The notes beneath the pieces are model-generated. The model was given only the letters and a program-made list of their open reading frames with translations, was not told the DNA's origin and made no database searches. Below, in pieces: positions 1 to 64,000 of a DNA stretch of 64,000 bases; position 1 is the first letter of the stretch; every line of letters starts with the position of its first letter. This DNA comes from Endozoicomonas elysicola (GTDB lineage Bacteria > Pseudomonadota > Gammaproteobacteria > Pseudomonadales > Endozoicomonadaceae): the NCBI RefSeq assembly GCF_000710775.1, contig NZ_JOJP01000001.1:2215729-2279728 (forward strand). Reading direction: 5' to 3'. Position numbers and translations under genes: made by a program.

Positions 1-358
1 TCATGGTGTCTTCTGAGGTCGGATCCAGCATGTCATAAAGGGCGGCTATTTTACCGTCAGAGTCGGCAATCAGTGGATAATTGATGGTGGTGTTCTGTGT
101 CTCTTCAATATCCTTGATCCAGCTATGGTGGGATTCGACAGGGTCAACACTGAGTCCTATAACTTTAACCCCTCTAGAGTCAAACTCATCCTTTAATTGG
201 GCAACACGGCCAAGCTCAGTGGTGCAGACAGGGGTGAAGTCTTTGGGGTGTGAAAATAAAACCGCCCATTGATTATCAAGCCAGTCATGAAAAGTTAAAT
301 CGCCTTCAGTCGTTGTTGCCGTAAAGTCAGGTGCTGTATCTCCAAGCCTGATGCCCAT
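1..358 (-). CDS. Peroxiredoxin, 1-Cys Prx6-like (3' part beyond window)
   Basis: Only the first 119 codons are inside the window; the gene runs off the left edge. The N-terminus has the AhpC/TSA thioredoxin fold start (MGIRLGDTAPDF) and the peroxidatic motif PKDFTPVC with the catalytic Cys at residue 45, preceded by the Pro and Thr of the PxxxTxxC signature. The position and the GVKVIGLSVDP segment that follows point to the Prx6 (1-Cys) subgroup, which reduces hydrogen peroxide and organic peroxides in the cytoplasm. Whether a resolving Cys exists cannot be judged from the visible part. The ATG at 358 is the natural start because the conserved N-terminus begins there. It is transcribed in the same direction as the neighbouring hsaA but separated from it by about 200 bp, and no functional link is evident. 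Confidence 0.9.
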   Translation of the reverse strand, partial: MGIRLGDTAPDFTATTTEGDLTFHDWLDNQWAVLFSHPKDFTPVCTTELGRVAQLKDEFDSRGVKVIGLSVDPVESHHSWIKDIEETQNTTINYPLIADSDGKIAALYDMLDPTSEDTM

Positions 359-562
359 GTAAAACCTCTTATTTTATTTGAAGAAAGGTGCGAAATAAGG
401 ATGAATTTTCCTGATTCCAAGTCCGAAGAATAGATTAATTTATGAATTTTGTTCTTCAGGTTTTTTCAGTAGTTAAAGCGAGAGAAGAGAGTCAGGGGGG
501 AAGAGAAAGGGGGAGGGAAGTAACAGGGCTGCTGTTATCAGCCCTGTTACAGAGGGGATTTC

Positions 563-1747
563 TTAAAGGAAAAAATCAGTAGTTTCACGGCCCATCACGA
601 CACCGCCAAAGTTGCGTGCATACTTGGCAGGCTGGTTGGCAACGTGTGTACGACCGGTCTGAATATCACGGAAAGCCTGGTTAACTTTGTGACCATTATG
701 AATAGCAGCTGAGCCACAGTGCAGGTAAAGCTCTGTAATTGCATCGGCACAACGAGAAGCGACAACCGCAGAGTCATAACGCATTTTAACGCGTTCTTCG
801 ATGGCCAGAGGTTCACCTTCTTCAGCGCGCTCACTCAAAATATCAAAGTTTTTGAAGAGAATGGTTTTCAAATCGCTGACGACCATCATCGCATTAGCCG
901 CTGCAGTTTGTGCGCCAGGGTCTTCAACAACCGCTTTCCCGTCATGAAGGGCAATGCGCTTGCGGTTAAAGTCAACGAAATCATCCACGGCACCTTTCAG
1001 TGCGCCAATAGCTGCTGAAGAAACGGCGCGAACAAAGATCTGTCCGAAGGGCAGCTTGAACAGTGGTGCAGTGTTTACTGCATTGCCTGGGCTGTTCTGC
1101 ATAAAACCATCCAGAGAGCGGTGCGTGCGGTACTCTGGCACAAATTTGTCTTTTACCACGACATCATGAGAGCCGGTAGCCTGCAGCCCCATGGTGTCCC
1201 AGTTGTCCACGATCTCGTAATCTTCCCGAGGTACCAGGAATGTCCGGTAGTCAGGTGCCTCGCCTTCGTTTTTTGGCGGAACAATGGCTCCCAGAAATGC
1301 CCATTCGCAGTGCTTGGAGCCGGAGGAGAAGCCCCATTTACCGCTGAGCTTGTAACCACCTTCTACATGTTCCACTTTACCAACCGGCATATAAGAAGAG
1401 GAGATGAGAACGCTGGTGTCTTCACCCCAGACATCCTGGGCAGCGCGATCATCAAACAGGGCCAGCTGCCAGTTGTGGATAGCAACGACACCGAGAACCC
1501 AAGCTGAAGACATACAGCCTTCGGCCAGGGTCATCTGAACTTCGAAAAAGTCATGAGGCTTCAGCTCGTAGCCACCCCATTTTGCAGGCTGGAGAATTCG
1601 GAAGAAACCCGCTTCCTGAAAATCTGCAATGGTTTCGTCGTGCAGTTTGCCCTGGTTATTGGCTTCAGCTGTGCGCTCTTTCAGTACTGGCACCAATTCC
1701 CGGGCTCGTTCGTAGAGTTTCTGCCGAATCTGATCTTGATCACTCAT
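563..1747 (-). CDS. hsaA: 3-HSA 4-monooxygenase, oxygenase component (HsaA/TesA2-like)
   Basis: The 394-residue protein has the acyl-CoA-dehydrogenase fold of class D flavin-dependent monooxygenases and matches the usual HsaA length. Recognisable segments are an N-terminal helical domain, the middle beta-domain GLQATGSHDVVV and a C-terminal helical region with HCGSAAIHNGH. HsaA uses reduced FMN supplied by HsaB to hydroxylate 3-hydroxy-9,10-secoandrosta-1,3,5(10)-triene-9,17-dione at C4, giving the catechol cleaved by HsaC. The reductase HsaB lies 1.3 kb away on the other strand, separated by a zinc-finger ORF, so the two components are probably transcribed divergently. The start ATG at 1747 has a GGAG about 11 bases upstream. 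Other group D hydroxylases (4-hydroxyphenylacetate type) share the fold; the steroid neighbourhood decides the assignment. Confidence 0.85.
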   Translation of the reverse strand: MSDQDQIRQKLYERARELVPVLKERTAEANNQGKLHDETIADFQEAGFFRILQPAKWGGYELKPHDFFEVQMTLAEGCMSSAWVLGVVAIHNWQLALFDDRAAQDVWGEDTSVLISSSYMPVGKVEHVEGGYKLSGKWGFSSGSKHCEWAFLGAIVPPKNEGEAPDYRTFLVPREDYEIVDNWDTMGLQATGSHDVVVKDKFVPEYRTHRSLDGFMQNSPGNAVNTAPLFKLPFGQIFVRAVSSAAIGALKGAVDDFVDFNRKRIALHDGKAVVEDPGAQTAAANAMMVVSDLKTILFKNFDILSERAEEGEPLAIEERVKMRYDSAVVASRCADAITELYLHCGSAAIHNGHKVNQAFRDIQTGRTHVANQPAKYARNFGGVVMGRETTDFFL

Positions 1748-2134
1748 TATTATTATCTCCAGTTGTCACCGGTTTGGATGAGGCCTTACCTGGATTTGAT
1801 CAGTATCTTCTACTGTTGGCTGGCGCCAATTGGGTTTATTCCTGGCAAGACCACTGTACTCCAGTTCCCCGAAAGCACGCTCCGGTAGGGCGCTCTTAAC
1901 TGTGGATTGAAACAGTCTGGCAGGCAACCGACATACTCTAAATGGACCATCTTGCATACGGTTGGAGAAACTTATATGGATGTTTATTGTCTTTTGATTG
2001 TATGACGTATATCTGGCAGATTGCCGGAAAGAGCCGATTTTGCATCAGGTCAGATGGCGGGGGCTCCATAAGTCAATAGTTTTAAGTGTCATATAGCTCT
2101 TAGAGCTTCAAATACCTTAATTTGGGTTGTTGAT
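1748..2134. other. Intergenic region upstream of hsaA, no gene supported
   Basis: About 390 bp separate hsaA (minus) from the zinc-finger ORF (plus). The only ORFs here are short, have no recognisable protein character and lack ribosome binding sites. The AT-rich part around 1970-2130 is suited to divergent promoters. A TGGACCATCTTGCAT stretch at 1943-1957 loosely resembles the 17-bp element found upstream of hsaB and hsaD, but the match is too weak to call. Confidence 0.4.
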
Positions 2135-2772
2135 GTGCAAGGGCCTCAAATCGATATTCAATATTGCCAGTCCTCATCTAGTGGAACGAGTGATCGATCT
2201 GATGATGTTGGACGAAGTTTTAGTGGTCGAGGGGTTAAAACTCAAAAGGAAGTTCTTTTATTTGCAAAACAATCAAAGATGGGCGGTCAGGTGATGTTTG
2301 ATTGTGCATTATACAATGACTGTAAAGGTAAGCAATTTGGGCTAATGGTCAAGCATCTAAACAAAACTCATTTCATGGTCAGGCCATTTCAGTGTGCTGA
2401 TTGTAATGTTGGTTTTCATAACTCCGCACTGCTTGCTGGCCATCGTCACACTACAAAGCATCTCTCTAATACAAAGTATCAACATGAGAATGTTTTTGAT
2501 TCAGTCTATTATTCTCGAAATGAACCTTATTCTGTGGAAGCTTGTGCAATAGAAAAGCAAGTTTCTAAAGACGATATGATAGCCCCTTTGAAGAGGGGTT
2601 CAAAGCTACTTATCAACGTAAACTTGAAGCTCATATTGATGAGCTGGAAGAGGAGGAATATGACATTGTATTTAACTGGCTGCGTCCTGCAGGGCTATTT
2701 GAAATTGGCAGTGATAAGCACATCGAACTCATAGAGAGGCTTCATAAGATAAGAGTGCTAAATTTGCGATAA
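2135..2772 (+). pseudogene. C2H2 zinc-finger protein gene with one frameshift
   Basis: The first frame (GTG at 2135) encodes two zinc-finger-like units. The first is C57-x5-C63-x10-H74-x4-H79. The second is a canonical C87-x2-C90-x12-H103-x5-H109 with a Phe before the first Cys, joined by a short linker containing RPF. Around 2585-2590, in a C4T3 run, the coding signal moves to the next frame. That frame reads an acidic, well-formed tail (EEGFKATYQRKLEAHIDEL, then a FNWLRPAGLFEIG segment) and stops at 2772. Adding one base in the run would give about 212 residues. Classical tandem C2H2 fingers are eukaryote-like and rare in bacteria. A role in binding DNA, or as a secreted effector in host cells, is inference only. 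It sits between hsaA and hsaB without evident metabolic reason. The GTG start is uncertain. A sequencing error is the alternative to a true break. Confidence 0.6.
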
Positions 2773-2946
2773 GAAAATTGAACTAAGATCATTGCAATAT
2801 TCATTGTTTCCCTATGTTGAGCGACTTCCCGTGACGCCGGGTTCATAGCCCTGCAGTATTTATTCTCTTACTTGCTTATGTGTAAATAGTGCTTGCCTGA
2901 TTAACTCTGTTTTCTGGCAGAAGCACCATTTTAGCTGTTAGTCCCC

Positions 2947-2963
2947 TTGGACGATGATGCTCT
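2947..2963 (+). promoter_or_regulatory. Candidate shared operator upstream of hsaB
   Basis: TTGGACGATGATGCTCT lies 107 bp upstream of the hsaB start. A copy differing at one base occurs at 19564-19580 upstream of hsaD, and both are preceded by a GCTGT...TAGTC stretch at nearly the same spacing. Function is inferred; the regulator is unknown. Confidence 0.45.
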
Positions 2964-3070
2964 CTGGTCACAACGACACAATTCAGGCAGCGCTGTTGTA
3001 AGTGCATCGGAGGCTATTCTCAGACAGCCTCGAAAAACGTATTCTCAGCGAATTGATCCAGGAGCGGATA

Positions 3071-3586
3071 ATGACTAATTCCAAACAGCGCCATGAACCG
3101 TTGAAAGAGCAGATGCTTCAATCCATGCGCCGCCTGGCCAGCTCTGTGACTGTTGTTTCCTCCACAAATGGGGAGCAGCGTCATGCGATGGCGGCGACTG
3201 CTGTGACTTCTTTGTCCGTTGAGCCACCTTCATTGCTGGTTTGTGTTAATCAGTCTACGGCCATGCATGCGCTTCTGGAAGAAGGTGTGGATTTTTGTGT
3301 CAATATTCTCAGCCGTGAGCAGGAAGAAGTTTCGGCCATGTGTGGCGGCAAGGCGCATGGTGAAGACCGTTTTCTGACAGGTAACTGGGAGAGCAGTGAA
3401 GAAGGTCTGCCCTATCTCTCAGATGCGCAGTCAGTGCTGATTTGTGAGCAGGATGGTAAATACAGCTACGGCACACACACCATCTATATAGGTCGCATCA
3501 AACAGATTCAGAACAGTGAGGATGTCAGCCCACTGATTTATGTTGATGGCCGTTATACAACCTCCGCCGAGGCGGTAACAGCCTGA
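3071..3586 (+). CDS. hsaB: Flavin reductase component of 3-HSA hydroxylase (HsaB/TesA1-like)
   Basis: The 171-residue protein has the small flavin reductase fold (FMN-binding split barrel): LASSVTVVSS near residue 25, the AMAATAVTSLSVEPPSLLVCVN core near 40-65, the FCVNILS strand, and GRYTT at the C-terminus. It would reduce FMN with NAD(P)H for the HsaA oxygenase. The ATG at 3071 is chosen because AGGAG at 3060-3064 sits six bases before it and the family N-terminus starts there; a longer reading frame from 3002 has no such signal. It is followed after 49 bp by the KstD-like gene, with the SDR and KshB-like genes in series, so it probably leads a steroid-ring operon. Reductases of other two-component hydroxylases look the same; the assignment rests on hsaA nearby. 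Confidence 0.83.
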   Translation: MTNSKQRHEPLKEQMLQSMRRLASSVTVVSSTNGEQRHAMAATAVTSLSVEPPSLLVCVNQSTAMHALLEEGVDFCVNILSREQEEVSAMCGGKAHGEDRFLTGNWESSEEGLPYLSDAQSVLICEQDGKYSYGTHTIYIGRIKQIQNSEDVSPLIYVDGRYTTSAEAVTA

Positions 3587-3635
3587 TTTAGTCACCCCTT
3601 TTTATATAAAAAATAATAAAAAGAAGAGAGACCTT

Positions 3636-5336
3636 ATGAGTCGTCCATCCGAAGAACGAAATGCTTTAAAGGTAGAGAGTGCGGACCAGATCCAGTGGCA
3701 CGATGAGCGTGATGTTGTCGTGGTTGGTTTTGGTGGTTCGGGTGTGGCGGCGGCGCTTGAGGCTCGTTATCACCGTGTTTCTGTATTGGCGCTGGATCGC
3801 TTTTTTGGTGGTGGTGCTACGGCACGCAGCGGTGGCGTCGTATACTCCGGTGGGGGGACCGAGTTTCAAAAAGCAGAAGGTTTCGATGATACCCCGGAGG
3901 AGATGTTTAATTACCTTCGTCAGGAAACAGGCGATGCGGTAAAAGAGGAAACACTTAAGCGTTTCTGTGATCAGAGTGCGACGAATCTGCGTTGGCTGCA
4001 GAGTCATAATGTTGAGTTCTCTGGTCAAATTCCACCGGTGAAAACGTCCTATCCAAGTGATAAGTACTATCTCTATTACTCCGGTAATGAGGCTGTCGGA
4101 AGTTATGCAAAGCATGCGAAGCCTGCTCCCCGGGGGCATCGGGCGAAAGGTCCGGGTCTTTCCGGTGCGTCTCTGTTTGCACCGTTAAAAGCTTCCGCCC
4201 TTGCCAGGGGGGTTGAATTACAGGTTCAAAGTGATGTTCGTCGTCTGGTGTGTGATGAATCCGGATCGGTACTCGGTGTAGAAGTTCGTCGTTTGATGCC
4301 CGGTACTAAAGCGGCGCGCAATCATAAACGGTGGTCTAATCTGGCGACGGCTATTCATAATTATTCTCCCAAGCTTGCTTTCAAGGTCCGTGGCAAGGTT
4401 CGGGCTCTCGAAGAAAGTGCCGGAGTTGTTCAATACATTCGCGCCAGAAAAGGGGTGGTTCTGACTGCGGGTGGTTTCATCTTTAACCGTGAAATGGTCA
4501 AACAGTACGGCCCAAAATATCAGGAAGGTTTATCACTGGGAACCACAGGGTGCGACGGCAGTGGTATTCAGATGGGCATGGGCGCGGATGCAGCGATTGA
4601 TCGAATGGATAAGCTGAGTGCCTGGCGATTTATTAACCCTCCGCTGGCCTGGGCACAGGGGATTGTGGTTAATGATCACGGCGAGCGTTACTGCAATGAA
4701 GAGGTTTATGGAGCCAAGCTGGGTTATGAGATGGTTGAGCATCACAATGGCCGTGCAACACTGATTCTTAATAAAGACCTCTTCAAACAGGCATTTAATC
4801 AGGTGTTGCCAGGTAAGATCTGGTTTTTCCAGACTGCTCCAGCCTTGATGAGCATGTATCTGAACTGCAAGAAGGCCAGCTCTATTGCTGAACTGGCGAA
4901 AAAGATTAAGGTTCCTGAAGGCGCACTGGCGGCCACAATCCAGAGTTATACCGATGCAGCAAAGGGCCTTGCAGAAGATGAATTAGGTAAGTCCAGCGGA
5001 TTTCTGGCGCCTCTGGATCAGGGCCCCTGGTATGCAATGGATATCTCCTTCAATAGTTCTGTTTTCCCCTGCCCAATGATTACTCTGGGCGGTCTGAAGG
5101 TGAATGAGGAAACTGGCCAGGTTCTGGATCAAAAAGGGGATGGAATATCCGGCTTGTACTCTGCAGGTAGAAATGCGATTGGTGTGGCTTCAAACCTATA
5201 CGTAAGTGGTCTTTCAATTGCTGATTGCATTTTTTCTGGTCGTCGTGCTGGTAGCAGCGTGGCCCGGGTTGGTGAGAAATTAGTGAATACAGCGGAGCAG
5301 TCCGCAAGTAAGGAGGCTGTAAATGAAGCGGGTTGA
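3636..5336 (+). CDS. FAD-dependent 3-ketosteroid dehydrogenase family protein (KstD-like)
   Basis: The 566-residue flavoprotein belongs to the fumarate reductase/3-ketosteroid dehydrogenase family. An FAD-binding Rossmann motif DVVVVGFGGSGVAAA is near residues 25-40, followed by GGGATARSGG. The C-terminal FAD segment TLGGLKVNEETGQVLD...GLYSAGRNA closes the fold. Family members oxidise the steroid A ring (delta-1 or delta-4(5alpha) dehydrogenation). The C-terminal NLYVSGLSIADCIFSGRRAG differs from the classical delta-1 KstD ending, so the exact bond oxidised is left open. The ATG at 3636 follows a purine-rich AGAGAG. The next gene starts inside this one (14-bp overlap), showing translational coupling with the SDR. 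Its place beside hsaB, the SDR and a KshB-like reductase fits ring A/B activation. Confidence 0.75.
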   Translation: MSRPSEERNALKVESADQIQWHDERDVVVVGFGGSGVAAALEARYHRVSVLALDRFFGGGATARSGGVVYSGGGTEFQKAEGFDDTPEEMFNYLRQETGDAVKEETLKRFCDQSATNLRWLQSHNVEFSGQIPPVKTSYPSDKYYLYYSGNEAVGSYAKHAKPAPRGHRAKGPGLSGASLFAPLKASALARGVELQVQSDVRRLVCDESGSVLGVEVRRLMPGTKAARNHKRWSNLATAIHNYSPKLAFKVRGKVRALEESAGVVQYIRARKGVVLTAGGFIFNREMVKQYGPKYQEGLSLGTTGCDGSGIQMGMGADAAIDRMDKLSAWRFINPPLAWAQGIVVNDHGERYCNEEVYGAKLGYEMVEHHNGRATLILNKDLFKQAFNQVLPGKIWFFQTAPALMSMYLNCKKASSIAELAKKIKVPEGALAATIQSYTDAAKGLAEDELGKSSGFLAPLDQGPWYAMDISFNSSVFPCPMITLGGLKVNEETGQVLDQKGDGISGLYSAGRNAIGVASNLYVSGLSIADCIFSGRRAGSSVARVGEKLVNTAEQSASKEAVNEAG

Positions 5337-6072
5337 TGGAAAGGTTTGTATTATCACCGGTGCCGCCAGTGGTATGGGTAAAGAAGATGCACTTTTGTTT
5401 GCAGCCGAAGGTGCAAAGGTGGTGCTGACAGATCTGAATGAAGACGCCGGTAAAGCCCTTGCTGCAGAAATTGGTGAAAATGCGCTGTTTATTCGTCAGG
5501 ATATCAGCAGTGAGGCAGACTGGCAGAACGTAATAAAAGAAACATTGAATGTTTTTGGTCGGTTGGATGTATTGGTCAATAATGCGGGTATTTTGATTCC
5601 TGGTTCTATTGAAGATACCTCTCTGGATCTTTGGCAAAAGATTAACCGGGTGAATGGGGATGGTTATTTCCTTGGCTGTAAGTATGCAGTTAAGGCGATG
5701 AAAGAGACCGGTGGTGGCTCAATCATCAATATGTCATCGGTTGCAGCACTGGCAGGTATGCCACATTTCTGTGCGTACTCTGCCTCCAAGGGGGCGGTCA
5801 CCGCGTTGACCCGTGCCGTTGCGGTTCACTGTCGAGAGCGTGGTTATCGGATACGTTGTAACAGTGTTCATCCTGATGGTGTTGATACCCCCATGACTCA
5901 GCCTTTTACCGGTGGGCCGCAGTCAGAAGAAATAAAAAATGATCCGAAAAGTCGGATGTGTGATCCGAAAGAGATCGCCAGTCTGGTGTTGTTTCTGGCA
6001 TCTGACGAATCTAGGTTCGTCAATGGCAGTGAGTTTAAAATTGATAACGCCCAGACGGTATCAGGGGTTTAG
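5323..6072 (+). CDS. Short-chain dehydrogenase, hydroxysteroid dehydrogenase type
   Basis: The 249-residue classical SDR has the TGAASGMG coenzyme motif at about residue 12, the Asp of VLTDLNE favouring NAD(H), NNAG near 87, the catalytic Ser in MSSVAA near 140 and YSASK near 154. It ends with the usual VNGSEFKIDNAQTVSGV. Closest in style to 3alpha/20beta- or 17beta-hydroxysteroid dehydrogenases, it would interconvert a steroid hydroxyl and ketone, probably feeding 3-keto substrate to the overlapping flavoprotein. Its start overlaps the previous gene by 14 bp and has a strong AAGGAGG about 8 bases upstream, so the two are translationally coupled. The position oxidised cannot be read from the sequence, and SDR substrate predictions are generally weak. 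Confidence 0.8.
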   Translation: MKRVDGKVCIITGAASGMGKEDALLFAAEGAKVVLTDLNEDAGKALAAEIGENALFIRQDISSEADWQNVIKETLNVFGRLDVLVNNAGILIPGSIEDTSLDLWQKINRVNGDGYFLGCKYAVKAMKETGGGSIINMSSVAALAGMPHFCAYSASKGAVTALTRAVAVHCRERGYRIRCNSVHPDGVDTPMTQPFTGGPQSEEIKNDPKSRMCDPKEIASLVLFLASDESRFVNGSEFKIDNAQTVSGV

Positions 6073-6093
6073 GAACGGATTAGGAGTTGAGAG

Positions 6094-7191
6094 ATGAGTA
6101 GTTCAGAAGCTATAGCGGTTCAAGAGGTTGCACAAGAAAGTGCACCAAAACAGCGCTACCATCGTCTGGAAGTAGCTGCTGTCATCGAAGAAACCCACGA
6201 TAGCAAGTCCGTGGTGTTCAGTATTCCTGAAGAGGTCCGGGAGCAATTCGAATATCTGCCTGGTCAGTTTCTGACGTTGAAAGTCCCTTATGAAGGCAAG
6301 CAGCTCACTCGTTGTTACTCATTGGCCAGCTCGCCACATGTGGATCCTGAGCATAAGGTGACGATCAAGCGGGTGGACGGTGGTCGAATATCTAACTGGA
6401 TTAACGACGGAGTTAAAGCCGGTGATCTGATTGAAGTGATGCCGCCAGCAGGTTTGTTTCATCTAACCAGCAAAACCCCTCCTGGCGATATTGTTCTCTT
6501 TGGTGGTGGCTCTGGTATCACACCGGTGTTCTCAATCCTGAAGTCAGCACTGAAAACAACCGATCGCAAAGTAAAGCTGATTTATGCTAACAGGGATGAC
6601 CAGTCGGTCATCTTCAAGGATGAAATGAAAGCGATTGCTGCAGAGAATATTGATCGTCTGGAGGTGGTTCATATTCTGGACTCTGTTCACGGCTTTCTGA
6701 CTCAGCCCATGGTAAAACAGTTGGTTGAAGGGCATGAGAATGGTGAGTATTTTATCTGCGGCCCAGGGCCTTTCATGGATACGGTTGAGTCATCACTGAT
6801 CGGTTTGGGTGAGCCCCGTGAGCGGATTCACACTGAGCGTTTTGTCTCTCCACCGGATCCTGATCAGGCCGAAGCTGCAGCTAAAGAAGCAAAAGCTGCA
6901 GCAGAAGGCTCAATTACTACCCAGTTCGTAGCTGAGCTGGATGGTGAGGTGCATGAAGTCGCCTATGAGAAAGGGGATACCCTGCTTCAGGCTATGCAGA
7001 AAGTGGATCTTGATGCCCCGGCATCCTGTGAAGAAGGCATGTGTGGTGCCTGTATGTGCATGGTAGAGAGTGGTGAGACTCAGCTGGGTCTTAACGAGGT
7101 ACTTTCAGAAGCTGAGCTAGAAGAAGGGTGGACGTTAGCCTGTCAGAGTCGTCCATTGAGCAATGACGTTAAGGTTAAGTTCCCTGATTAA
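6094..7191 (+). CDS. kshB: Ferredoxin-type oxidoreductase, KshB-like (3-ketosteroid 9alpha-hydroxylase reductase)
   Basis: The 365-residue protein has the FNR-like order FAD domain, NAD domain, C-terminal plant-type [2Fe-2S] domain. The FAD motif RCYSLASSP is near residue 73, the GGGSGITPV NAD loop near 140, and the iron-sulfur cluster ligands follow CEEGMCGAC (Cys 312, 317, 320) with a fourth Cys near 350. This matches KshB/HmpB and PaaE-type reductases, which pass electrons from NADH to a Rieske oxygenase. In a steroid cluster the partner would be KshA, which hydroxylates C9 and triggers B-ring opening. No Rieske oxygenase gene is in the window, so KshA must be elsewhere or another partner is used. 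An Ala/Glu-rich linker (AEAAAKEAKAAAEG) joins the NAD and Fe-S domains. AGGAG lies 10 bases before the start. Confidence 0.78.
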   Translation: MSSSEAIAVQEVAQESAPKQRYHRLEVAAVIEETHDSKSVVFSIPEEVREQFEYLPGQFLTLKVPYEGKQLTRCYSLASSPHVDPEHKVTIKRVDGGRISNWINDGVKAGDLIEVMPPAGLFHLTSKTPPGDIVLFGGGSGITPVFSILKSALKTTDRKVKLIYANRDDQSVIFKDEMKAIAAENIDRLEVVHILDSVHGFLTQPMVKQLVEGHENGEYFICGPGPFMDTVESSLIGLGEPRERIHTERFVSPPDPDQAEAAAKEAKAAAEGSITTQFVAELDGEVHEVAYEKGDTLLQAMQKVDLDAPASCEEGMCGACMCMVESGETQLGLNEVLSEAELEEGWTLACQSRPLSNDVKVKFPD

Positions 7192-7207
7192 ACCTTTAAG
7201 TACCCAA

Positions 7208-7350
7208 GCCTATGAAATCATATTTTCTGACTCACTGGACAGCCGCTCTGCCACGTTGCAACTTTGGTCACATAGCCCTGCTATGCTTCCGCCGTTGTGC
7301 CTTGCATAGCAACTGTTCAATAAGCCAGAAATATTCGACTTCATATGGCC
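7208..7350. repeat. Palindromic element with CCATATGAA-type ends
   Basis: The left end (GCCTATGAAATCA...TTTTCTGAC) and the right end (CAGAAATATTCGACTTCATATGGCC) are imperfect inverted copies over about 35 bp. They enclose GC-richer DNA containing CATAGCCCTGCTATG. A shorter version with the same arm sequence occurs at 18074-18124. It lies between the KshB-like gene and the next hairpin and codes for nothing recognisable. The shape is that of a small non-autonomous element. Confidence 0.55.
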
Positions 7351-7358
7351 GGATACTT

Positions 7359-7430
7359 AACCACAAAGCACACAGAGCTCACAAAGATTATATTTCTTGA
7401 TTCTTTGTGTTCTTCGTGACCTTTGTGGTT
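7359..7430. repeat. Dispersed hairpin repeat, family A copy 1
   Basis: Inverted arms AACCACAAAG...CTTTGTGGTT enclose CACAGAGCTCACAAAG and CTTTGTGTTCTTCGTGA. It is one of seven related hairpins in the window, all between genes. It lies just upstream of the acyl-CoA synthetase gene and could terminate or separate transcription. Confidence 0.8.
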
Positions 7431-7467
7431 CCAAGTGGTTCAAAAAATAAATAAGAAGCGACCGGTT

Positions 7468-9048
7468 ATGATTGATCTGCAAGCAGTAAATACAATTCCT
7501 GATCTGATGGATGCCGCAGCTAATACCTATGGTAGCCGGTCTGCGATTGAAGATGAAAACGTGACTCTGAGTTTTATAGAGCTGAATGAGTTGCGCCTTA
7601 AAGCCGCCGCTTCATTGCTTTCTATGGGGGTAAAGCCAGGGGATCGTATAGCAGTCTGGGCTCCCAATATTTATGAATGGATTGTGGCGGCCACTGCATT
7701 GCAGACCGTCGGGGCAGCACTCGTTCCATTGAACACCCGAATGAAAGGTTCTGAAGCAGGTTATGTCCTTCGTGCCAGTGGTGCGAAACTGTTGTTCTGT
7801 ATTCATCAGTTTCTAAACTGCCAGTACCCGGACATGCTGGAAGGTGAGGCGCTTCCTGAACTGGAGACGATTGTCACATTCCGTGGGCAAGGTGCCGAAA
7901 ACTGTATTTCCTGGAATGAGTTTCTGCAAAAGTCAGAAAATACTTCTTCTGAACAAGTTCAGTTACGTCAGCAGCACGTAGCATCTGACTCCATGTCTGA
8001 TTTGCTGTTTACCTCGGGCACTACGGGTAAGCCCAAAGGAGTGATGACCAGTCATGGTCAGAACCTTCAGGTGGTTGAGGACTGGAGTGGGGTTGTTGGG
8101 TTAACGGAAGCGGATCGTTATCTGATTGTTAATCCTTTCTTCCACTCTTTTGGCTACAAGGCAGGCTGGATGGCTGCCTTAATGAGAGGGTGTACAATTC
8201 TGCCACTGCAAATATTTGATGTGTCTACCATTCTGCAGATGATTTCCGACGAGAAAGTCTCTGTACTGCCGGGGCCTCCGACACTCTATCAATCCATTCT
8301 GGCTCATCCGGAACTGGATACATTTGATATTTCATCATTACGGGTTGCGGTCACGGGGGCGGCTGCGATTCCTGTTTCCATGATTCACCAAATGCGGGAT
8401 GAGCTCGGTTTTGACACCATTATCACCGCTTATGGCCTTACAGAGGTTTGTGGCTTTGCGACTATCTGTCGTTCCGGAGATGACCCGGAATTGATTGCCA
8501 ATACTTCCGGTCGTGCCATGCCCGGTATAGAAGTTTGCTGTGTTGATGGTGAGGGAAATAAGGTGGCTGCAGGAGTACCGGGGGAGGTTGTGATTCGAGG
8601 CTATAACCTGATGCAAGGGTACTTTGAAAACCCAGAGGCTACTGCAGAAACCATCGATTCTGATGGCTGGTTGCATACAGGTGACATCGGGGTAATGGAC
8701 GAGCAGGGTTACCTGAAAATTACCGATCGGATGAAGGATATGTTCATTACCGGAGGTTTCAATGTCTACCCGGCAGAGATAGAAAACCTGATGAGCAGTC
8801 ATAAGGCCATTGCGCAGGTCGCTGTGGTAGGGATACCCGATGAAAGAATGGGTGAAGTGGCGATGGCTTATATTATTCCAGTATCCGGTGAGAGTCTTAG
8901 TAAAGACGATGTGGTAGCCTGGTGCCGACAGGAAATGGCAAACTATAAGGTGCCAAGGCATGTAGCTATTGTGGATAGCCTGCCAACCAATGCGTCAGGC
9001 AAAGTGCTGAAATTTGAATTAAGAGAGAGTGCAAAGAAACTGGTGTAG
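7468..9048 (+). CDS. fadD3: FadD3-like acyl-CoA synthetase (HIP-CoA ligase candidate)
   Basis: The 526-residue ANL-superfamily ligase has all core motifs: the P-loop LLFTSGTTGKPKG near residue 180, AYGLTEVCG near 320, WLHTGDIG near 405, DRMKDMFITGGFNVYPAEIE near 420, and the C-terminal catalytic Lys in NASGKVLKFELR near 511. It would activate a carboxylic acid to its CoA thioester through an acyl-adenylate. In mycobacteria FadD3 activates HIP, the C/D-ring remnant released by HsaD, and sits next to fadE30 and ipdF. The same neighbours occur here, which supports that role. The ATG at 7468 is preferred to an upstream start at 7423, which falls at the edge of the hairpin repeat. A different fatty or aromatic acid substrate cannot be excluded. 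Confidence 0.75.
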   Translation: MIDLQAVNTIPDLMDAAANTYGSRSAIEDENVTLSFIELNELRLKAAASLLSMGVKPGDRIAVWAPNIYEWIVAATALQTVGAALVPLNTRMKGSEAGYVLRASGAKLLFCIHQFLNCQYPDMLEGEALPELETIVTFRGQGAENCISWNEFLQKSENTSSEQVQLRQQHVASDSMSDLLFTSGTTGKPKGVMTSHGQNLQVVEDWSGVVGLTEADRYLIVNPFFHSFGYKAGWMAALMRGCTILPLQIFDVSTILQMISDEKVSVLPGPPTLYQSILAHPELDTFDISSLRVAVTGAAAIPVSMIHQMRDELGFDTIITAYGLTEVCGFATICRSGDDPELIANTSGRAMPGIEVCCVDGEGNKVAAGVPGEVVIRGYNLMQGYFENPEATAETIDSDGWLHTGDIGVMDEQGYLKITDRMKDMFITGGFNVYPAEIENLMSSHKAIAQVAVVGIPDERMGEVAMAYIIPVSGESLSKDDVVAWCRQEMANYKVPRHVAIVDSLPTNASGKVLKFELRESAKKLV

Positions 9049-9086
9049 TTAATAAAAAGCCTTGTTGATACAAGGCTTTTTATTAA
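9049..9086. terminator. Bidirectional rho-independent terminator
   Basis: A 16-bp perfect stem, TTAATAAAAAGCCTTG with its complement, encloses a six-base loop. A and T runs flank the GC-rich part on both sides. It starts directly after the fadD3-like stop and faces the convergent gene ending at 9110, so it probably serves both. Confidence 0.9.
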
Positions 9087-9109
9087 CCTGTGACAAGTTG
9101 GTCCGGATG

Positions 9110-9817
9110 TTAATTTGAGGGTTTAAAGGATCCCATCATAATGTTGAAGGTATCCGTTACCGGGTAGAGTGGATAGAAGGTGCGCTGGTTGGCAAAATTT
9201 CGGCTCAGATCATATTTAAAGTCGCTGAGAATAAAGTCTGGAATCTCTGGAATCCATTTGTGCACCACTTTCCTGAATGTGAATACCTCGCTTCTGGTTT
9301 GGTAGCCGGAGTATGAGTCTGGGAAAGTCGTTAATACGGTTACAATCTCTCCATCATCATCTGCCCGCATACGAAATTTAGGGGTTAAGTTAATTTCGTA
9401 GGCCCGGGAAATGCCAACATTAAATTTTGATTTGGAAATGATTCGAATAAAAAAATCTTGTGGAGTAAGCTCATTGGCCTTTGCTCTTCCCTCAGGAAAA
9501 ACAAACTCAAATAAATGACTTGAGTGATAGCGTTGAACCTGATGCTTTAATAGCTTTAATGAGTCTTCTGCAAAGAAGTTGGCGAAGTCATCAAAGTCAA
9601 AAGTATTCAAGGTTCGTATCATCTCAATGATGGTGGCTTTCAGTTCTTCTTTGTCACTCTCGGATAACGACGCATCCATGGCAGGCATGGGGGATGTTAT
9701 TTCTGTAGGGTCTGGCTTTTTCGAATGTGAGTTATTTTCTGACTCACCAAGACATGATTGGACAGTGACGAAAACGGCAATCATCCCGATAAGGAGTGAT
9801 TTAATGACACTGGACAT
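9110..9817 (-). CDS. Exported protein of unknown function
   Basis: The 235-residue product begins with a signal peptide: Lys near the start, a hydrophobic core LLIGMIAVFVTV and a Cys at VQSC that could be a lipobox, though Gln at -2 is atypical. The mature part starts with a Ser/Asn/Lys-rich linker, then a predicted alpha+beta domain with a helical FDFDDFANFFAED segment reminiscent of NTF2/SnoaL folds. I do not recognise the family. The ATG at 9817 is chosen because CCTCCT (AGGAGG in reading sense) is six bases upstream and the signal sequence begins there, rather than the longer frame from 9865. It stands alone on the minus strand inside the steroid cluster, convergent with fadD3 and divergent from the acyl-CoA dehydrogenase genes, so it may be regulated with them or be an unrelated insertion. 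Confidence 0.7.
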   Translation of the reverse strand: MSSVIKSLLIGMIAVFVTVQSCLGESENNSHSKKPDPTEITSPMPAMDASLSESDKEELKATIIEMIRTLNTFDFDDFANFFAEDSLKLLKHQVQRYHSSHLFEFVFPEGRAKANELTPQDFFIRIISKSKFNVGISRAYEINLTPKFRMRADDDGEIVTVLTTFPDSYSGYQTRSEVFTFRKVVHKWIPEIPDFILSDFKYDLSRNFANQRTFYPLYPVTDTFNIMMGSFKPSN

Positions 9818-10104
9818 TTGAACCTCCTGATAAAATATTAAGTGAAATTTCAATCGCTGCAGCAAAATTTTTAATTATGAGAGCTGAATAAAGAATTAAC
9901 TCTGACTGTAAAAACTAATGACTCTAAAAAAACAATTCTTCAAGTGGTTTTTAAGACTCATCAAGCCAGCATGGACATAAGATAGTCAGTAATTCTTGGT
10001 TCTGCTGAGTTGATGCAGGCGCCGATATCGTCCATTCGAACGATTACGCTGTTGATGATTCAGGCGAGAGTATGCAGCGATAAGAATCATAAGAGGCGCT
10101 TGCA

Positions 10105-11328
10105 ATGGAGTTCGCTTTTACCGATGAGCAGGAGATGATTCGGGAGTCCGCCGACAGCTTCCTGCAGGATGTCTCAACATCGGAGGCAGTTCGTGCAGCC
10201 ATGGCTACTGATCAGGGTTTTGATCCTGAACTCTGGGACCGGCTGTGTCAGGAAATGTACTGGCAGGCACTGCATATTCCTGAAGAGTATGGTGGCCTTG
10301 GTCTGGGGTATGTTGAACTGGCGATACTGTTTGAAGAGATGGGGAGAAGGTTGTTTTGTTCACCCTTCTTTTCAACCGTTGCAATGGGTGTTAATGCGCT
10401 TCTGGTTGCTGGCAATGAAGAACAGAAACAGCAGTGGTTGCCTCAGATTGCTGAAGGCAGCCTGACCGCAACACTGGGTCTGGCGTCCAGTCAGCAGAAT
10501 CGAGAAAATCGCAGTTGGGATGCCAGCAGTGTTCAAGCCACCGCCAGGAAAGAGGGGGATGGCTATGTGCTTTCAGGCTCCTGGCATTACGTGCCGGATG
10601 GGCATACAGCAGGATTATTGATTCTTGCTGCCAGGGAAGAGGGCAGCAAAGAGGAAGATGGTATACGTCTTTTTGCCGTGTCTCCTGACAGCGAAGGTGT
10701 ACAGCGTTACTGGACACCAACCATGGATCAAACCCGCAAACAGGCAAAGGTCGAGATTGAAAATCTGTTCGTTTCAGCAGATTGCCGTCTGGGTGGTGAA
10801 GGGACGTCAGACTGGCCTGCCCTGCAACAGGTTCTTCAACTGGCGTCGATAGCCATTGCTGCTGAACAGGTGGGTGGTGCACGTCAGGTGATGGATTTAA
10901 CCATCGACTACACCCGCGAGCGGGTTCAGTTTGGTCGTACCATTGCCAGCTTTCAGGCCATCAAACACCGGGCTGCGGATATGATGCTGCAGGTTGAGTG
11001 TGCCAAATCTGCCGTTTATTACGCAGCCTGTGTTGCTGATGAGGTGTTGAGAAACGAGTCTGATTCCGCAGTAAAAGAAGAACTTCCCGAAGCAGCAGCG
11101 CTTGCCAAAGCGTATTGCTCTGACGCTTTTTTCCACTGTGCTGCAGAATCCATCCAGCTTCATGGTGGTGTTGGCTTTACCTGGGAATATGACCCACACC
11201 TCTATTTCAAACGTGCCAAGTCCACCGAAACCTTTCTGGGGGATGCTGGTTTGCATCGGGAGCGTATTGCCAGTCTGCTATTGGATGATAGTAAAGATAA
11301 CGTTACTTCAGGGCAGGTGGAGAGGTAA
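10105..11328 (+). CDS. Acyl-CoA dehydrogenase, subunit of probable heteromeric pair
   Basis: The 407-residue protein has the acyl-CoA dehydrogenase fold: an N-terminal FTDEQEMIRESADSFL helix, IPEEYGGLGLGYVELAILFEEMG, a weakly conserved middle domain, and the C-terminal QLHGGVGFTWEYDPHLYFKRAK FAD-binding region. The next gene, five bases downstream, encodes another family member. Actinobacterial steroid degraders commonly use alpha2beta2 acyl-CoA dehydrogenases built from two adjacent genes (FadE26-27, FadE28-29 type), and this pair fits that pattern. The substrate is probably a CoA ester of a side-chain or C/D-ring intermediate. The middle domain lacks the usual strong FAD/substrate motif (a YCxTEPxxGSD-like string), which is normal for the non-catalytic-type partner. 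The start is supported by family alignment; a spaced AAGAGG precedes it. Confidence 0.8.
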   Translation: MEFAFTDEQEMIRESADSFLQDVSTSEAVRAAMATDQGFDPELWDRLCQEMYWQALHIPEEYGGLGLGYVELAILFEEMGRRLFCSPFFSTVAMGVNALLVAGNEEQKQQWLPQIAEGSLTATLGLASSQQNRENRSWDASSVQATARKEGDGYVLSGSWHYVPDGHTAGLLILAAREEGSKEEDGIRLFAVSPDSEGVQRYWTPTMDQTRKQAKVEIENLFVSADCRLGGEGTSDWPALQQVLQLASIAIAAEQVGGARQVMDLTIDYTRERVQFGRTIASFQAIKHRAADMMLQVECAKSAVYYAACVADEVLRNESDSAVKEELPEAAALAKAYCSDAFFHCAAESIQLHGGVGFTWEYDPHLYFKRAKSTETFLGDAGLHRERIASLLLDDSKDNVTSGQVER

Positions 11329-11333
11329 GCATT

Positions 11334-12527
11334 ATGAAAATCAGTTTCAGTCCTGAAGATGAGCAGTTCCGTAAAGAAGTAGCCACCTGGCTAAAGGAAA
11401 ACCTGACCGGCGAGTTTGAGCAGCTTCGCTTCCGCGGTGGGCCGGGTGATGAACATATGTTCCCGGAAGAGCGGAAAAAATGGGAAGAGCACATGGCCAA
11501 AGCGGGTTGGCTCTGTGTGGGTTGGCCTGAAGAGCATGGCGGTCGCGGGCTCTCTATTAATCAGCAGGTTATTTTTAACGAAGAGTATGCCCGTGCCGGT
11601 GGTCCTGGCCATATGGGGCATATTGGTGAAGGTCTGGCTGGCCCTACCATCATTGCTTTCGGTACTGAAGAGCAGAAGCAACGTTTTCTCCCAGGTATTG
11701 CCAATGGCACAGAGTATTGGTGTCAGGGGTACTCAGAGCCCAGTGCAGGTTCAGATCTGGCTAATGTCAAAACTAAAGCAGCATTGAATGAGTCTACCGG
11801 GCAGTGGGAGATCAGTGGTCAGAAGGTCTGGACCTCTCTTGCCCATGAATCTGACTGGTGCTTTGTGATTGCCCGTACCGAACCCGGTAGCAAAGGCCAT
11901 AAAGGGCTTTCGTTTCTGCTGGTGCCAATGGATCAGCCAGGAATCGAAGTACGCCCTATTGAACAGCTGACGGGTACCTCAGAGTTTAACGAAGTCTTCT
12001 TTGACAATGCTGTAACCGATGCCAGCAATATTGTCGGCAAGCCCGGTGATGGCTGGAAAATAGCCATGGCTTTGCTGGGCTTTGAGCGTGGAGTCTCCAC
12101 GCTGGGACAGCAGATGCAGTTCCTCAATGAGATGGATGAAATTATCCGGATCGCAAAAAAGAATGGTGCAGCAGAAGATCCTGCTATACGACAGCGCATT
12201 GCTGATGCCTGGGTTGGTCTGCGGATCATGCGTTATAACGCACTTCGCATGTTGTCCGGTTCTCAGGATGGTTCTCTGCAGAAAGAAGCGATGATCTACA
12301 AACTGCACTGGGCTACCTGGCATGCCAACCTGGGTAAGCTGGCGATGGATGTGCTTGGGCCTGAGTCTGAACTGCTGGACGAAGGGCCTTATGAGCTGAC
12401 CCGCCTGCAATCCATGTATCTCTTTACCCGTTCTGACACTATTTATGGTGGCAGTAATGAAATTCAGCGGAACATTATCGCTGAGCGGGCATTGGAAATG
12501 CCCAAAGAGCCCAGACAGGCCAAGTAG
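11334..12527 (+). CDS. Acyl-CoA dehydrogenase, catalytic partner (FadE-like)
   Basis: The 397-residue acyl-CoA dehydrogenase carries the motifs poorly kept in its neighbour: WCQGYSEPSAGSDLANVKTKA near residue 130 (flavin/substrate binding), the LLGFERG segment near 245 whose Glu corresponds in position to the IVD/LCAD-type catalytic base, and the C-terminal TIYGGSNEIQRNIIAERAL. The partner gene ends five bases upstream, suggesting coupled translation and a mixed tetramer. Sequence style and neighbourhood (fadD3, ipdF, thiolase) resemble FadE30-type enzymes of HIP catabolism, but the exact substrate is inferred. The end of the gene is followed at once by repeat DNA (hairpin family A, then the TIR element), so the operon may be interrupted here. 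Confidence 0.8.
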   Translation: MKISFSPEDEQFRKEVATWLKENLTGEFEQLRFRGGPGDEHMFPEERKKWEEHMAKAGWLCVGWPEEHGGRGLSINQQVIFNEEYARAGGPGHMGHIGEGLAGPTIIAFGTEEQKQRFLPGIANGTEYWCQGYSEPSAGSDLANVKTKAALNESTGQWEISGQKVWTSLAHESDWCFVIARTEPGSKGHKGLSFLLVPMDQPGIEVRPIEQLTGTSEFNEVFFDNAVTDASNIVGKPGDGWKIAMALLGFERGVSTLGQQMQFLNEMDEIIRIAKKNGAAEDPAIRQRIADAWVGLRIMRYNALRMLSGSQDGSLQKEAMIYKLHWATWHANLGKLAMDVLGPESELLDEGPYELTRLQSMYLFTRSDTIYGGSNEIQRNIIAERALEMPKEPRQAK

Positions 12528-12532
12528 TTTTT

Positions 12533-12606
12533 GAGCCACAAAGAGCACGAAGAGCACAAAGGAAGAAAAAGAAAAGCTTCCCTTTGTGATCTCCGTGATT
12601 AGGCTC
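12533..12606. repeat. Dispersed hairpin repeat, family A copy 2
   Basis: The arms GAGCCACAAAGAGCACGAAG and CTTTGTGATCTCCGTGATTAGGCTC are imperfect inverted copies around an A-rich loop. It lies six bases after the acyl-CoA dehydrogenase stop and abuts the following TIR element. The same core words (CCACAAAG, GAGCAC, CTTTGTG) recur in the other copies. Confidence 0.75.
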
Positions 12607-12755
12607 TGGTTTGAGCCCGAAGGGTGGCTCGTATAACCGCCTTCCAGCTTCGTTGGACTGGTTTGATGTAGAACCTACTACACCTGCACCAGTCCGCCTC
12701 GTGGAAGATGGCTATACAAGCCACTGAGGCTGCAACCTTAGGTCAACAGAGCCTA
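12601..12755. mobile_element. Truncated TIR-type element (short copy)
   Basis: From AGGCTCTGGTTTGAGCCC to the right terminus (12732-12755, ending GTCAACAGAGCCTA) it matches the right-hand 160 bp of the longer element at 46835-47099 with scattered substitutions. The left 24-bp terminus is missing. No transposase is encoded. It separates the acyl-CoA dehydrogenase pair from the ipdF-like gene. Confidence 0.7.
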
Positions 12756-12792
12756 ACATTATTTGATAATAAGAATTAACGGGAGAAAGGCG

Positions 12793-13575
12793 ATGTTGAA
12801 CCCGGAATATGTACAGGGTCATAACCTGTTGGATGGTAAGTCAGTTCTGATTACCGCAGCTGCCGGAGCGGGTATTGGCTTTTCTGCTGCTGTGCGGGCG
12901 GCGGAAGAGGGCTGTCGTGCACTGATGATCAGCGATATTCATGAAGGCCGGTTGATTGAGGCCGCAGAAAAGATAAAAGCCGAAACCGGTCTGGAAGCGA
13001 TTTATACCCAAGTTTGTAATGTCACCGATGAAGAGCAGGTCCAGACTCTGGTGGCTGCTGCTGAGGAAAAGCTCGGTGGTGTGGATGTATTGATCAATAA
13101 TGCTGGTCTGGGTGGTTCCAAGCTGCTGGTAGAGATGGAAGACGCTGAGTGGAACCGTGTTCTTGATGTGACGTTGACCGGTACCATGCGTATGACTCGT
13201 GCTATTTTACCAGCGATGATGGCTCGTAAATCCGGTGTTATTGTTAATAATGCTTCGGTACTGGGCTGGCGTGCCCAGAAAGAGCAGGCACATTATGCGG
13301 CTGCCAAGGCCGGGGTTATGGCACTGACCCGCTGTTCCGCTCTGGAGGCTGCAGAGTATGGCATTCGTATCAATGCGGTCAGCCCAAGCATCGCTCTTCA
13401 TGATTTCCTTCGTAAGTCAGCACCTCAGGATCTGTTACAACAGCTGGCTTCAAGAGAAGCATTTGGTCGTGCTGCTGAAGTCTGGGAGATCGCCAACATC
13501 ATGATGTTCCTGGCCAGTGACTACAGCTCTTACATGGCCGGTGAAGTGATTTCTGCCAGCAGCCAGAGGGCCTGA
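12793..13575 (+). CDS. ipdF: Short-chain dehydrogenase, IpdF-like
   Basis: The 260-residue SDR has an unusual coenzyme loop ITAAAGAGIG near residue 20 instead of TGxxxGIG, NNAG near 102, Ser in NNASVLG near 150 and HYAAAKAG near 168. The AAAG loop and overall pattern are those I associate with mycobacterial IpdF (Rv3559c type), which oxidises the 5-hydroxy group of the HIP-derived CoA ester. In mycobacteria ipdF also stands beside fadE30 and fadD3. The ATG at 12793 is chosen over 12763 because GGGAGAAAGG precedes it closely; the longer frame would begin inside the repeat-derived leader. Its stop overlaps the next start by one base (TGATG), so the MaoC gene is coupled. IpdF identity is probable but not proven. 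Confidence 0.68.
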   Translation: MLNPEYVQGHNLLDGKSVLITAAAGAGIGFSAAVRAAEEGCRALMISDIHEGRLIEAAEKIKAETGLEAIYTQVCNVTDEEQVQTLVAAAEEKLGGVDVLINNAGLGGSKLLVEMEDAEWNRVLDVTLTGTMRMTRAILPAMMARKSGVIVNNASVLGWRAQKEQAHYAAAKAGVMALTRCSALEAAEYGIRINAVSPSIALHDFLRKSAPQDLLQQLASREAFGRAAEVWEIANIMMFLASDYSSYMAGEVISASSQRA

Positions 13576-14036
13576 TGATGACCACAGTCTTTAAAACACC
13601 TCATGAACTCCAGGATAAGGTTGGCGTGGTTCTGGGAGAAAGTCAGTGGCTGACTATTGACCAGGAGCGAATTAACCTGTTTGCAGAAGCAACCGGTGAT
13701 CACCAGTGGATTCATGTTGACCCCGAACGTGCCAAGGACGGCCCTTTTGGTGCCTGCATAGCCCATGGTTACCTGACGCTCTCACTGGTCAGTTTGTTCC
13801 TGCCAGAGATTATGGATGTTCAGGGAATCAGTATGGGCGTTAATTACGGCACGGATAAAGTGCGCTTTCCTAATTCTGTGAAAGTGGGTGCGCGCATTCG
13901 TGGTGTGGGTGAGCTGATTAACGTTGAAGAAGTAAAAGGTGGTGTTCAGTCAACAGTTCGAGTGACTGTAGAAATTGAAGGTGAAGATCGTCCTGCCTGC
14001 GTGGTGGATACGATTTCCCGTTACTACCCAGAATAA
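13575..14036 (+). CDS. MaoC-like (R)-enoyl-CoA hydratase
   Basis: The 153-residue single hot-dog-domain protein carries the hydratase-2 signature: FAEATGDHQWIHVDPERAKDG near residues 36-55 with catalytic Asp and His, followed by GPFGACIAHGYLTLSL. It would add water to a trans-2-enoyl-CoA in beta-oxidation, here presumably of a steroid C/D-ring intermediate made by the acyl-CoA dehydrogenases upstream and passed to the thiolase downstream. Two consecutive ATG codons (13575, 13578) are possible; the first overlaps the SDR stop codon by one base. It has the length of stand-alone MaoC hydratases (about 150 residues). Confidence 0.8.
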   Translation: MMTTVFKTPHELQDKVGVVLGESQWLTIDQERINLFAEATGDHQWIHVDPERAKDGPFGACIAHGYLTLSLVSLFLPEIMDVQGISMGVNYGTDKVRFPNSVKVGARIRGVGELINVEEVKGGVQSTVRVTVEIEGEDRPACVVDTISRYYPE

Positions 14037-14101
14037 TCAGTTAACCCGGTAGGAAAGCCGGGTTGAAGCTTTCCAGAATGCTCGAGCAAGGAATAAAAAC
14101 A

Positions 14102-15304
14102 ATGAAAGACGCTGTTATTGTTTCAACCGCCCGTACGGCCATTGGTAAAGCGTTTCGCGGCGCATTTAATGATACTGAAGCACCGGCGATGGGTGGTCAT
14201 GTAGTACGTGAGGCGGTTAAGCGCGCTGGCATCGAAGCGGGTGAAGTGGATGATGTGCTGATTGGTGCGGCTGCTCAGCAGGGCACTCAGTCATACAATC
14301 TTGGTCGCCTCTGTGCCATTGCTGGTGGGCTGCCAGAGAGCGTGCCCGGTATGGCCATGGAGCGTCAATGTTCATCAGGTTTGATGACGATTGCTACTGC
14401 TGCCAAAAGCATCATGTGTGATGAGATTGATATTGCAGTGGCAGGTGGTCTTGAGTCAATCTCACTGGTTCAGAACAAACACAAGAATACCTATCGAAAC
14501 CTGTCTAAGGCCGCCATTGCCATGGATCCTGCTGCCTATATTCCCATGATTGAAACGGCAGAGATTGTTTCTGAGCGTTATGGCATCAGTCGTGAAGCGC
14601 AGGACGCCTACAGCCTGCAAAGTCAGCTGAGAACGGCTGAAGCCCAGAAAGCCGGCCTCTTTGCGGATGAAATTGTCCCCATGACCACGACCAAGAGCAT
14701 CTTCAATAAGGAAACTAAAGAGGTGACTTATGAAGAGGTGACACTGGCTCAGGATGAGTGCAATCGAGCCAGTACAACGCTGGAGAGTCTGGCAGGCCTG
14801 CAACCCGTGTGGAAGGATGGTCACTGGGTACCTGAAGGTCGCTTCATTACAGCGGGTAACGCTTCACAGCTGTCTGATGGTGCATCTGCCTCTGTTTTGA
14901 TGAGCAGCAAACTGGCAGAGCAAAGAGGTCTGGAACCACTGGGTATTTATCGTGGTCTTGCCGTTGCTGGTTGTGCATCCGATGAAATGGGGATTGGTCC
15001 TGTGTTTGCCATTCCCAAACTTTTGAAGCGCCATGGTCTGAAAATGGACGACATTGGTCTTTGGGAGCTGAATGAAGCTTTTGCCTGTCAGGTCATTTAC
15101 TGTCGTGACCAGCTGGGTATTCCCAATGAAAACCTGAACGTTAATGGTGGTGCGATTGCCGTTGGCCATCCATTTGGGATGTCAGGTGCCCGTATGGTGG
15201 GGCATTCTCTTATTGAAGGTAAGCGTCGTGGAGCCAAATATGTGGTGGTCACCATGTGTATTGGTGGTGGTATGGGCGCTGCAGGCCTGTTCGAAGTAGC
15301 CTGA
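14102..15304 (+). CDS. fadA6: Thiolase, acetyl-CoA acetyltransferase family (FadA6-like)
   Basis: The 400-residue thiolase has the catalytic Cys at residue 90 ([12 protein letters not shown]), the catalytic His in [16 protein letters not shown] near 355 and the second Cys in [14 protein letters not shown] near 386. It would cleave a 3-ketoacyl-CoA with CoA. Adjacent to fadD3-, acyl-CoA dehydrogenase- and ipdF-like genes it corresponds in position to mycobacterial fadA6, which acts late in HIP degradation. The ATG at 14102 is preferred because AAGGA lies nine bases upstream and the family N-terminus ([15 protein letters not shown]) starts there; the frame open from 14063 adds 13 atypical residues. 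The gene is followed by a strong hairpin (15314-15388) that probably ends the transcript. Confidence 0.78.
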
Positions 15305-15313
15305 TTTTTATTG

Positions 15314-15388
15314 AACCACGAAGATCACAAAGCCTACAAAGAAGGGCTTTTCTTTTGATTCTTTGTGCTCTTCGTGATCTTCGTGGTT
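15314..15388. repeat. Dispersed hairpin repeat, family A copy 3
   Basis: The arms AACCACGAAGATCAC and GTGATCTTCGTGGTT form a perfect 15-bp stem, with further pairing of CACAAAG/CTTTGTG words inside, followed by an A run. It starts ten bases after the thiolase stop and ends 24 bases before the ketosteroid isomerase start, where it may act as a terminator. Confidence 0.85.
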
Positions 15389-15412
15389 AAAAAACAGAGG
15401 ATGATAATAACA

Positions 15413-15796
15413 ATGATCTCTACATCCACTATCCGTGAAAAGATGGAACTCTATGTCCAGCTGGTTAATAAGCGGGATATTAAAGCTATTCTCGAACTTT
15501 ATGCCGCTGATGCCACTGTGGAAGATCCTGTGGGTGTTGAACCTTTACAGGGTATTGAAGCAATTTCCCGGTTTTACCGTGAAGGGTTAGGGCAAAGTGA
15601 AGCCTCAGCTGAGCAAACGGGTGACGTCAGAACAACGATCAGTGGTGAGGGGGCTATTCCTTTTCAAGTCAAAGTGACCTTTGAAGGACGACCCTGTGTT
15701 ATTACGGTTATCGATGTCATGCAGTTCAACGACGATGGCAAAATTACTTCCATGAAGGCCTATTGGAGCCAGGATAACCTGGAGGTGCTGGCATGA
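15413..15796 (+). CDS. ksi: Delta5-3-ketosteroid isomerase
   Basis: The 127-residue product matches the length of bacterial ketosteroid isomerases (about 125-131). It has their spaced catalytic residues: Tyr in MELYVQLV near residue 14, Asp in ATVEDPVG near 39, and the second acid in VIDVMQFN near 100. The enzyme moves the double bond of 5-ene-3-ketosteroids to the 4-ene position through a dienolate, the step that allows ring A dehydrogenation. The start at 15413 gives the family N-terminus; an ATG at 15401 touches the AGAGG and is less suitable, and the longer frame from 15365 begins in the hairpin. The next gene overlaps the end (ATGA), so it is translationally coupled to a related small fold protein. 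Confidence 0.83.
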   Translation: MISTSTIREKMELYVQLVNKRDIKAILELYAADATVEDPVGVEPLQGIEAISRFYREGLGQSEASAEQTGDVRTTISGEGAIPFQVKVTFEGRPCVITVIDVMQFNDDGKITSMKAYWSQDNLEVLA

Positions 15797-16218
15797 CGCT
15801 GGAAGAGCGCATAGAAAAGCTGGAAGCGCTGGAAGATATCCGTCAGCTGAAACACCGTTACCTGAACGCCTGTGACCTGAAAGAAGTGGAAGCTATCAGA
15901 GACTGCTTTGCCGAGGGTGACATTGTCATCGATTATGGCCCTATTGGCCTTTTTAAAGATCGTGACAGTTTTGTTGGGCTGTTCCAGGAGATGGCCTGTC
16001 ATGATCATGTCATTGACCTTCACCATGGCGCTAATCCTGAAATTGAAGTGGATGGTAACCAGGCTTCAGCAAGATGGGCGCTCTATTACTTCAATATCAA
16101 TGGGGATACGGGGGCAACCCGTCAGCTCGGCGGTTTTTATCAGGATGAGTATCGTCGTATTGCTGGTTCATGGAGGATCATTAAAACAACTTTCAAGGCT
16201 CACTCTATAAGCGAATGA
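15793..16218 (+). CDS. SnoaL/NTF2-like family protein
   Basis: The 141-residue protein is an alpha+beta cone of the SnoaL-like type: N-terminal helix LEERIEKLEALEDIRQLKHRY, helix LKEVEAIRDCFAEGDIVIDYG, and C-terminal strands GGFYQDEYRRIAGSWRI with the terminal IIKTTFKAHS. Proteins of this type include dehydratases, isomerases and small binding proteins. Its start overlaps the ketosteroid isomerase stop by four bases, so both are probably made together and act in the same steroid step or on related intermediates. No catalytic role can be assigned from the visible residues. It converges on the DUF819 gene, 35 bp away. Confidence 0.75.
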   Translation: MTLEERIEKLEALEDIRQLKHRYLNACDLKEVEAIRDCFAEGDIVIDYGPIGLFKDRDSFVGLFQEMACHDHVIDLHHGANPEIEVDGNQASARWALYYFNINGDTGATRQLGGFYQDEYRRIAGSWRIIKTTFKAHSISE

Positions 16219-16253
16219 GCCTTGGGCCGCCAGTTTTTAACAGGATCTGGCGT

Positions 16254-17411
16254 CTACCCCAGCCACACTAGAATCTCACTCACCAGCAGGCCGACAAAAG
16301 AACCCACCATGGAACCGATCAGAGCCATGATGATGGCGATCGGCATCAGGTTTTTATCATAGGCTGCGGCAACCACCGCCGCAGAAGGCGCACTGCCAAT
16401 ATTGGCAATGGAGGCAATTCCGCAGATATGCAGGTTCAGCTTCAACAGACGACCCAATAAAAGTAGTAGAGCGCCATGGATGGTAAGGATCATAACCCCG
16501 GAGAGAATATATAGCGGCGCTTTGGTAATTGCGCTCAGGTTAACTTCTGCACCGATCAGGGCAACGATAATGTAAAGCATGATGGTTGATACTTCGTCAC
16601 CACCACCCATCTTACCAAGCTTGGTGGGTGCCAGGATCATACCACTCAGGGATGAAATAATGATGGCCCAGACCATGGCACTGAATAGTCCGGTGGCAGC
16701 AATCAGGCCACCAAAATAGTGGGAGAGTGCCGCAATGATCAGTGAAAGGCCAAGCATCAGCATTAATGCCTGAAAGTCAGGCTTTTCGGTGCTTCCTACA
16801 TTTTGCAGTTGCTCCAGCACTTTATCCAGGCCGCTGTTATCCGCTCTTAGAAAATGACTGAACTTAGCCTTAAAGGGCTTCATGGCGATAATAATAATCA
16901 GCCATACTGAGTAGCAGAGAGCGCCCATCAACAGGGTGTAAGCCATGGCTGAATCACTGACGTTCAGGGCCTCTTTTACAGCAACAAAATTCTGAGTGCC
17001 TCCAGTCCAGCCAGCGCTCATAACACCAAAGGTATAGGGGGTTTCATCACCGAGTAAAGGCCCCATGATCTGCTGAACAATAATAAAACCCAGCATTATG
17101 GTAATGGTGGAGCCCAGAAACATGGTAATCAACCGGATACCCAGTTTTCGGATGATGGAGAGGTCGAATTTCAGGGACATAAGAAACAGCATGGCAGGAA
17201 TCAGGTTGTCCCTGACTGAGGCTCTGGCTGTTTTTACTTCAGACGACATTTCCCACAGGCCGAAAGTATAAAGTGCCATCGAACCAAACATCACCAGGAC
17301 AATACTGGGGAACCATTTGAAGAGGCGACTGGGGTACTGTTGCTCTATCCATACCAGAATGCCGCATAGCCCTGCCATAACGGCAATAAACGGGAAACCC
17401 GTGGTGATCAT
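16254..17411 (-). CDS. DUF819 family integral membrane protein
   Basis: The 385-residue protein has about ten hydrophobic segments and matches the DUF819 (YjcL-type) family, predicted transporters related to cation symporters. Recognisable pieces are YTFGVMSAGWTGGTQNFVAVKEAL in the first half and IASIANIGSAPSAAVVAAAYDKNLMPIAIIMALIGSMVG near the end, the latter likely an ion or substrate path. The ATG at 17411 has GGTGGG eight bases upstream; a TTG at 17432 would add seven residues. It is transcribed away from the OsmC-like gene and towards the steroid genes. Uptake of a steroid-related or other organic acid is possible only as inference from the position. Confidence 0.75.
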   Translation of the reverse strand: MITTGFPFIAVMAGLCGILVWIEQQYPSRLFKWFPSIVLVMFGSMALYTFGLWEMSSEVKTARASVRDNLIPAMLFLMSLKFDLSIIRKLGIRLITMFLGSTITIMLGFIIVQQIMGPLLGDETPYTFGVMSAGWTGGTQNFVAVKEALNVSDSAMAYTLLMGALCYSVWLIIIIAMKPFKAKFSHFLRADNSGLDKVLEQLQNVGSTEKPDFQALMLMLGLSLIIAALSHYFGGLIAATGLFSAMVWAIIISSLSGMILAPTKLGKMGGGDEVSTIMLYIIVALIGAEVNLSAITKAPLYILSGVMILTIHGALLLLLGRLLKLNLHICGIASIANIGSAPSAAVVAAAYDKNLMPIAIIMALIGSMVGSFVGLLVSEILVWLG

Positions 17412-17556
17412 GCTGTTACCCACCAATATCAAATTATCATTATTTGGAAAAATTATTTTTTTAAGGTTATGGGCTGAGTGGATATGCTGCTTTGATACGA
17501 ATCAACAAGACAGATGTTGGAACTGGTTATGCTGGCGCATCGATTTAGGAGGGAAG

Positions 17557-17988
17557 ATGATGCAGGCAACGATACAGTGGTTGGGTAATAAACGATTTGT
17601 AGGGCATACCGAATATGTTGAAGGCGAACATTCATTGATCATGGATGCGCCAACGCAGTTTGGTGGTAAAAACAGCGCTCCTTCTCCTATGGAAGTTGTG
17701 CTGGCTGCCGCCGGTACTTGTGCCTCTATGGATGTGACATCCATTCTTACGCAGGCTCGCCAGGATATTCGTGACTGTAAGGTCTTACTGACTTCAGAGC
17801 GTTCGAAAACACCTCCAACGGTGTTTACGGCTATTCACATGCATTTTGATATTTACGGAAAGGATCTATCTGAAAAGCAGGTGGATCGCGCATTAGCGTT
17901 GACTTTTGAGAAGTACTGCTCGGTATCAATCATGCTGGCAGAGTCAGGGGTGACGATAAGCTGGGACTATACCCTGCATCAGGCTTGA
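17557..17988 (+). CDS. OsmC family protein
   Basis: The 143-residue OsmC/YhfA-type protein has the two redox cysteines of the family: one in AAAGTCASMDVTS near residue 59 and one in FEKYCSVSIML near 125, in an alpha+beta fold with GGKNSAPSPMEVVLAA before the first. OsmC proteins reduce organic hydroperoxides with thiols; the YhfA branch has less certain function. AGGAGGG at 17547-17553 precedes two adjacent ATGs (17557, 17560); either may be used, and both are far better than the open frame from 17317. It diverges from the DUF819 gene and stands between steroid genes, perhaps protecting against peroxides formed by flavoenzymes (inference). Confidence 0.82.
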   Translation: MMQATIQWLGNKRFVGHTEYVEGEHSLIMDAPTQFGGKNSAPSPMEVVLAAAGTCASMDVTSILTQARQDIRDCKVLLTSERSKTPPTVFTAIHMHFDIYGKDLSEKQVDRALALTFEKYCSVSIMLAESGVTISWDYTLHQA

Positions 17989-18073
17989 TTAGAGTGAGTA
18001 AAAAATGTACTTAATAAAGGATCAATCAACGTCTGCTATTGAGTACATATTTTATTAGCCTGGCTTGCTACTT

Positions 18074-18124
18074 AGTGGCTAACCATATGAAATCCTGTAT
18101 TTCTGATTCAATATGGCTAGCACT
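18074..18124. repeat. Short palindrome related to the 7208-7350 element
   Basis: AGTGGCTAACCATATGAAATC and GATTCAATATGGCTAGCACT are imperfect inverted arms around TGTATTTCT. The CCATATGAAATC...TATTTCTGA words match the end of the element at 7208. It lies between two convergent genes (OsmC-like and SRPBCC) and may also function as a bidirectional terminator. Confidence 0.5.
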
Positions 18125-18154
18125 GATCAAGCAGAAAAGTGGCAGATACCTTTA

Positions 18155-18643
18155 TCAGGCTTTTGAAATGGTTTTATTGCTGGGAACACCCGTCTCATAA
18201 TAGCTTTTCATATTCCGGGCAATTTTGTTCACTGCACCGTCAAGCGCTTTTTTAACAAACAGTTTATCCAGCAACTTACCCAGGAAACCAAAGCGGACTG
18301 TGTAGCTCATGGTGGTGGTCAGTTGAGTTTTTTCACCTTTTGGCTGGATTTTGTAGATAAAACAGGCTTCCCGGAAAGGGGCTGGCGCAGGACCATCACC
18401 TTCGTGAAGACGAATCACAAAGCCCTGTTTTTCCCGCCAGTGGGTGACCGTTTCATCGAGAAATTTTCCGTTTTTCTGAAAGACTCTTCGGCTGGCGCCT
18501 TTACCTTCCTCTGGTCCGGGGTGGAGCTCACAGCCAGTCAAGTTGGGAACGTAATTTACGGCTTGAGTAAAATCACGAAGAATTTCCCAGGATTTCTCCA
18601 GGGGTAAGTCAATATCGATGGTGCTGGTTGATTCTGAAGTCAT
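18155..18643 (-). CDS. SRPBCC (START-like) family protein
   Basis: The 162-residue protein has the polyketide cyclase/START-like helix-grip pattern: a short first strand STIDIDLPLEKSWEILRDF, a Val/Pro-rich VNYVPNLTGCELHPG loop, central strands (GFVIRLHEGDGPAPAPFREACFIYKI) and the long C-terminal helix with MKSYYETG. These proteins bind hydrophobic ligands such as lipids or sterols in a deep cavity, so a steroid-handling role fits the position next to steroid SDR and HsaD genes. That function is inferred from fold and context only. The start is 27 bp downstream of the SDR stop on the same strand, so the two form a small minus-strand operon divergent from hsaD. Confidence 0.72.
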   Translation of the reverse strand: MTSESTSTIDIDLPLEKSWEILRDFTQAVNYVPNLTGCELHPGPEEGKGASRRVFQKNGKFLDETVTHWREKQGFVIRLHEGDGPAPAPFREACFIYKIQPKGEKTQLTTTMSYTVRFGFLGKLLDKLFVKKALDGAVNKIARNMKSYYETGVPSNKTISKA

Positions 18644-18669
18644 TGTTATTATCCTCCACCGTCAATGGT

Positions 18670-19464
18670 TTATGATGATGTGTTTTCTGCCGCATTCAGG
18701 AATGCCGGTTTTTCTCCACCACCATGAACAGTGATATCAGCACCACTAACGTAGGATGAAAGTGGTGATGCCAAGTACAAACAAGTGTCGCCTATATCGG
18801 AGGGAGTTGCCAGTCGCTGTAGTGGAACTGTTCGGGCGACACTGGCAATACCGTCTTCATCACCGTAATGCAGGTGAGCCTGTTCTGTGAGAATCAAACC
18901 AGCAGTAACCGCATTCACTCGAACCTTCGGTGCCCACTCGACAGCCAGCGATTGTGTCAGGTTTAAAAGACCTGATTTTGCGGCACCGTAGGCTGCGGTT
19001 CCTGGAGAAGGGCGTTTGGCGCTGACGCTGCAGATATTGATAATCATCCCGCCTTCAGCCTGTTCCTGCATGACGGCATTGGCTTTCTGGCACAGGTTCA
19101 GCGGTGCGATCAGGTTCAGGCGAATGATGGACTCAGAAAAACGGGGTGATACGGTGGCTGCATCGGCATTGGGAGCGCCACCGGCATTGTTGACCAGAAC
19201 ATCCAGGCGTCCAAACGTTTTGATGGTGCTGCCAATCAGTTGATCGATCTGCTCCAGATCCCGGACATCACAGGGAAAGAAGGTCGCCGTATTTTGACTT
19301 CCCTGTGGATTAACTGCAGAAGGCAGGTTATCCGGTTCCTGACGTCCACAGATTACGACATGGGCACCCTGCTGTAAGAAACGTTCACTGATGCCTTTGC
19401 CGGCACCTTTGCCACCACCAGTGACCAAAACGACTTTACCGGTAAAATCCAGAGGGTTACTCAT
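18670..19464 (-). CDS. Short-chain dehydrogenase in steroid cluster
   Basis: The 264-residue classical SDR has TGGGKGAGKG at about residue 15 (coenzyme loop), CGRQ after strand two pointing to NADP(H) preference, NNAGGAPN near 90, Ser in CSVSAKR near 145, YGAAKSG near 158, and a C-terminal YVSGADITVHGGGEKP. Related SDRs in mycobacterial and proteobacterial steroid clusters act on hydroxyl groups of ring or HIP intermediates, but the position cannot be read from the sequence. The ATG at 19464 is chosen rather than 19473 because the purine-rich AAAAAGGG then has normal spacing. It is transcribed with the SRPBCC gene and divergently from hsaD, across about 290 bp that contain the candidate shared operator. 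Confidence 0.75.
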   Translation of the reverse strand: MSNPLDFTGKVVLVTGGGKGAGKGISERFLQQGAHVVICGRQEPDNLPSAVNPQGSQNTATFFPCDVRDLEQIDQLIGSTIKTFGRLDVLVNNAGGAPNADAATVSPRFSESIIRLNLIAPLNLCQKANAVMQEQAEGGMIINICSVSAKRPSPGTAAYGAAKSGLLNLTQSLAVEWAPKVRVNAVTAGLILTEQAHLHYGDEDGIASVARTVPLQRLATPSDIGDTCLYLASPLSSYVSGADITVHGGGEKPAFLNAAENTSS

Positions 19465-19563
19465 TACTACCATCCCTTTTTATTAGCTATGCGCATTTGT
19501 TCTTTTATTTTTTCATTAAGTCTACGATGTTACCCACTGAGTCTGGGGCTGTATTAGTCTTGT

Positions 19564-19580
19564 TGGACGATGTTGCTCTT
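19564..19580 (+). promoter_or_regulatory. Candidate shared operator upstream of hsaD
   Basis: TTGGACGATGTTGCTCT differs at one base from 2947-2963 upstream of hsaB. It sits in the divergent region between the SDR and hsaD genes, 171 bp before the hsaD start. The preceding GCTGTATTAGTC also resembles the hsaB copy (GCTGTTAGTC). Its regulator is unknown. Confidence 0.45.
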
Positions 19581-19750
19581 GCCTGCCATTGAAAAAATGC
19601 CTAACAGTAAAGAACCTTGAGCGAAGATAAACACCACTTCTATACAGTGATCAAACTCACTGGGTAGATGCTTTTTCACAATGGGTGTTTGGTGGATACC
19701 AAATGATCAAAACGGTTCCACATTCATAATAACAAGAAGGAGAGCGGGTA

Positions 19751-20572
19751 ATGAGTGCAATTCCAGAGGGGCATTTTGTTCAATTGGAAGATGGTCTGTC
19801 ACTTCACTACCACGAAGCCGGTCAGGGAGAAGCTGTACTGTTCCTGCATGGCAGTGGACCCGGTGCCAGTGGTTACAGTAATTTCAAAGGCAACTACCCG
19901 ATTTTTGCAGAAGCCGGTGTGAGAGCTATCGTTCCTGATCTTCCTGGTTATGGTTTGAGTGATAAACCGGAAACTGAATACACCCTCGATTTTTTTGTTG
20001 CCGCCGTCAAAGGTTTGATCGATCAACTGGCTATTGATTCTGTCACCCTGGTGGGTAACTCACTGGGTGGCGCCATTGCCATCAAACTGACGCTCGACTA
20101 TCCCGAGCTGGTTACAAAACTGATTCTTATGGCCCCGGGTGGATTGATGGAGAAAGAACAGTACTTCCAGGAGATGGAAGGTATTCAGAAGATGGCGGCT
20201 GCGTTTGCTTCTGGAGAACTAAAAGAAGCTTCTGGAATGAAACGTCTGTTGGGTCTTCAGCTCTATGATGCGTCACAGGTGACCGATGAAACGGTGAATG
20301 AACGAGTTGCTGTCGTCCATGAACAGCCTGCCTGTGTTCTGTCAACCATGCAGGTGCCAAACATGACCTCCCGTCTTCATGAGTTGAACTGCCCCATCTT
20401 CGGTATCTGGGGAGTCAATGACAAGTTTTGTCCTTCCCGTGGTGCCGACACCATGATGAAGGGCTGCAGTAATATCCGTTTTACCCTGCTGAGTGAGTGT
20501 GGTCACTGGGTGATGGTTGAACATCAGGACTGGTTTAACCGGCAATGTCTGGATTTTATAAAACACGGCTGA
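19751..20572 (+). CDS. hsaD: Meta-cleavage product hydrolase (HsaD/TesD-like)
   Basis: The 273-residue alpha/beta hydrolase has the meta-cleavage product hydrolase signature HGSGPGASGYSNF near residue 37 (oxyanion hole), the nucleophile Ser104 in GNSLGG, Asp224 in GVNDKFCP and His252 in CGHWVMVEH. HsaD hydrolyses the C-C bond in 4,5-9,10-diseco-3-hydroxy-5,9,17-trioxoandrosta-1(10),2-diene-4-oate. The products are HIP (for FadD3) and 2-hydroxyhexa-2,4-dienoate (for HsaE). AAGGAG about ten bases upstream supports the start. It leads the hsaD-hsaE-hsaG-hsaF run. Biphenyl or phenylpropionate hydrolases (BphD, MhpC) are close relatives; the ring-degradation neighbours favour the steroid enzyme. 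Confidence 0.85.
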   Translation: MSAIPEGHFVQLEDGLSLHYHEAGQGEAVLFLHGSGPGASGYSNFKGNYPIFAEAGVRAIVPDLPGYGLSDKPETEYTLDFFVAAVKGLIDQLAIDSVTLVGNSLGGAIAIKLTLDYPELVTKLILMAPGGLMEKEQYFQEMEGIQKMAAAFASGELKEASGMKRLLGLQLYDASQVTDETVNERVAVVHEQPACVLSTMQVPNMTSRLHELNCPIFGIWGVNDKFCPSRGADTMMKGCSNIRFTLLSECGHWVMVEHQDWFNRQCLDFIKHG

Positions 20573-20690
20573 TGAATTGTTAAGGGGCATCTATTCCCAG
20601 ACAGTCTCCTCGCTCCCATGTCCCGGCGCAGGAGTATGTGACAGGTTTTAGATTCCCATTCAGAACGTGGGAATGAGGCGAATAAAAATA

Positions 20691-21482
20691 ATGAATAAAG
20701 ATAAAAGAGCGCAGTACGGTGATGAACTCTATGAGGCCTTAACCAATGGCCAGAGCATTGCCCCGCTAACGGAACGTGAGAGCGATATTTCTATTGAAGA
20801 TGCCTACCACATTTCTCTTCACATGGTGGAACGTCGGGTTGCTGCTGGCGATAAGATTGTGGGCAAAAAAATAGGCGTAACCTCCAAAGCGGTTCAGGAC
20901 ATGCTGAATGTACATCAGCCAGACTTTGGATTTATTACCGAGCAGATGTGGTTCAACAATGGGGAAACTATTTCCTGTTCAGAAAACAAACTCATACAAC
21001 CCAGGGCTGAAGGAGAAATTGCCTTCAAACTGAAAAAGGATCTGGTGGGGCCTGGTGTGACTGAACAGGATGTACTGGATGCAACCGAGTCGGTTTTTCC
21101 CTGTTTTGAAATTGTAGACTCCCGCATTCATAACTGGCAGATCAAGATACAGGATACGGTTTCTGATAACGCTTCCTGTGGTGTTTTTGTGTTGGGTGAA
21201 GAGGCTGTTGATCCACGGTCTATTGATCTGCCCGCCGCGCAGATGAAAGTTTATAAAAATGGTCAGTTGATCAGTGAAGGTGTTGGGGCAGCCGTTCAGG
21301 GGGACCCATTAACGGCGGTTGCCTGGTTGGCCAATACCCTTGGTGAGTTTGGCATTCCTTTCAAGGCGGGTGAAATAATTCTGTCTGGCTCCCTTGTACC
21401 TCTTGAGCCTGTTCAGCTAGGTGATGTGATGGAGCTGGAGATTGAAGGTTTAGGCAAGGCCGCTGTGACATTTGGAGAATAA
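20691..21482 (+). CDS. hsaE: 2-hydroxypenta(hexa)-2,4-dienoate hydratase (HsaE/TesE-like)
   Basis: The 263-residue protein matches the length of MhpD/XylJ-type hydratases and shows their pattern: [15 protein letters not shown] near residue 52, QPDFGFI, the metal-binding region [14 protein letters not shown] near 108, [13 protein letters not shown] near 140 and the C-terminal [19 protein letters not shown]. It hydrates 2-hydroxyhexa-2,4-dienoate to 4-hydroxy-2-oxohexanoate, using a divalent metal. The ATG at 20691 is taken because the family N-terminus ([14 protein letters not shown]) starts there. The aldehyde dehydrogenase gene starts four bases after its stop. The order hsaE, hsaG, hsaF is the standard lower meta-pathway arrangement. 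Confidence 0.88.
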
Positions 21483-21486
21483 AAAG

Positions 21487-22401
21487 ATGAGTCAGAAACT
21501 GAAGGCAATCATCATCGGGCCGGGCAATATTGGTACCGACCTGTTGATGAAAATGAAGCGCTCTGAATGGATCGAGCCGGTCTGGATGGTGGGTATTGAC
21601 CCTGAATCAGAAGGTTTGAAACGTGCTCGTGAAATGGGCATCAAGACCTCTTCAGAAGGTGTTGATGGTGTGCTTCCTCATGTTATTAAGGACGATATCC
21701 GCATCGCGTTTGATGCAACGTCAGCTTACGTACATGCAGAGAACAGCCGTAAGCTGAACGAGCTGGGTGTGATCATGATTGATTTGACCCCTGCTGCTAT
21801 CGGTCCTTTCTGTGTGCCTCCTGTGAATCTCAGAGAACATACGGAAGAGTTGAAGCTCAACGTGAATATGGTGACCTGTGGTGGGCAGGCGACCATCCCC
21901 ATGGTGGCTGCTGTCTCTCGAGTTCAGGAAGTGGAGTACGGTGAGATTGTTGCCACCGTATCTTCCCGCTCAGTAGGGCCTGGTACACGACAAAATATTG
22001 ATGAATTTACCCGAACCACGTCCGGAGCCGTTGAAAAGGTCGGTGGCGCCAAGAAGGGCAAGGCGATCATTATCATTAACCCCGCTGAACCACCACTGAT
22101 CATGCGTGACACCATCCACTGTCTGACCACAGAAGAGCCGGATCAGAGAGCGATCACTCAGTCGGTTCACGACATGGTGGCTGAGGTTCAGAAATATGTA
22201 CCGGGCTATCGTCTGGTGAATGGTCCTATTTTTGATGGCAACCGGGTTACGGTCTTTATGGAAGTGGAAGGCCTTGGGGACTTTCTGCCCAAGTATGCCG
22301 GTAATCTGGATATTATGACGGCGGCTGGCCTAAGAACGGCTGAGATGTTTGCTGAAGAAGCGGCGAAGGGCGCTATCACTTTACCGGCACGTGGAGAATA
22401 A
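21487..22401 (+). CDS. hsaG: Acylating acetaldehyde/propanal dehydrogenase (HsaG/TesF-like)
   Basis: The 304-residue enzyme has the N-terminal NAD motif [15 protein letters not shown] near residue 9 and the catalytic Cys131 in [10 protein letters not shown], with the C-terminal dimerisation part ending in ADMF-like helices. It converts propanal or acetaldehyde plus CoA and NAD+ to the acyl-CoA. In this family (DmpF, HsaG) it forms a complex with the aldolase encoded by the next gene and receives the aldehyde through an internal tunnel. GGAG precedes the ATG at 21487 by eight bases; the open frame from 21472 is not needed. Only three bases separate its stop from the aldolase start, consistent with stoichiometric expression. 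Confidence 0.92.
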
Positions 22402-22404
22402 GCA

Positions 22405-23433
22405 ATGAACCTGAAAGGTAAAAAAGTCACCCTCCATGATATGTGTCTGCGGGACGGTATGCATGCCAAGCAGCATCAGATTTCTCTCGATGAAATGGTG
22501 AATATTGCCACTGCGATGGATGATGCCGGTATTCCCCTGATCGAAGTCACTCATGGTGATGGCCTGGGTGGGGCATCCGTTAACTATGGTTTTCCGGCCC
22601 ACAGTGATGAAGAGTATCTGGATGCCGTTATTCCCAAGATGAAAAATGCCAAAGTTTCTGCTTTGCAGCTGCCTGGTATAGGAACTCTTGATCACTTGAG
22701 AATGGCAAAAGATCTGGGGGTTTCCACCATACGGGTAGCAACGCATTGTACGGAAGCGGATGTGTCTGAGCAGCATATTGGCATGTCTGCCAAGATGGGC
22801 ATGGATACAGTGGGCTTTTTAATGATGGCGCATATGGTCAGTGCTGAGAAAATTCTGGAACAGGCCAAGCTGATGGAAAGCTACGGTGCAAACTGTATTT
22901 ACTGTACCGACTCTGCCGGTTATATGCTGCCGGATGAGGTGACAGATAAGCTTGGACTCCTTCGTGCAGAGCTAAAGCCTGAAACGGAGATAGGCTTCCA
23001 TGGTCATCACAATATGGCGATGGGTATTGCTAACTCTCTGGCAGCAATTGAAGCCGGAGCCAGTCGTATTGATGGTTCTGTGGCAGGCCTGGGTGCCGGT
23101 GCTGGTAATACACCATTGGAAGTGTTCGTTGCAGTGCTGGATCGCATGGGTGTTGAAACCGGTGTTGATCTTTACAAGATCAGTGATGTGGCTGAAGACC
23201 TGGTCGTGCCATTGATGGATCAGCCGATCCGAATTGACCGTGATGCACTGACGCTGGGCTATGCCGGGGTTTACTCATCCTTCCTGTTGTTTGCCAAGCG
23301 TGCAGAAGCGAAGTATGGCGTTCAGGCTCGTGATATTCTGGCCGAGCTGGGTCGTCGCGGAACCGTCGGTGGTCAGGAAGATATGATCGAAGATCTTGCC
23401 CTGACCATGGCCAAAGAGCAGGGACTGATTTAA
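22405..23433 (+). CDS. hsaF: 4-hydroxy-2-oxovalerate/hexanoate aldolase (HsaF/TesG-like)
   Basis: The 342-residue TIM-barrel aldolase of the HMGL/DmpG family has the N-terminal metal and substrate motif [15 protein letters not shown] near residue 12, the metal-binding GFHGHHNM near 197, [13 protein letters not shown] near 230 and a C-terminal communication domain. It cleaves 4-hydroxy-2-oxohexanoate to pyruvate and propanal (acetaldehyde with the shorter substrate) and passes the aldehyde to HsaG. Gene order and spacing match the DmpFG/HsaFG pairs. A compact hairpin (23447-23477) follows and may end the transcript. It is one of the clearest assignments of the window. Confidence 0.93.
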
Positions 23434-23446
23434 GCAAAACTCTATA

Positions 23447-23477
23447 GACCACAAAAGGCTCAGTGCTCTTTGTGGTC
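23447..23477. repeat. Dispersed hairpin repeat, family A copy 4 (short)
   Basis: The arms GACCACAAA and TTTGTGGTC surround AGGCTCAGTGCTC. It is the shortest copy of the family and lies 14 bases after the aldolase stop, followed by TTCCTGGTTAAAAA. It can serve as a weak terminator before the next SDR. Confidence 0.65.
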
Positions 23478-23516
23478 TTCCTGGTTAAAAATTCCTTAAA
23501 TAGCAGACTTCAGCCT

Positions 23517-24359
23517 ATGAACAATTTTAATAATAAAGTGGCTGTTATCACCGGTGCGGGTGGTGGCATTGGAAGAGAGGTGGCGTTGCAGCTGGCGAAA
23601 GAAGGCTGCCATCTTGCCCTTGGAGATATCAGTCAGCAAGGGTTAGATGAAACCGCAAAGCTGCTAGAACCCTATGGTGTAAAAGTCAGCTGCCATATTG
23701 TTGATGTCACTGACCGGAAACGAATGGAAGCACTGCCTGAAGAGGTTATTGAGGTTCATGGTGCTGTAAACCTGTTGGTCAATAATGCCGGTATTACTCT
23801 TCAGAGCAGTTTTTCAGACCTGAGTATTGAACACTGGGAACTGGTGATTGGCATCAATCTGTGGGGTGTGATTTATGGTACCAAAGCTTTCCTGCCTTAT
23901 CTGAAAGAGCAGGGTAAAAAAGGTTTGGATAATGCGCATATTATTAATATGTCCAGTCTGGCAGGCTTTATTGGCATGCCCAATCAGTCTTCTTATTGCG
24001 CAACGAAGTCAGCGGTTAGAGCGATCAGTGAAACACTGTGGGCTGAATTGCATATGGATAATATTGGGGTGACCAGTGTTCATCCCGGTGCGATTAAAAC
24101 CAATATACTTAACGCTCACCTCGACAAAGCGGGTAACCCGGCAAATGCTGCTGCCATTAACAGAAAGGTGGATAAGTTTGCTATGGATACTGATAAGGCT
24201 GTCGCTAAAATGCTAAATGCGGTCAGGAAGAATAAACAGAGAGTGGTTATAGGAACTGATTCACATTTGGTAGAAAAGTTTAAGCGCCTTTTACCTTCTG
24301 CTATCCATAAGCCTTTTGCGAAGATGTTTGCTAAAGAGCAGCTTGCCCGGACCAGTTGA
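23517..24359 (+). CDS. Short-chain dehydrogenase with extended C-terminus
   Basis: The 280-residue SDR has ITGAGGGIGREVA near residue 12, GDIS after strand two, NNAGITLQSS near 90, Ser in NMSSLAGFIG near 145 and YCATKSAV near 160. The C-terminal 60 residues are basic and helical (VEKFKRLLPSAIHKPFAKMF), a feature of membrane-associated SDRs that act on hydrophobic substrates. Substrate is unknown; the steroid cluster position suggests a sterol or lipid hydroxyl. The start at 23517 is chosen because the Rossmann fold begins right there and the longer open frame (from 23463) starts in the repeat. It is the last gene of the steroid region, convergent with sctU. Confidence 0.75.
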   Translation: MNNFNNKVAVITGAGGGIGREVALQLAKEGCHLALGDISQQGLDETAKLLEPYGVKVSCHIVDVTDRKRMEALPEEVIEVHGAVNLLVNNAGITLQSSFSDLSIEHWELVIGINLWGVIYGTKAFLPYLKEQGKKGLDNAHIINMSSLAGFIGMPNQSSYCATKSAVRAISETLWAELHMDNIGVTSVHPGAIKTNILNAHLDKAGNPANAAAINRKVDKFAMDTDKAVAKMLNAVRKNKQRVVIGTDSHLVEKFKRLLPSAIHKPFAKMFAKEQLARTS

Positions 24360-24403
24360 TCTTTTATTCAGCAGCATCATTTTTTATGAAATGTTGTTGC
24401 TGG

Positions 24404-25468
24404 TTACTCTTCGGCAGGTGACTCATTATCTTTTTCCTGCTCTTTAATTTCCTGTACCCAGCGGAAGACTTCTGCAACAGGTTCAATAAGTTCCCCGGGG
24501 ATAAAATCGGCAATGTTCAAATGAAAAAGGGCGTGAGCCAATGGAACGTTTTCTAGAACAGGAATACCTTCTTTTTCTGCAATTTTGATAATAAACCGGG
24601 CATGACCACCACGACCTTTAACCGTGACAAGGGGAAGTGGCGTCTTACCTTGACGATACTGCAAACCAATGGCAAGGTGAGTCGGGTTTTTAATAACAAC
24701 GTCTGACTTTCCGGTATTTTCAGCCTGGTTCAGTATTTCCTGATGAATTTCCTTCCGTTTACCTTTTATTTCGGGGCTACCTTCACTCTCCTTATGCTCC
24801 CGTTTGACCTCATCTTTACTCATTCGGTTTTGCTTCGTAAAGTTATGGCGCTCAAACATATAGTCCAGAACTGCAATAATCACGAAAGCAATCATTGAAT
24901 AGAGCAGTAGTTTTTTTATCAGATGAGCAGCGACTGGAAGTATGCAAGAGCTGCCGCAATGTGGCATGTCGACCATATCACCAATACTGGAATAGATGAC
25001 GTAGTACACAACAAAAGTCAGAAATAATATTTTGATCACCGATTTGAAAAACTCGACGAGGTTTTTCATGGCGAAAATCTTCTTCAACCCACCAACCGGA
25101 CTGATTTTTTCGATATCCGGTTTGATGCCTTCAGGGGCAAATAAGAGGCCAAATTGCATCACATTACCGGCAATGGCAGAAAACATGGCGACGGCAACTA
25201 ATGGGATGAGTAAGTCCATGGTCATCTGCAGAATACCCATGGTCACAATTTTAAAAGAGACTTCAAATGGTTCGTTGTAGACCAGGGCCGGGAACACCAC
25301 CATAGCCTTAAAAGTTTCGATATACGTTTCACTCATGTACCAGAGTACAGCCAGTACTGCGATCAGGTTGAAAGTACCAGATACCTCTTTACTCTTTGCG
25401 ACCTGCCCTTTTTCCCGGGCATCGCGCAGTTTTTTGGGGGTGGGTTCTTCTGTTTTTTCTGCACTCAT
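24404..25468 (-). CDS. sctU: T3SS export apparatus switch protein SctU (YscU)
   Basis: The 354-residue protein equals YscU in length. It has the N-terminal EKTEEPTPKKLRDAREKGQVAKS signature, four membrane segments within about residues 30-200 and a cytoplasmic domain with the autocleavage motif NPTH at residues 261-264. Self-cleavage there switches substrate class from needle to translocators. It is the last gene of the sctN-to-sctU operon and overlaps sctT by four bases. The length and injectisome-type neighbours argue against flagellar FlhB. An imperfect hairpin with CAGCAGC/GCTGCTG-like arms lies in the gap after its stop and may end the transcript. Confidence 0.95.
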   Translation of the reverse strand: MSAEKTEEPTPKKLRDAREKGQVAKSKEVSGTFNLIAVLAVLWYMSETYIETFKAMVVFPALVYNEPFEVSFKIVTMGILQMTMDLLIPLVAVAMFSAIAGNVMQFGLLFAPEGIKPDIEKISPVGGLKKIFAMKNLVEFFKSVIKILFLTFVVYYVIYSSIGDMVDMPHCGSSCILPVAAHLIKKLLLYSMIAFVIIAVLDYMFERHNFTKQNRMSKDEVKREHKESEGSPEIKGKRKEIHQEILNQAENTGKSDVVIKNPTHLAIGLQYRQGKTPLPLVTVKGRGGHARFIIKIAEKEGIPVLENVPLAHALFHLNIADFIPGELIEPVAEVFRWVQEIKEQEKDNESPAEE

Positions 25469-26256
25469 TTCCAGATCACTCCCAATGAGTCAAATAGCTG
25501 GGGGACTCCCATCATATATTTGCGGGTTAGTTCCAGAATGGTTGCCATGTAAACCACAAGAATGGCACAGGCAACGGCAGATTTAATTGGCATGGCCAGA
25601 ATGAATACGTTTAGCTGTGGTGCTGCCCGGCTGATCAGGGCAATCCCGAACTCGGTGATAAACATACAGATAATGACCGGTGCGGCTAGCCACATGGAGA
25701 GCTGGATGATCAGGTCAAACTGGCCAAGGAAGAAGGTGGTTGCTTCCTGGTTGATTTGGGGGAAATAGCTGAAGACAGGCCAGACTTTGTAGGTGACCAT
25801 CAGGCTTTCCAGTATTAATAAAAACAGCCCGCTGGTCATTACCAGTGCGATCATGGCTTGACTGAATAATATACCCATAGGTGATGTTTCAGCCCCTGAG
25901 AAGGGGTTCAGAGTGCTCGCCATAGAAGCACCCCGTTGGTTATCTATAAAAAAACCGGCTGCTTCTAATGCCCAGAATGGGATCGCCAGCACGAAACCCA
26001 TGATGGCACCGATAAAGGCCTCCTTGATAACGAGGCCGCCAGTGTCATAGATGGTGAATGCTTCATCCGGTTTGGCTTCTGAAAGCATGGGGTGGAGAAA
26101 AAGCACCAGGCACATGGCAATACCATTGCGAATCATGGCACCACCCAGATTACGTTTGTGCAATAAGGGCAAGACGGTAAACATGGAAACTATACGTGGC
26201 ATTCCCATCGACAGGATGTAGAACCACTCTTTCAGGTCGTCGACGGGTATGATCAT
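25465..26256 (-). CDS. sctT: T3SS export apparatus protein SctT (YscT)
   Basis: The 263-residue integral membrane protein resembles YscT/SpaR/FliR: N-terminal SMGMPRIVSMFTVLPLL, GAMIRNGIAMCL, the conserved GFVLAIPFWALEAAGFFIDNQRG with NQRG near residue 90, and six or more hydrophobic stretches. It forms part of the inner-membrane export gate with SctR and SctS. It starts two bases after the sctS stop and ends within the sctU start, so translation is coupled along the operon. Length agrees with the YscT subfamily. Confidence 0.95.
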   Translation of the reverse strand: MIIPVDDLKEWFYILSMGMPRIVSMFTVLPLLHKRNLGGAMIRNGIAMCLVLFLHPMLSEAKPDEAFTIYDTGGLVIKEAFIGAIMGFVLAIPFWALEAAGFFIDNQRGASMASTLNPFSGAETSPMGILFSQAMIALVMTSGLFLLILESLMVTYKVWPVFSYFPQINQEATTFFLGQFDLIIQLSMWLAAPVIICMFITEFGIALISRAAPQLNVFILAMPIKSAVACAILVVYMATILELTRKYMMGVPQLFDSLGVIWK

Positions 26257-26258
26257 GA

Positions 26259-26522
26259 CTAGAGCCTTTGAATCATATTCATGATCGCTAAAGAGTAGTT
26301 ATAGATCTCAATCCCGATCCATCGTGAAGTCAGGAAAATACTGATGATGACGGCAACCAGCTTGAAGGCAAAGGGCAGAGTCTGTTCCTGAATTTGTGTC
26401 AATGCCTGAATCAAACTGATTAACAGGCCAACGACGGATGCGGCAATAATCGGAGGCATGGACAGTAGCAGTGTCAACCAGAGTGCCTGCGCTGTGAGTG
26501 TCAGTATATGCGGATCATGCAT
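26259..26522 (-). CDS. sctS: T3SS export apparatus protein SctS (YscS)
   Basis: The 87-residue product has two transmembrane helices in the FliQ/YscS pattern, with PPIIAASVVGLLISLIQALTQIQEQTLPF in the middle, where the Gln-rich loop is the most conserved part. Several copies stack on the SctR ring to build the export gate. It overlaps the end of sctR by eight bases, typical of these operons. Confidence 0.95.
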   Translation of the reverse strand: MHDPHILTLTAQALWLTLLLSMPPIIAASVVGLLISLIQALTQIQEQTLPFAFKLVAVIISIFLTSRWIGIEIYNYSLAIMNMIQRL

Positions 26523-27183
26523 AACTCAGCACCAGTCCGTGAATCAGGCGTGTCCATCCGTCCAGTAATACAAACAACAGGAGCTTGAAAGGCAGAGATA
26601 TCGTCATGGGGGATACCATCATCATACCCATGGCCAGAAGTATGTTTGAAACGATCAAGTCAATAACGATGAACGGTAAATAAAGCAGGAAGCCAATTTC
26701 AAAGGCTTTCGTCAACTCACTAATACAGAAGGAGGGCATTAGAATGACCAGATCATCAGCGGTTAACTGTTCCTGATAGGCTTTTGGCCAGAGCTGTCGC
26801 GCTGTTTTGAGGAAAAAGTTTCTTTCACGCTCTGATGTATTTTTTTTCAGAAATTCCCGATAGGGGACAATCAGCAGCTCGATGTTATCCATCAATGCTT
26901 CACTGTCTTTAGTCTGAAAACTGATATTTTCCTGTTCAATAAGATCCCAGGCCTCAAAGCCAATAGGTGCCATGATATAAAGCGTCAGGATAATGGCCAG
27001 GGCATTCATGGCGATGTTGGGAGGAATCTGCTGAAGACCGGTGGCATTTCTCAGTATGGAAAAAACGACGACCAGTTTCAGGAATGATGTACCCATAACC
27101 GCCAGAAAAGGCACCAGCGCCATCAGCGCCAGCGGTATCATCAAATAAAAAGGACTGGTGAGAGTAATCGCGCCGCTTTCCAT
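26515..27183 (-). CDS. sctR: T3SS export apparatus protein SctR (YscR)
   Basis: The 222-residue protein matches YscR/FliP: the N-terminal hydrophobic segment, MGTSFLKLVVVFSILRNATGLQQIPPN near residues 30-55, a periplasmic loop with FLKKNTSERER, and the C-terminal LPFIVIDLIVSNILLAMGMMMVSP helix. Five copies form the core of the export gate. It lies 66 bp downstream of sctQ, the largest gap within the operon apart from the promoter-proximal end, and the spacer contains no other ORF. The absence of a cleavable FliP-type long signal region supports the injectisome type. Confidence 0.95.
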   Translation of the reverse strand: MESGAITLTSPFYLMIPLALMALVPFLAVMGTSFLKLVVVFSILRNATGLQQIPPNIAMNALAIILTLYIMAPIGFEAWDLIEQENISFQTKDSEALMDNIELLIVPYREFLKKNTSERERNFFLKTARQLWPKAYQEQLTADDLVILMPSFCISELTKAFEIGFLLYLPFIVIDLIVSNILLAMGMMMVSPMTISLPFKLLLFVLLDGWTRLIHGLVLSYA

Positions 27184-27249
27184 AGTCGCCCTATATAAGT
27201 CTCTCTGTGTGATCAGGAAACTTTTTTATTAAGATGGTCTTAAAAGAAG

Positions 27250-28221
27250 TCAGTCGACAATTCTGGTAATACGCGCACCCAGTCGATTGTTTATCTGTAC
27301 CAGCTGGCATTCGGCAATCAACTTGCCACCGGCCCGAACACGTACCGGTTGTTCAATGGGGCGGTCCAATTCAAATACATGACCTGCCTGAAGAGCCTGA
27401 ACTTCCTGTGCACTGAACTGTTGTCGACCCACTTCAAATAAAAGGTCAATCTCAATATCTGACAGATCTATCGGCTCCTGTTCATGATGCATCTGATCGT
27501 CTTCCATTGTATCCATCCTGTGTTTGATGGTGATTTGAGAGCCTTCTGCTTCTCCGATGAAAGCAACATCCTGGCTGACTCTGATAATCAGCTGCTGTCC
27601 GGTTACGTGGTAATGGAAAAATACAATGTCACCGACACCCAGCCCACTGGTTTCTTCTTTAGACAGTTTTGCCTGTCCCAGTTCCAGACCTGCCCAGATA
27701 GGTATATCGGTGGTTTGCTCGTGGATATGAGTGGGCAGTAGTTTCAGCAGCTCAAATACTATCGGGTTGCTTTCCAGATAGATGGGGTATTGCGTACCCG
27801 CTATCTGGATAGTCATAGCCAGCTCTGCCCGCTTTGATTGATCGGCATTGGGCATCATGTCAGAGAACTTGATAGAGATACCAAGTCCCTGCATCAGATA
27901 CTCAAATAAGTTTTGCAGCCTGTTTTCCAGTGCAGCCAGCATCAATTCTCTGGGGAGTTTCAGTAACACCTGGCTGTTAAGGTTGTCCGGCATTATGCGA
28001 TCAATCAATGCACTGCCGGTGTACAGGGAGACAGGTTGATGGTTGATTTCAAGCTGCATGCAGATGGCAGGCATATTTTGTGCCGCGATGCTGCCGAGTG
28101 AAATGTCCCACCTGTCGTCATTAACCGGCAGGGCAAGCTCTGTCTGACGGTTGCTGAGGATTTGACTAAGCAGCAGCTGCGAGGGTGAGACAGAGGGTAG
28201 ATCAATAAGTTCTGCTGCCAT
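27250..28221 (-). CDS. sctQ: T3SS cytosolic sorting platform protein SctQ (YscQ)
   Basis: The 323-residue protein ends in a SpoA (FliN-like) domain: IDLLFEVGRQQFSAQEVQALQAGHVFEL...GKLIAECQLVQINNRLGARITRI from about residue 255. A less conserved first SpoA region lies near 160-230. It forms the cytoplasmic pods that recruit the ATPase and chaperone-bound cargo. YscQ and relatives also make a short C-terminal protein from an internal start. Here Met236 and Met239 (27516, 27507) precede the last SpoA domain, and AGGATGG is suitably placed before Met239, so the same is possible. It follows sctP by eight bases. Confidence 0.9.
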   Translation of the reverse strand: MAAELIDLPSVSPSQLLLSQILSNRQTELALPVNDDRWDISLGSIAAQNMPAICMQLEINHQPVSLYTGSALIDRIMPDNLNSQVLLKLPRELMLAALENRLQNLFEYLMQGLGISIKFSDMMPNADQSKRAELAMTIQIAGTQYPIYLESNPIVFELLKLLPTHIHEQTTDIPIWAGLELGQAKLSKEETSGLGVGDIVFFHYHVTGQQLIIRVSQDVAFIGEAEGSQITIKHRMDTMEDDQMHHEQEPIDLSDIEIDLLFEVGRQQFSAQEVQALQAGHVFELDRPIEQPVRVRAGGKLIAECQLVQINNRLGARITRIVD

Positions 28222-28229
28222 GGTTCAGC

Positions 28230-28970
28230 CTATGCCCGATCGTTTCTGGAAGAGTTCTGGTCATTATCTTCGGCAACATACTGGTTACGTGAACGGCCAT
28301 CGGTATCCTGATTGTCACCACCTGACATATTGATATTGACCTGAACCTTATCGTTGGAGAATCGTTCAGCCAGCATTTTTTGCAGGTTTGCTTCATGCTG
28401 TGCCAGAAAGTTTCCTGCTTCTGCAGATGATGTGTTCATGGTTACCGTCAGCTCTCCACCCAGCCTTTGGATTCTGATCTCGGTACCTGGCAGTACACTG
28501 TCTTTCAGGGAGATTCGAACCTCAGCCCCATTGATTGCATCTTTTGCGGAAACCTGAATCTGATCTGCCAGCTTAGTAAGAGCGGCATCAATTTCCTTTA
28601 CGCTGCTTGCCTGTTGGATTTCACGAAGCTGGGCATCCGCTTTTATCTGGCTTTGAGTGTTATTGATTTGAGCGTGTTCTGACCCATCCCGCATATTGTG
28701 GGACATGTGCTCTCCGCCCTGATCTTTTTCCTGGCGGCCTTTTATGGCGTCTTTAGAGCTCTTGCTTCGTTCTGCCATCAAGCTCTCAAGACTCTGGTCC
28801 TTTTCACCTCCGGCCTTTTTCTCTTTTTCCCGCTTCTCTTTTGCCATTCGTTCAGCAAAGTCACCGGCCTGTCTTTCTGAAACTTTACGGCTCTGCTGGT
28901 TATAGTCCTGTTGCTGAGTAGGAGGGGTTGATTGGGTATTGCCACTTTGATTCAAGCCTTGTGTCGACAT
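28230..28970 (-). CDS. sctP: T3SS needle-length/substrate-switch regulator SctP-like
   Basis: The 246-residue protein is highly hydrophilic. An N-terminal half rich in Gln, Lys and Glu (VSERQAGDFAERMAKEKREKEKK) lacks fold-like pattern. The C-terminal half (about 140-220) resembles the T3S4/FliK-type domain, with GTEIRIQRLGGELTVTM and a following helix. In position between sctO and sctQ it corresponds to YscP/HrpP. It is shorter than YscP of Yersinia, so if it measures needle length the needle may be shorter (inference). The last 30 residues are Asp/Asn-rich. Family assignment depends mostly on gene order and the C-terminal domain. Confidence 0.8.
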   Translation of the reverse strand: MSTQGLNQSGNTQSTPPTQQQDYNQQSRKVSERQAGDFAERMAKEKREKEKKAGGEKDQSLESLMAERSKSSKDAIKGRQEKDQGGEHMSHNMRDGSEHAQINNTQSQIKADAQLREIQQASSVKEIDAALTKLADQIQVSAKDAINGAEVRISLKDSVLPGTEIRIQRLGGELTVTMNTSSAEAGNFLAQHEANLQKMLAERFSNDKVQVNINMSGGDNQDTDGRSRNQYVAEDNDQNSSRNDRA

Positions 28971-28982
28971 GATGATAGACTC

Positions 28983-29486
28983 CTATTCCTTGGATTTAAC
29001 GGTAAATTCTTCCATTTCCAGGTCTTCAAGACGTTTGGCTTCTTTTTCAGCCTCTTCGTCCTGCACCTTGCAGAACTCTTCAAACTTTTCCACAGCGAGC
29101 TTGGCCTTATAGTGAGCCTGCTTTGCTATCTCAAGCAGCTGCTCTGCTTCTGTCACCTGTTGTTCTGCTTCTACGACCCGCTGCTCTGCTTCTGAAATTG
29201 CCTGCTCCATTGACGCATCTTTCTCACGTAATATGGCGACTTTCTGTTTCAATCGATCCAGATCATGCTGCTGAATACTGGTGTTCATAATATTATCGTA
29301 TAGTCGCTGCTCTTCTTGACTGCGCCACAGGATATAGTCTTCCAAATCCTGCTTGCGTTGTTCGACTTCCTGCTGTCTCTTGATGACTTCCTGTCTTCGA
29401 AGCTCCAGTTCCTGTTCGCACAGCTTCACTTCACGCTCGGCAGTTTGCTCGCGTATATTTTTAACTTTCAGCAACTCCTTGAGCAT
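28983..29486 (-). CDS. sctO: T3SS stalk protein SctO (YscO)
   Basis: The 167-residue protein is almost wholly coiled coil, with heptads of Glu, Gln, Leu and Arg (REQTAEREVKLCEQELELRR and EQAISEAEQRVVEAEQQV). YscO/FliJ family members form a two-helix hairpin that inserts in the ATPase ring and links it to the export gate. Order (four bases after sctN, before sctP) and length (YscO about 154) support the call. The extra C-terminal acidic stretch is not diagnostic. Confidence 0.88.
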   Translation of the reverse strand: MLKELLKVKNIREQTAEREVKLCEQELELRRQEVIKRQQEVEQRKQDLEDYILWRSQEEQRLYDNIMNTSIQQHDLDRLKQKVAILREKDASMEQAISEAEQRVVEAEQQVTEAEQLLEIAKQAHYKAKLAVEKFEEFCKVQDEEAEKEAKRLEDLEMEEFTVKSKE

Positions 29487-29490
29487 AATC

Positions 29491-30834
29491 TTAATATTCT
29501 GCTAGTTGTTGGAGTTGAAGAATGGTCTGATCAAAGGGCATCAGTTCGTCGGTTCTCTGCTTCAGGAATGTTCTGATCGCCTCAATCTTATGTATTGCTT
29601 CATCGGCTACTTGATCAGCGCCCTGTTTGTATTCACCCACTTTGACAAGTAACTCGATCTCATCGTACTTGGCCATCAATTGGCGTATTTTGGTTGTCGC
29701 AGCACGGTGCTCAGGTGTAGTAATTGCATTCATAACCCGGCTGGCACTGGCCAGAACATCAATGGCGGGGAATTGACCAGCAGCGGCGAGCTTTCTGGAG
29801 AGAATAATATGGCCATCGAGAATCGATCGGGTTTCATCGGCTACCGGCTCTGTCATGTCATCGCCTTCAACCAGCACCGTATAGAGTGCAGTGATTGAGC
29901 CAACATCGGACATGCCTGTGCGCTCCATGAGTTTGGGGAGCGTGGCAAACACGGAAGGAGGAAAGCCTCGACGGGTTGGCGGCTCACCTGCTGCCAGACC
30001 AATTTCACGTTGGGCACGGGCAAATCGAGTCACCGAGTCCATTAGCAGAAGCACTCGTTTGCCTCTATCCCGGAAGTATTCAGCAACTGCCGTGGCGGTA
30101 TAGGCCGCTTTTGAACGTTCCATGGATGATTTATCGGATGTGGCTACGATAATGACGGATTTTTTGACCCCTTCAGGACCCAGGTCGTGCTCAATAAATT
30201 CACGTAATTCACGTCCCCGTTCACCGATCAGGGCCAGGACCGTAACATCCACCTCAGCACCTTTAACCAGCATCGATAACAGCGTACTCTTACCACCGCC
30301 AGCCGCGGCAAATATCCCCATTCTTTGACCTTCGCCACAAGTCAGAATGCTATCAATAGCCTTAACCCCCAAGGGGATAGGGTGGTCGATAATTCGTCGA
30401 GTCATAGGGTCAGGGGCGTCGGCATAAACGGGGTAATGAGCTTCAGGCTCAATACCTTTAAATGCGTCCGGGTTCAGCGGGTTGCCCATTCCATCCAGTA
30501 CATGACCCAGAAGGTGAGGCCCTACAGCCACATGATGTACTTTGCCTGTGGGTATAACTTCGGTGGTTGAGGAAATACCCATGATTTCCCCGAGGGGGGC
30601 AAGCACCGTTTCATGCCCCTGAAAGCCCACCACTTCAGCGTATGAGTTCCGATCATTGTCATCAGGGTTATTGGGAGATACCAGCTGACAGAGTTCACCA
30701 ATTTTCACTCCAGGTACAGCAGCTTTGATGATCATTCCCTGGACTTCGGTGACACGCCCACGGATGTCTATCAGCCTGCCACTTTCGACAGTGCCCTGAA
30801 GTGCACTGGTCAGATAGTTAAACGCTTGAGCCAA
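29491..30834 (-). CDS. sctN: T3SS ATPase SctN (YscN)
   Basis: The 447-residue ATPase of the FliI/YscN family has a Walker A motif AAAGGGKST near residues 172-180, Walker [14 protein letters not shown] near 255, and the family motif [18 protein letters not shown] near 280. It energises chaperone release and unfolding of cargo. The ORF uses TTG at 30834, supported by a strong GGAGG eight bases before it; no ATG gives a better N-terminus. It is the first gene of the sct operon here; a gap of 329 bp separates it from the chaperone gene upstream. Confidence 0.95.
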
Positions 30835-31163
30835 CTTGATGCCTCCATTATTTTTCTTTCTCTGGAAATGCTGCTTTTGAGATCCTTCCCATTTTCATGG
30901 CTGAAGAGTGCAGCACTTCACTTTTGGCAGTATGGAGTAATTATCCAGACGCGACGGAGTATAGTTCTTCTACTCAAGGCGTGATTAAAAACTGGATAAA
31001 GGCTCCCGGTTCAAATACAGGCTTCTTACATTCTTTTCGGCCTGATGATTTCGAGCTGAAATGGAGCTGATAAAATAAGTGTAGGCAGAGGGGCAGGAAA
31101 TAAAAGAAGGGTTGTGGAAACCCTTCTTTATATTGAGTTTTATGAGGATTGAGATGTTGTTGG
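30835..31163. other. Gap between chaperone and sctN
   Basis: About 330 bp contain no supported gene. A terminator for the chaperone gene lies near its end (31103-31129), so sctN and the following genes probably have their own promoter in the remaining part. No clear -35/-10 pair or operator could be singled out. Confidence 0.5.
31103..31129 (-). terminator. Rho-independent terminator of the chaperone gene
   Basis: An 11-bp stem, AAAGAAGGGTT with AACCCTTCTTT, has a short loop and, in minus-strand sense, a T-rich run after it. It is 35 bases beyond the chaperone stop and separates it from sctN. Confidence 0.8.
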
Positions 31164-31670
31164 TTATACCATCATTCCCATATCACCAGGGCCACCGGGA
31201 GCGCCTCCTGGACCGCTTTGAGGAGACGGTGATGTTTTAGCTGAAGAGGCCTGCTCCTGCTTGGATTCATCCAGTTCACTGACACACCATTCGAGGGTGT
31301 TTACAAACTTTTCCAGAGTTGATTCAAATAAACCATAATCACAGGAAGCCTGAAGAGAACGAATTAACAGCACTTCAGTTTTATCATGGTTTAACGCCAG
31401 AAATGCCCCCTGCATGCTATGGTGTTGGAGGTTCAGAGAGCACATCTTTTCCAGCAGAGCGGTTTTTTCCGGGCTGTCATGGGTAATCATTGGTCGAACA
31501 GAAGCGACAAACACCAGTGCTTCATCATCCTCCAGATACTCCATGTTAACGATTAATGTATCGTCAAAACACAGGCCGCAGGCATCATGTTCGTTTAGTT
31601 TGAGTTCTCCCAGACCGATGCTCTGGGCAAAGTGTTGTAGATGCTGTTCTACATTCTGCTTGAAAGACAT
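31164..31670 (-). CDS. T3SS chaperone, CesT family
   Basis: The 168-residue acidic protein has the CesT/SycE-type fold order: N-terminal helix FKQNVEQHLQHFAQSIGL, strands LKLNEHDACGLCFDDTLIVNMEYLEDDEALVFVASV, helix EKTALLEKMCSLN and final strands GAFLALNHDKTEVLLIRSL with a terminal helix near 130. The last 25 residues are Pro/Gly-rich and unlike classical members. Such dimeric chaperones bind the N-terminal part of effectors and dock at the ATPase. The cognate cargo is not evident next to it; only the sct operon follows on the same strand. Two 13-bp direct repeats lie 65-95 bp upstream of the start. Confidence 0.82.
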   Translation of the reverse strand: MSFKQNVEQHLQHFAQSIGLGELKLNEHDACGLCFDDTLIVNMEYLEDDEALVFVASVRPMITHDSPEKTALLEKMCSLNLQHHSMQGAFLALNHDKTEVLLIRSLQASCDYGLFESTLEKFVNTLEWCVSELDESKQEQASSAKTSPSPQSGPGGAPGGPGDMGMMV

Positions 31671-31733
31671 CAGGCCCTTCCCTCCACTGATTTATTTTTC
31701 ATAATAGAAGCAATTTATTTTTGATAATCTATT

Positions 31734-31764
31734 TATAGCTTAGACACTATATATAGCTCAGACA
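31734..31764 (-). promoter_or_regulatory. Direct repeat upstream of T3SS chaperone gene
   Basis: TATAGCTTAGACA (31734-31746) and TATAGCTCAGACA (31752-31764) match at 12 of 13 bases with an 18-bp period. In minus-strand sense they are TGTCTGAGCTATA and TGTCTAAGCTATA, about 65-95 bp upstream of the start. AraC-type T3SS activators often bind such tandem sites, but no binding consensus is recognised. Confidence 0.4.
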
Positions 31765-31920
31765 TTCCGCATGTAAAAAAAATCCATAGATTTAATCGGC
31801 TGATTGACGCATTTCATAAAAAGCTTCAAAAAAAATCAGAATCAATGGATGAAAATCCGGATGCTTTACTTCAGTATACAAAATCATTTAAGGCTATTAA
31901 TTTGGTTTGGTAAACAGTTT

Positions 31921-32415
31921 GTGATTGATGACGCTGTCTGGATGAAAGAAGCTCTGCTGGAAGCTGATAAAGGCCGTAATCTGGGTGAAGTTCCTGTTGG
32001 GGCCGTGGTGGTTAAAGATGGTCAGATTATAGCCCGGGCCTGTAATCAGCCGATTTCATCCTGCAACCCGGTTGCCCATGCCGAAATTCTGGCACTTCAG
32101 TCTGCTGCAAGAGCCATCGGGAATTACCGGCTGGTGGATTGTGATCTCTATGTCACACTGGAGCCCTGTACCATGTGTGCGGGAGCCATTGTCCATAGTC
32201 GGATTCGACGCCTGATTTACGGTGCGGCCGAGCCGAAGGCCGGAGCCGTGCACAGTGCTGCCAGGGTACTTGAACAACCCCAGATGAATCATCGTGTTGA
32301 GGTTACCGGAGGTGTTCTTCAGGGCGAATGCAGTGAGATGATCAGCGATTTTTTCCGTTTTCGACGACAACAGAGGCGTGAGGAGAAAAGAAAGCAGCCT
32401 TTTGTGGAAAAATAG
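31921..32415 (+). CDS. tadA: tRNA-specific adenosine deaminase TadA
   Basis: The 164-residue zinc deaminase has HAE (His53, Glu55) and PCTMC (Cys83, Cys86), which bind the catalytic zinc, and REVP-like NLGEVPVGAVVV near residue 21. It converts adenosine 34 of tRNA-Arg(ACG) to inosine. The GTG at 31921 is proposed as start because the typical VWMKEALLEADKG N-terminus begins there; the frame is open from 31804, but those residues (basic, no family similarity) look non-coding. A later ATG at 31942 would cut the first helix. The C-terminus is Lys/Arg-rich. It is divergent from the T3SS chaperone and precedes purL. Confidence 0.9.
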   Translation: MIDDAVWMKEALLEADKGRNLGEVPVGAVVVKDGQIIARACNQPISSCNPVAHAEILALQSAARAIGNYRLVDCDLYVTLEPCTMCAGAIVHSRIRRLIYGAAEPKAGAVHSAARVLEQPQMNHRVEVTGGVLQGECSEMISDFFRFRRQQRREEKRKQPFVEK

Positions 32416-32637
32416 CGCCATAAATGGCCTATGACTGCTGGTTTCCGAAGGCTGGTTTCGATTATTATAGGCAGCCTTTGATCATTCCCCCTGAGTTGAG
32501 AGGCTGTAGCATAAGGACTGGCTTGTAATCCAATCAGGAAGTGGCCATCTATGCCGGCTTTCTGATGTTTATTATTATTTGCTCATCCAGGCTGTAGCTC
32601 CTCATAGCTGTTAATTGGCCCGAGGACAGACCAGAAC

Positions 32638-35600
32638 ATGCTGATACTGCGTGGCGCCCCTGCACTTTCCCAGTTCCGCAGTCAAAAGCTGCTTGCTCAG
32701 TTGCAGAGCAGAGTGCCAGAGATCTCCTGTGTTGTTGCTGAATTCCAGCATTATGTCAAAATCCAGTCGCTGTGTGAGGAAGGGTTAAATGACAGACAGG
32801 CTGATATTCTGGCCAGACTTCTGACATACGGCCCTAAGATTCCACAGACCGAACCCGAAGGTTTTGCCACGCAGGCAGAATTTCTGGTGGTTCCCCGTCC
32901 CGGAACAATTTCTCCCTGGTCCAGTAAGGCATCGGATATTGCCCATAACTGTGGGCTGAGCATGATCCAGCGTATTGAGCGAGGAATTCGCTTCGTTGTT
33001 TTTGCTGATACTCCGCTCACTGAAGACCAGGAAGGTCTGATTATTGAAGCGCTGCATGACCGGATGACCCAGGCTGTACTCCGTGATGAGTGCGATATTC
33101 CCAAGCTGTTTGCGGAAGCAGAACCGGCTCCAATGACTACCGTCTCGGTACTGGAAGGTGGTAGAGATATGCTTGTTGCTGCCAACCAGTCCCTTGGTCT
33201 GGCACTGGCTGATGACGAAATTGATTACCTGGTGGACAGCTATCAGAAGTTGGAGAGAGATCCGACGGATGTTGAGTTGATGATGTTTGCTCAGGCAAAT
33301 TCCGAGCACTGCCGGCATAAAATTTTTAATGCATCCTGGAGTATTGATGGAGAAGAACAGGACCTTTCCCTGTTCAAGATGATCCGTAATACCCACGCCA
33401 TGCACAGTGAAGGGGTTTTGTCAGCCTATAAAGATAATGCCTCGGTTATCGAAGGTTTTCATTCCAGTCGTTTTTACCCCAACAGTGATAGTCGTGAATA
33501 TGGTTTCAATGAGGAAGACATTCATATCCTCATGAAAGTAGAAACCCATAATCACCCGACTGCGATCGCGCCATGGGCAGGCGCTGCTACCGGTTCTGGT
33601 GGTGAAATCCGTGATGAGGGTGCGACCGGTAAAGGTTCAAAGCCCAAGGCCGGCCTGACGGGATTTACTGTCTCTAACCTGAACATTCCAGGTTACAGGC
33701 AGCCTTGGGAGCAGGACTACGGAAAACCGGAACGCATTGTTTCCCCTCTGGATATCATGATTGATGGTCCATTAGGTGGCGCTGGTTTTAATAACGAATT
33801 TGGTCGACCTAATCTCTGTGGTTACTTCCGTACTTTTGAAGCCAGCGTAAAAGGCGCTGCCGGATATGAGGTGCGTGGTTATCACAAACCCATCATGCTG
33901 GCGGGTGGTCTTGGCAATATAAAAGCGGAGCACGTTGAAAAGGGCGATATTCCAGTAGGTGCCAAACTGATTGTACTGGGTGGCCCTGCCATGCAGATTG
34001 GTCTGGGGGGGGGAGCTGCTTCCTCCATGACATCGGGTGAAGGGCAGGAAGACCTGGACTTTGCAAGCGTACAGCGTGATAACCCGGAAATGGAGCGTCG
34101 CTGTCAGGAGGTCATTGACCGGTGCTGGCAGCAGGGTGACAGGAACCCTATTGCGTTTATTCACGACGTGGGTGCCGGTGGTCTTTCCAATGCCCTCCCT
34201 GAGCTGGTGAGTGATGGTGGTCGTGGTGGTCACTTCCAGCTGCGCGCCATTAATAATGACGAACTCGGAATGTCACCTCTTGCGCTCTGGTGTAACGAGT
34301 CACAGGAACGCTATGTGATGGCTGTGGCTGCCGAGGACCTTTCAAGGTTCGAAGCGATCTGTCAGCAAGAGCGTTGTCCTTATGCGGTCGTTGGAGAAGC
34401 AACTGAAGAGCAGCGGGTGCTGTTGGAAGACAGCCACTTTGAAAACCATCCTGTTGATATGTCTCTGGATGTGCTTCTGGGTAAACCGCCCAAAATGCAT
34501 CGGGAGATTCATCGACAGTCATTTGAGCGTGATGCGCTTGATCTCAATGATGTCAGCCTTCGTGAAGCAATGGAGCGGGTCTTAAAGCTGCCATCGGTAG
34601 CCAGTAAGAACTTCCTGATCACCATTGGAGATCGAACTATTACCGGCCTCGTTAATCGTGATCAGATGGTAGGTCCATGGCAAGTGCCTGTTGCTGACTG
34701 TGCGGTCACTGCGACAGCTTTTGAAGGTTATACCGGTGAAGCCATGTCGATGGGAGAGCGGACTCCCGTTGCTTTGATTAATGCACCCGCCTCGGGTCGT
34801 ATGGCGATTGGTGAAGCGATTACTAATATTGCCGCTGCCCGTATTGGGAAAATCGGCGATATTAAACTGTCAGCAAACTGGATGGCTGCTGCGGGCCATC
34901 CGGGTGAAGATGAAAACCTGTTTGAAACGGTTAAAACAGTGGGTATGGAGCTATGCCCAGCACTGGGTATTGCGATTCCAGTGGGTAAAGACTCCATGTC
35001 CATGAGAACCCAGTGGCAGGAAAAGGGTGAAGATAAGAGTGTTACTTCACCACTGTCTCTGGTTATCTCAGCGTTTGCTCCGGTTCAGGATATTCGCAAG
35101 ACACTGACCCCTCAACTGAGAACTGACCAGGGTGATACCGATCTGCTGCTGATTGACCTTGGTCGGGATCATAACCGACTCGGTGGCTCAGCACTGGCCC
35201 AGGTGTATGGCCAGATGGGCGATACGGCACCGGATGTTAATTCGGCAGAAGACCTGAAAGGCTTCTTTAACGCGATTCAGGAGCTGATGGGTAAAGATCT
35301 GCTCCTGGCTTATCACGATCGTTCTGATGGTGGCCTGTTTACCTCCCTGATTGAGATGGCCTTTGCCGGGCATACGGGTATTGCTATTGATCTGGACAAG
35401 CTGGCGGGTAATAAATCAATGTTGCTGCCAGCACTGTTTAATGAAGAGCTGGGTGCCGTTCTTCAGGTGCGTCATAAAGATAAAGGGGCTGTTAAAGACA
35501 TTCTGGCCCAGCATGGGCTGGCTTCCTGTTCTCATACCATTGGTACATTGGCTTCAGGGCAAAGGGTATCGTTCCGGTTTAATGGTGCCGAGCTGGTGAG

Positions 35601-36564
35601 TGAAAGCCGAGTGAAGTTCCAGCGCTGGTGGGCAGAAACCAGTTATCGGATTCAGGCTCTGCGTGATAATCCTGAATGTGCACGACAAGAGTTCGATAAC
35701 CTTCTGGATGATCGGGATGACGGCCTGCACGCTTCCCTGCCTTATGATATCTCTCTGGATGTGTCTGCTCCTTATATCAATACCGGTGTCCGCCCGGCCA
35801 TGGCCATTCTGCGCGAGCAGGGTGTCAATGGACAGGTGGAAATGGCAGCGGCGTTCGACCGGGCTGGCTTCAAGACCGTTGATGTTCACATGAGTGACAT
35901 CCTTTCTGGACGTCGCGCATTGGATGAGTTCAAAGGTCTGGCTGCATGTGGTGGTTTCTCTTACGGCGATGTTCTGGGCGCTGGTGAAGGCTGGGCCAAG
36001 TCCATCCTCTTTAATGAACAGGCCCGTGATCAGTTTGCCCGTTTCTTTGATCGCAGGGACAGCTTTGCTTTAGGTGTATGTAATGGTTGTCAGATGCTCT
36101 CCAACCTTCATGACCTGATTCCTGGTGCTGAATACTGGCCACACTTTGTACGCAACCAGTCTGAGCAGTTTGAGGCCCGGGTGGCTATGGTTGAAGTGCA
36201 GAAGAGCCGTTCAATCTTTTTCCAGGGGATGGATGGTGCTCGTATGCCGATTGCTGTTGCTCATGGGGAAGGGCATGCAGAGTTTGCTGATCCGTCACAC
36301 CTTGACCGGTTGACTGCCAGTGGTCAGGTGTCATTGAAGTTTGTAGATAACCAGGGTAAACCCACCACCCGTTATCCATACAACCCCAATGGCTCGGTTC
36401 AGGGGGTCACAGGCCTGACCTCTGCCGATGGTCGGGTAACTATTATGATGCCGCATCCTGAGCGTGTATTCCGTAGCGTTCAGAACAGCTGGCATCCTGA
36501 TCACTGGGGTGAAGATGCTCCGTTGATGAGAATGTTCCGAAACGCCCGGGTCTGGGTGAGTTAA
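32638..36564 (+). CDS. purL: Phosphoribosylformylglycinamidine synthase PurL
   Basis: The 1308-residue single-chain FGAM synthase has the proteobacterial domain order. An N-terminal PurS-like domain comes first, then two AIR-synthase-like halves ([28 protein letters not shown] near 300; [17 protein letters not shown] near 510). The C-terminal glutamine amidotransferase domain has the nucleophile Cys1148 in GVCNGCQML and the catalytic His in the [10 protein letters not shown] part. It makes FGAM from FGAR, glutamine and ATP in purine synthesis. The ATG at 32638 follows GAGGACAG, a weak site. A good terminator follows the gene. The upstream gap of about 220 bp to tadA shows no clear PurR operator. 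Confidence 0.98.
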
Positions 36565-36592
36565 AGGAAAAATGCTTTTCCTATTTTAAATC

Positions 36593-36629
36593 AAGCTGGC
36601 TTTTCTTTTGAGAGGCCAGCTTTTTTTTG
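36593..36629 (+). terminator. Rho-independent terminator of purL
   Basis: A stem of AAGCTGGC and GCCAGCTT, a loop of about 14 bases, and then a run of eight T. It lies 29 bp after the purL stop. Confidence 0.88.
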
Positions 36630-36715
36630 TTTCTCCATCAAGGTGGGAAAAGTTCTGATGAACTGTTTTGTAAGGATGTTGTCTTTAAATTGTAAGTCAT
36701 CAGAGAGCTTGTCTT

Positions 36716-37456
36716 GTGGGAATAAATATTATTAGTGAAATAATAACGGAGCTCAATTCAGGCAAGAAGGGAGGGTTCGGATATGAAGGTCGTGATGAGT
36801 GGGAGGGAATACCCGGTAAATGGGACCTGAGAAAATCAGTCCATCATGAACCCTCGCAAAACACTCTTCCTTCCAGTTGTGTCGATTCTGTTGCGGAGTT
36901 AAAACAGCTGCAGGAAAGGAGGGTATGTCTGGCGTGTGAAGAAAAGCGTCAAGAGATAATCTCTCTTGCGAACATGGGGCGGCCTTCGGGAGATGGGCTT
37001 TGTTGCAGTGTCCTTAGGTGCATTTATGATTGCGTGGACCTTTTCAGCGGACAAGAGCAGACCATAAGATGGGCCGAATGTACCCACACTTTGGATGAAG
37101 ATGATTCGGTACCCGTTATAACACATCAGCCGGAGATAAGTTCTAAAGCTGCTGGCCAAGTATCATCGAATGAAAATAAGGCTTTGACGCTGAAAGGTGA
37201 GGAATTGCCTGATATTCAGGAAGAGAATGTTGTTAATGCAGACCATCAGGATAGAAGCAATCCAGCTCATTTGACAGATATCATATTTCATCGTGAGAAG
37301 CTGCCTACCCCTATTCATTCTTCTTCCCCAAAAAGTCAGTATGCTAGTGACGTGGATCTTCTGGAGTTTAAGGAAGCAGATGAGCGTGCAATGTCTGGGG
37401 GGCGTTTTGCTCCTGAAACAGTTGAGTCCATTGAGCTTCGGGAAAAGGCTCGCTAA
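36716..37456 (+). CDS. Hypothetical Cys-rich protein, possible degenerate RING-type
   Basis: This 246-residue ORF opens with GTG and has no strong ribosome site. Residues 60-106 contain a cysteine array, C71-x2-C74, then C96, C97, C102 and C106, following ELKQLQERR. That spacing loosely recalls the MDM2/IAP-type RING domain (CxxC - CGH - C - CPxC), but the central CGH and CPxC parts are lost (SLANMGRP and CIYDC instead). The rest is hydrophilic and low in structure, with several acidic stretches and HXXE-like segments of no known meaning. If it was an effector-type RING ligase it is decayed. It stands alone between purL and the SlyB-like gene. Whether it is expressed is uncertain. Confidence 0.45.
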   Translation: MGINIISEIITELNSGKKGGFGYEGRDEWEGIPGKWDLRKSVHHEPSQNTLPSSCVDSVAELKQLQERRVCLACEEKRQEIISLANMGRPSGDGLCCSVLRCIYDCVDLFSGQEQTIRWAECTHTLDEDDSVPVITHQPEISSKAAGQVSSNENKALTLKGEELPDIQEENVVNADHQDRSNPAHLTDIIFHREKLPTPIHSSSPKSQYASDVDLLEFKEADERAMSGGRFAPETVESIELREKAR

Positions 37457-37597
37457 CGTTTAACAAGAACAGTTCAGCGCATTTTACGCTTGCTCTGATT
37501 AAACCTTTACCCGATTTTACTTTCCATAAATATGGCTTCAGTCACAAACATCTCGCTATCAGGTACTATAGTTACTCAGATTTAAGGAGTTGAAGTC

Positions 37598-38068
37598 ATG
37601 AGTGTGAGACGCTTTTGGGTCATATTACCCATCACGTTTATGGTCTTGTTGTCAGGTTGTATGACTGACAGTACGGGGACAACGTATTCAAGTCGTGAAG
37701 CCCGCCGCATTCAACAGGTCAGTTTTGGCACTATTTCCGAGCTGCAGCATGTAAAGCTGGAAGGCACAGAGGGGGCAGTCGGCACAGTGGCGGGTGCGGC
37801 CATTGGTGGTATTGCCGGTTCCAGTGTGGGTGGTGGTAAAGGCAGTGATATTGCTGCGATTCTTGGTGGTGTTGCCGGTGGTGTGCTGGGTAATATGGCG
37901 GAGAAAGAGCTGACCACTCAGCAGGGCATTGAAATGACCATCCGGCTCGACAGTGGCAAATACATCTCAGTGGTTCAGCAAGCTGATCCAAAAGCCCCTT
38001 TACAGGTCGGTGATACGGTTAAGATTCTGACTCAGGGTGGCACGACTCGTGTTGTAAGAATGCCATAA
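37598..38068 (+). CDS. slyB: Outer-membrane lipoprotein, SlyB/Pcp family
   Basis: The 156-residue precursor has a lipoprotein signal with lipobox LLSGC (Cys21). A glycine-zipper 2TM domain follows (GTVAGAAIGGIAGSSVGGGKG and ILGGVAGGVLGN, about 62-105), then a small beta domain with SGKYISVVQQ near 125. SlyB-type lipoproteins stabilise the outer membrane and are induced by envelope stress. AAGGAG nine bases before the ATG supports the start. A hairpin (38076-38097) follows eight bases after the stop. Confidence 0.93.
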   Translation: MSVRRFWVILPITFMVLLSGCMTDSTGTTYSSREARRIQQVSFGTISELQHVKLEGTEGAVGTVAGAAIGGIAGSSVGGGKGSDIAAILGGVAGGVLGNMAEKELTTQQGIEMTIRLDSGKYISVVQQADPKAPLQVGDTVKILTQGGTTRVVRMP

Positions 38069-38075
38069 TCCACTT

Positions 38076-38097
38076 GGATGGGGCTTTGGCCCCATCC
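38076..38097. terminator. Hairpin after slyB
   Basis: A perfect GGATGGGGC/GCCCCATCC stem with a TTTG loop follows the slyB stop after eight bases. There is no T run, so it may be a 3'-stabilising hairpin rather than a full terminator. Confidence 0.6.
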
Positions 38098-38185
38098 TGA
38101 TGTCGTGTGTTGGTTGAAATTGTGTCTGGCTAAGCTATTCCTCCTACAATTACTAAACAATCACAAAAAACAGGACTCGAACCCT

Positions 38186-38596
38186 GTGAACATTGAGTGT
38201 TTAGCTCCCACCTCGAAAGAACTGGCAGAATTATACCAACAGGCAGGGTGGACGAATCTCGCCAGTTTAGAAGCTTTGCAGCATTCTATTTATGCCAGCA
38301 GTTGCTGGTTTCAGGTAAGCATTGAAGAAAAGCTGGCAGGCGTTGTCAGGCTGCAGAGTGATTATGTCCGTTACTGCTGCATCTATGACCTGCTAGTGGA
38401 TAAAGATCACCGCAGTCAAGGAGTAGGTTCAGCTTTAATGGAAGCTGCCGTCCAGTGGTGTGATCAGCGGCAGATCCAGATTGTCCATCTCTGGCCAGCA
38501 ACGGGGCGGATCCCTTTCTTTGAGCGTTTTGGCTTTCAGCCTCTCAGTGATAAGCACCCGATGATGGTCCGCAGTGACAGCTATCCGGTCAATTAG
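38186..38596 (+). CDS. GNAT family N-acetyltransferase
   Basis: The 136-residue acetyltransferase has the GNAT core: YCCIYDLLVDKDHRSQGVGSALMEAA near residues 64-90 with the Q/RxxGxG/A acetyl-CoA loop, and the later RIPFFERFGFQPL strand-helix. The substrate is unknown. The GTG at 38186 is the likely start because the fold begins there and AGGA is ten bases upstream; the open frame from 38078 includes the slyB hairpin. It converges on the GtrA gene 29 bp away. Confidence 0.82.
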   Translation: MNIECLAPTSKELAELYQQAGWTNLASLEALQHSIYASSCWFQVSIEEKLAGVVRLQSDYVRYCCIYDLLVDKDHRSQGVGSALMEAAVQWCDQRQIQIVHLWPATGRIPFFERFGFQPLSDKHPMMVRSDSYPVN

Positions 38597-38625
38597 GGGG
38601 AAGTCAGGCCCTTCAGGATAGTGCC

Positions 38626-39075
38626 TTAGCGAAACACCCAATACTTGCTCAGAATAAACATCACCAGCGATACAATGACGAGCACAGCACCACTGGCCCA
38701 TAAATAGTCCAGATCGGTTCGGGTCAAAGCCATATAAAACAACCATTGATTAAGCATGCCCCCAGCAATTTGAACGGCCACGAACCGGGTGAGGCTGCGC
38801 TGAAAACCGTGCTTTTTGTGATTAAACGTCCAGAAGGTGTGGCCGTAGTAGTTGACTATCATGGCCAGCAGGAAGGCTGCAACATTGGCTCTGAGTGGTA
38901 AAAAAACATCATTCGTGACCAGAAGATGTAGAATGTCCAGATGTATGGCGCTTGCCAGAATACTGACCAGAATAAACTTAATAAGTTGTCCCAAAGGCCT
39001 ATTCCTTCTTTTCGATCCTTTTATTCCTATCGGTTGAGGAGGGCTTGGAATGAAGGCTTGAGTGATGGGTTGCAA
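38626..39075 (-). CDS. GtrA-like membrane protein
   Basis: The 149-residue protein has four membrane helices in GtrA/DPMS-flippase-like arrangement, with LIKFILVSILASAIHLDILHLL, NYYGHTFWTF near 97 and a final VSLVMFILSKYWVFR helix. Family members help move lipid-linked sugars or related polyprenyl substrates across the inner membrane. The ORF uses TTG at 39075; no ATG gives an intact first helix. No glycosyltransferase gene adjoins it, so its partner is unknown. Confidence 0.8.
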   Translation of the reverse strand: MQPITQAFIPSPPQPIGIKGSKRRNRPLGQLIKFILVSILASAIHLDILHLLVTNDVFLPLRANVAAFLLAMIVNYYGHTFWTFNHKKHGFQRSLTRFVAVQIAGGMLNQWLFYMALTRTDLDYLWASGAVLVIVSLVMFILSKYWVFR

Positions 39076-39138
39076 CTTTGTACATTGGCGCTCTAATCAG
39101 ATATTGGTAACTTCCGGTGGGTGCTGGAGAGGGCAGGT

Positions 39139-39447
39139 ATGAGTAAAAAGGTGGTTGTATTAGTGGGGGGGATTCTTCTGGTCATCTGTGCGGCAGGTTG
39201 GCTGTTCTTTGCCGAAAATGATGAACCAAAAGTATTGCCGGTGTCGGATGTGATTTCGATTCAAGAGGAAATTGTAGAAACTCCGGCTGAAGAGAGTTCC
39301 TTCGCTCCAGATATGGAGTTTGATGAGTCATCAGAAGAAACAAGAATTATCCTGATTGAGCCCGATGATGGTAAGTTGAGTGACTTGCTTTCAGAAAAAG
39401 TGATACGTGATGGCAAAATTGTCGATAAGTCTCAGGCGACTCAATGA
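39139..39447 (+). CDS. Small membrane-anchored acidic protein, unknown
   Basis: The 102-residue product begins with one hydrophobic segment (VVVLVGGILLVICAAGWLFF, an anchor or signal) followed by an acidic, low-complexity periplasmic tail rich in Glu, Ser and Asp (EEIVETPAEESS, DESSEETR). I recognise no family. The ATG at 39139 is chosen because GGAGAGGGCAGG precedes it and the anchor starts there. It lies divergent from the GtrA gene across about 60 bp. A terminator follows about 110 bp downstream. Confidence 0.6.
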   Translation: MSKKVVVLVGGILLVICAAGWLFFAENDEPKVLPVSDVISIQEEIVETPAEESSFAPDMEFDESSEETRIILIEPDDGKLSDLLSEKVIRDGKIVDKSQATQ

Positions 39448-39556
39448 TCAAAGTGAGATATATCTCACACTTTTCAGCGTGATCACTGCTATTGCCATGG
39501 AAAGTGTGCTGATAACGTAAATCGTGCATGGATTGCACTTATCACATGGATGTGAG

Positions 39557-39584
39557 CCCACCAGCTTTGCTGGTGGGTTTTTTT
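39557..39584 (+). terminator. Rho-independent terminator
   Basis: A CCCACCAGC/GCTGGTGGG stem with a short TTT loop is followed by seven T. It probably ends the transcript of the small acidic protein gene. Confidence 0.88.
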
Positions 39585-39590
39585 ATGTAC

Positions 39591-39668
39591 ATGGATGTAC
39601 TGTATGCAGGCAATGCAGGAGCAATTGCCAGTAAATGAAGGAATGTACTGTATGCTGGCAATGCACGA
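39591..39668. repeat. Imperfect tandem repeat with GTACTGTATGC core
   Basis: GATGTACTGTATGCAGGCAATGCA (from 39594) and GAATGTACTGTATGCTGGCAATGCA (from 39641) are near-identical, with related words (CATGGATG, GCATGGGTGCAG) on both sides. It codes for nothing recognisable and lies in the 380-bp gap before the sulfurtransferase gene. Confidence 0.5.
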
Positions 39669-39826
39669 CTGCATGGGTGCAGCAGCTTTCATTTTCCTCT
39701 CTCCAGCCCTATCAAGACTTCTTGCAAAGGATTCAGCATTTTCTTACTGTATTTAAACAAATTTAAGCAGTCATAAATGTTTCATTATGATGTGTTAATG
39801 GCCGTCTGCCTGACAGAGGTAAACAG

Positions 39827-40678
39827 ATGCCCTTGTTGATTGAGCCGGAAATGCTGGCAACCCTGTTAAAGGATAAGAATCTGGTTGTGCTGGATGCAAG
39901 GTTCAGTCTTGCCGATTCGAAGATGGGGCGGGTGATGTATGATCAGGGGCATATTCCTGGAGCCCTCTATGCCGACCTTGAAGCCGATCTCTCTGGCTTG
40001 ATTGAACCGGGCACAACCGGCAGGCATCCGCTACCAGAGCAGGAGGACTGGCAGGCAACCCTCCGGCGCTGGGGGGTGGATCAACAGACTCAGGTTATTG
40101 TGTATGACGATGGTGGGCATGCGATGGCGGCAAGAGCCTGGTGGCTGTTGCGTTGGGCAGGGATCTCTCAGGTCATGATTCTGCATGGTGGTATGAAGGC
40201 CTGGCAGGCAGGCCGCTACCCTGTGACGACTGATGTGTGTGAGGTGGTAGAAAGCCAGAGTATGTTCTCAATGGGGCATATGCCAACAATTTCAGCAACA
40301 GATTTGCTGATTGAAATGGATGCGAAAGGAAATGGTCAGGCACACAAATTGATTGATGCCAGAGCCTATGAGCGGTTCCGTGGGGAAGAAGAAACCATGG
40401 ACTCGGTTGCTGGCCACATTCCTGGCGCTGTATGTCATCCATTCACGGAAAATCTGGGTGAAGATGGCCGCTTTCTGTCGGCGGGTCATTTGCGAGAAAT
40501 ATTTACGTCGCTGGTTGGCGAAGATTCCCGGCCGGTCTTCTACTGTGGTTCCGGAGTAACCGCCTGCCACAATATTTTTGCCATGGAGTATGCTGGCCTG
40601 TCAGGCGCAACGCTTTACCCCGGTTCCTGGAGTGAGTGGATAACAGACCCTCAGCACCCTGTCGCCAAAGGTCAATAG
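39827..40678 (+). CDS. sseA: Sulfurtransferase, rhodanese/3-mercaptopyruvate type
   Basis: The 283-residue protein has two rhodanese domains. The C-terminal active-site loop is CGSGVTA with catalytic Cys240, the form found in 3-mercaptopyruvate sulfurtransferases rather than the CRxGxR/KT of thiosulfate enzymes. The N-terminal domain has LDARFSLADSKMGR and YDQGHIPGALYADLE. It would pass sulfur from mercaptopyruvate to thiols or cyanide. It ends 11 bp before the convergent IlvM-like gene. The start ATG has GAGG about ten bases upstream. Confidence 0.88.
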   Translation: MPLLIEPEMLATLLKDKNLVVLDARFSLADSKMGRVMYDQGHIPGALYADLEADLSGLIEPGTTGRHPLPEQEDWQATLRRWGVDQQTQVIVYDDGGHAMAARAWWLLRWAGISQVMILHGGMKAWQAGRYPVTTDVCEVVESQSMFSMGHMPTISATDLLIEMDAKGNGQAHKLIDARAYERFRGEEETMDSVAGHIPGAVCHPFTENLGEDGRFLSAGHLREIFTSLVGEDSRPVFYCGSGVTACHNIFAMEYAGLSGATLYPGSWSEWITDPQHPVAKGQ

Positions 40679-40689
40679 ATACTTATCAT

Positions 40690-40938
40690 TCAGAGTAATC
40701 CACGGGGTTTGACCGGGCTCAGTTCGCGGATGTATTCCTGCTGAGCCAGTCTGCCAACAATCTGGTGCTGGCTGGAAAAACCACAAACGCACATTTTGAT
40801 TTCGTACTGATTTTTTTGTGTATTCAACTCGGCAGCAAAACTTTTCAGGTGCAGCCCGTTCTCGCTGCTGCACTGTAGAATTTGTTCCAGACTGCTTGGG
40901 TCACCGGTGGCGATCAGTCGAAGATTCAACTCACTCAT
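40690..40938 (-). CDS. IlvM-like ACT-domain protein (orphan)
   Basis: The 82-residue product resembles the small acetolactate synthase subunit IlvM, a single ACT domain: LNLRLIATGDPSSLEQILQCSSENGLHLKSF with a second strand YEIKMCVCG and helix HQIVGRLAQQEYI. IlvM normally activates IlvG encoded just upstream, but no large-subunit gene is nearby; sseA follows in the convergent direction. AAAGGAA nine bases before the ATG supports translation. On the same strand it is preceded by an attenuator-like terminator and a 25-codon leader ORF, so it is probably the only gene controlled by them. It could regulate a large subunit encoded elsewhere, or have another ligand-sensing role. Confidence 0.65.
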   Translation of the reverse strand: MSELNLRLIATGDPSSLEQILQCSSENGLHLKSFAAELNTQKNQYEIKMCVCGFSSQHQIVGRLAQQEYIRELSPVKPRGLL

Positions 40939-40969
40939 ACTCTCGTTTCCTTTCAGCTTGAATGCTCAT

Positions 40970-41004
40970 AAAAAAGCCCCCGGACCGGTTAGGGTGCGGG
41001 GGCT
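40970..41004 (-). terminator. Attenuator-like terminator upstream of IlvM-like gene
   Basis: In minus-strand sense, AGCCCCCG and CGGGGGCT arms with a loop of about 15 bases are followed by a six-T run, ending 31 bases before the IlvM-like start. Its 5' arm can also pair with the GGGGG inside the leader ORF (41033-41038), which is the layout of transcription attenuation. The pairing is read from the sequence; the regulation is inferred. Confidence 0.7.
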
Positions 41005-41020
41005 CGTTTCTGCTTTTCAG

Positions 41021-41098
41021 CTATCCACGATGACCCCCTCGGCGCATCATAATTTTGCCGAGTTTCATGGTAATCATGGAGAGCAGTAAGAAATTCAT
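41021..41098 (-). CDS. Candidate leader peptide (25 codons)
   Basis: An ATG-to-TAG ORF encodes MNFLLLSMITMKLGKIMM followed by RRGGHRG. It has five Met after the start Met, four Leu and two Ile in the first 18 codons. It ends 17 bases before the 5' arm of the terminator, and its GGG GGT codons (41033-41038) can pair with that arm. No Shine-Dalgarno sequence precedes it. The possible -10 box TATACT (41106-41111, minus sense) is only seven bases from the ATG, so a leaderless transcript is conceivable. The amino acid sensed, if any, is unclear: Leu/Ile would fit an ilv-type leader, Met would not. Confidence 0.5.
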   Translation of the reverse strand: MNFLLLSMITMKLGKIMMRRGGHRG

Positions 41099-41105
41099 GG
41101 TTGTT

Positions 41106-41135
41106 AGTATAGTTACGTATTTCGATTAGGTCGAA
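41106..41135 (-). promoter_or_regulatory. Candidate promoter of leader/IlvM-like transcript
   Basis: In minus sense, TTCGAC (41130-41135) and TATACT (41106-41111) are 18 bases apart. Transcription would begin close to the leader ATG. Confidence 0.4.
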
Positions 41136-41299
41136 ACTTATAACAAACCCAGGGTGAGTTGTAAAGTTTCATGTTCAGTTAATAACCGATATTTCTGCAT
41201 GTATCTTCCATAATTACTCATGGGAAAACGTCAGAGCCTTGATGATTTTATTCAGGTAGAATGGCCATTTTCAAAGAGCGTAAAAGAGCTGGTGACTTA

Positions 41300-42664
41300 A
41301 TGAATTCATGGAATGTTGATAGCTGGAGGCATATGCCCTTACTCCAGCTGCCAGAATATCCCGACCAGGAAAAATTGATCCGGGTTGAGCAGGAACTTGC
41401 TGCAATGCCACCCTTGGTTTTTGCGGGTGAAGTGAATGAATTGAGAAACCGTCTGGCCGAGGCTACTGCGGGTAAGGCTTTCCTGCTGCAGGGCGGCGAC
41501 TGTGCCGAGAGCTTTCTGGAGTTCTCTGCCAACAATATTCGGGACACCTTTAAAGTACTGATGCAGATGGCGGTGGTACTCACCTTTGGTGCGGCTTGCC
41601 CGGTGATCAAGGTAGGGCGCCTGGCTGGTCAGTTTGCCAAGCCAAGAACCTCTGGGACAGAAACCATCAATGGTGTTGAGCTGCCTATCTATCGTGGCGA
41701 TATCATTAATGGCACTGAGTTTACCAAAGCTTCCAGAGATCCTGACCCGCAGAGAATGCTGCAGGCCTACCATCAAGCGGCATCAACGTTAAATCTGCTG
41801 CGTGCTTTTGCTCAGGGTGGATTAGCTTCCCTTGAGCAGGCCCATGCCTGGAATCTCGACTTTGTCTCCAACAGCCCTCAATCGGATCAGTATAGCAATA
41901 TGGCTGACCGGATTGATGAAACGCTGGACTTTATGAAGGCCTGTGGCATTTCTGCAGAGCATTCATCCACTATTCGTGAGACGGCGTTTTATACTTCCCA
42001 TGAAGCATTGCTGCTGCCTTATGAGCAGGCGTTAACGCGCCGTGATAGCCTTTCTGGTGATTGGTATGACTGCTCCGCCCACATGCTCTGGGTGGGTGAT
42101 CGAACCCGCCAGGTGGATGGTGGTCATGTTGAGTTTGTTCGCGGTATTCAAAACCCTATTGGCCTGAAGGCTGGCCCGACACTTCCACCGGATGACCTGA
42201 TTCGGCTGATTGACTTGATCAACCCGGACAACATTCCTGGCAAATTGAACGTCATTGTTCGCATGGGGGCTGATAATGTGGAGAAAGGCCTGCCGCCACT
42301 GCTGAAAGCCGTTCAGCGTGAAGGACGCAATGTGCTCTGGAGTTGTGACCCGATGCATGGGAACACCTACAAGGCTGGTAATGGTTTTAAAACCCGGGAA
42401 GTATCAAAAATTCTTTCGGAAGTTGAGCAGTTCTTTGCTGTGCATCGTGCTGAGGGGACCTATGCCGGTGGTGTTCACTTTGAAATGACCGGGCAGAATG
42501 TGACCGAGTGTGTTGGTGGTGCCCATGCTGTGACTGAAGATCATCTGGGCAATCGTTATCATACCCACTGTGACCCACGCCTGAACGCCGATCAGGCACT
42601 GGAACTGGCATTCCTGATTGCTGAAACACTGAAAAAGTGTCGCAAGCTGAGGAATGTAAGGTAA
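41300..42664 (+). CDS. Class II DAHP synthase
   Basis: The 454-residue plant-type (class II) 3-deoxy-D-arabino-heptulosonate-7-phosphate synthase starts the shikimate pathway by joining phosphoenolpyruvate and erythrose 4-phosphate. Motifs include [11 protein letters not shown] near residue 66 (metal Cys), [49 protein letters not shown] near 355 and [18 protein letters not shown] near 395. The ATG at 41300 is used because the conserved [15 protein letters not shown] begins soon after; an in-frame start at 41261 adds a basic 13-residue extension. It is followed after 13 bases by the macrodomain gene. Confidence 0.95.
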
Positions 42665-42677
42665 AGGAGAGGTGACC

Positions 42678-43200
42678 ATGAAAGACCGCATTGACATTAT
42701 TCAGGGGGACATAACCGAATTAGCAGTGGATGCTATTGTCAATGCGGCCAACAGAGGTCTGCTTGGGGGTGGTGGCGTTGATGGTGCTATTCATCGGGCT
42801 GCCGGCCCCGAACTTCTGGCTGTCTGTCGTGAGGTTGGTGGCTGTCCAACCGGTGAAGTGCGGATAACGCAGGCATTTCATCTGCCATCAAGGTATGTTT
42901 TTCATACGGTTGGTCCAATCCTGGCAGGGTGGCAATGCCGGTGAGCCTGACTTACTACGCGCCTGTTATCGGAATGCTCTCGATGAAGCTTCGAACCGAC
43001 GGTTAGGGGCGCTGGCATTTCCAGCGATCAGTTGTGGAGTCTATGGATACCCTCATCAGGAGGCCGCTACTATTGCACTGAATGAGGTGTGGCCGTGGTT
43101 GGTTGGCCATGAGTTTCCTCAAAAGGTGGTGTTTGTTTTGTTTGATCAACCCATGTCTGAACTCTATCAGCGTCTATTGGTTGAAAAGGCTAAAAGTTAA
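42678..43200 (+). pseudogene. Macrodomain protein (YmdB-like) gene with frameshift
   Basis: The first frame reads [21 protein letters not shown], then [21 protein letters not shown] and the YVFHTVGPI strand, all typical of ADP-ribose-binding macrodomains. At about 42921 one extra C shifts the frame; the next frame continues [20 protein letters not shown], then FPAISCGVYGYPHQEAATIA, and ends at 43200. Without the extra base the protein would be 173 residues, the usual size. Family enzymes remove O-acetyl or ADP-ribose groups. As it stands the product would stop shortly after the shift (at 42944), losing the catalytic second half. AGGAGAGG precedes the ATG at 42678. A sequence error is possible because both halves are well preserved. 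Confidence 0.8.
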
Positions 43201-43220
43201 ACATTTTGTATACCTGACTG

Positions 43221-43248
43221 TTGACTTATCAGTCAAAAACAATATGAT
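43221..43248 (+). promoter_or_regulatory. Sigma-70 type promoter of first tRNA-Pro
   Basis: TTGACT (43221-43226) and TATGAT (43243-43248) are 16 bases apart, 13 bases before the tRNA. Confidence 0.65.
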
Positions 43249-43261
43249 AGGCGTCGTCTTA

Positions 43262-43338
43262 CGGGGTATAGCGCAGTCTGGTAGCGCGCCTGCTTTGGGA
43301 GCAGGATGTCGGGAGTTCGAATCTCTCTACCCCGACCA
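43262..43338 (+). tRNA. proM: tRNA-Pro (anticodon TGG)
   Basis: A 77-base cloverleaf with acceptor stem CGGGGTA/TACCCCG, D-arm GCGC-AGTCTGGTA-GCGC, anticodon stem CCTGC/GCAGG with loop TTTGGGA (anticodon TGG), T-loop TTCGAAT and encoded CCA. The T-rich run after it may terminate transcription. Coordinates are read by hand from the fold. Confidence 0.97.
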
Positions 43339-43392
43339 TTTTTCCTTTCTTTTTTCTCTTTGCAAAACTTCACTGAATTCTTTCTTGTTTTG

Positions 43393-43420
43393 TTGACAGG
43401 TTTATCTGCATGTCTAGAAT
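43393..43420 (+). promoter_or_regulatory. Sigma-70 type promoter of second tRNA-Pro
   Basis: TTGACA (43393-43398) and TAGAAT (43415-43420) are 16 bases apart, 11 bases before the tRNA. Confidence 0.65.
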
Positions 43421-43431
43421 AGCAATGGCTT

Positions 43432-43508
43432 CGGCGTGTAGCGCAGCCTGGTAGCGCATTTCGTTCGGGACGAAAGGGTCGGGAGTTCAAATCTCTCCAC
43501 GCCGACCA
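43432..43508 (+). tRNA. proK: tRNA-Pro (anticodon CGG)
   Basis: A 77-base cloverleaf with acceptor stem CGGCGTG/CACGCCG, anticodon stem TTTCG/CGAAA with loop TTCGGGA (anticodon CGG), T-loop TTCAAAT and encoded CCA. It lies 93 bases after the first tRNA-Pro, with its own promoter. No integrase or att-like duplication is visible beside either tRNA. Confidence 0.97.
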
Positions 43509-43762
43509 GTGATCTTTCTTTTAATCTACCTTTCTTTGTTCATATCACTTTGAATTCAAACGGCTGTGACTGTTTGTATTACAGGTAGCTTGTAATAAAA
43601 ATCCTCAGTCGTATTATGGTTACCTGTTGGGTTTATAAAGATAAATTCTGGGAGTCTGTTCTCAGTAATTTATAAGACCACCTGTTTTCTCAATTGAAAA
43701 ATAATAATAAAAATACCGGAAGCTCTGTTCAAAGCGCTCTGGTTAAAGTGACAGGGTTCATA

Positions 43763-44692
43763 ATGATAGAAAGTACCGAATGGACATGGGCGTGGAATTG
43801 GTGGAGCGTACTGGTTTTTATCAATGCAATTAACCTTATTGTCGCTGTCTCATTTTTTCGCCAAAAAGGTGGTGGTGCAGATAATACTCCCTATCTGCGG
43901 GTGATGAGGTTGATGGGAATGATCTTTGTTTCGGTTGCACTGTATCGTTCTGTTTTTGTGTCCAGCTATTTAGAGCAACTGGCGTGGTTTGACAGTCTGG
44001 CGAACAGTTCGTTGTTTATTCGCAGCCTGGCCTTCTTTGCAGAGCTGTCTTTTGCCGGGCTATTTATGTTTGCCATGTTGCGCACAAGCCGGGATTTAGG
44101 GCTCTACCCGGCAGGAAAACAGCATCTCTTAAGTGTGCTTGTCAGTCGGGCACCTAAATTTCTCTTCCTTTGCATTTTCACTGCCCAGTTTTTTGCCACC
44201 ACCGCATTAATTACCAAGCTCGAGGTTTTGTTTGCGATTGAAGAGACGCTCTGGGGAATGGCTTTTCTATCTATCTTCCCATTAGCCATCAAGCAGTTGT
44301 GCGCCGTTTTAAAAAGTGATCGCAGTGCTGCAGAGTTAAGATTGCTGAAACCGTTTGTCTGGTTAAACGTTATCTGGCTGGCTGGTTATTGCAGTTATTC
44401 AGTATTTTATCATCTGCCGATCGAGTACTGGCCTCATGTGCTGGAAAACCTGCGACAGGGGAACTACCAATTCAATGTCAGCTTGCAGGCCGTTAAAGAT
44501 GCGTTGTTGGTGGTCAATGAAACGAAGAATCTAAGTGAGTGGGGCGGTGTTGGTTTTCTGATCTGGCATTCGGGTTATTTCAGTATCTGTGTCTGGATTG
44601 TGCTGTTCTTAATGCGAGGTCCAAGGCTGCTGAGTTCAAAGGATGCGGTTCAAACCAATGATCAGCAGACAGGAGAGGTGGTGGGGGCTTGA
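43763..44692 (+). CDS. Integral membrane protein, unknown
   Basis: The 309-residue product has about seven hydrophobic segments (for example WWSVLVFINAINLIVAVSFF, GMIFVSVALYRSVFVSSYL, FLFLCIFTAQFFATTALI and a final YFSICVWIVLFLM) with short loops and no signal peptide. I recognise no family; the layout suggests a 7-helix membrane protein of the inner membrane. The ATG at 43763 is chosen because the first helix begins right after it; the longer frame from 43694 adds a polar stretch near the tRNA region. It is followed by a terminator shared with the convergent sterol-desaturase gene. No functional neighbour on its strand. Confidence 0.7.
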   Translation: MIESTEWTWAWNWWSVLVFINAINLIVAVSFFRQKGGGADNTPYLRVMRLMGMIFVSVALYRSVFVSSYLEQLAWFDSLANSSLFIRSLAFFAELSFAGLFMFAMLRTSRDLGLYPAGKQHLLSVLVSRAPKFLFLCIFTAQFFATTALITKLEVLFAIEETLWGMAFLSIFPLAIKQLCAVLKSDRSAAELRLLKPFVWLNVIWLAGYCSYSVFYHLPIEYWPHVLENLRQGNYQFNVSLQAVKDALLVVNETKNLSEWGGVGFLIWHSGYFSICVWIVLFLMRGPRLLSSKDAVQTNDQQTGEVVGA

Positions 44693-44712
44693 GTTTCTCT
44701 GAATGGTTGAGA

Positions 44713-44746
44713 GGCTGCACCCCACTGATTGGGCGCAGCCTTTTTT
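44713..44746 (+). terminator. Rho-independent terminator
   Basis: GGCTGC and GCAGCC arms, extended by CCC/GGG, enclose a short loop and are followed by six T. It ends six bases before the stop of the convergent fatty acid hydroxylase gene. Confidence 0.85.
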
Positions 44747-44752
44747 GTCCCT

Positions 44753-45643
44753 TTAGAACTCTGCAGAGCTGTGTGTTGGCTTACCCACAGAAACTGTCCT
44801 GCATGTTCTTTTACGCTGTGATTTTCTGAGTTCAATTTCCTGCTGTTCGATCTGCTGAGCCGTTAATCCTGCTTTACGACCTTTCAAATAGCGTAGATAG
44901 GCTGGGATATGCGTTTTGCCCAGGTATTCATCCAGGTAAGGCAGAAAGCCGGCGTAGTTGCCTTTGAATTTTGCATGGTGGAAATCGTGGTAAACGGGAC
45001 CTTTGTAAACCGGGAAAAGGTGTGCCGGATTCCACGGTACATCGTAGCCGATATGGCCATCAGCACCTTCCATTTGACGAATAACAACCCAGATCCAGAC
45101 AACATAAATATGAGCACCTAATAGAATAGGTCCCACCAGAGTCAGTCCGGCCGTCAATACATACTCCAGCCAGTTCATGTAATTACCATTAATACCACAG
45201 GTGTTGCGAATGCGATGGTGGACGCTGTGCACATGCTTTAACAGCCACTTGTTTTCATGCATGTAGCGATGCATCCAGTAATATAAAAAGTCGTCCAGAA
45301 ACACAAAGAACAACAGCTGGGCGATGATGATGTACCAGGAGGGCAGTTCTCCATTATGCACCGCGGTCAGTTTTAACAGTGGCCAGGTGACCACTAATAA
45401 CCCGGCCAGAATGACATTATTGATGATGATGCGGGCAATGGAGGGCCAGAAATATTTTTTAAATTCAAACGGCTTTTGCTGGATTTTATATTTGCGCATC
45501 GACCTGGGATCGAGCCAGGCAATAATGGTCCACGGGGTGGCTACGGTTAGAAACGACGCCATACTGATGATCAGGGTTGCCATGGGGAACTGCCAGAACC
45601 ATGGGTCGTTATGAAATCCCTGCCAGGGTGAGAATACATCCAT
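44753..45643 (-). CDS. Fatty acid hydroxylase/sterol desaturase family protein
   Basis: The 296-residue membrane protein has three to four hydrophobic helices and the di-iron histidine motifs of the family: HRYMH near residue 124, HSVHH near 139 and DFHH near 218. Members hydroxylate or desaturate sterols, fatty acids and alkylglycerols (alkylglycerol monooxygenase is in this superfamily). With the glycerol kinase-, GlpD- and alkyl-DHAP-synthase-like genes nearby, an ether-lipid or glycerolipid substrate is a reasonable inference, though a steroid one cannot be excluded in this genome. It is followed on the same strand by no close gene and preceded by the MBL hydrolase gene, 39 bp away, so the two form an operon. 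Confidence 0.8.
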   Translation of the reverse strand: MDVFSPWQGFHNDPWFWQFPMATLIISMASFLTVATPWTIIAWLDPRSMRKYKIQQKPFEFKKYFWPSIARIIINNVILAGLLVVTWPLLKLTAVHNGELPSWYIIIAQLLFFVFLDDFLYYWMHRYMHENKWLLKHVHSVHHRIRNTCGINGNYMNWLEYVLTAGLTLVGPILLGAHIYVVWIWVVIRQMEGADGHIGYDVPWNPAHLFPVYKGPVYHDFHHAKFKGNYAGFLPYLDEYLGKTHIPAYLRYLKGRKAGLTAQQIEQQEIELRKSQRKRTCRTVSVGKPTHSSAEF

Positions 45644-45682
45644 GAGGAAACCTTTTTTGATTATTGTATGGTGAATGGATGA

Positions 45683-46801
45683 TTACTTTTTAGTCAGTGC
45701 TCCAAAGTGAAGGTCTCCATAGGCCGCTGTTGGCTTATAGCCAGGAAAGCCCCAATAGCTGGTCAGCTCGGATGAATTTGCCATATTGGGGAAATCACGA
45801 TAGACCGGATGGGTTCCGGCAATGGTTTTTTCAACAACCATGGATATGTACTGGTCCATCCCGCCTTCCAGTGTATTGCCGTTTAAAATTACTTCCATGC
45901 CGGTTTGTAGCGCGTATTTTTTTAAGCCTGGTATACGGGATTTTTCCGGTGCATAGCAATCAGGGCCAACACCGTTTTCACTGGTTACCTTTAATCCTTC
46001 TGGCGTATGAGCCACAAACGAGTGGTTGCCTGCGGTATGCCCAGGTGTGCTAATTAATGCCAGGCCATCACCAATCATGACGTCACTGTCCAGCTGAATC
46101 ACTTTCTCTTCCGGAACACCCGCCAGACCATTTGGGCAATACCAGTCGATTTGTGGTGGCAATAATGCTTTTGCCGACTGCCACTCGTCTTTCATCACTA
46201 ACAGGCGGGCATTGGGAAACAGCCCGGGCTTATTGCCATCACCCAGCCATTGACGTAAATCCTGTGTGTGAAGATGGTCATAACTGATGAAATCAATATC
46301 TTCAGGTAATAAACCCAACTGTTCCAGACAGCCATTCACCGTATTGCTTTGTGGGGCGATGAATTTTTTCAACAGATCTTTGGCCGGTCCTGCTTTGTTG
46401 GTGATTCGCTTGAAGTAAGGAGTTTCTGCATTCGCTTCAGCATCAGATGGGGAGAGTAGAATGGTTTTCAGCCCTTCTGAAGTATCTACCTGAACCACGA
46501 ATAAACGGTTCAAGATATGAATAAAGGGCATTGGAATGATATTGCAGTTTAAAAAGGCGTATTTGGTTGGGTACGGTACACGGATCAGCTCCATGCTGCG
46601 GTAAAATTTAACTTGGGGTTTATTGAGCATGTCGGTTCTGAACTTTTCCGCAGCCAACCGCATGGCTTCAAGCCGTGTGTGTGTTGCCCGATACCGACGT
46701 GCTTCTTCAAAATGTTCAATAGGTTGAATGATGCTGCTTAACCATTCTTTATCCATGGATGAATGGTGAGCGGTTGTTGGCTCAAGTGTGTCCGTTGTCA
46801 T
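45683..46801 (-). CDS. Metallo-beta-lactamase-fold hydrolase
   Basis: The 372-residue protein carries the MBL metal motif HLHTQD (HxHxxD) near residue 176 and STPGHTAGNHS near 250, with further metal ligand candidates in the C-terminal part. Members hydrolyse lactones, thioesters, phosphoesters and more; the long N-terminal extension (first 75 residues, helical and charged) is atypical for AHL lactonases. The 39-bp gap to the hydroxylase gene suggests they are co-transcribed and act on the same lipid-like substrate. The start ATG at 46801 is next to the repeat element that separates it from the AraC gene, so its promoter lies in or near that element. Confidence 0.75.
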   Translation of the reverse strand: MTTDTLEPTTAHHSSMDKEWLSSIIQPIEHFEEARRYRATHTRLEAMRLAAEKFRTDMLNKPQVKFYRSMELIRVPYPTKYAFLNCNIIPMPFIHILNRLFVVQVDTSEGLKTILLSPSDAEANAETPYFKRITNKAGPAKDLLKKFIAPQSNTVNGCLEQLGLLPEDIDFISYDHLHTQDLRQWLGDGNKPGLFPNARLLVMKDEWQSAKALLPPQIDWYCPNGLAGVPEEKVIQLDSDVMIGDGLALISTPGHTAGNHSFVAHTPEGLKVTSENGVGPDCYAPEKSRIPGLKKYALQTGMEVILNGNTLEGGMDQYISMVVEKTIAGTHPVYRDFPNMANSSELTSYWGFPGYKPTAAYGDLHFGALTKK

Positions 46802-46834
46802 TCTGTTATCCGGTTATTGTTATTTTTATAGGCC

Positions 46835-47099
46835 TAGGCTCTGTTGACATAAGGTTGCTGGCTCAGCTCAAACCAGAGCATTCGTGATCAGGCGTAAGAA
46901 CGCAGGAATACCAATGTATTTCAAGTTCTTGCAACGACGTCACGGGAGCTCTGGTTTGAGCCCGGAGGGTGGTTCGTATAGCCGCCTTCCAGCTGCGTTG
47001 GACTGGTTTGATGTAGCACCACTACGCCTGTACCAGTCCACCTTGTGGAAAACGACTATACGAGCCACTGAGCCTGCAAACTTATGTCAACAGAGCCTA
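46835..47099. mobile_element. Non-autonomous TIR element, 265 bp (long copy)
   Basis: The 24-bp termini TAGGCTCTGTTGACATAAGGTTGC (46835-46858) and its inverted copy (47076-47099) differ at one base. Inside, GCTCAAACCAGAGC and GCTCTGGTTTGAGC form a second inverted pair. CTAG occurs at both edges (GCCTAG..., ...CTAGCC) and can be read as a four-base target duplication, though CTAG is its own complement so the boundary is ambiguous. No transposase is encoded. The right 160 bp reappear at 12601-12755. The ends look IS5/IS903-like by eye, which I rate as weak. Confidence 0.75.
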
Positions 47100-47180
47100 G
47101 CCTAAGCCAGTTGAGTTGAATAATATTGTTTTATTGCGACAATAAATTGCTATATCGCGATCATTAGGTGACGTTTGTAC

Positions 47181-48228
47181 ATGCAAGAAAGGACGGCAGA
47201 TACAAAGGCCTCTACCGTTGAAGCATTTGTTTTGGGTGTATATCTGAAGCCAACGCTGGTGGCTTTTCTGAAGAAGGGCGGTCGACTAAGTGCCCTGGCC
47301 AATGCTATTGGAAAAGCGGATTTATGGCTGTATAACCCACCAGAAAAGGTGGATGTCAGAGATTACCTGGCATTTATGCAGGCGGCCAGTGAGTTGTGCC
47401 ACGATCCCTACATCGGCTTGCTCAGTGGCCAGCTGGCTGATTTAAGCAGTTTTGACCTGTTGGGTGATGCTCTCGGTTTGTCCAACACACTGGCCGACGC
47501 ATTGCAGCAGGTCATGGCACTGGAGCGTCTGGTGCACAGGCTGGGTGATTCCAGCGTTCAAGCTGAAGGTTCTGATATCCGATTAATATGGCGCTCCCGC
47601 TATCAAAACCACCCGGCAATACGGTTGGTCAGTGAAAACGTCTTGGCCGGTATTGTGCAATTAGCGCAGACATTAACCGGGCGGTCTTTACCCATACGTG
47701 AAATGACGTTTATGAATGCAAAGCCAGAGCGTTATATTGAAAAACAGTATCAGGCTTTATGTCAGGGAATCTGCCGGTTTTCTCAGCCATACAATAGCCT
47801 GCTGATTGCCCGAAATGTTTTAGACTGGCCATTGAAGAAAATGTCGATGGGGGGGGCAGAACCCGGTAAATAGTACAGTAACCCTCTCATTGACAGATCA
47901 ACTGACGGAATTGCTGGAACAGCGTCTGGCTCATAACCCGAGCTTATCGCAAGCTTCGGCCATCTTCGGGTGTTCTCAGCGTGTGTTGCAACGTAAGTTG
48001 AAGCAGGAGAGTCAGAGCTTTCAACAGGTTTTGACCCGTGTTCGCTTAAGAAAAGCCTGTGATTATTTAAAATACTCTACGATGAGTCTTATGCAGATCA
48101 GCCAGCGGCTGGGCTTTCGTGAGCAAAGTTCATTTAATCATTTTTTTGTTGGACAAATGGGGCAGAGCCCCAGGGCTTATCGGCAACAGACAAAGGCAGA
48201 ATCACAGTCTGTGATGCAGGCGGAATGA
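47181..48228 (+). pseudogene. AraC family regulator gene broken at a G8 tract
   Basis: The first frame gives an N-terminal ligand-binding-type domain (arabinose-binding-like region, residues about 20-200, with HDPYIGLLSGQLADLSSFDLLG) and stops at 47873, after a run of eight G at 47849-47856. In the next frame the AraC helix-turn-helix domain continues from LTDQLTELLEQ through CSQRVLQRKLKQES and the second HTH MQISQRLGFREQSSFNHFF to 48228. With seven G the whole protein reads through as 348 residues, a normal length. The break is thus a one-base gain in a homopolymer, which could be a phase-variable switch, decay or a sequence error. It ends 12 bases from the convergent glycerol kinase-like gene, whose cluster it would control. 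Confidence 0.78.
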
Positions 48229-48240
48229 TGTTGATAGAGC

Positions 48241-49803
48241 CTAATGTTTAGGGTAACCAGTAATGTCACGAATCGATTTATACAGCGGCTGCATACGCTT
48301 ATAGATCTTCTTATAAACCTCGTTGTATAAACGATCGTAGAGCTGTGTTGTGGGCACATCCGGTTCGAATACATCGCCAATTCGTGTCATTTTATCGATG
48401 GCTTCACCGTAGTTTTTATGAATACCGAGGCCAACGCAGCAATTGATCGCCGCCCCAAGACCTGACGCTTCAAAAGTATGAGGGCGCTCGGCTTCCATGC
48501 CAAAAATATTCGCGGTCAACTGCATCGCTGCATCGCTCTGGGAACCGCCACCAGAGACTCTTAATCGTGTAATCGGTGTACCACTGCGCTTTTCGATCTG
48601 CTCTTTTCCCGAAAGTAATTCGTAGGCCAGTCCTTCCAGAATGGCACGATAAATATGCGCTCGCTTATGAACATCACCAAAGCCAATAAAGGCCCCTTTA
48701 CCCTCTGGTCCGGGCTGTCGTACGCCAGGTGACCAGTAAGGTTGCATCATCAGTCCCATTGAGCCTGGCGGCACCTGAGTTAACAGGGCATCGAACAGCT
48801 GTTCGGGCTCGACGCCCAGCTCTTTGGCCTTCCGCTGCTCAGCCTGTGCCAGCTCATTTTTAAACCAGCTGACCATCCAGAAGCCGCGATAAATCATCAC
48901 TTCAGTATTGTAGTGTTTTGGCATTGCGGCAGTATAGGGAGGAATGAAGGGGATGGTTTCAAAGTATCGGGTCGTTGTCGTGCTGATGGTCGCCGTAGTG
49001 CCAAAACTCAAACAGCCGATATGAGGGTCAACACCGCCTGCGCCCAGTACTTCGCAGGCTTTGTCTGACGATGCTGCAATCATCGGTAAACCAACAGGCA
49101 GGTCGGTGTGTTCAGCGGCATCGGGCGTGATATGGCCTAACAGCTCTCCCGATTGCACCAGTTCTGGCAACATGTGCCGTCTTGCTGCCAGCAGTTTCCA
49201 TTTCAGGTCTCGCTTTCCTGCCCATTTCTGGCGACGATAGTCATAGGGCAGGTACCCAGCCACTGAGCCACAGGCGTCTTTCATCTCACCGGTCAATTGA
49301 TAGGTCAGATAGCCCGATAAATTCACATAGTGTCGGGTTTTCTGCCATACATCTGGCTGATGCTGCATGATCCAGTTATCACGCGCTTTGGCTCGCAAGT
49401 CTTCAATCAGGCTGGTCAGACCGATGGCCTTAATCAATAGGCCCCACAGACCGCCAACTGGCTTCTCTGGTTCGGATTTGCGCTGATCCATCCAGATAAT
49501 GGCAGGCCTCAGCGGTTTTTTATGCTCATCCAGATTAATCATGGTATAGCGCTGAGTGGTCAGTGACACACCCTTAATTTGATCGGGCGTTACAATACCC
49601 TGAGCCCATAACGCTTTGCACGCTTCGCCAAGATGTTGCCAATAGTATTCGGGGTGCTGTTCTGCCCAACCAGGATGCTGTGAAAAATAGGCTTCCAGAT
49701 CAACTTTGCTTTTGGCTATCTCATTACCGGCGCTGTCAAACACCAGGGCGCGAATACTTTGCGTACCATTGTCGATTGCCAATACATATTCTGAATTACT
49801 CAC
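48241..49803 (-). CDS. FGGY-family carbohydrate kinase (glycerol kinase-like)
   Basis: The 520-residue FGGY kinase has the N-terminal phosphate-binding YVLAIDNGTQSIRALVFD, SFGTTATIS near residue 260 and GGGSQSDAAMQLTANIF near 400, in the two-domain actin fold. It phosphorylates a polyol or sugar with ATP. Its sequence differs from standard GlpK, so glycerol, an alkylglycerol or another polyol are all possible. It is adjacent to GlpD- and ADPS-like genes on the same strand. The equivalent three-gene set with a regulator is known in Pseudomonas. The start ATG is at 49803; the 260-bp gap to the next gene upstream contains hairpin repeat copy 5. Confidence 0.85.
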   Translation of the reverse strand: MSNSEYVLAIDNGTQSIRALVFDSAGNEIAKSKVDLEAYFSQHPGWAEQHPEYYWQHLGEACKALWAQGIVTPDQIKGVSLTTQRYTMINLDEHKKPLRPAIIWMDQRKSEPEKPVGGLWGLLIKAIGLTSLIEDLRAKARDNWIMQHQPDVWQKTRHYVNLSGYLTYQLTGEMKDACGSVAGYLPYDYRRQKWAGKRDLKWKLLAARRHMLPELVQSGELLGHITPDAAEHTDLPVGLPMIAASSDKACEVLGAGGVDPHIGCLSFGTTATISTTTTRYFETIPFIPPYTAAMPKHYNTEVMIYRGFWMVSWFKNELAQAEQRKAKELGVEPEQLFDALLTQVPPGSMGLMMQPYWSPGVRQPGPEGKGAFIGFGDVHKRAHIYRAILEGLAYELLSGKEQIEKRSGTPITRLRVSGGGSQSDAAMQLTANIFGMEAERPHTFEASGLGAAINCCVGLGIHKNYGEAIDKMTRIGDVFEPDVPTTQLYDRLYNEVYKKIYKRMQPLYKSIRDITGYPKH

Positions 49804-49888
49804 TACGAACTCACTTTTGTATTTTTATTATTGAGTTGAATATCTATTCTTACGGTAGACATTAAGCATCTATCCATTCATTTCTTTG

Positions 49889-49946
49889 AACCACGAAGCA
49901 CGCGAAGAGCACAAAGGAAAAGCTTTTCTTAGTGCTCTTCGTGGTT
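49889..49946. repeat. Dispersed hairpin repeat, family A copy 5
   Basis: The arms AACCACGAAG...AGAGCAC and GTGCTCTTCGTGGTT flank AAAGGAAAAGCTTTTCTTA. It lies between the FGGY kinase and glpD-like genes on the same strand and may reduce read-through between them. Confidence 0.85.
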
Positions 49947-50066
49947 CCAATTAAAGGGCCAGCAACACGTATCAAGCAACATATCTGCCCCCGTTAGCAA
50001 AAGCCAAACAGTGAGGGCAGCAGCAGTGGCAGAAAGCAACCCCCTTAATCTCCACCCTAAGATTAT

Positions 50067-51674
50067 CTATTGCGGAATGCTGTAATAGGTATTCCAGATC
50101 GATTGATAACGGGCAACTTCCTGCTGCCATTTTTGTTCACTCCAGCCAAGTTCTTCGCTGCAAATGGCCTTGATTTTATCTTCAAAAATCAAACCTCCAT
50201 TCTCGAGCAGCAGGCCTAGGCGTGTTCGGCGCAGCAGGAGATCATCCAGGTGAACAATCGCTTCATTACCCGCAGACCAGCGTAACTCTGCCCATAGGGC
50301 TCGAGCACCGGGAATAACATCCAGTTCATCTGGATTAGACTGCTCCAGCAAACGGTTACTGTCCATTCCATAATGGCCTTGAATTCGTTTCTGCAAATAA
50401 TCAGGTAGTTGTTTTAATAAAGAAGTGGCGGGCTCATGTTGAGTAAACATATCTGCACCGGAATCACTGAAATCAACGCCCGGCAGATACGCTTCAGCGG
50501 CCTGTAAAACATCTAGGGCAATCAACCGGAAGGTGGTTAACTTACCGCCGCTGATGGTCACCAGACCGTTATCGTTCCAGATACTGTGATCACGCTTTTC
50601 TTTCGAAGGGTTCAGTGCGCCAGAGCTTACCAGGGGGCGAACACCAGCCCAGGAAGAAATAATATCCTGCTCTGTTAATTCGGCTTTCGGGAATTGGAAT
50701 CTGACTGCGGCCATCAAATATTCCAACTCATTACGTGTCATGGCAACCTCGTGGTTAACAATGTCGCCATTGTCCAGATCGGTTGTACCGATTACTGTTC
50801 TGCCTTCCCAGGGGAAAATAAAAATCGGGCGTTTATCATCCGGATGCATCGCGGTATAAGCCTGTGCGACTGGCAGTCGCCAGCCAGGCACGACAATATG
50901 GCTGCCTCGGGCAGGGCGTATATGACGCTCTGACGTCAGTTCTCCCCGCAGCTCATCACCCCACGCCCCCGTTGCATTAATAACGACTTTAGCGTTCACC
51001 GACATCAACTGACCGGTTTCTGCATCTTTCAACTGTGCACCGATTACTCGACCCTTCTCTTTAATCAGAGAATCGACAGCAACGTAGTTAATAACGGTTG
51101 CTCCGTCTTTCTGAGCTTCCCGAAGCACTCGAATGACTAAGCGTGAGTCGTCAGTGACGGCATCGGCAAACTGGGTGCCACCAAGCAGGTCATGTTCATT
51201 GATCAAAGGGCTCAGGTTTTCGAAATCATGGCGTTTATGAAACTTGCGGTAACGCTTTCCAGCGAAAAAATCATAAATACGCAATAACACATTAAAGACA
51301 AATGGTCCGGGAAATCCGCTTTTATAATGCGCCATCAGATACCCCATCTGATCAACCAGACCCGGGGCTTCTTTCATCAAACGTTCTCGCTCCGACACGG
51401 AGTGCATGGTGGTTTTAATATCACCAGAAGCGATATAGCGCAGGCCACCGTGAACCATTTTCGAGGAACGGCTGGAGGTACCCCAGGCAAAATCCTGACG
51501 ATCAACCAACAGGACTTTCAAGCCGCGTCGGGCAGCTTCACGGGCAATACCGGCACCGGTGATACCACCACCGGCGATAACGATATCCCACTGGTGGTCA
51601 GCATTGTCTGCTAAATGTTTCAGTAACCGATCCCGGTTTCCTACCTGCCACTGTTCTTGCCACATAAACTGCAT
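50067..51674 (-). CDS. glpD: Glycerol-3-phosphate dehydrogenase (GlpD-like)
   Basis: The 535-residue FAD enzyme has the N-terminal Rossmann motif DIVIAGGGITGAGIAREAARRG near residue 30, SRSSKMVHGGLRYI near 70, VINATGAWGDEL near 240 and a C-terminal helical domain with MCSEELGW-like residues. It oxidises glycerol 3-phosphate to dihydroxyacetone phosphate, feeding electrons to quinones at the inner membrane. In this cluster it probably oxidises the product of the FGGY kinase. It starts 26 bp from the ADPS-like gene upstream, so the two are likely co-transcribed. Length and motif agree with aerobic GlpD. Confidence 0.9.
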   Translation of the reverse strand: MQFMWQEQWQVGNRDRLLKHLADNADHQWDIVIAGGGITGAGIAREAARRGLKVLLVDRQDFAWGTSSRSSKMVHGGLRYIASGDIKTTMHSVSERERLMKEAPGLVDQMGYLMAHYKSGFPGPFVFNVLLRIYDFFAGKRYRKFHKRHDFENLSPLINEHDLLGGTQFADAVTDDSRLVIRVLREAQKDGATVINYVAVDSLIKEKGRVIGAQLKDAETGQLMSVNAKVVINATGAWGDELRGELTSERHIRPARGSHIVVPGWRLPVAQAYTAMHPDDKRPIFIFPWEGRTVIGTTDLDNGDIVNHEVAMTRNELEYLMAAVRFQFPKAELTEQDIISSWAGVRPLVSSGALNPSKEKRDHSIWNDNGLVTISGGKLTTFRLIALDVLQAAEAYLPGVDFSDSGADMFTQHEPATSLLKQLPDYLQKRIQGHYGMDSNRLLEQSNPDELDVIPGARALWAELRWSAGNEAIVHLDDLLLRRTRLGLLLENGGLIFEDKIKAICSEELGWSEQKWQQEVARYQSIWNTYYSIPQ

Positions 51675-51700
51675 TCCTGGTTTGCTATGTAAAGCGAGGG

Positions 51701-53302
51701 TTATTCCTGAAGTAAAACACCAGGGTTCAGTCGCTTTTCCGGGTCAAAATCTTTCACCAGCGTTTTAATAACCCGCATACCTAACTCACCCTTTTCAACC
51801 GGCATATAGAGGGCATGGTCACGCCCGACACCGTGCTGGTGAGAAATGGTTGCACGACCTTGAGCAATGACTTCACAGGTTTTGGATTTAAGCTTTTTCC
51901 AGCGTTCCAGGGTGGCTTCGTAGCTGTCGGCACAGCGGAAGAAGTAAGTGGTGTAGATACTCGCGCCCTGACCGTAAATATGGGAGAGGTGGGTAAAGAC
52001 CATGACTTTCTCACCGTCGTCTTTCAGCGCATTTTCAAGGGTGGTTTCCATCTGGCTCATCTGTTCATCAATATTTCCCCAGTCGGTTGAGGTTTCCAGC
52101 GTATCAACCGCGATGCCCTGCGCCCAGGTGGTTTCCCGTAAATAGGGGAATTTGAAGCGACCATGCGCCCAGATCGTACCCATGATGTTGGCCAGTGCTC
52201 CGCCAACGCCTCCGTGCTTTTTCAAAATCTTTTTAAGCTGCTTCAGGGCCACTTTATTCTGGTATTTAGAGCCTGTAACACCAAAGGTCAGCATGCAGCG
52301 ATTATCATCCAGTCCGCGAAAACGCAGATACCCATCCAGTAGCTTAAACTGCTTGAGTGATGTACCTAAATTGGCATGGGCTCGCGTCTCTTTGGCGTTG
52401 CTGACACGCATCATGGACAGAGGGATTTTCTGCTGGGCAACTTCCCGCGCAACGGTTTTGCCCGCCTGCCAGTTTGGCATGAAGCACACCATGAACTTTT
52501 CTTCTTCAGGCGCCCGTTGTACGCGTACCTTAACTTCCGTGAAGATACCCATGCGGCCTTCAGTACCCATGGTCACTTCACGGATATCAGGGCCGGCAGA
52601 TGAGGCCGGGATTGATGGTATGTCCAGGGTACCCTGCAGGGTTTCCATACGACCACCGGCAAACATTTGCTCAATACGACCATAACGGAGCGATTGCTGG
52701 CCTGAGGAGCGGGAGGCAATCCAGCCACCAATGGTGGATAACTCCCAGGATTGAGGGTAATGGCCCAGCGTATAACCGCGAGCCTGTAGCTGGGCTTCAA
52801 CCTGGGGGCCGGGAGTACCGGCACCAAAGGTGGCAATCTGGCTCTCTTCATTGAGATCCATCAATTGATTCATTCGACCCATATCAATGGTCAGAATGGC
52901 CTTCGTGCTTTTCTGCGGCGTAATGTGACCGGCGACGGAGGTACCACCACCGTATGGGATAACAATGAAATCATGCTGAACCGCAAACTCTAACAGCTCG
53001 CGGACCTGTGCACTGGTTTCCGGATAGGCCACACCATCGGGGAAAAATTCAAAGTCGCCGCTGCGCATGGCCAGCCAGTCGGGGAAGCTCTGACCACGAG
53101 CGTGTCGCACACGATCTTCTTCTGCGGTAACAATCAGTGGGTGCTGGGGCAGGCGTGATGCCGGTACCCTGGCCATCACACTGTCCAGAGTTGCATCTTT
53201 CAGGGGAGCAGGTTCGCCAATAATACTGCGAATCAATGCACCTCCATGGTCGGATACTTCTTTGACGTAACTATCATCACCCCAGCCATTCCAACGGCGC
53301 AT
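51701..53302 (-). CDS. FAD-binding oxidase, alkyl-DHAP synthase-like
   Basis: The 533-residue protein is a VAO/PCMH-type flavoenzyme. The PCMH FAD domain (IPYGGGTSVAGHITPQ near residue 118, and the later SELSTIGGWIASRSSGQQSLRYG-like part near 190, paraphrased) is followed by a cap domain and the C-terminal motif ISHQHGVGRDHALYM near 490. That motif closely recalls alkyldihydroxyacetonephosphate synthase, whose HHHGVG region is catalytic. ADPS makes the ether bond of ether lipids from acyl-DHAP and fatty alcohol. Bacterial relatives near GlpD and FGGY kinase are of uncertain function. Here GlpD could supply DHAP, so an ether-lipid role is attractive but unproven. D-lactate/glycolate oxidase-type activity is the main alternative. 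The start at 53302 follows a purine-rich stretch. Confidence 0.75.
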   Translation of the reverse strand: MRRWNGWGDDSYVKEVSDHGGALIRSIIGEPAPLKDATLDSVMARVPASRLPQHPLIVTAEEDRVRHARGQSFPDWLAMRSGDFEFFPDGVAYPETSAQVRELLEFAVQHDFIVIPYGGGTSVAGHITPQKSTKAILTIDMGRMNQLMDLNEESQIATFGAGTPGPQVEAQLQARGYTLGHYPQSWELSTIGGWIASRSSGQQSLRYGRIEQMFAGGRMETLQGTLDIPSIPASSAGPDIREVTMGTEGRMGIFTEVKVRVQRAPEEEKFMVCFMPNWQAGKTVAREVAQQKIPLSMMRVSNAKETRAHANLGTSLKQFKLLDGYLRFRGLDDNRCMLTFGVTGSKYQNKVALKQLKKILKKHGGVGGALANIMGTIWAHGRFKFPYLRETTWAQGIAVDTLETSTDWGNIDEQMSQMETTLENALKDDGEKVMVFTHLSHIYGQGASIYTTYFFRCADSYEATLERWKKLKSKTCEVIAQGRATISHQHGVGRDHALYMPVEKGELGMRVIKTLVKDFDPEKRLNPGVLLQE

Positions 53303-53356
53303 GTCTACCTCTGTATTCTTCTTATTCTTTGGGTGCGAATAACTGCCATGTAGAGC

Positions 53357-53523
53357 TAGGAGCCTGTCGGACTTACCACTGGCCTACTGCGAAAAAGCCG
53401 GATTTGGCCATTTTTTATGCTGCTTTTCGTTGAATAGAACCACTATTCGCCTCAAATCAGCATAAAAACTGGCTCAAACTGGACTTTTTCTCGCTACGGC
53501 CGGTTAAGTCCGACAGGCTCCTA
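53357..53523. mobile_element. MITE-like near-palindrome, 167 bp
   Basis: Left and right ends (TAGGAGCCTGTCGGACTTA and its inverted copy) begin long arms that pair over most of the element, with AAAAAGCCGGA/GGACTTTTT and GGTTCTATTCAACG-type inner parts. CTAG stands at both edges: AGCTAGGAGCC and GGCTCCTAGG. It encodes nothing. Non-autonomous elements of this shape are moved by a transposase supplied elsewhere. Confidence 0.75.
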
Positions 53524-53656
53524 GGGAACAGCTAACGCTCATTTATGTACGATTTTTTCAGAATTATAAATTAGAACGATCGTTTGAATTGGTAATGTAG
53601 CAAGTTGGGTCATGGGATTTCAATGATTAGAGAAGGAGTGGGCCAGAAATTATCAT

Positions 53657-53724
53657 GTTCACCACAAAGGCACAGAGCCACAGAGAAGCGCTTTTCTTAG
53701 TATCTCTGTGCCTTTGTGATGAAC
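53657..53724. repeat. Dispersed hairpin repeat, family A copy 6
   Basis: The arms GTTCACCACAAAGGCACAGAG and CTCTGTGCCTTTGTGATGAAC pair well around GCCACAGAGAAGCGCTTTTC. It lies 34 bp downstream of the hydrolase stop (minus strand) and may act as its terminator. Confidence 0.8.
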
Positions 53725-53757
53725 ATTCAAGTAATTTTTAATGCGAAAGTCGGCAGT

Positions 53758-54864
53758 TCAGAGGTTTACTTTTTCCACAGTAAAATGCCCATTATCCAGT
53801 GGCAGTTTGGTTTCTGTTTTTTGTTTGAAGTTAACCAGGTCAAGGTCCAGCTCTTTGATACGACTGTCGTTCATGGTGGTGAAATACAGCACCTTTTTTT
53901 GCTGGTCGATAACAGAAGTCCACTGGGTAGCGCTGGGCAGATTCGGTATATGTTGCCTGTGATGTGGACCAAACTCTGAACCTAACGGTATGTCGAAATT
54001 GTTGAGAATATGAAATGCCTGAGAAACGGCATCTTTACTGGTTTTCATGGGTGGGGCGGTGTGCAGGTAAAAGGATGCCCGGACAAATCGCGATGGTGGG
54101 CTGATATCGCCGGGCAATCCGGCAAAAGCGCTGCCGACACCAAACGAGTTCGCCAGGTATTGGCCAATCTTTTTCGGTGCTGCGCTGCCGGGGTCCAGGT
54201 GAATGTAGTTATTCAGGTTGGTGACCTGCCAGGGGAAATCTGGTGAATTAGTCAGTACCCCCACTTCATTGTCGTAAATATGGACCTGCCCATGGTTGAT
54301 GATCTCAATCACAATACTGGCCCCGGTGTTATCGGTTACACGCCAATGGGCAGTCGGTGATGGATTACCTTTGGCATCAATAAACACATGAACAATTTTA
54401 ATGTTGGCCATGGCCGACTTTACGTCTTTAACCGTTTTGAACTGGCTCAGCATCCAGCGGACAAAATCCATATCGGTAATATTGTTTCTGGTTTTCTTCG
54501 GGTCGAACTTTGCCAGTGAACCATAGCCTTTGAAATAAAATAACCCGGCAGTAAGACCTTCCTCGTTAACCCCTTCCGCAATAAACCGGTCATCACTGAC
54601 CGAGATGCCCGCAAACCCGTATTTGCTTTTCCAGCTCAGCCCGTTTTTTCCGTTGGGGAGGGTTGATGTGTACTGGTAATCACGGGGGGCAAGAATCAGC
54701 TTGCTGTTCAGGTTGCTCTCGCCCCACTCAATGGTTCTGGCGTGAATATTGGCATTTGACTCGGTGGTGATGGTGATGCCGGTACAGGCATGCACAGTTC
54801 GGTAAGAAGGGATGGTTAGTAGCAGAGCCAGTAGTAGATGGCCTGATAAGAATCTCACTAGCAT
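53758..54864 (-). CDS. Secreted choloylglycine hydrolase family protein (bile salt hydrolase/penicillin V acylase type)
   Basis: The 368-residue Ntn-hydrolase is made as a precursor with a 26-residue signal peptide ending VHA; removal exposes the nucleophile Cys27 (CTGI). Sixteen residues later Arg43 (HARTIEWG) matches the Arg of the family, while Glu46 stands where bile salt hydrolases and penicillin V acylases have Asp. Asn in LTNSPDF and Arg in PPSRFVR are also kept. Family enzymes cleave amides such as conjugated bile salts, penicillin V or N-acyl homoserine lactones. The signal peptide places it in the periplasm or outside, typical of Gram-negative members. A steroid-degrading and symporter-bearing genome makes conjugated bile-like steroids an interesting substrate, but AHLs are equally plausible. 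Confidence 0.85.
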   Translation of the reverse strand: MLVRFLSGHLLLALLLTIPSYRTVHACTGITITTESNANIHARTIEWGESNLNSKLILAPRDYQYTSTLPNGKNGLSWKSKYGFAGISVSDDRFIAEGVNEEGLTAGLFYFKGYGSLAKFDPKKTRNNITDMDFVRWMLSQFKTVKDVKSAMANIKIVHVFIDAKGNPSPTAHWRVTDNTGASIVIEIINHGQVHIYDNEVGVLTNSPDFPWQVTNLNNYIHLDPGSAAPKKIGQYLANSFGVGSAFAGLPGDISPPSRFVRASFYLHTAPPMKTSKDAVSQAFHILNNFDIPLGSEFGPHHRQHIPNLPSATQWTSVIDQQKKVLYFTTMNDSRIKELDLDLVNFKQKTETKLPLDNGHFTVEKVNL

Positions 54865-55266
54865 TGAAGGTTACCTCGTCTCACGATTCCTGAATCTATG
54901 GATTTGGAACGGATTTGCTATGAATAATTATCAGCCGGATATGGAACTCTGCCAGTTTTCTATTTGGGGAGATGATGTACTTATGGGTGCTGCTTAACGA
55001 TCCCTCAGGTCTTTATAAGAAGATCACAGTGTTCGGCAATGCAGAAATTATATGACTACATCATTTTTATGTTCAGGTACCTGCCTTCTCTAGGAGCGTT
55101 ACCAACTGTTTGCATATCCGTTGCTAACACTCATCCTATGCAGGACAGCTAAAGAAAATATGATTTGACAGTAATTCTTACGGGGGTGTTATGGAAAAAT
55201 ACCTGATGCTAATGATACTTGCCTTTTTAATCCTGGAATAAGTGCAGCAATGAGGCAGGAGAGATT
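54865..55266. other. Intergenic region with a 16-codon ORF
   Basis: About 400 bp between the divergent hydrolase and effector-candidate genes. Apart from the micro-ORF at 55191-55241 no coding signal is seen. TTGACA at 55165-55170 could be a -35 box, but no matching -10 box was found. Confidence 0.4.
55191..55241 (+). CDS. Possible micro-ORF, 16 residues, hydrophobic
   Basis: ATG-to-TAA reading MEKYLMLMILAFLILE, preceded by GGGGGTGTT. It ends 25 bases before the effector-candidate start. It may be a small membrane peptide or a leader; equally it may be chance, since only 17 codons are involved. Confidence 0.25.
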   Translation: MEKYLMLMILAFLILE

Positions 55267-56718
55267 GTGGATATAAGTAATAGTACTACGTTGCCATTTA
55301 ACGAAGCTGATATAAGAGAATCAAGGCCTGATTCATCTCTCGGTACTGGTCATGAATCAGAGGCATTGGTTGGACCTCGAAGCGTTAAAGTCGAAAGGGA
55401 TCTGCCTATCAATATGCAGAAAAAATTGAGTCAGATGCCTGATACCAAGCTGCAGGAATTACCGGCTGATCATAGAACTATCTCAATTGCTCATCGCTCA
55501 TCGGAGGAGCAGAGCTCTCCACAAGAGCAACTGACTCTATCCCCTGACACTTCACCTCCCTCTGGTATTGAAGCAATGTTACCATCAAGGAAGCGGGAAC
55601 AGCCCTTAGATTCAGAGGGTTCTCAACCGGCCAAGCAGGGACGATACTCTCTTTGCAATGATGCTACCGTTGCTTCCGGGAGGCCAGAGGGTGCCGAATT
55701 AGATTCACGTCTAATGTCTCTGGCGGATCAATTGAATACTGTTAAACCCGACGGCGTTTATGCGTTAGCGAAGGGCTTCTCTGAGAATGCTCAGGGTCAG
55801 CCATATGGAGCACTGACGGTTGATTTTTTAGTGAAACAGTTTGTTGCCAGTCATGATCGAAAGTATGGTGAAAATCTCTGCTTATTTGTTGTGTGCCTTA
55901 GCGAGTTGATGCCTTCCATCATTCGTGGTGAAGCTGCAATTCGTTCGAAGCTTCATCCTGTGATTCTTGATATTTTTAAATCAGAGTTTGAAGAAAAGCT
56001 GAGAAAAATAGCGGCTAACGGCGATATGATGTACTCGCTCGAGAATGAAGCTCAAAAGGTTGATTTTGATGTTTCCAGCGGTTCAGGTTTATTGCTCCAT
56101 CTGTCAGAGATTCACCCAGACTACATCAAACAATTTTTTATCATTCCTGATGCTGAGTATGTGAACGACTGCCTTGAGTTAGAGGATATATTTCACGAAA
56201 GATTGCCGTACTATTGTGCCAAAGACTATGTGATTAAGACATTACCCAAAAAGATTACTGACAGTCTATATGCGCCACTATCCCAAAGGGTCAACAGCTA
56301 TGTTCAGCGGTTAGCAACTGAAGACCTTTTTCGTGTTTCTGGTGCCCAAGTGGCTGCAGGAGATGCTGCTTTCGGACAGTTCGATGCACTCAATAATATG
56401 GGGGCTAATCAAAGTTGTCATAACACCCATGTCCAGTTTGAAAGGATGTCTGATGCCAGTATGGATCATACACTGAGAGCCTTTAGTGATACTCATCAAG
56501 TCAGACAAAGGGTTAATGATCAGCTTTTAAAACAGCTCAGAATGGATCTGGAGGTTGTGTCTTTTGACTGTCTTGAGGAGGAAATTGGTCAGGATCAGGA
56601 AATGGAGGAAGATCAAGGTATTGCTGAAGATAAAACTATTGCTGACTTTCCTGCTTTTATGAATAGAGTAATTAATGGTATTGAGGAGAAGATTGAAAAT
56701 TTTTCTGCGCTTGTTTGA
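55267..56718 (+). CDS. Hypothetical protein, candidate T3SS effector
   Basis: The 483-residue protein has no family I recognise. The N-terminal 140 residues are Ser/Pro/Glu-rich and disordered, as in T3SS substrates, and contain PSRKREQPLDSEGSQPAKQGR (about 105-125), which resembles a bipartite nuclear localisation signal. From about 145 to 430 it is helical (LVKQFVASHDRKYGENLCLF, IKQFFIIPDAEYVNDCLEL), and an acidic tail with EEEIGQDQEMEEDQG follows. The GTG at 55267 is the start read from the frame; GGCAGGAGAG lies seven bases upstream. The effector assignment is inferred from style, the T3SS operon in the window and the isolated position. Confidence 0.5.
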   Translation: MDISNSTTLPFNEADIRESRPDSSLGTGHESEALVGPRSVKVERDLPINMQKKLSQMPDTKLQELPADHRTISIAHRSSEEQSSPQEQLTLSPDTSPPSGIEAMLPSRKREQPLDSEGSQPAKQGRYSLCNDATVASGRPEGAELDSRLMSLADQLNTVKPDGVYALAKGFSENAQGQPYGALTVDFLVKQFVASHDRKYGENLCLFVVCLSELMPSIIRGEAAIRSKLHPVILDIFKSEFEEKLRKIAANGDMMYSLENEAQKVDFDVSSGSGLLLHLSEIHPDYIKQFFIIPDAEYVNDCLELEDIFHERLPYYCAKDYVIKTLPKKITDSLYAPLSQRVNSYVQRLATEDLFRVSGAQVAAGDAAFGQFDALNNMGANQSCHNTHVQFERMSDASMDHTLRAFSDTHQVRQRVNDQLLKQLRMDLEVVSFDCLEEEIGQDQEMEEDQGIAEDKTIADFPAFMNRVINGIEEKIENFSALV

Positions 56719-57257
56719 ATATGCTTCTGTAGAGAGGTTAAAAGTAAGTTCAGTTTAATTGCCACTGAGCCTTTAATGTGGACTGAAGTGCTTTCATCTA
56801 AGCTTGTCAGGTAGTGATCTCTAATCCGTTATTTTTCCGGCTCTGGGCAGCCGGCTGATTGGGATCGATGCTGGTAATGGCGTGAGGGTGCTTTTTTACC
56901 TCAACTATTGTCGATAGGTTGATAAGAGCGTTGGATTTTTGGGGCTTGAATTGAAGCTCTAACCTTCTGCTTGCTATGCAGCCCGTATTTATAGAACTGG
57001 GTGTTCAGGAGAAATATCTGAACGGATCGTTGTTGCCCTATAACTCCAGAAGGTGGCACTTCATATGAATAAAATTCGACAGAACCTAATAAGAGTAACG
57101 AAGAAGCTTGAAGCATCTTATGGGCAGGATTTAATCATAGGTTGAGCCTGAACTTTCACTCGGGGTGGTGGATGTCATCACGGTAATCCTGAACAGCATC
57201 AATCCTACAAAAAAACGGCCGATGACTGTTTTAGAACAGAAAACTCAGGGCCATAAA
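56719..57257. other. Intergenic region, no supported gene
   Basis: About 540 bp follow the effector candidate. A minus-strand frame (56901-57116, 71 codons) is open but has no ribosome site and no recognisable domain. Start codons at 57165 and 57222 in frame with the VanZ-like gene add unlikely leader residues. Confidence 0.4.
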
Positions 57258-57683
57258 ATGAACGAACTATTCGCAGAGCTTCTGGCAATCCCTACTGCAA
57301 CCTGGCGAATCCTGTTTTTCTGTGCTCTGGCTTTTGCCTTATTTATGTCACTGATACCGGGTAAGTGGGACCCTACCCGATTTCTTAATGATAAGGTGAA
57401 ACATATTCTCACCTTTATGGTGTTGTTTCTGCTGCTTGATCTGGCTTTTCCAATGGCAGAGCTTCCGTGGTGGAAGCCTACAGGGCTGATGGCATTTGGG
57501 GTGTTTATCGAAACCTGTCAGCACATGACCCGTGATCGCCGTTTCAGTATTGCTGATATCCTGGCTAATGGGGTCGGGATTGGGCTTTATCTATTGATCA
57601 TTTTTTCTATTGGCTCATCGAGTGCCTCTGAAGGCAAATGCCAGCCCTGGCCTGAATGCATGAGTGTGTTGTTTAATCTCTAG
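57258..57683 (+). CDS. VanZ-like family membrane protein
   Basis: The 141-residue product has three to four hydrophobic helices (ILFFCALAFALFMSLIPG, HILTFMVLFLLLDLAF, LMAFGVFIETCQ and a terminal one) and the VanZ-type DKVKH and RRFSIADILANGVGIGLG-like motifs (near residues 45 and 95). The family is of unclear function; VanZ itself raises teicoplanin resistance. The ATG at 57258 has AGGG seven bases upstream and starts the conserved part; earlier in-frame ATGs add polar residues. A family A hairpin and T run follow the gene. Confidence 0.78.
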   Translation: MNELFAELLAIPTATWRILFFCALAFALFMSLIPGKWDPTRFLNDKVKHILTFMVLFLLLDLAFPMAELPWWKPTGLMAFGVFIETCQHMTRDRRFSIADILANGVGIGLYLLIIFSIGSSSASEGKCQPWPECMSVLFNL

Positions 57684-57713
57684 CTCGTAGCTTTTTTAAC
57701 CGCAATACCCAAG

Positions 57714-57787
57714 GGCATAAAAGGCACAAAGACACGAAGAGCCAGGGAAAAGCCTCTTTTCGTGTCTTTGTGGTTATGCCTTTTTTT
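57714..57787. repeat. Dispersed hairpin repeat, family A copy 7 with terminator run
   Basis: The arms GGCATAAAAGGCACAAAGACACGAAG and CTTTTCGTGTCTTTGTGGTTATGCC pair imperfectly, followed by a seven-T run in plus sense. It lies 31 bp after the VanZ-like stop and nine bases before the convergent Cys-rich gene end, so it may act as a terminator of VanZ. Confidence 0.75.
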
Positions 57788-57795
57788 CGGGTTGA

Positions 57796-58548
57796 CTATT
57801 TATCCCACTCACAGATTGGCTTGTTAGTACAGAAGTGGGAGGCACATACTTCATAGTCACATTGATGACTGCCTTTGGGGCACTTATCCCAGGTTGTGAA
57901 GGCGGAACAATGGAAAGCACCACATCCATCACCATTACACTGGTGGCATTCCGGAGAGAAGGTTTCACCGGTGCAGCCATTGGTTGCTGTCTCTACATAG
58001 CTGAAGAAGGGCGATGGGTAGATCGCTCCGACGAAGTGATCACAGGATTTCTGACCTTCGTCTGATACGGTTTCATAACCAAACTCAAAGCCTTTTTTGG
58101 CAGTGGTGTGCACGCAAATAGGGGGGAAGTGTTCAGGGTCGTGCTCATCTCCGCGGATAGCAAAGAAGGTTTTCCCGTGACTGTCCTTTTCAATGCTGGC
58201 AAATGATGTAAGCCAACTGGCGAGCTCCCCATGAGTAACATCCAGCCAGTCAAATTCAGTGGTTGTTAAGGATGTACTGAAGAAGCCGTGCTCGGGCAGG
58301 ATATACTCACACACGTAAGTACGGGCTTTATGTCCGGGAATAACTCTACCAATAATATCACCGGAAATACCTGACTCAGGGCTGAACGGTAAAATACACA
58401 GTAAAACATTGGGCTTGGCTCTCTCATATGCATAGGGGGTCAGTTGAGAAGCTGCTTTCAGATGGTTTGGGAAATCTGCCGCGTTGGTCTGAAGAGCAGC
58501 TGCCAGCAGACATATCAGCAGTGCGCGAACCTTATGTATTACATTCAT
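57796..58548 (-). CDS. Secreted Cys-rich protein, paralog B
   Basis: The 250-residue precursor has a signal peptide (VRALLICLLAAALQTNA) and about 14 cysteines in the mature chain. The N-terminal half has NVLLCILP and VCEYIL parts. The C-terminal half has ETFSPECHQCNGDGCGAF and HCSAFTTWDKCPKGSH, then CDYEVC...FCTNKPICEWDK at the end. I recognise no family; the dense C-terminal cysteines suggest a disulphide-knotted exported domain. It is a tandem copy of the gene 96 bp upstream (58645-59394), with the same motif order and end. The direction is away from the BASS transporter gene. Toxin, adhesin or inhibitor roles are all open. Confidence 0.7.
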   Translation of the reverse strand: MNVIHKVRALLICLLAAALQTNAADFPNHLKAASQLTPYAYERAKPNVLLCILPFSPESGISGDIIGRVIPGHKARTYVCEYILPEHGFFSTSLTTTEFDWLDVTHGELASWLTSFASIEKDSHGKTFFAIRGDEHDPEHFPPICVHTTAKKGFEFGYETVSDEGQKSCDHFVGAIYPSPFFSYVETATNGCTGETFSPECHQCNGDGCGAFHCSAFTTWDKCPKGSHQCDYEVCASHFCTNKPICEWDK

Positions 58549-58644
58549 AATAAGAAGTCTGTAATGGTAAAAATATTACTGATATGCAGGCCGCCAAGGT
58601 GAAGGCCTGCATGGAAATAGGTTTAGATGGCAGGGGGTGGCGGG

Positions 58645-59394
58645 TTATTTATCCCATTCGCAGATGCGCTTTTGCGAACAGAGGTTGCCTACGCAGGTCT
58701 GATAGCCACAGACATGACTGCCTTTTGGACACTGATCCCAGGTAGTGAAGGCAGAGCAATGGAAGGCGCCACAGCCATCGCCATTACATTGATGGCAATC
58801 GGGAGAGAATGTTTTGCCAGTGCATTCATTCCAGCCGGCCAGAGCTACGTCAAAGAACGGTGAGGTATAAACTGCACCAACAAATTCGCCGCAGGACTTA
58901 TGCCCGTTACCGGAAACGGTTTCATAACCAAATTCAAAACCCTTGCCGGAAGTGGACTGTGCACAAATGGCTGGCGGGTGATCCGGATGATGTTCGCTGC
59001 ACCGTAAAACGTAATAATGGCCTTTGTCGCTTTTCTCGATGTGTGCCAGAGAGGTCAGCCAGCTGGCCAGTTGTTCATAGGTGGCGTTCAGCCATTGGAA
59101 ATCAGTGGTGACATAGGGACCCATCGCCACGCCGTTAATAAGCTGAGTGTACTCACACACAAAAGAGCCGGGTTCGTTACCGGGTGTGACCTTGCCAATG
59201 ACATCACCCGTATCGGCCCCGGAGGTGGAAGGCAGGACACACAGCAGAACATTGGGGCGGGCTGCCTTAACGATGCTGCTCGTTAGTTCGGAAGCATCTT
59301 TCATATGATTGGGCAGGGAATCGGCGTGAACGTTAAAAGTGATTGCAGACAATAAAAAAAGCGTGGAATAAATCTTATGCATGAGGGACATCAT
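58645..59394 (-). CDS. Secreted Cys-rich protein, paralog A
   Basis: The 249-residue precursor has a signal peptide (STLFLLSAITFNVHA, cleavage near residue 24) and about 15 cysteines. It shares with its neighbour NVLLCVLP near residue 48, VCEYTQ near 80, LASWLTSLAHIEK near 110, KGFEFGYETVSGNG near 150, and CHQCNGDGCGAF, FTTWDQCPKGSH and ICEWDK at the C-terminus. Pairwise similarity is strongest after residue 145. Two ATGs at the start (59394, 59391) are possible. It is probably transcribed with the downstream copy. I know no described family with this cysteine pattern, so the pair is among the more novel proteins of the window. Confidence 0.7.
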   Translation of the reverse strand: MMSLMHKIYSTLFLLSAITFNVHADSLPNHMKDASELTSSIVKAARPNVLLCVLPSTSGADTGDVIGKVTPGNEPGSFVCEYTQLINGVAMGPYVTTDFQWLNATYEQLASWLTSLAHIEKSDKGHYYVLRCSEHHPDHPPAICAQSTSGKGFEFGYETVSGNGHKSCGEFVGAVYTSPFFDVALAGWNECTGKTFSPDCHQCNGDGCGAFHCSAFTTWDQCPKGSHVCGYQTCVGNLCSQKRICEWDK

Positions 59395-59643
59395 CAGTAA
59401 CCCTTTTTTTCATTGTTCAGGGACAATGGGTATAGGCAAAGAGTAAACAAACGTCAAACGTCCTCTTACACAGTCTTTACTAAATGAAATTCAAACAAAG
59501 TATCATTATTGCAGGCTGCTATAAGATCGTTTTCTCTGCAGTTTTTAAGGCCGACAGGGGTTAATTCACCATTGTGTTATTCCTGTAAAATCTGCAAAAT
59601 CATCGAACAAAAATAACAATAAACAAGAACAAGGATTTCATCC

Positions 59644-60528
59644 ATGTATCAGGTACTTGTTGGGATAGGGCTTCCTGTCGCTCTCATTCTTATCATGATC
59701 GGTGTTGGGTTAAGCCTCACCTTCAAGGACTTCACCAGGGTTTTTATGCAGCCCCGGGCTTTTCTGGTGGGCATTACCTGTCAGATGCTTCTGTTGCCGA
59801 TTGTTGCAGTAGTGATTATTGATCTTGCCGGCTTAAGTGGTGAGCTTGCCATTGGGCTTTTCATACTGGCTCTTTGCCCCGGGGGGACCACGTCAAACCT
59901 TTATAGCCTTCTGGCCAGAGCGGATGTTGGGCTGTCCATTTCATTGACGACCATTGCCGGGTTTATCACTACCTTTACGATTCCTCTACTGGGTAACTGG
60001 GCGATATATCACTACGCTGGTGAAAACTCCCAGTTTGAATTACCGGTGTTGATTACCTGGGTTAAGTTGATGGCGATTACCATTATTCCAACGTTGATTG
60101 GTATGGGAATCCGGATGCAATGGCAGGGCTTCGCTGAGAGGACAGAGCCTTATGTCAGCAAGCTATCCGCCGCGATACTGGCATTGATGATTGTCAGTAT
60201 CGCCCTGCAACTGGGTGAGAAAGTATTGACGTATTTGCTTCAGGCAGGCTTTGCTGCTTTGGCTCTGAATGTAGTGACAATGGTGCTGGGGTATCTGGTG
60301 GGCAAATGGCTGGTGGAAAGTGAGCAGCAGGCAAGAACCATCTGTCTGGAAGTGGGTCTGCAGAATGGAACACTGGCCCTGCTGGTGACCGTTACCATTC
60401 TGGACAGTGCTACCATGTCCATTGGTCCAAGTGTATACAGTCTTCTGATGTTTGTTACGGCATCGCTGTTCACGATGGCTGTATTAAGGAAAGATAAAAT
60501 CGCCCAGGGTAAGGTGGTGACGTCCTGA
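59644..60528 (+). CDS. Bile acid:sodium symporter family protein (BASS/SBF)
   Basis: The 294-residue integral membrane protein has nine to ten hydrophobic helices in the SBF/ArsB-like pattern: GIGLPVALILIMIGVGLSLTF at the N-terminus, FLVGITCQMLLLPIVAVVII, LCPGGTTSNLYSLLARADVGLSISLTT near residue 80 (the conserved crossover region), and LEVGLQNGTLALLVTVTIL near 235. Members carry bile acids, pyruvate, pantothenate or other organic anions with sodium. The nearby choloylglycine hydrolase and the steroid cluster make bile-type steroids a possible substrate, but most bacterial members carry other organic anions. The ATG at 59644 lies in an AT-rich upstream region; no clear ribosome site. Confidence 0.8.
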   Translation: MYQVLVGIGLPVALILIMIGVGLSLTFKDFTRVFMQPRAFLVGITCQMLLLPIVAVVIIDLAGLSGELAIGLFILALCPGGTTSNLYSLLARADVGLSISLTTIAGFITTFTIPLLGNWAIYHYAGENSQFELPVLITWVKLMAITIIPTLIGMGIRMQWQGFAERTEPYVSKLSAAILALMIVSIALQLGEKVLTYLLQAGFAALALNVVTMVLGYLVGKWLVESEQQARTICLEVGLQNGTLALLVTVTILDSATMSIGPSVYSLLMFVTASLFTMAVLRKDKIAQGKVVTS

Positions 60529-60592
60529 GAGCAGTACCTTCTGTTCTGGGCTGAATGTTTGCACGAATAAGAAATAAAAAGGAAAGGAAATC

Positions 60593-61054
60593 ATGGCCAG
60601 GTATCATCTTGCCCAGGTCAATATCGCGAAAGCAAAAGGCCCAATGGACAGCGCGGTAATGAAGGGGTTTGTCGACCAGCTTGACTATATCAATCAACTT
60701 GCGGATAACAGTCCCGGCTTTGTCTGGCGGCTGCAGACGGAAGAAGGGGATGCCACTGATATTTCGGTCTTTGATGATGAACTGATTATTATCAATATGT
60801 CGGTATGGCAAACCTATGAGGATCTGAAGCAGTATGTGTATTCGGGTGAACACCTTAGTGTTCTCAAGCAGAAGAAAGACTGGTTCGATAAACTGCCTGG
60901 TTCACATCTTGCATTATGGTGGATACCTTCAGACACGATACCTACGGTGGAAGAAGGAAAGCAGGCGCTTGAATCGCTGGATACTCAGGGGCCAACAGAG
61001 AAGTCATTTACCTTTGCCCGACCGTATCCAGCACCTGAGCTGAAAAGTGCATAG
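60593..61054 (+). CDS. DUF3291 domain protein
   Basis: The 153-residue soluble protein has the DUF3291 pattern: RYHLAQVNIAKAKGPMDSAVMKGFVDQLDYINQLADNSPGFVWRLQ at the start (described in part), DELIIINMSVWQTYEDLKQYVYSGEH near 65-90 and the LALWWIPSDTIPTVEEGKQAL end. The fold is ABM-like (antibiotic monooxygenase type). Function is unknown in the family. AAAGGAAAGGA precedes the ATG at normal distance. It follows the transporter by 64 bp and precedes the SGNH gene by 14 bp. Confidence 0.82.
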   Translation: MARYHLAQVNIAKAKGPMDSAVMKGFVDQLDYINQLADNSPGFVWRLQTEEGDATDISVFDDELIIINMSVWQTYEDLKQYVYSGEHLSVLKQKKDWFDKLPGSHLALWWIPSDTIPTVEEGKQALESLDTQGPTEKSFTFARPYPAPELKSA

Positions 61055-61068
61055 CAGGTATAGTATTG

Positions 61069-61806
61069 ATGTATGTGTTTATGATGCTGCTGAGCATTCT
61101 TTCCGGTTTTCTATTGCTGGTTTCTATCGCTTTTTATCAGGGGATGCAGTTAAAAAGAAATGCACTGCGTCTGCCTGAAGCCACTGGTAAACGGCTAAAG
61201 ACCAGTAACGCCGACTTTTCTATCCTTCATATTGGTGAAAGTCCCGTGGCCGGGGTCGGTGTGGAAGATATAAGGCAGGGCTTGACCCATCGGGTCGTCA
61301 GCCAACTTTCTCACGAACTGAGTGTAGGGTTTGACTGGGAGATACTGGCAAAAAATGGTGCCCGAATTATTGATTCTCTGTCATTCGACGCAGTGATTGA
61401 AGAGCCGGATGTGTTAATAGTCAGTTTTGGTGTCAATGATACGACTAAATTTACCAGAGGCTCGATGTTCAATAAAAACATGAAAGCGTGTGTTCGTCGC
61501 TTTTCTGTTGGTCATACCAGGGTATTTGTTACCTCAATCCCGAAGATAAACCAATTTCCTCTACTTCCACCCCCATTAAGCTGGGTGCTGGGAGTAAAGG
61601 CATATCTTCTGGATAGACAGTTGCAACAGCTCTGCGAGCAGGAAGGGTGGGTATACATTCAGAGTGAGACAGCGCTGGATGCTTCTTTAATGGCTGAAGA
61701 TGGTTATCATCCAAATGAGTCCGGATATCAGGTTTGGGCGGACATCATTACGGATCGGATATCTGAGGGCTGGAAGGCAAGAGCGGCTTTTGTTTCAAGG
61801 CAATGA
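61069..61806 (+). CDS. SGNH/GDSL-type hydrolase, membrane-anchored
   Basis: The 245-residue product has an N-terminal hydrophobic segment (MLLSILSGFLLLVSIAFY) and an SGNH fold: block I HIGESPVAGVGV near residue 52 (GES in place of GDS), block III FGVNDTT near 124 and block V DGYHPNESGY near 220 with Asp and His of the triad. It would be an esterase or lipase facing the periplasm. The ATG at 61069 is taken instead of the TTG at 61066. It is 14 bp after the DUF3291 gene. Substrate unknown. Confidence 0.78.
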   Translation: MYVFMMLLSILSGFLLLVSIAFYQGMQLKRNALRLPEATGKRLKTSNADFSILHIGESPVAGVGVEDIRQGLTHRVVSQLSHELSVGFDWEILAKNGARIIDSLSFDAVIEEPDVLIVSFGVNDTTKFTRGSMFNKNMKACVRRFSVGHTRVFVTSIPKINQFPLLPPPLSWVLGVKAYLLDRQLQQLCEQEGWVYIQSETALDASLMAEDGYHPNESGYQVWADIITDRISEGWKARAAFVSRQ

Positions 61807-61873
61807 AGAGGTGTCAGCGTACATAGCTATGTCCTGCTATTTTCTATGGAGATGAATATTCAGGGCTTTATTT

Positions 61874-62284
61874 ATGCAACTCAGCATTACTCAACACTGT
61901 CTGTTTTTCTCATTATTTTTATGCCCCCTGGCTTTTTCTGGAAACGATGTGTGGCCATACCCTGACTCACTTGATGCCGTTAATGCAGCGCCTGACTCAC
62001 ATGAAATTCTTTTAGAGAATGACAAGGTTAGAGTATTGCGGGTGGTGATTGAGCCAGGCAGTAAAGAGCCTTTTCATACTCACCGTTCCGGTAGTGTGAT
62101 GATTGTCGATAAACCTGCTCAGATAAACTACTACGGAGAAGAGGGGGACTTGTTGTTTTTCACAAAACCTACTGATGGAAAACATCACCAAATGCCACAG
62201 TGGTTGGACCCGGAAGTTTTACACAGTGTTGAGAACATTGATGACAAAGTTTATAAAGCTTACCGTATCGAAATCAAAGAGTAG
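61874..62284 (+). CDS. Exported cupin-like protein
   Basis: The 136-residue precursor has a signal peptide (HCLFFSLFLCPLAFSG) and a single cupin domain with EILLENDKVRVLRVVIEPGSKEPFHTHRSGSVMIVDKPAQ in the first motif (described in part; the metal-type His-x-His is FHTH near residue 68) and HSVENIDDKVYKAYRIEI in the second. It may bind a metal and a small ligand in the periplasm. Function unknown. It begins 67 bp after the SGNH gene on the same strand. Confidence 0.75.
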   Translation: MQLSITQHCLFFSLFLCPLAFSGNDVWPYPDSLDAVNAAPDSHEILLENDKVRVLRVVIEPGSKEPFHTHRSGSVMIVDKPAQINYYGEEGDLLFFTKPTDGKHHQMPQWLDPEVLHSVENIDDKVYKAYRIEIKE

Positions 62285-62347
62285 CCGGTATCTGGACGCG
62301 GGAATGTCTGTCACCGTTATTCTGTCAATGCTTAGAATGGGGCATTT

Positions 62348-62563
62348 ATGATCAGATTTAACGCTTTCGGAAAGCTCATGGTGGTCGAGCGAAAGAATGG
62401 AGAGTGGTTGCTCTATAATGATTCTCCAACGGGGGCTCGAGCCAGGGTGTATGATATTGTGATACCGGCTGAGTTACCTGAATCCAGGTTGGGTCAATAT
62501 CTTGATGATATGTATCATGAGTTCGCTACGGAAAAGCACCATCGTGTTATTCGACTGCACTGA
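62348..62563 (+). CDS. Small conserved-type protein, unknown
   Basis: The 71-residue ORF reads MIRFNAFGKLMVVERKNGEW, then LLYNDSPTGARARVYDIVIP and a helical LPESRLGQYLDDMYHEF with a basic end. The regular strand-strand-helix pattern looks like a real small protein, possibly of a small domain-of-unknown-function family, but I cannot name it. AATGGGGC precedes the ATG, a weak ribosome site. It stands between the cupin and EamA genes. Confidence 0.55.
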   Translation: MIRFNAFGKLMVVERKNGEWLLYNDSPTGARARVYDIVIPAELPESRLGQYLDDMYHEFATEKHHRVIRLH

Positions 62564-62639
62564 TTAGTTTGTTTTTTGTCTGTTCCATTAAACAGGAAGC
62601 CGGCTTTAAGGGAGTAATGTCATCATTATCAAATCCGCA

Positions 62640-63494
62640 TTGTGGATGATTGGCGCATTAACGTCATTTAGTTTGATGGCTATTGGAGTCCGCGAACTCA
62701 GTGGTTTGATTGACACGTTTCAGGTTTTGTTTTTCCGGAGTGTCATTGGGCTGTTTGTTATTGCTCTAGTGATTGCCTGTTCAGGGAAGGTAGAACGGTT
62801 CCGTACTGACCGCCCTGGCCTCCATGGTATCCGGAATATTGTTCACTTTGCTGGGTCATATGGGTGGTTTCTGGGTATTGGGCTATTGCCTCTTGCAGAG
62901 GTTTTTGCCCTGGAGTTTACCGTGCCCTTATGGACAGCATTGATTGCCTGCCTGTTCCTGAATGAGCAGCTTACGGTCCGGAAAGTTTTTGCCATAATTC
63001 TGGGTATGGTCGGGGTTGTTGTGATCGTTCAGCCCGGCAGTGGGGTTATCAGTCATTCTTCACTGATCGTGCTCGGTGCGGCCATCTGTTATGCCGTTGC
63101 CCACTCTTCGACAAAATCTCTTGCTGCTACTGAACACCCACTGACCATTCTGTTTTACATGTGCCTGGTGCAGTTACCTATTGGTTTATGTTTTTCATTG
63201 CTGAACTGGCAAAACCCTACCGATGTTCAGTGGTTCTGGATTACCGTTATCGGTATCAGTGCGCTGACCGCCCATTTCTGCATGGCTAAAGCCATGCAGA
63301 CTGCAGAAGCTACCGTGGTCGTTACTATGGACTTTCTGAGGTTGCCGGCCATTGCCATGGTCGGCGTTGCGTTCTATGCCGAGCCTCTGGAAATTGCATT
63401 GATGGTTGGGGCTCTGCTGATGTTGCTGGGGAATTTATTGAATATGTATGTTCCTGAAAATAAGCACGGAGATGTTGCCAGAACATCGCGTTAA
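62640..63494 (+). CDS. EamA/DMT family transporter
   Basis: The 284-residue protein has ten hydrophobic helices in two EamA repeats, with PLWTALIACLFLNEQLTVRK near residue 100 and the corresponding FLRLPAIAMVGVAFYAEPLE part in the second half. It exports metabolites or amino-acid-like compounds. No ATG start fits the first helix. The frame begins with TTG at 62640 and also reads back through ATC/ATT codons (62622, 62625) 7-10 bases after GGGAG; an ATG at 62646 is the other option. Thus the start is uncertain, perhaps a rare start codon. Confidence 0.78.
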   Translation: MWMIGALTSFSLMAIGVRELSGLIDTFQVLFFRSVIGLFVIALVIACSGKVERFRTDRPGLHGIRNIVHFAGSYGWFLGIGLLPLAEVFALEFTVPLWTALIACLFLNEQLTVRKVFAIILGMVGVVVIVQPGSGVISHSSLIVLGAAICYAVAHSSTKSLAATEHPLTILFYMCLVQLPIGLCFSLLNWQNPTDVQWFWITVIGISALTAHFCMAKAMQTAEATVVVTMDFLRLPAIAMVGVAFYAEPLEIALMVGALLMLLGNLLNMYVPENKHGDVARTSR

Positions 63495-63543
63495 GGTTGT
63501 GAAGGCTTTCGTCATCCCAAGGTAAAACATTTCATGGAGTTTG

Positions 63544-64000
63544 ATGATGTTGCTGCATCATATGCTGGGATTGGACTTTCCTATTATTCAGGCGCCCATG
63601 GCAGGCGTTCAGAACTGGGAACTGGCGGCAGCGGTTGCTGAGGCTGGAGGGCTGGGCTCTATTCCCTGTGGCATGTTGAGTCCTGAACAGGTGCTCACCG
63701 AAATCGCAGCATTTAAACAGCACTCTCATAAACCTTATAACCTGAATTTTTTCTGCCATAAAATGCCGGAAATAGATAACGACAAGATGGCAGCCTGGGA
63801 ACAGAGGTTAGCAGCGTATTATGCAGAGATGAATGTCAGCCCGCCGAATCAGATGGGCAACCTGAGAGTGCCTTTTGATGACGCTACTGCCGAGATTCTG
63901 GAGCCCCATAAACCACCGGTGCTCAGCTTTCACTTTGGTTTGCCTGCAGAGCATCTTGTCAGGCGTATCAAGTCCTGGGGAACGGTGATTATGTCTTCAG
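63544..64000 (+). CDS. Nitronate monooxygenase family protein (truncated by window end)
   Basis: The first 152 residues are visible, with the TIM-barrel FMN signature LGLDFPIIQAPMAGVQNW at the N-terminus and AEAGGLGSIPCGMLSPEQ near residue 32, as in 2-nitropropane dioxygenase/nitronate monooxygenases. The later PPVLSFHFGLPAEHLVRRIK belongs to the same barrel. The enzyme oxidises propionate-3-nitronate or related nitro compounds using FMN. GGAG lies four to seven bases before two adjacent ATGs (63544, 63547). The gene continues beyond the right edge. Confidence 0.85.
   Translation, partial: MMLLHHMLGLDFPIIQAPMAGVQNWELAAAVAEAGGLGSIPCGMLSPEQVLTEIAAFKQHSHKPYNLNFFCHKMPEIDNDKMAAWEQRLAAYYAEMNVSPPNQMGNLRVPFDDATAEILEPHKPPVLSFHFGLPAEHLVRRIKSWGTVIMSS

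Follow-up and report, generated by a model that had tools for sequence, protein, structure and literature searches.

The region between positions 563 and 24359 of the window (the whole 64,000-nucleotide stretch that was analysed) carries, in 24 kb, about half of a steroid-degrading pathway, and with a probability of roughly 95% it belongs to a set of three or more chromosomal loci for aerobic 9,10-seco steroid catabolism in Endozoicomonas elysicola DSM 22380. The ORFs are full-length, a type III secretion system (T3SS) operon adjoins them, and the family matches lie far beyond chance, which confirms the co-occurrence of steroid genes proposed in an initial annotation. The gene content was read directly from the DNA and the enzyme activities named below are those predicted by homology. 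The suspicion that the organism was Endozoicomonas-like was also correct, HsaA being 96% identical to an E. cretensis sequence. The available text of Ding et al. 2016 (PMC4781883) describes testosterone-degradation gene clusters I-VII and a T3SS in this strain, as well as complete testosterone degradation in whole-cell experiments with the type strain, which grew very weakly on this steroid (OD about 0.1). The steroid pathway of E. elysicola is therefore already known and the find is mostly ordinary: the sequence confirms what had been published for this marine animal symbiont. Possible additions to the published work are a FadA5/ChsH2-type side-chain set, broken pathways in relatives, and a T3SS linkage seen in one of two genera. 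The features are as follows, with scores in bits compared to the curated cut-offs of the models.

563..1747, minus strand: hsaA, oxygenase of the 3-HSA monooxygenase (ring A hydroxylation); HsaA model 3.1e-115 (385 bits, cut-off 450, profile search); best solved match M. tuberculosis HsaA, PDB 2rfq, 3.1e-81
3002..3586, plus strand: hsaB-like flavin reductase; RutF 7.9e-34, HpaC 6.9e-27, HsaB 2.6e-25 (89 bits, cut-off 230), none reaching its cut-off; adjoins hsaA also in loci L005-L011
3636..5336, plus strand: 3-ketosteroid Delta4-(5alpha)-dehydrogenase, TesI type; PDB 4at0
5323..6072, plus strand: SDR dehydrogenase; a 72-75% identical protein adjoins the Delta4-dehydrogenase in Pseudomonas loci L009 and L010
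6094..7191, plus strand: KshB/PaaE-type ferredoxin reductase (FAD, NAD, 2Fe-2S); PaaE 1.1e-76, under cut-off; Pfam domains
7423..9048, plus strand: fadD3-type acyl-CoA ligase; NF005801 735.8 bits, cut-off 657
9110..9865, minus strand: unannotated ORF, signal-peptide-like N terminus; 40-80% identical copies in L148, L149 and L154
10105..11328, plus strand: acyl-CoA dehydrogenase, partner 1; IpdE2 model 1e-62, PimD 4.7e-62, both under cut-offs
11334..12527, plus strand: acyl-CoA dehydrogenase, partner 2; PimC 1.5e-73, under cut-off
12763..13575, plus strand: ipdF-like SDR; NF005880/PRK07831 441.8 bits, cut-off 336
13575..14036, plus strand: MaoC-like hydratase; PF01575 1.8e-25
14063..15304, plus strand: thiolase, PRK07108 type; NF005494 567.6 bits, cut-off 615
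15365..15796, plus strand: Delta5-3-ketosteroid isomerase (KSI); PDB 1e3v 1.6e-34 over residues 22-141
15793..16218, plus strand: putative hydroxysteroid dehydratase, BaiE-like SnoaL_4 fold; PF13577 1.7e-29; BaiE 4l8o 5.2e-10
18155..18643, minus strand: Polyketide_cyc2 family protein; PF10604 5.9e-15; adjoins the same SDR in L150 and L180
18670..19473, minus strand: SDR, PRK07856 type; NF005893 396.7 bits, cut-off 255
19751..20572, plus strand: hsaD, meta-cleavage product hydrolase; BphD 3.4e-56 (190.5 bits), HsaD 7.5e-54 (182.6 bits, cut-off 400), both under cut-offs
20667..21482, plus strand: hsaE, 2-oxopent-4-enoate hydratase type; TIGR03220 407.5 bits, cut-off 408.8
21472..22401, plus strand: hsaG, acylating aldehyde dehydrogenase; TIGR03215 480 bits, cut-off 282
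22405..23433, plus strand: hsaF, 4-hydroxy-2-oxovalerate aldolase type; TIGR03217 553 bits, cut-off 286
23463..24359, plus strand: SDR; homologue beside kshA in L122 (genome G022) and between kshA and hsaF in L180 (G018)
24404..30834, minus strand: T3SS genes (sctU, T, R, Q, P-like, N), a convergent neighbour separate from the pathway

The steps of the 9,10-seco pathway are well established. The KSI and the 3-ketosteroid dehydrogenases (Delta4-(5alpha) in the window, Delta1 at 4.43 Mb) would lead to androstadienedione, KshA (4.44 Mb) and the KshB-type reductase would hydroxylate C9 so that ring B opens, and ring A would be hydroxylated by HsaAB and then cleaved by HsaC (4.34 Mb) and HsaD. The small fragment would be converted to pyruvate and propionyl-CoA via HsaE/G/F. 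HIP, the C/D-ring fragment, would be activated by FadD3 and degraded by two acyl-CoA dehydrogenase/hydratase/thiolase sets together with IpdA/B/C-type enzymes (4.33-4.34 Mb).

The ring A/B genes named initially were hsaA, hsaB, a KstD-like and a KshB-like gene. The first two are family matches. HsaA, HsaB, HsaC and HsaD all have strong E-values and miss their equivalog cut-offs; the Delta1-KstD likewise misses its own cut-off. The KstD-like label had to be replaced: the product of 3636..5336 matches a Delta4-(5alpha)-dehydrogenase (4at0, 6.5e-61) far better than a Delta1-KstD (4c3x, 5.6e-26), which rules it out as the Delta1 enzyme. A KshB/PaaE-type reductase is indeed present, and its KshB name rests on context because neither a KshB-specific model nor a chain named KshB was matched among the family models and solved structures. 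Context also suggests steroid alcohol oxidation for the adjoining SDR (5323..6072). The ORF at 2135-2734 is probably spurious: neither the family models (at E <= 0.001) nor locus L138 of the closest relative (at E <= 1e-8) yielded a match. At the other end of the cluster the hsaD, E, G and F calls held, HsaG and HsaF exceeding their cut-offs. It is very improbable that the cluster serves other aromatic or alicyclic compounds, such as biphenyl-like compounds or cyclohexanecarboxylates, and that the steroid names over-read it. HsaD does score slightly better as BphD, HsaE/F/G are generic meta-pathway enzymes, and the top model of the SDR at 5323-6072 is a cyclohexanecarboxylate dehydrogenase, under cut-off; however, the best solved matches of KSI (a true isomerase, as had been claimed), the Delta4-dehydrogenase, KshA and HsaA are steroid enzymes, and the same strain degrades testosterone (PMC4781883).

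Steroid catabolism as the function of the cluster is further supported by genes elsewhere on the chromosome, where the initial annotation had proposed to look for hsaC and kshA. Both are present by family and structure match: hsaC at 4.34 Mb (1.7e-94, 317 bits, cut-off 450) and kshA at 4.44 Mb (KshA_C 1.1e-78; solved KshA 4qdc 1.5e-120). The Delta1-KstD is encoded at C1:4430815-4432491 (597 bits, cut-off 789, next match 122). Beside hsaC lie a thiolase, an acyl-CoA dehydrogenase pair, two enoyl-CoA hydratases over their cut-offs and a FabK-like, IpdC-type reductase under its cut-off; the labels IpdC for this reductase and EchA20 for an enoyl-CoA hydratase are our assumption. Of ipdA/B/C and echA20, the IpdC-like reductase and the hydratases were located by family, and two further ORFs near hsaC are putative IpdA and IpdB, so named from their position and synteny, the same order being found in G016, G021, G022, G023 and G024; these two had no NCBIfam match at E <= 1e-40. 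For HIP degradation within the window, family models and Pfam domains bear out the fadD3, acyl-CoA dehydrogenase pair, ipdF-like and MaoC calls, the ligase at 7423..9048 presumably being the HIP-CoA ligase and the NF005880/PRK07831-type SDR being what we take to be IpdF. The gene at 14063..15304 is a thiolase as claimed, but its fadA6-like label is doubtful because a second thiolase, over the cut-off for NF005865 (702 bits, cut-off 591), sits in the distant ipd-type cluster.

Pathway genes were found in 10 of the 37 Endozoicomonadaceae genomes searched, five of them in the GTDB genus of the window (G000, G008, G010, G016, G017) and five in another (G018, G021-G024), and are visibly broken in two. 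HsaC also falls under the cut-off (450) in the nine other family genomes with a match. An HsaA match in G003 (273 bits) was left out of the count, as it groups on a long branch with Neisseriaceae and Wohlfahrtiimonas proteins. This distribution contradicts the family-wide absence stated in the available part of a 2025 paper (PMC12491435), according to which steroid-utilization genes were found in no Endozoicomonadaceae genome. A point against the steroid reading is that Holert et al. 2018 (PMC5790920), as far as the accessible text goes, reported few steroid-degradation matches from coral metagenomes, while eight metagenomes of tunicates gave none.

The T3SS operon lies directly after the cluster, as initially described, but it is transcribed towards the cluster from the other strand (convergent ends at 24359 and 24404) and therefore does not continue the steroid transcript, and the arrangement is not family-wide. 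The linkage occurs in one of the two GTDB genera: hsaF adjoins sctU in four of the five pathway-bearing genomes of the same genus (G000, with one SDR between, G008, G010 and G017), and in the fifth (G016) that SDR adjoins sctU at a contig end. Use of host or dietary steroids, as suggested initially, is a conjecture; Ding et al. argued that testosterone in corals is too dilute for food and may be an animal cue (PMC4781883). The adjacency could be functional, steroid sensing or catabolism being coordinated with injection into the host. We consider this improbable: the operons are convergent, a homologous sctU is adjacent in none of the five pathway-bearing genomes of the other genus, and in G010 the steroid genes are decaying while the adjoining sctU, T, R and Q retain their full length (sctN runs past the end of the stretch). 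The T3SS was consequently rejected as a general part of the steroid system.

Outside the window the chromosome includes a FadA5-type thiolase (614 bits, cut-off 515) that is far closer to the M. tuberculosis FadA5 structure (2.4e-150) than to the next other thiolase (1e-65), and a row of genes encoding ChsH2 zinc-ribbon and OB domains, a MaoC protein, an acyl-CoA dehydrogenase and a thiolase-fold protein; the MaoC and thiolase-fold proteins are candidates for ChsH1 and Ltp2, names given by fold and position. Together with the BaiE-like dehydratase adjoining KSI, these genes make it somewhat probable that the pathway extends past androstanes and that C24 (bile-acid-like) or C27 (sterol) side chains would also be degraded. 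Against this, of three P450 genes in the genome, the two compared to solved structures matched CYP144 and EpoK best, and assignment as CYP125 or CYP142 was not possible. One P450 shares a single frame with a DUF4345-like domain, and the putative side-chain module also includes an acyl-CoA dehydrogenase pair, an Ltp2-like gene and an alkylsulfatase-like gene. Our literature search found no paper joining cholesterol degradation, Gammaproteobacteria, FadA5 and side chain.

The product of 15793..16218 is a putative hydroxysteroid dehydratase of the BaiE/Hsh type that may act on 7alpha- or 12-hydroxysteroids. Its residues Y23, D28 and H77, invariant in all three sequences, align with the Tyr, Asp and His of BaiE (4l8o) that we assume to be catalytic, and a Foldseek search with a fold model built from three sequences (five versions spanning pLDDT 78 to 41) had BaiE 4leh on top by E-value (6.3e-9), other NTF2-like proteins following close behind. 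More tentatively, the module found in E. elysicola and several relatives (FadA5, acyl-CoA dehydrogenase pair, ChsH2/MaoC, Ltp2-like, P450-DUF4345-like, alkylsulfatase-like, BaiE-like) might indicate that in nature these bacteria act on host sterols, sterol sulfates or bile-acid-like steroids instead of testosterone. The pathway might also be disappearing in two or more family lineages, independently of each other. If so, such losses could be a marker of the dependence of a symbiont on host steroid. The side-chain genes and the decay pattern provide testable ideas on which host steroids matter. The unannotated ORF at 9110..9865 is conserved beside these genes; its sequence matched nothing in NCBIfam or Pfam at E <= 0.001, nor did its predicted fold (mean pLDDT 58, low confidence) match anything at E <= 0.001.

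The closest known system is that of clusters I-VII of Ding et al. (PMC4781883), from the same strain, with the same 9,10-seco pathway and the T3SS also noted; we infer gene-by-gene identity. Clusters III and IV, mainly fatty acid beta-oxidation according to the main text, may in part be the side-chain set described here. Comamonas testosteroni shares the TesI-type Delta4-dehydrogenase, the Delta1-KstD and HsaG/HsaF equivalents, but its TesH and TesI are adjacent, as described in the available text of PMC8399759, while the E. elysicola Delta4- and Delta1-dehydrogenases are about 2.2 Mb apart. Actinobacterial cholesterol catabolism resembles the present pathway in HsaA (2rfq), KshA, FadA5, FadD3-family and ChsH2-type genes and differs in that E. 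elysicola HsaA-D fall under the equivalog cut-offs. HsaA proteins of Pseudomonas (L009-L030, L034) are 69-72% identical to that of the window, which in an HsaA tree of 88 rows groups with other Endozoicomonas HsaA, Pseudomonas being the sister clade; three matches with fewer than 330 aligned residues, seemingly L073, L080 and L101, were excluded. Of the Pseudomonas loci compared for gene order (L009-L011), L009 and L010 share the order hsaA-hsaB-Delta4KSTD-SDR-kshB, whereas in L011 ipd-type genes adjoin hsaA, which in E. elysicola lie on a distant locus.

The steroid genes that the initial annotation had named in the window were all found as full-length ORFs with strong family matches. HsaA scored 3.1e-115 against the HsaA model and 3.1e-81 against the solved M. 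tuberculosis enzyme, and the FadD3-type ligase, the IpdF-like SDR, HsaG and HsaF exceeded the curated cut-offs of their family models. HsaE was about 1 bit short of its cut-off, and HsaA, HsaB and HsaD did not reach the equivalog cut-offs. The ORF 15365-15796, claimed as a ketosteroid isomerase (KSI), is a true KSI (1.6e-34). The FAD enzyme encoded at 3636-5336 had been called KstD-like and must be renamed, as its closest match is a 3-ketosteroid Delta4-(5alpha)-dehydrogenase (6.5e-61, versus 5.6e-26 for Delta1-KstD). The G+C contents of the steroid region (48.3%) and of the remainder of the window (47.8%) are alike. The product of 9110-9865 is secreted-looking and matches no known family; in four genomes, all of one genus, its gene is kept beside the steroid genes. 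The ORF 2135-2734, whose Cys/His spacing resembles by eye a C2H2 zinc finger, is without counterpart at the locus of the closest relative and is therefore probably spurious.

The window spans C1:2215729-2279728 of the source genome, G000. The proposed pathway was to be given up if hsaC and kshA were absent from the genome and steroid induced neither expression nor growth. Both genes are present on the chromosome, at C1:4339290 and C1:4440210 respectively (a weaker second KshA copy lies at 3805171), and therefore the proposal stands on this point. Beside HsaC, family matches identified two acyl-CoA dehydrogenases lying as a pair and two enoyl-CoA hydratases, as well as a thiolase and a FabK-like reductase of the IpdC type; two further ORFs nearby are named IpdA and IpdB from their position. 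The Delta1-KstD is located at 4430815, and a protein that carries a LuxR-type domain is encoded nearby.

The region C1:4385000-4445000 (stretches L116, L146 and L147) encodes a FadA5-type thiolase (614 bits, cut-off 515; 2.4e-150 to M. tuberculosis FadA5) together with the following:
an acyl-CoA dehydrogenase pair
a protein carrying the zinc-ribbon and OB domains of ChsH2
a MaoC protein
a thiolase-fold protein, in a position like that of Ltp2
a P450, sharing a single reading frame with a stretch that marginally matches DUF4345
a reductase
an alkylsulfatase-like protein
Judged from these matches, the region may hold a gene set of the sterol/bile-acid side-chain type, next to kstD and kshA. Comparison of the P450 with solved structures did not lead to an assignment as CYP125. 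FadA5 was above the cut-off in 7 of the 37 family genomes, and none was found at E <= 1e-140 in G022 or G010.

The gene at 15793-16218, the first 4 bases of which are also the last 4 of the KSI gene, codes for a SnoaL_4 protein, a putative BaiE-like hydroxysteroid dehydratase. Bile acid 7alpha-dehydratase BaiE is its nearest relative by sequence (5.2e-10) and ranks first with the predicted fold (6.3e-9), a fold match that is not specific because other NTF2-like proteins follow closely, including Rv3472 (2.5e-8) with a TM-score above that of BaiE. Residues Y23, D28 and H77, invariant across three aligned orthologues, line up with BaiE residues that we take to be catalytic. Orthologues at >=68% identity occur in five of the 37 genomes, G000 (the source) included; a sixth has a 33% match only, and G000 carries a second copy at 3172666 (36% identical).

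Matches to KshA_C, to the HsaA model (E <= 1e-60) and to HsaC (E <= 1e-40) were each found in 10 of the 37 family genomes, the HsaC matches being under the cut-off in G000 and the nine others. Leaving out the G003 match, which is not a close relative in the HsaA tree, reduces the HsaA count to 9. HsaA, HsaC and KshA occur jointly in 9 genomes; the tenth, G021, carries hsaC together with a fragment of kshA. Main-type Endozoicomonadaceae sequences form a single clade in the HsaA tree (10 rows, 100/99) with Pseudomonas as sister (99/92). G008, G016 and G017 (L100, L103 and L099) encode a second, distant HsaA type, which is 44% identical to the window HsaA and clusters on a long branch with sphingomonads; G016 has both types.

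The pathway is visibly broken in two genomes of different genera, G010 (L130, L152, L153 and L154) and G021 (L170-L172). In G010 about 1.2 kb separates the two pieces into which hsaA is split, and fadD3, acadB and kshA are likewise incomplete. No match to hsaE was obtained there at E <= 1e-60, and none to hsaG, hsaD or KSI within the stretches read. In G021 hsaA, fadD3, kstD, kshB, hsaE and hsaF are also fragmented, and hsaC, hsaD, ipdA, ipdB, ipdC, KSI and the BaiE-like gene gave near-full-length matches.

The steroid genes and the T3SS operon are in convergent orientation. hsaF adjoins sctU in G000, G008, G010 and G017, with one SDR between them in G000; the counterpart of this SDR adjoins sctU at a contig end in G016, in whose assembly hsaE was not found. 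The homologous sctU is adjacent in none of the five pathway-bearing genomes of the second genus (G018, G021, G022, G023 and G024). The linkage looks like an ancestral position common to one genus. The best sctU match in G018 (G018:C269:17166-18218) has one internal stop. In G024 a distance of about 6 kb separates hsaF from a different T3SS (L175, G024:C26:330000-349999; sctU 27% and sctR 44% identical), the main T3SS of this genome being about 200 kb away.

The pathway in the window is real and was read correctly by the initial annotation, and passages of Ding et al. 2016 (PMC4781883) have it already described and tested in E. elysicola DSM 22380: they report the testosterone gene clusters, note the T3SS, and describe complete degradation of testosterone with weak growth. 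A passage of PMC12491435 states that no steroid-utilization genes were found in any Endozoicomonadaceae genome, which the present searches of the family genomes contradict. An excerpt of Holert et al. 2018 (PMC5790920) reports that hits for steroid degradation were few in coral metagenomes and absent from eight tunicate metagenomes. What the analysis adds to the known pathway is modest: the side-chain set, the gene resembling BaiE, and the decay.
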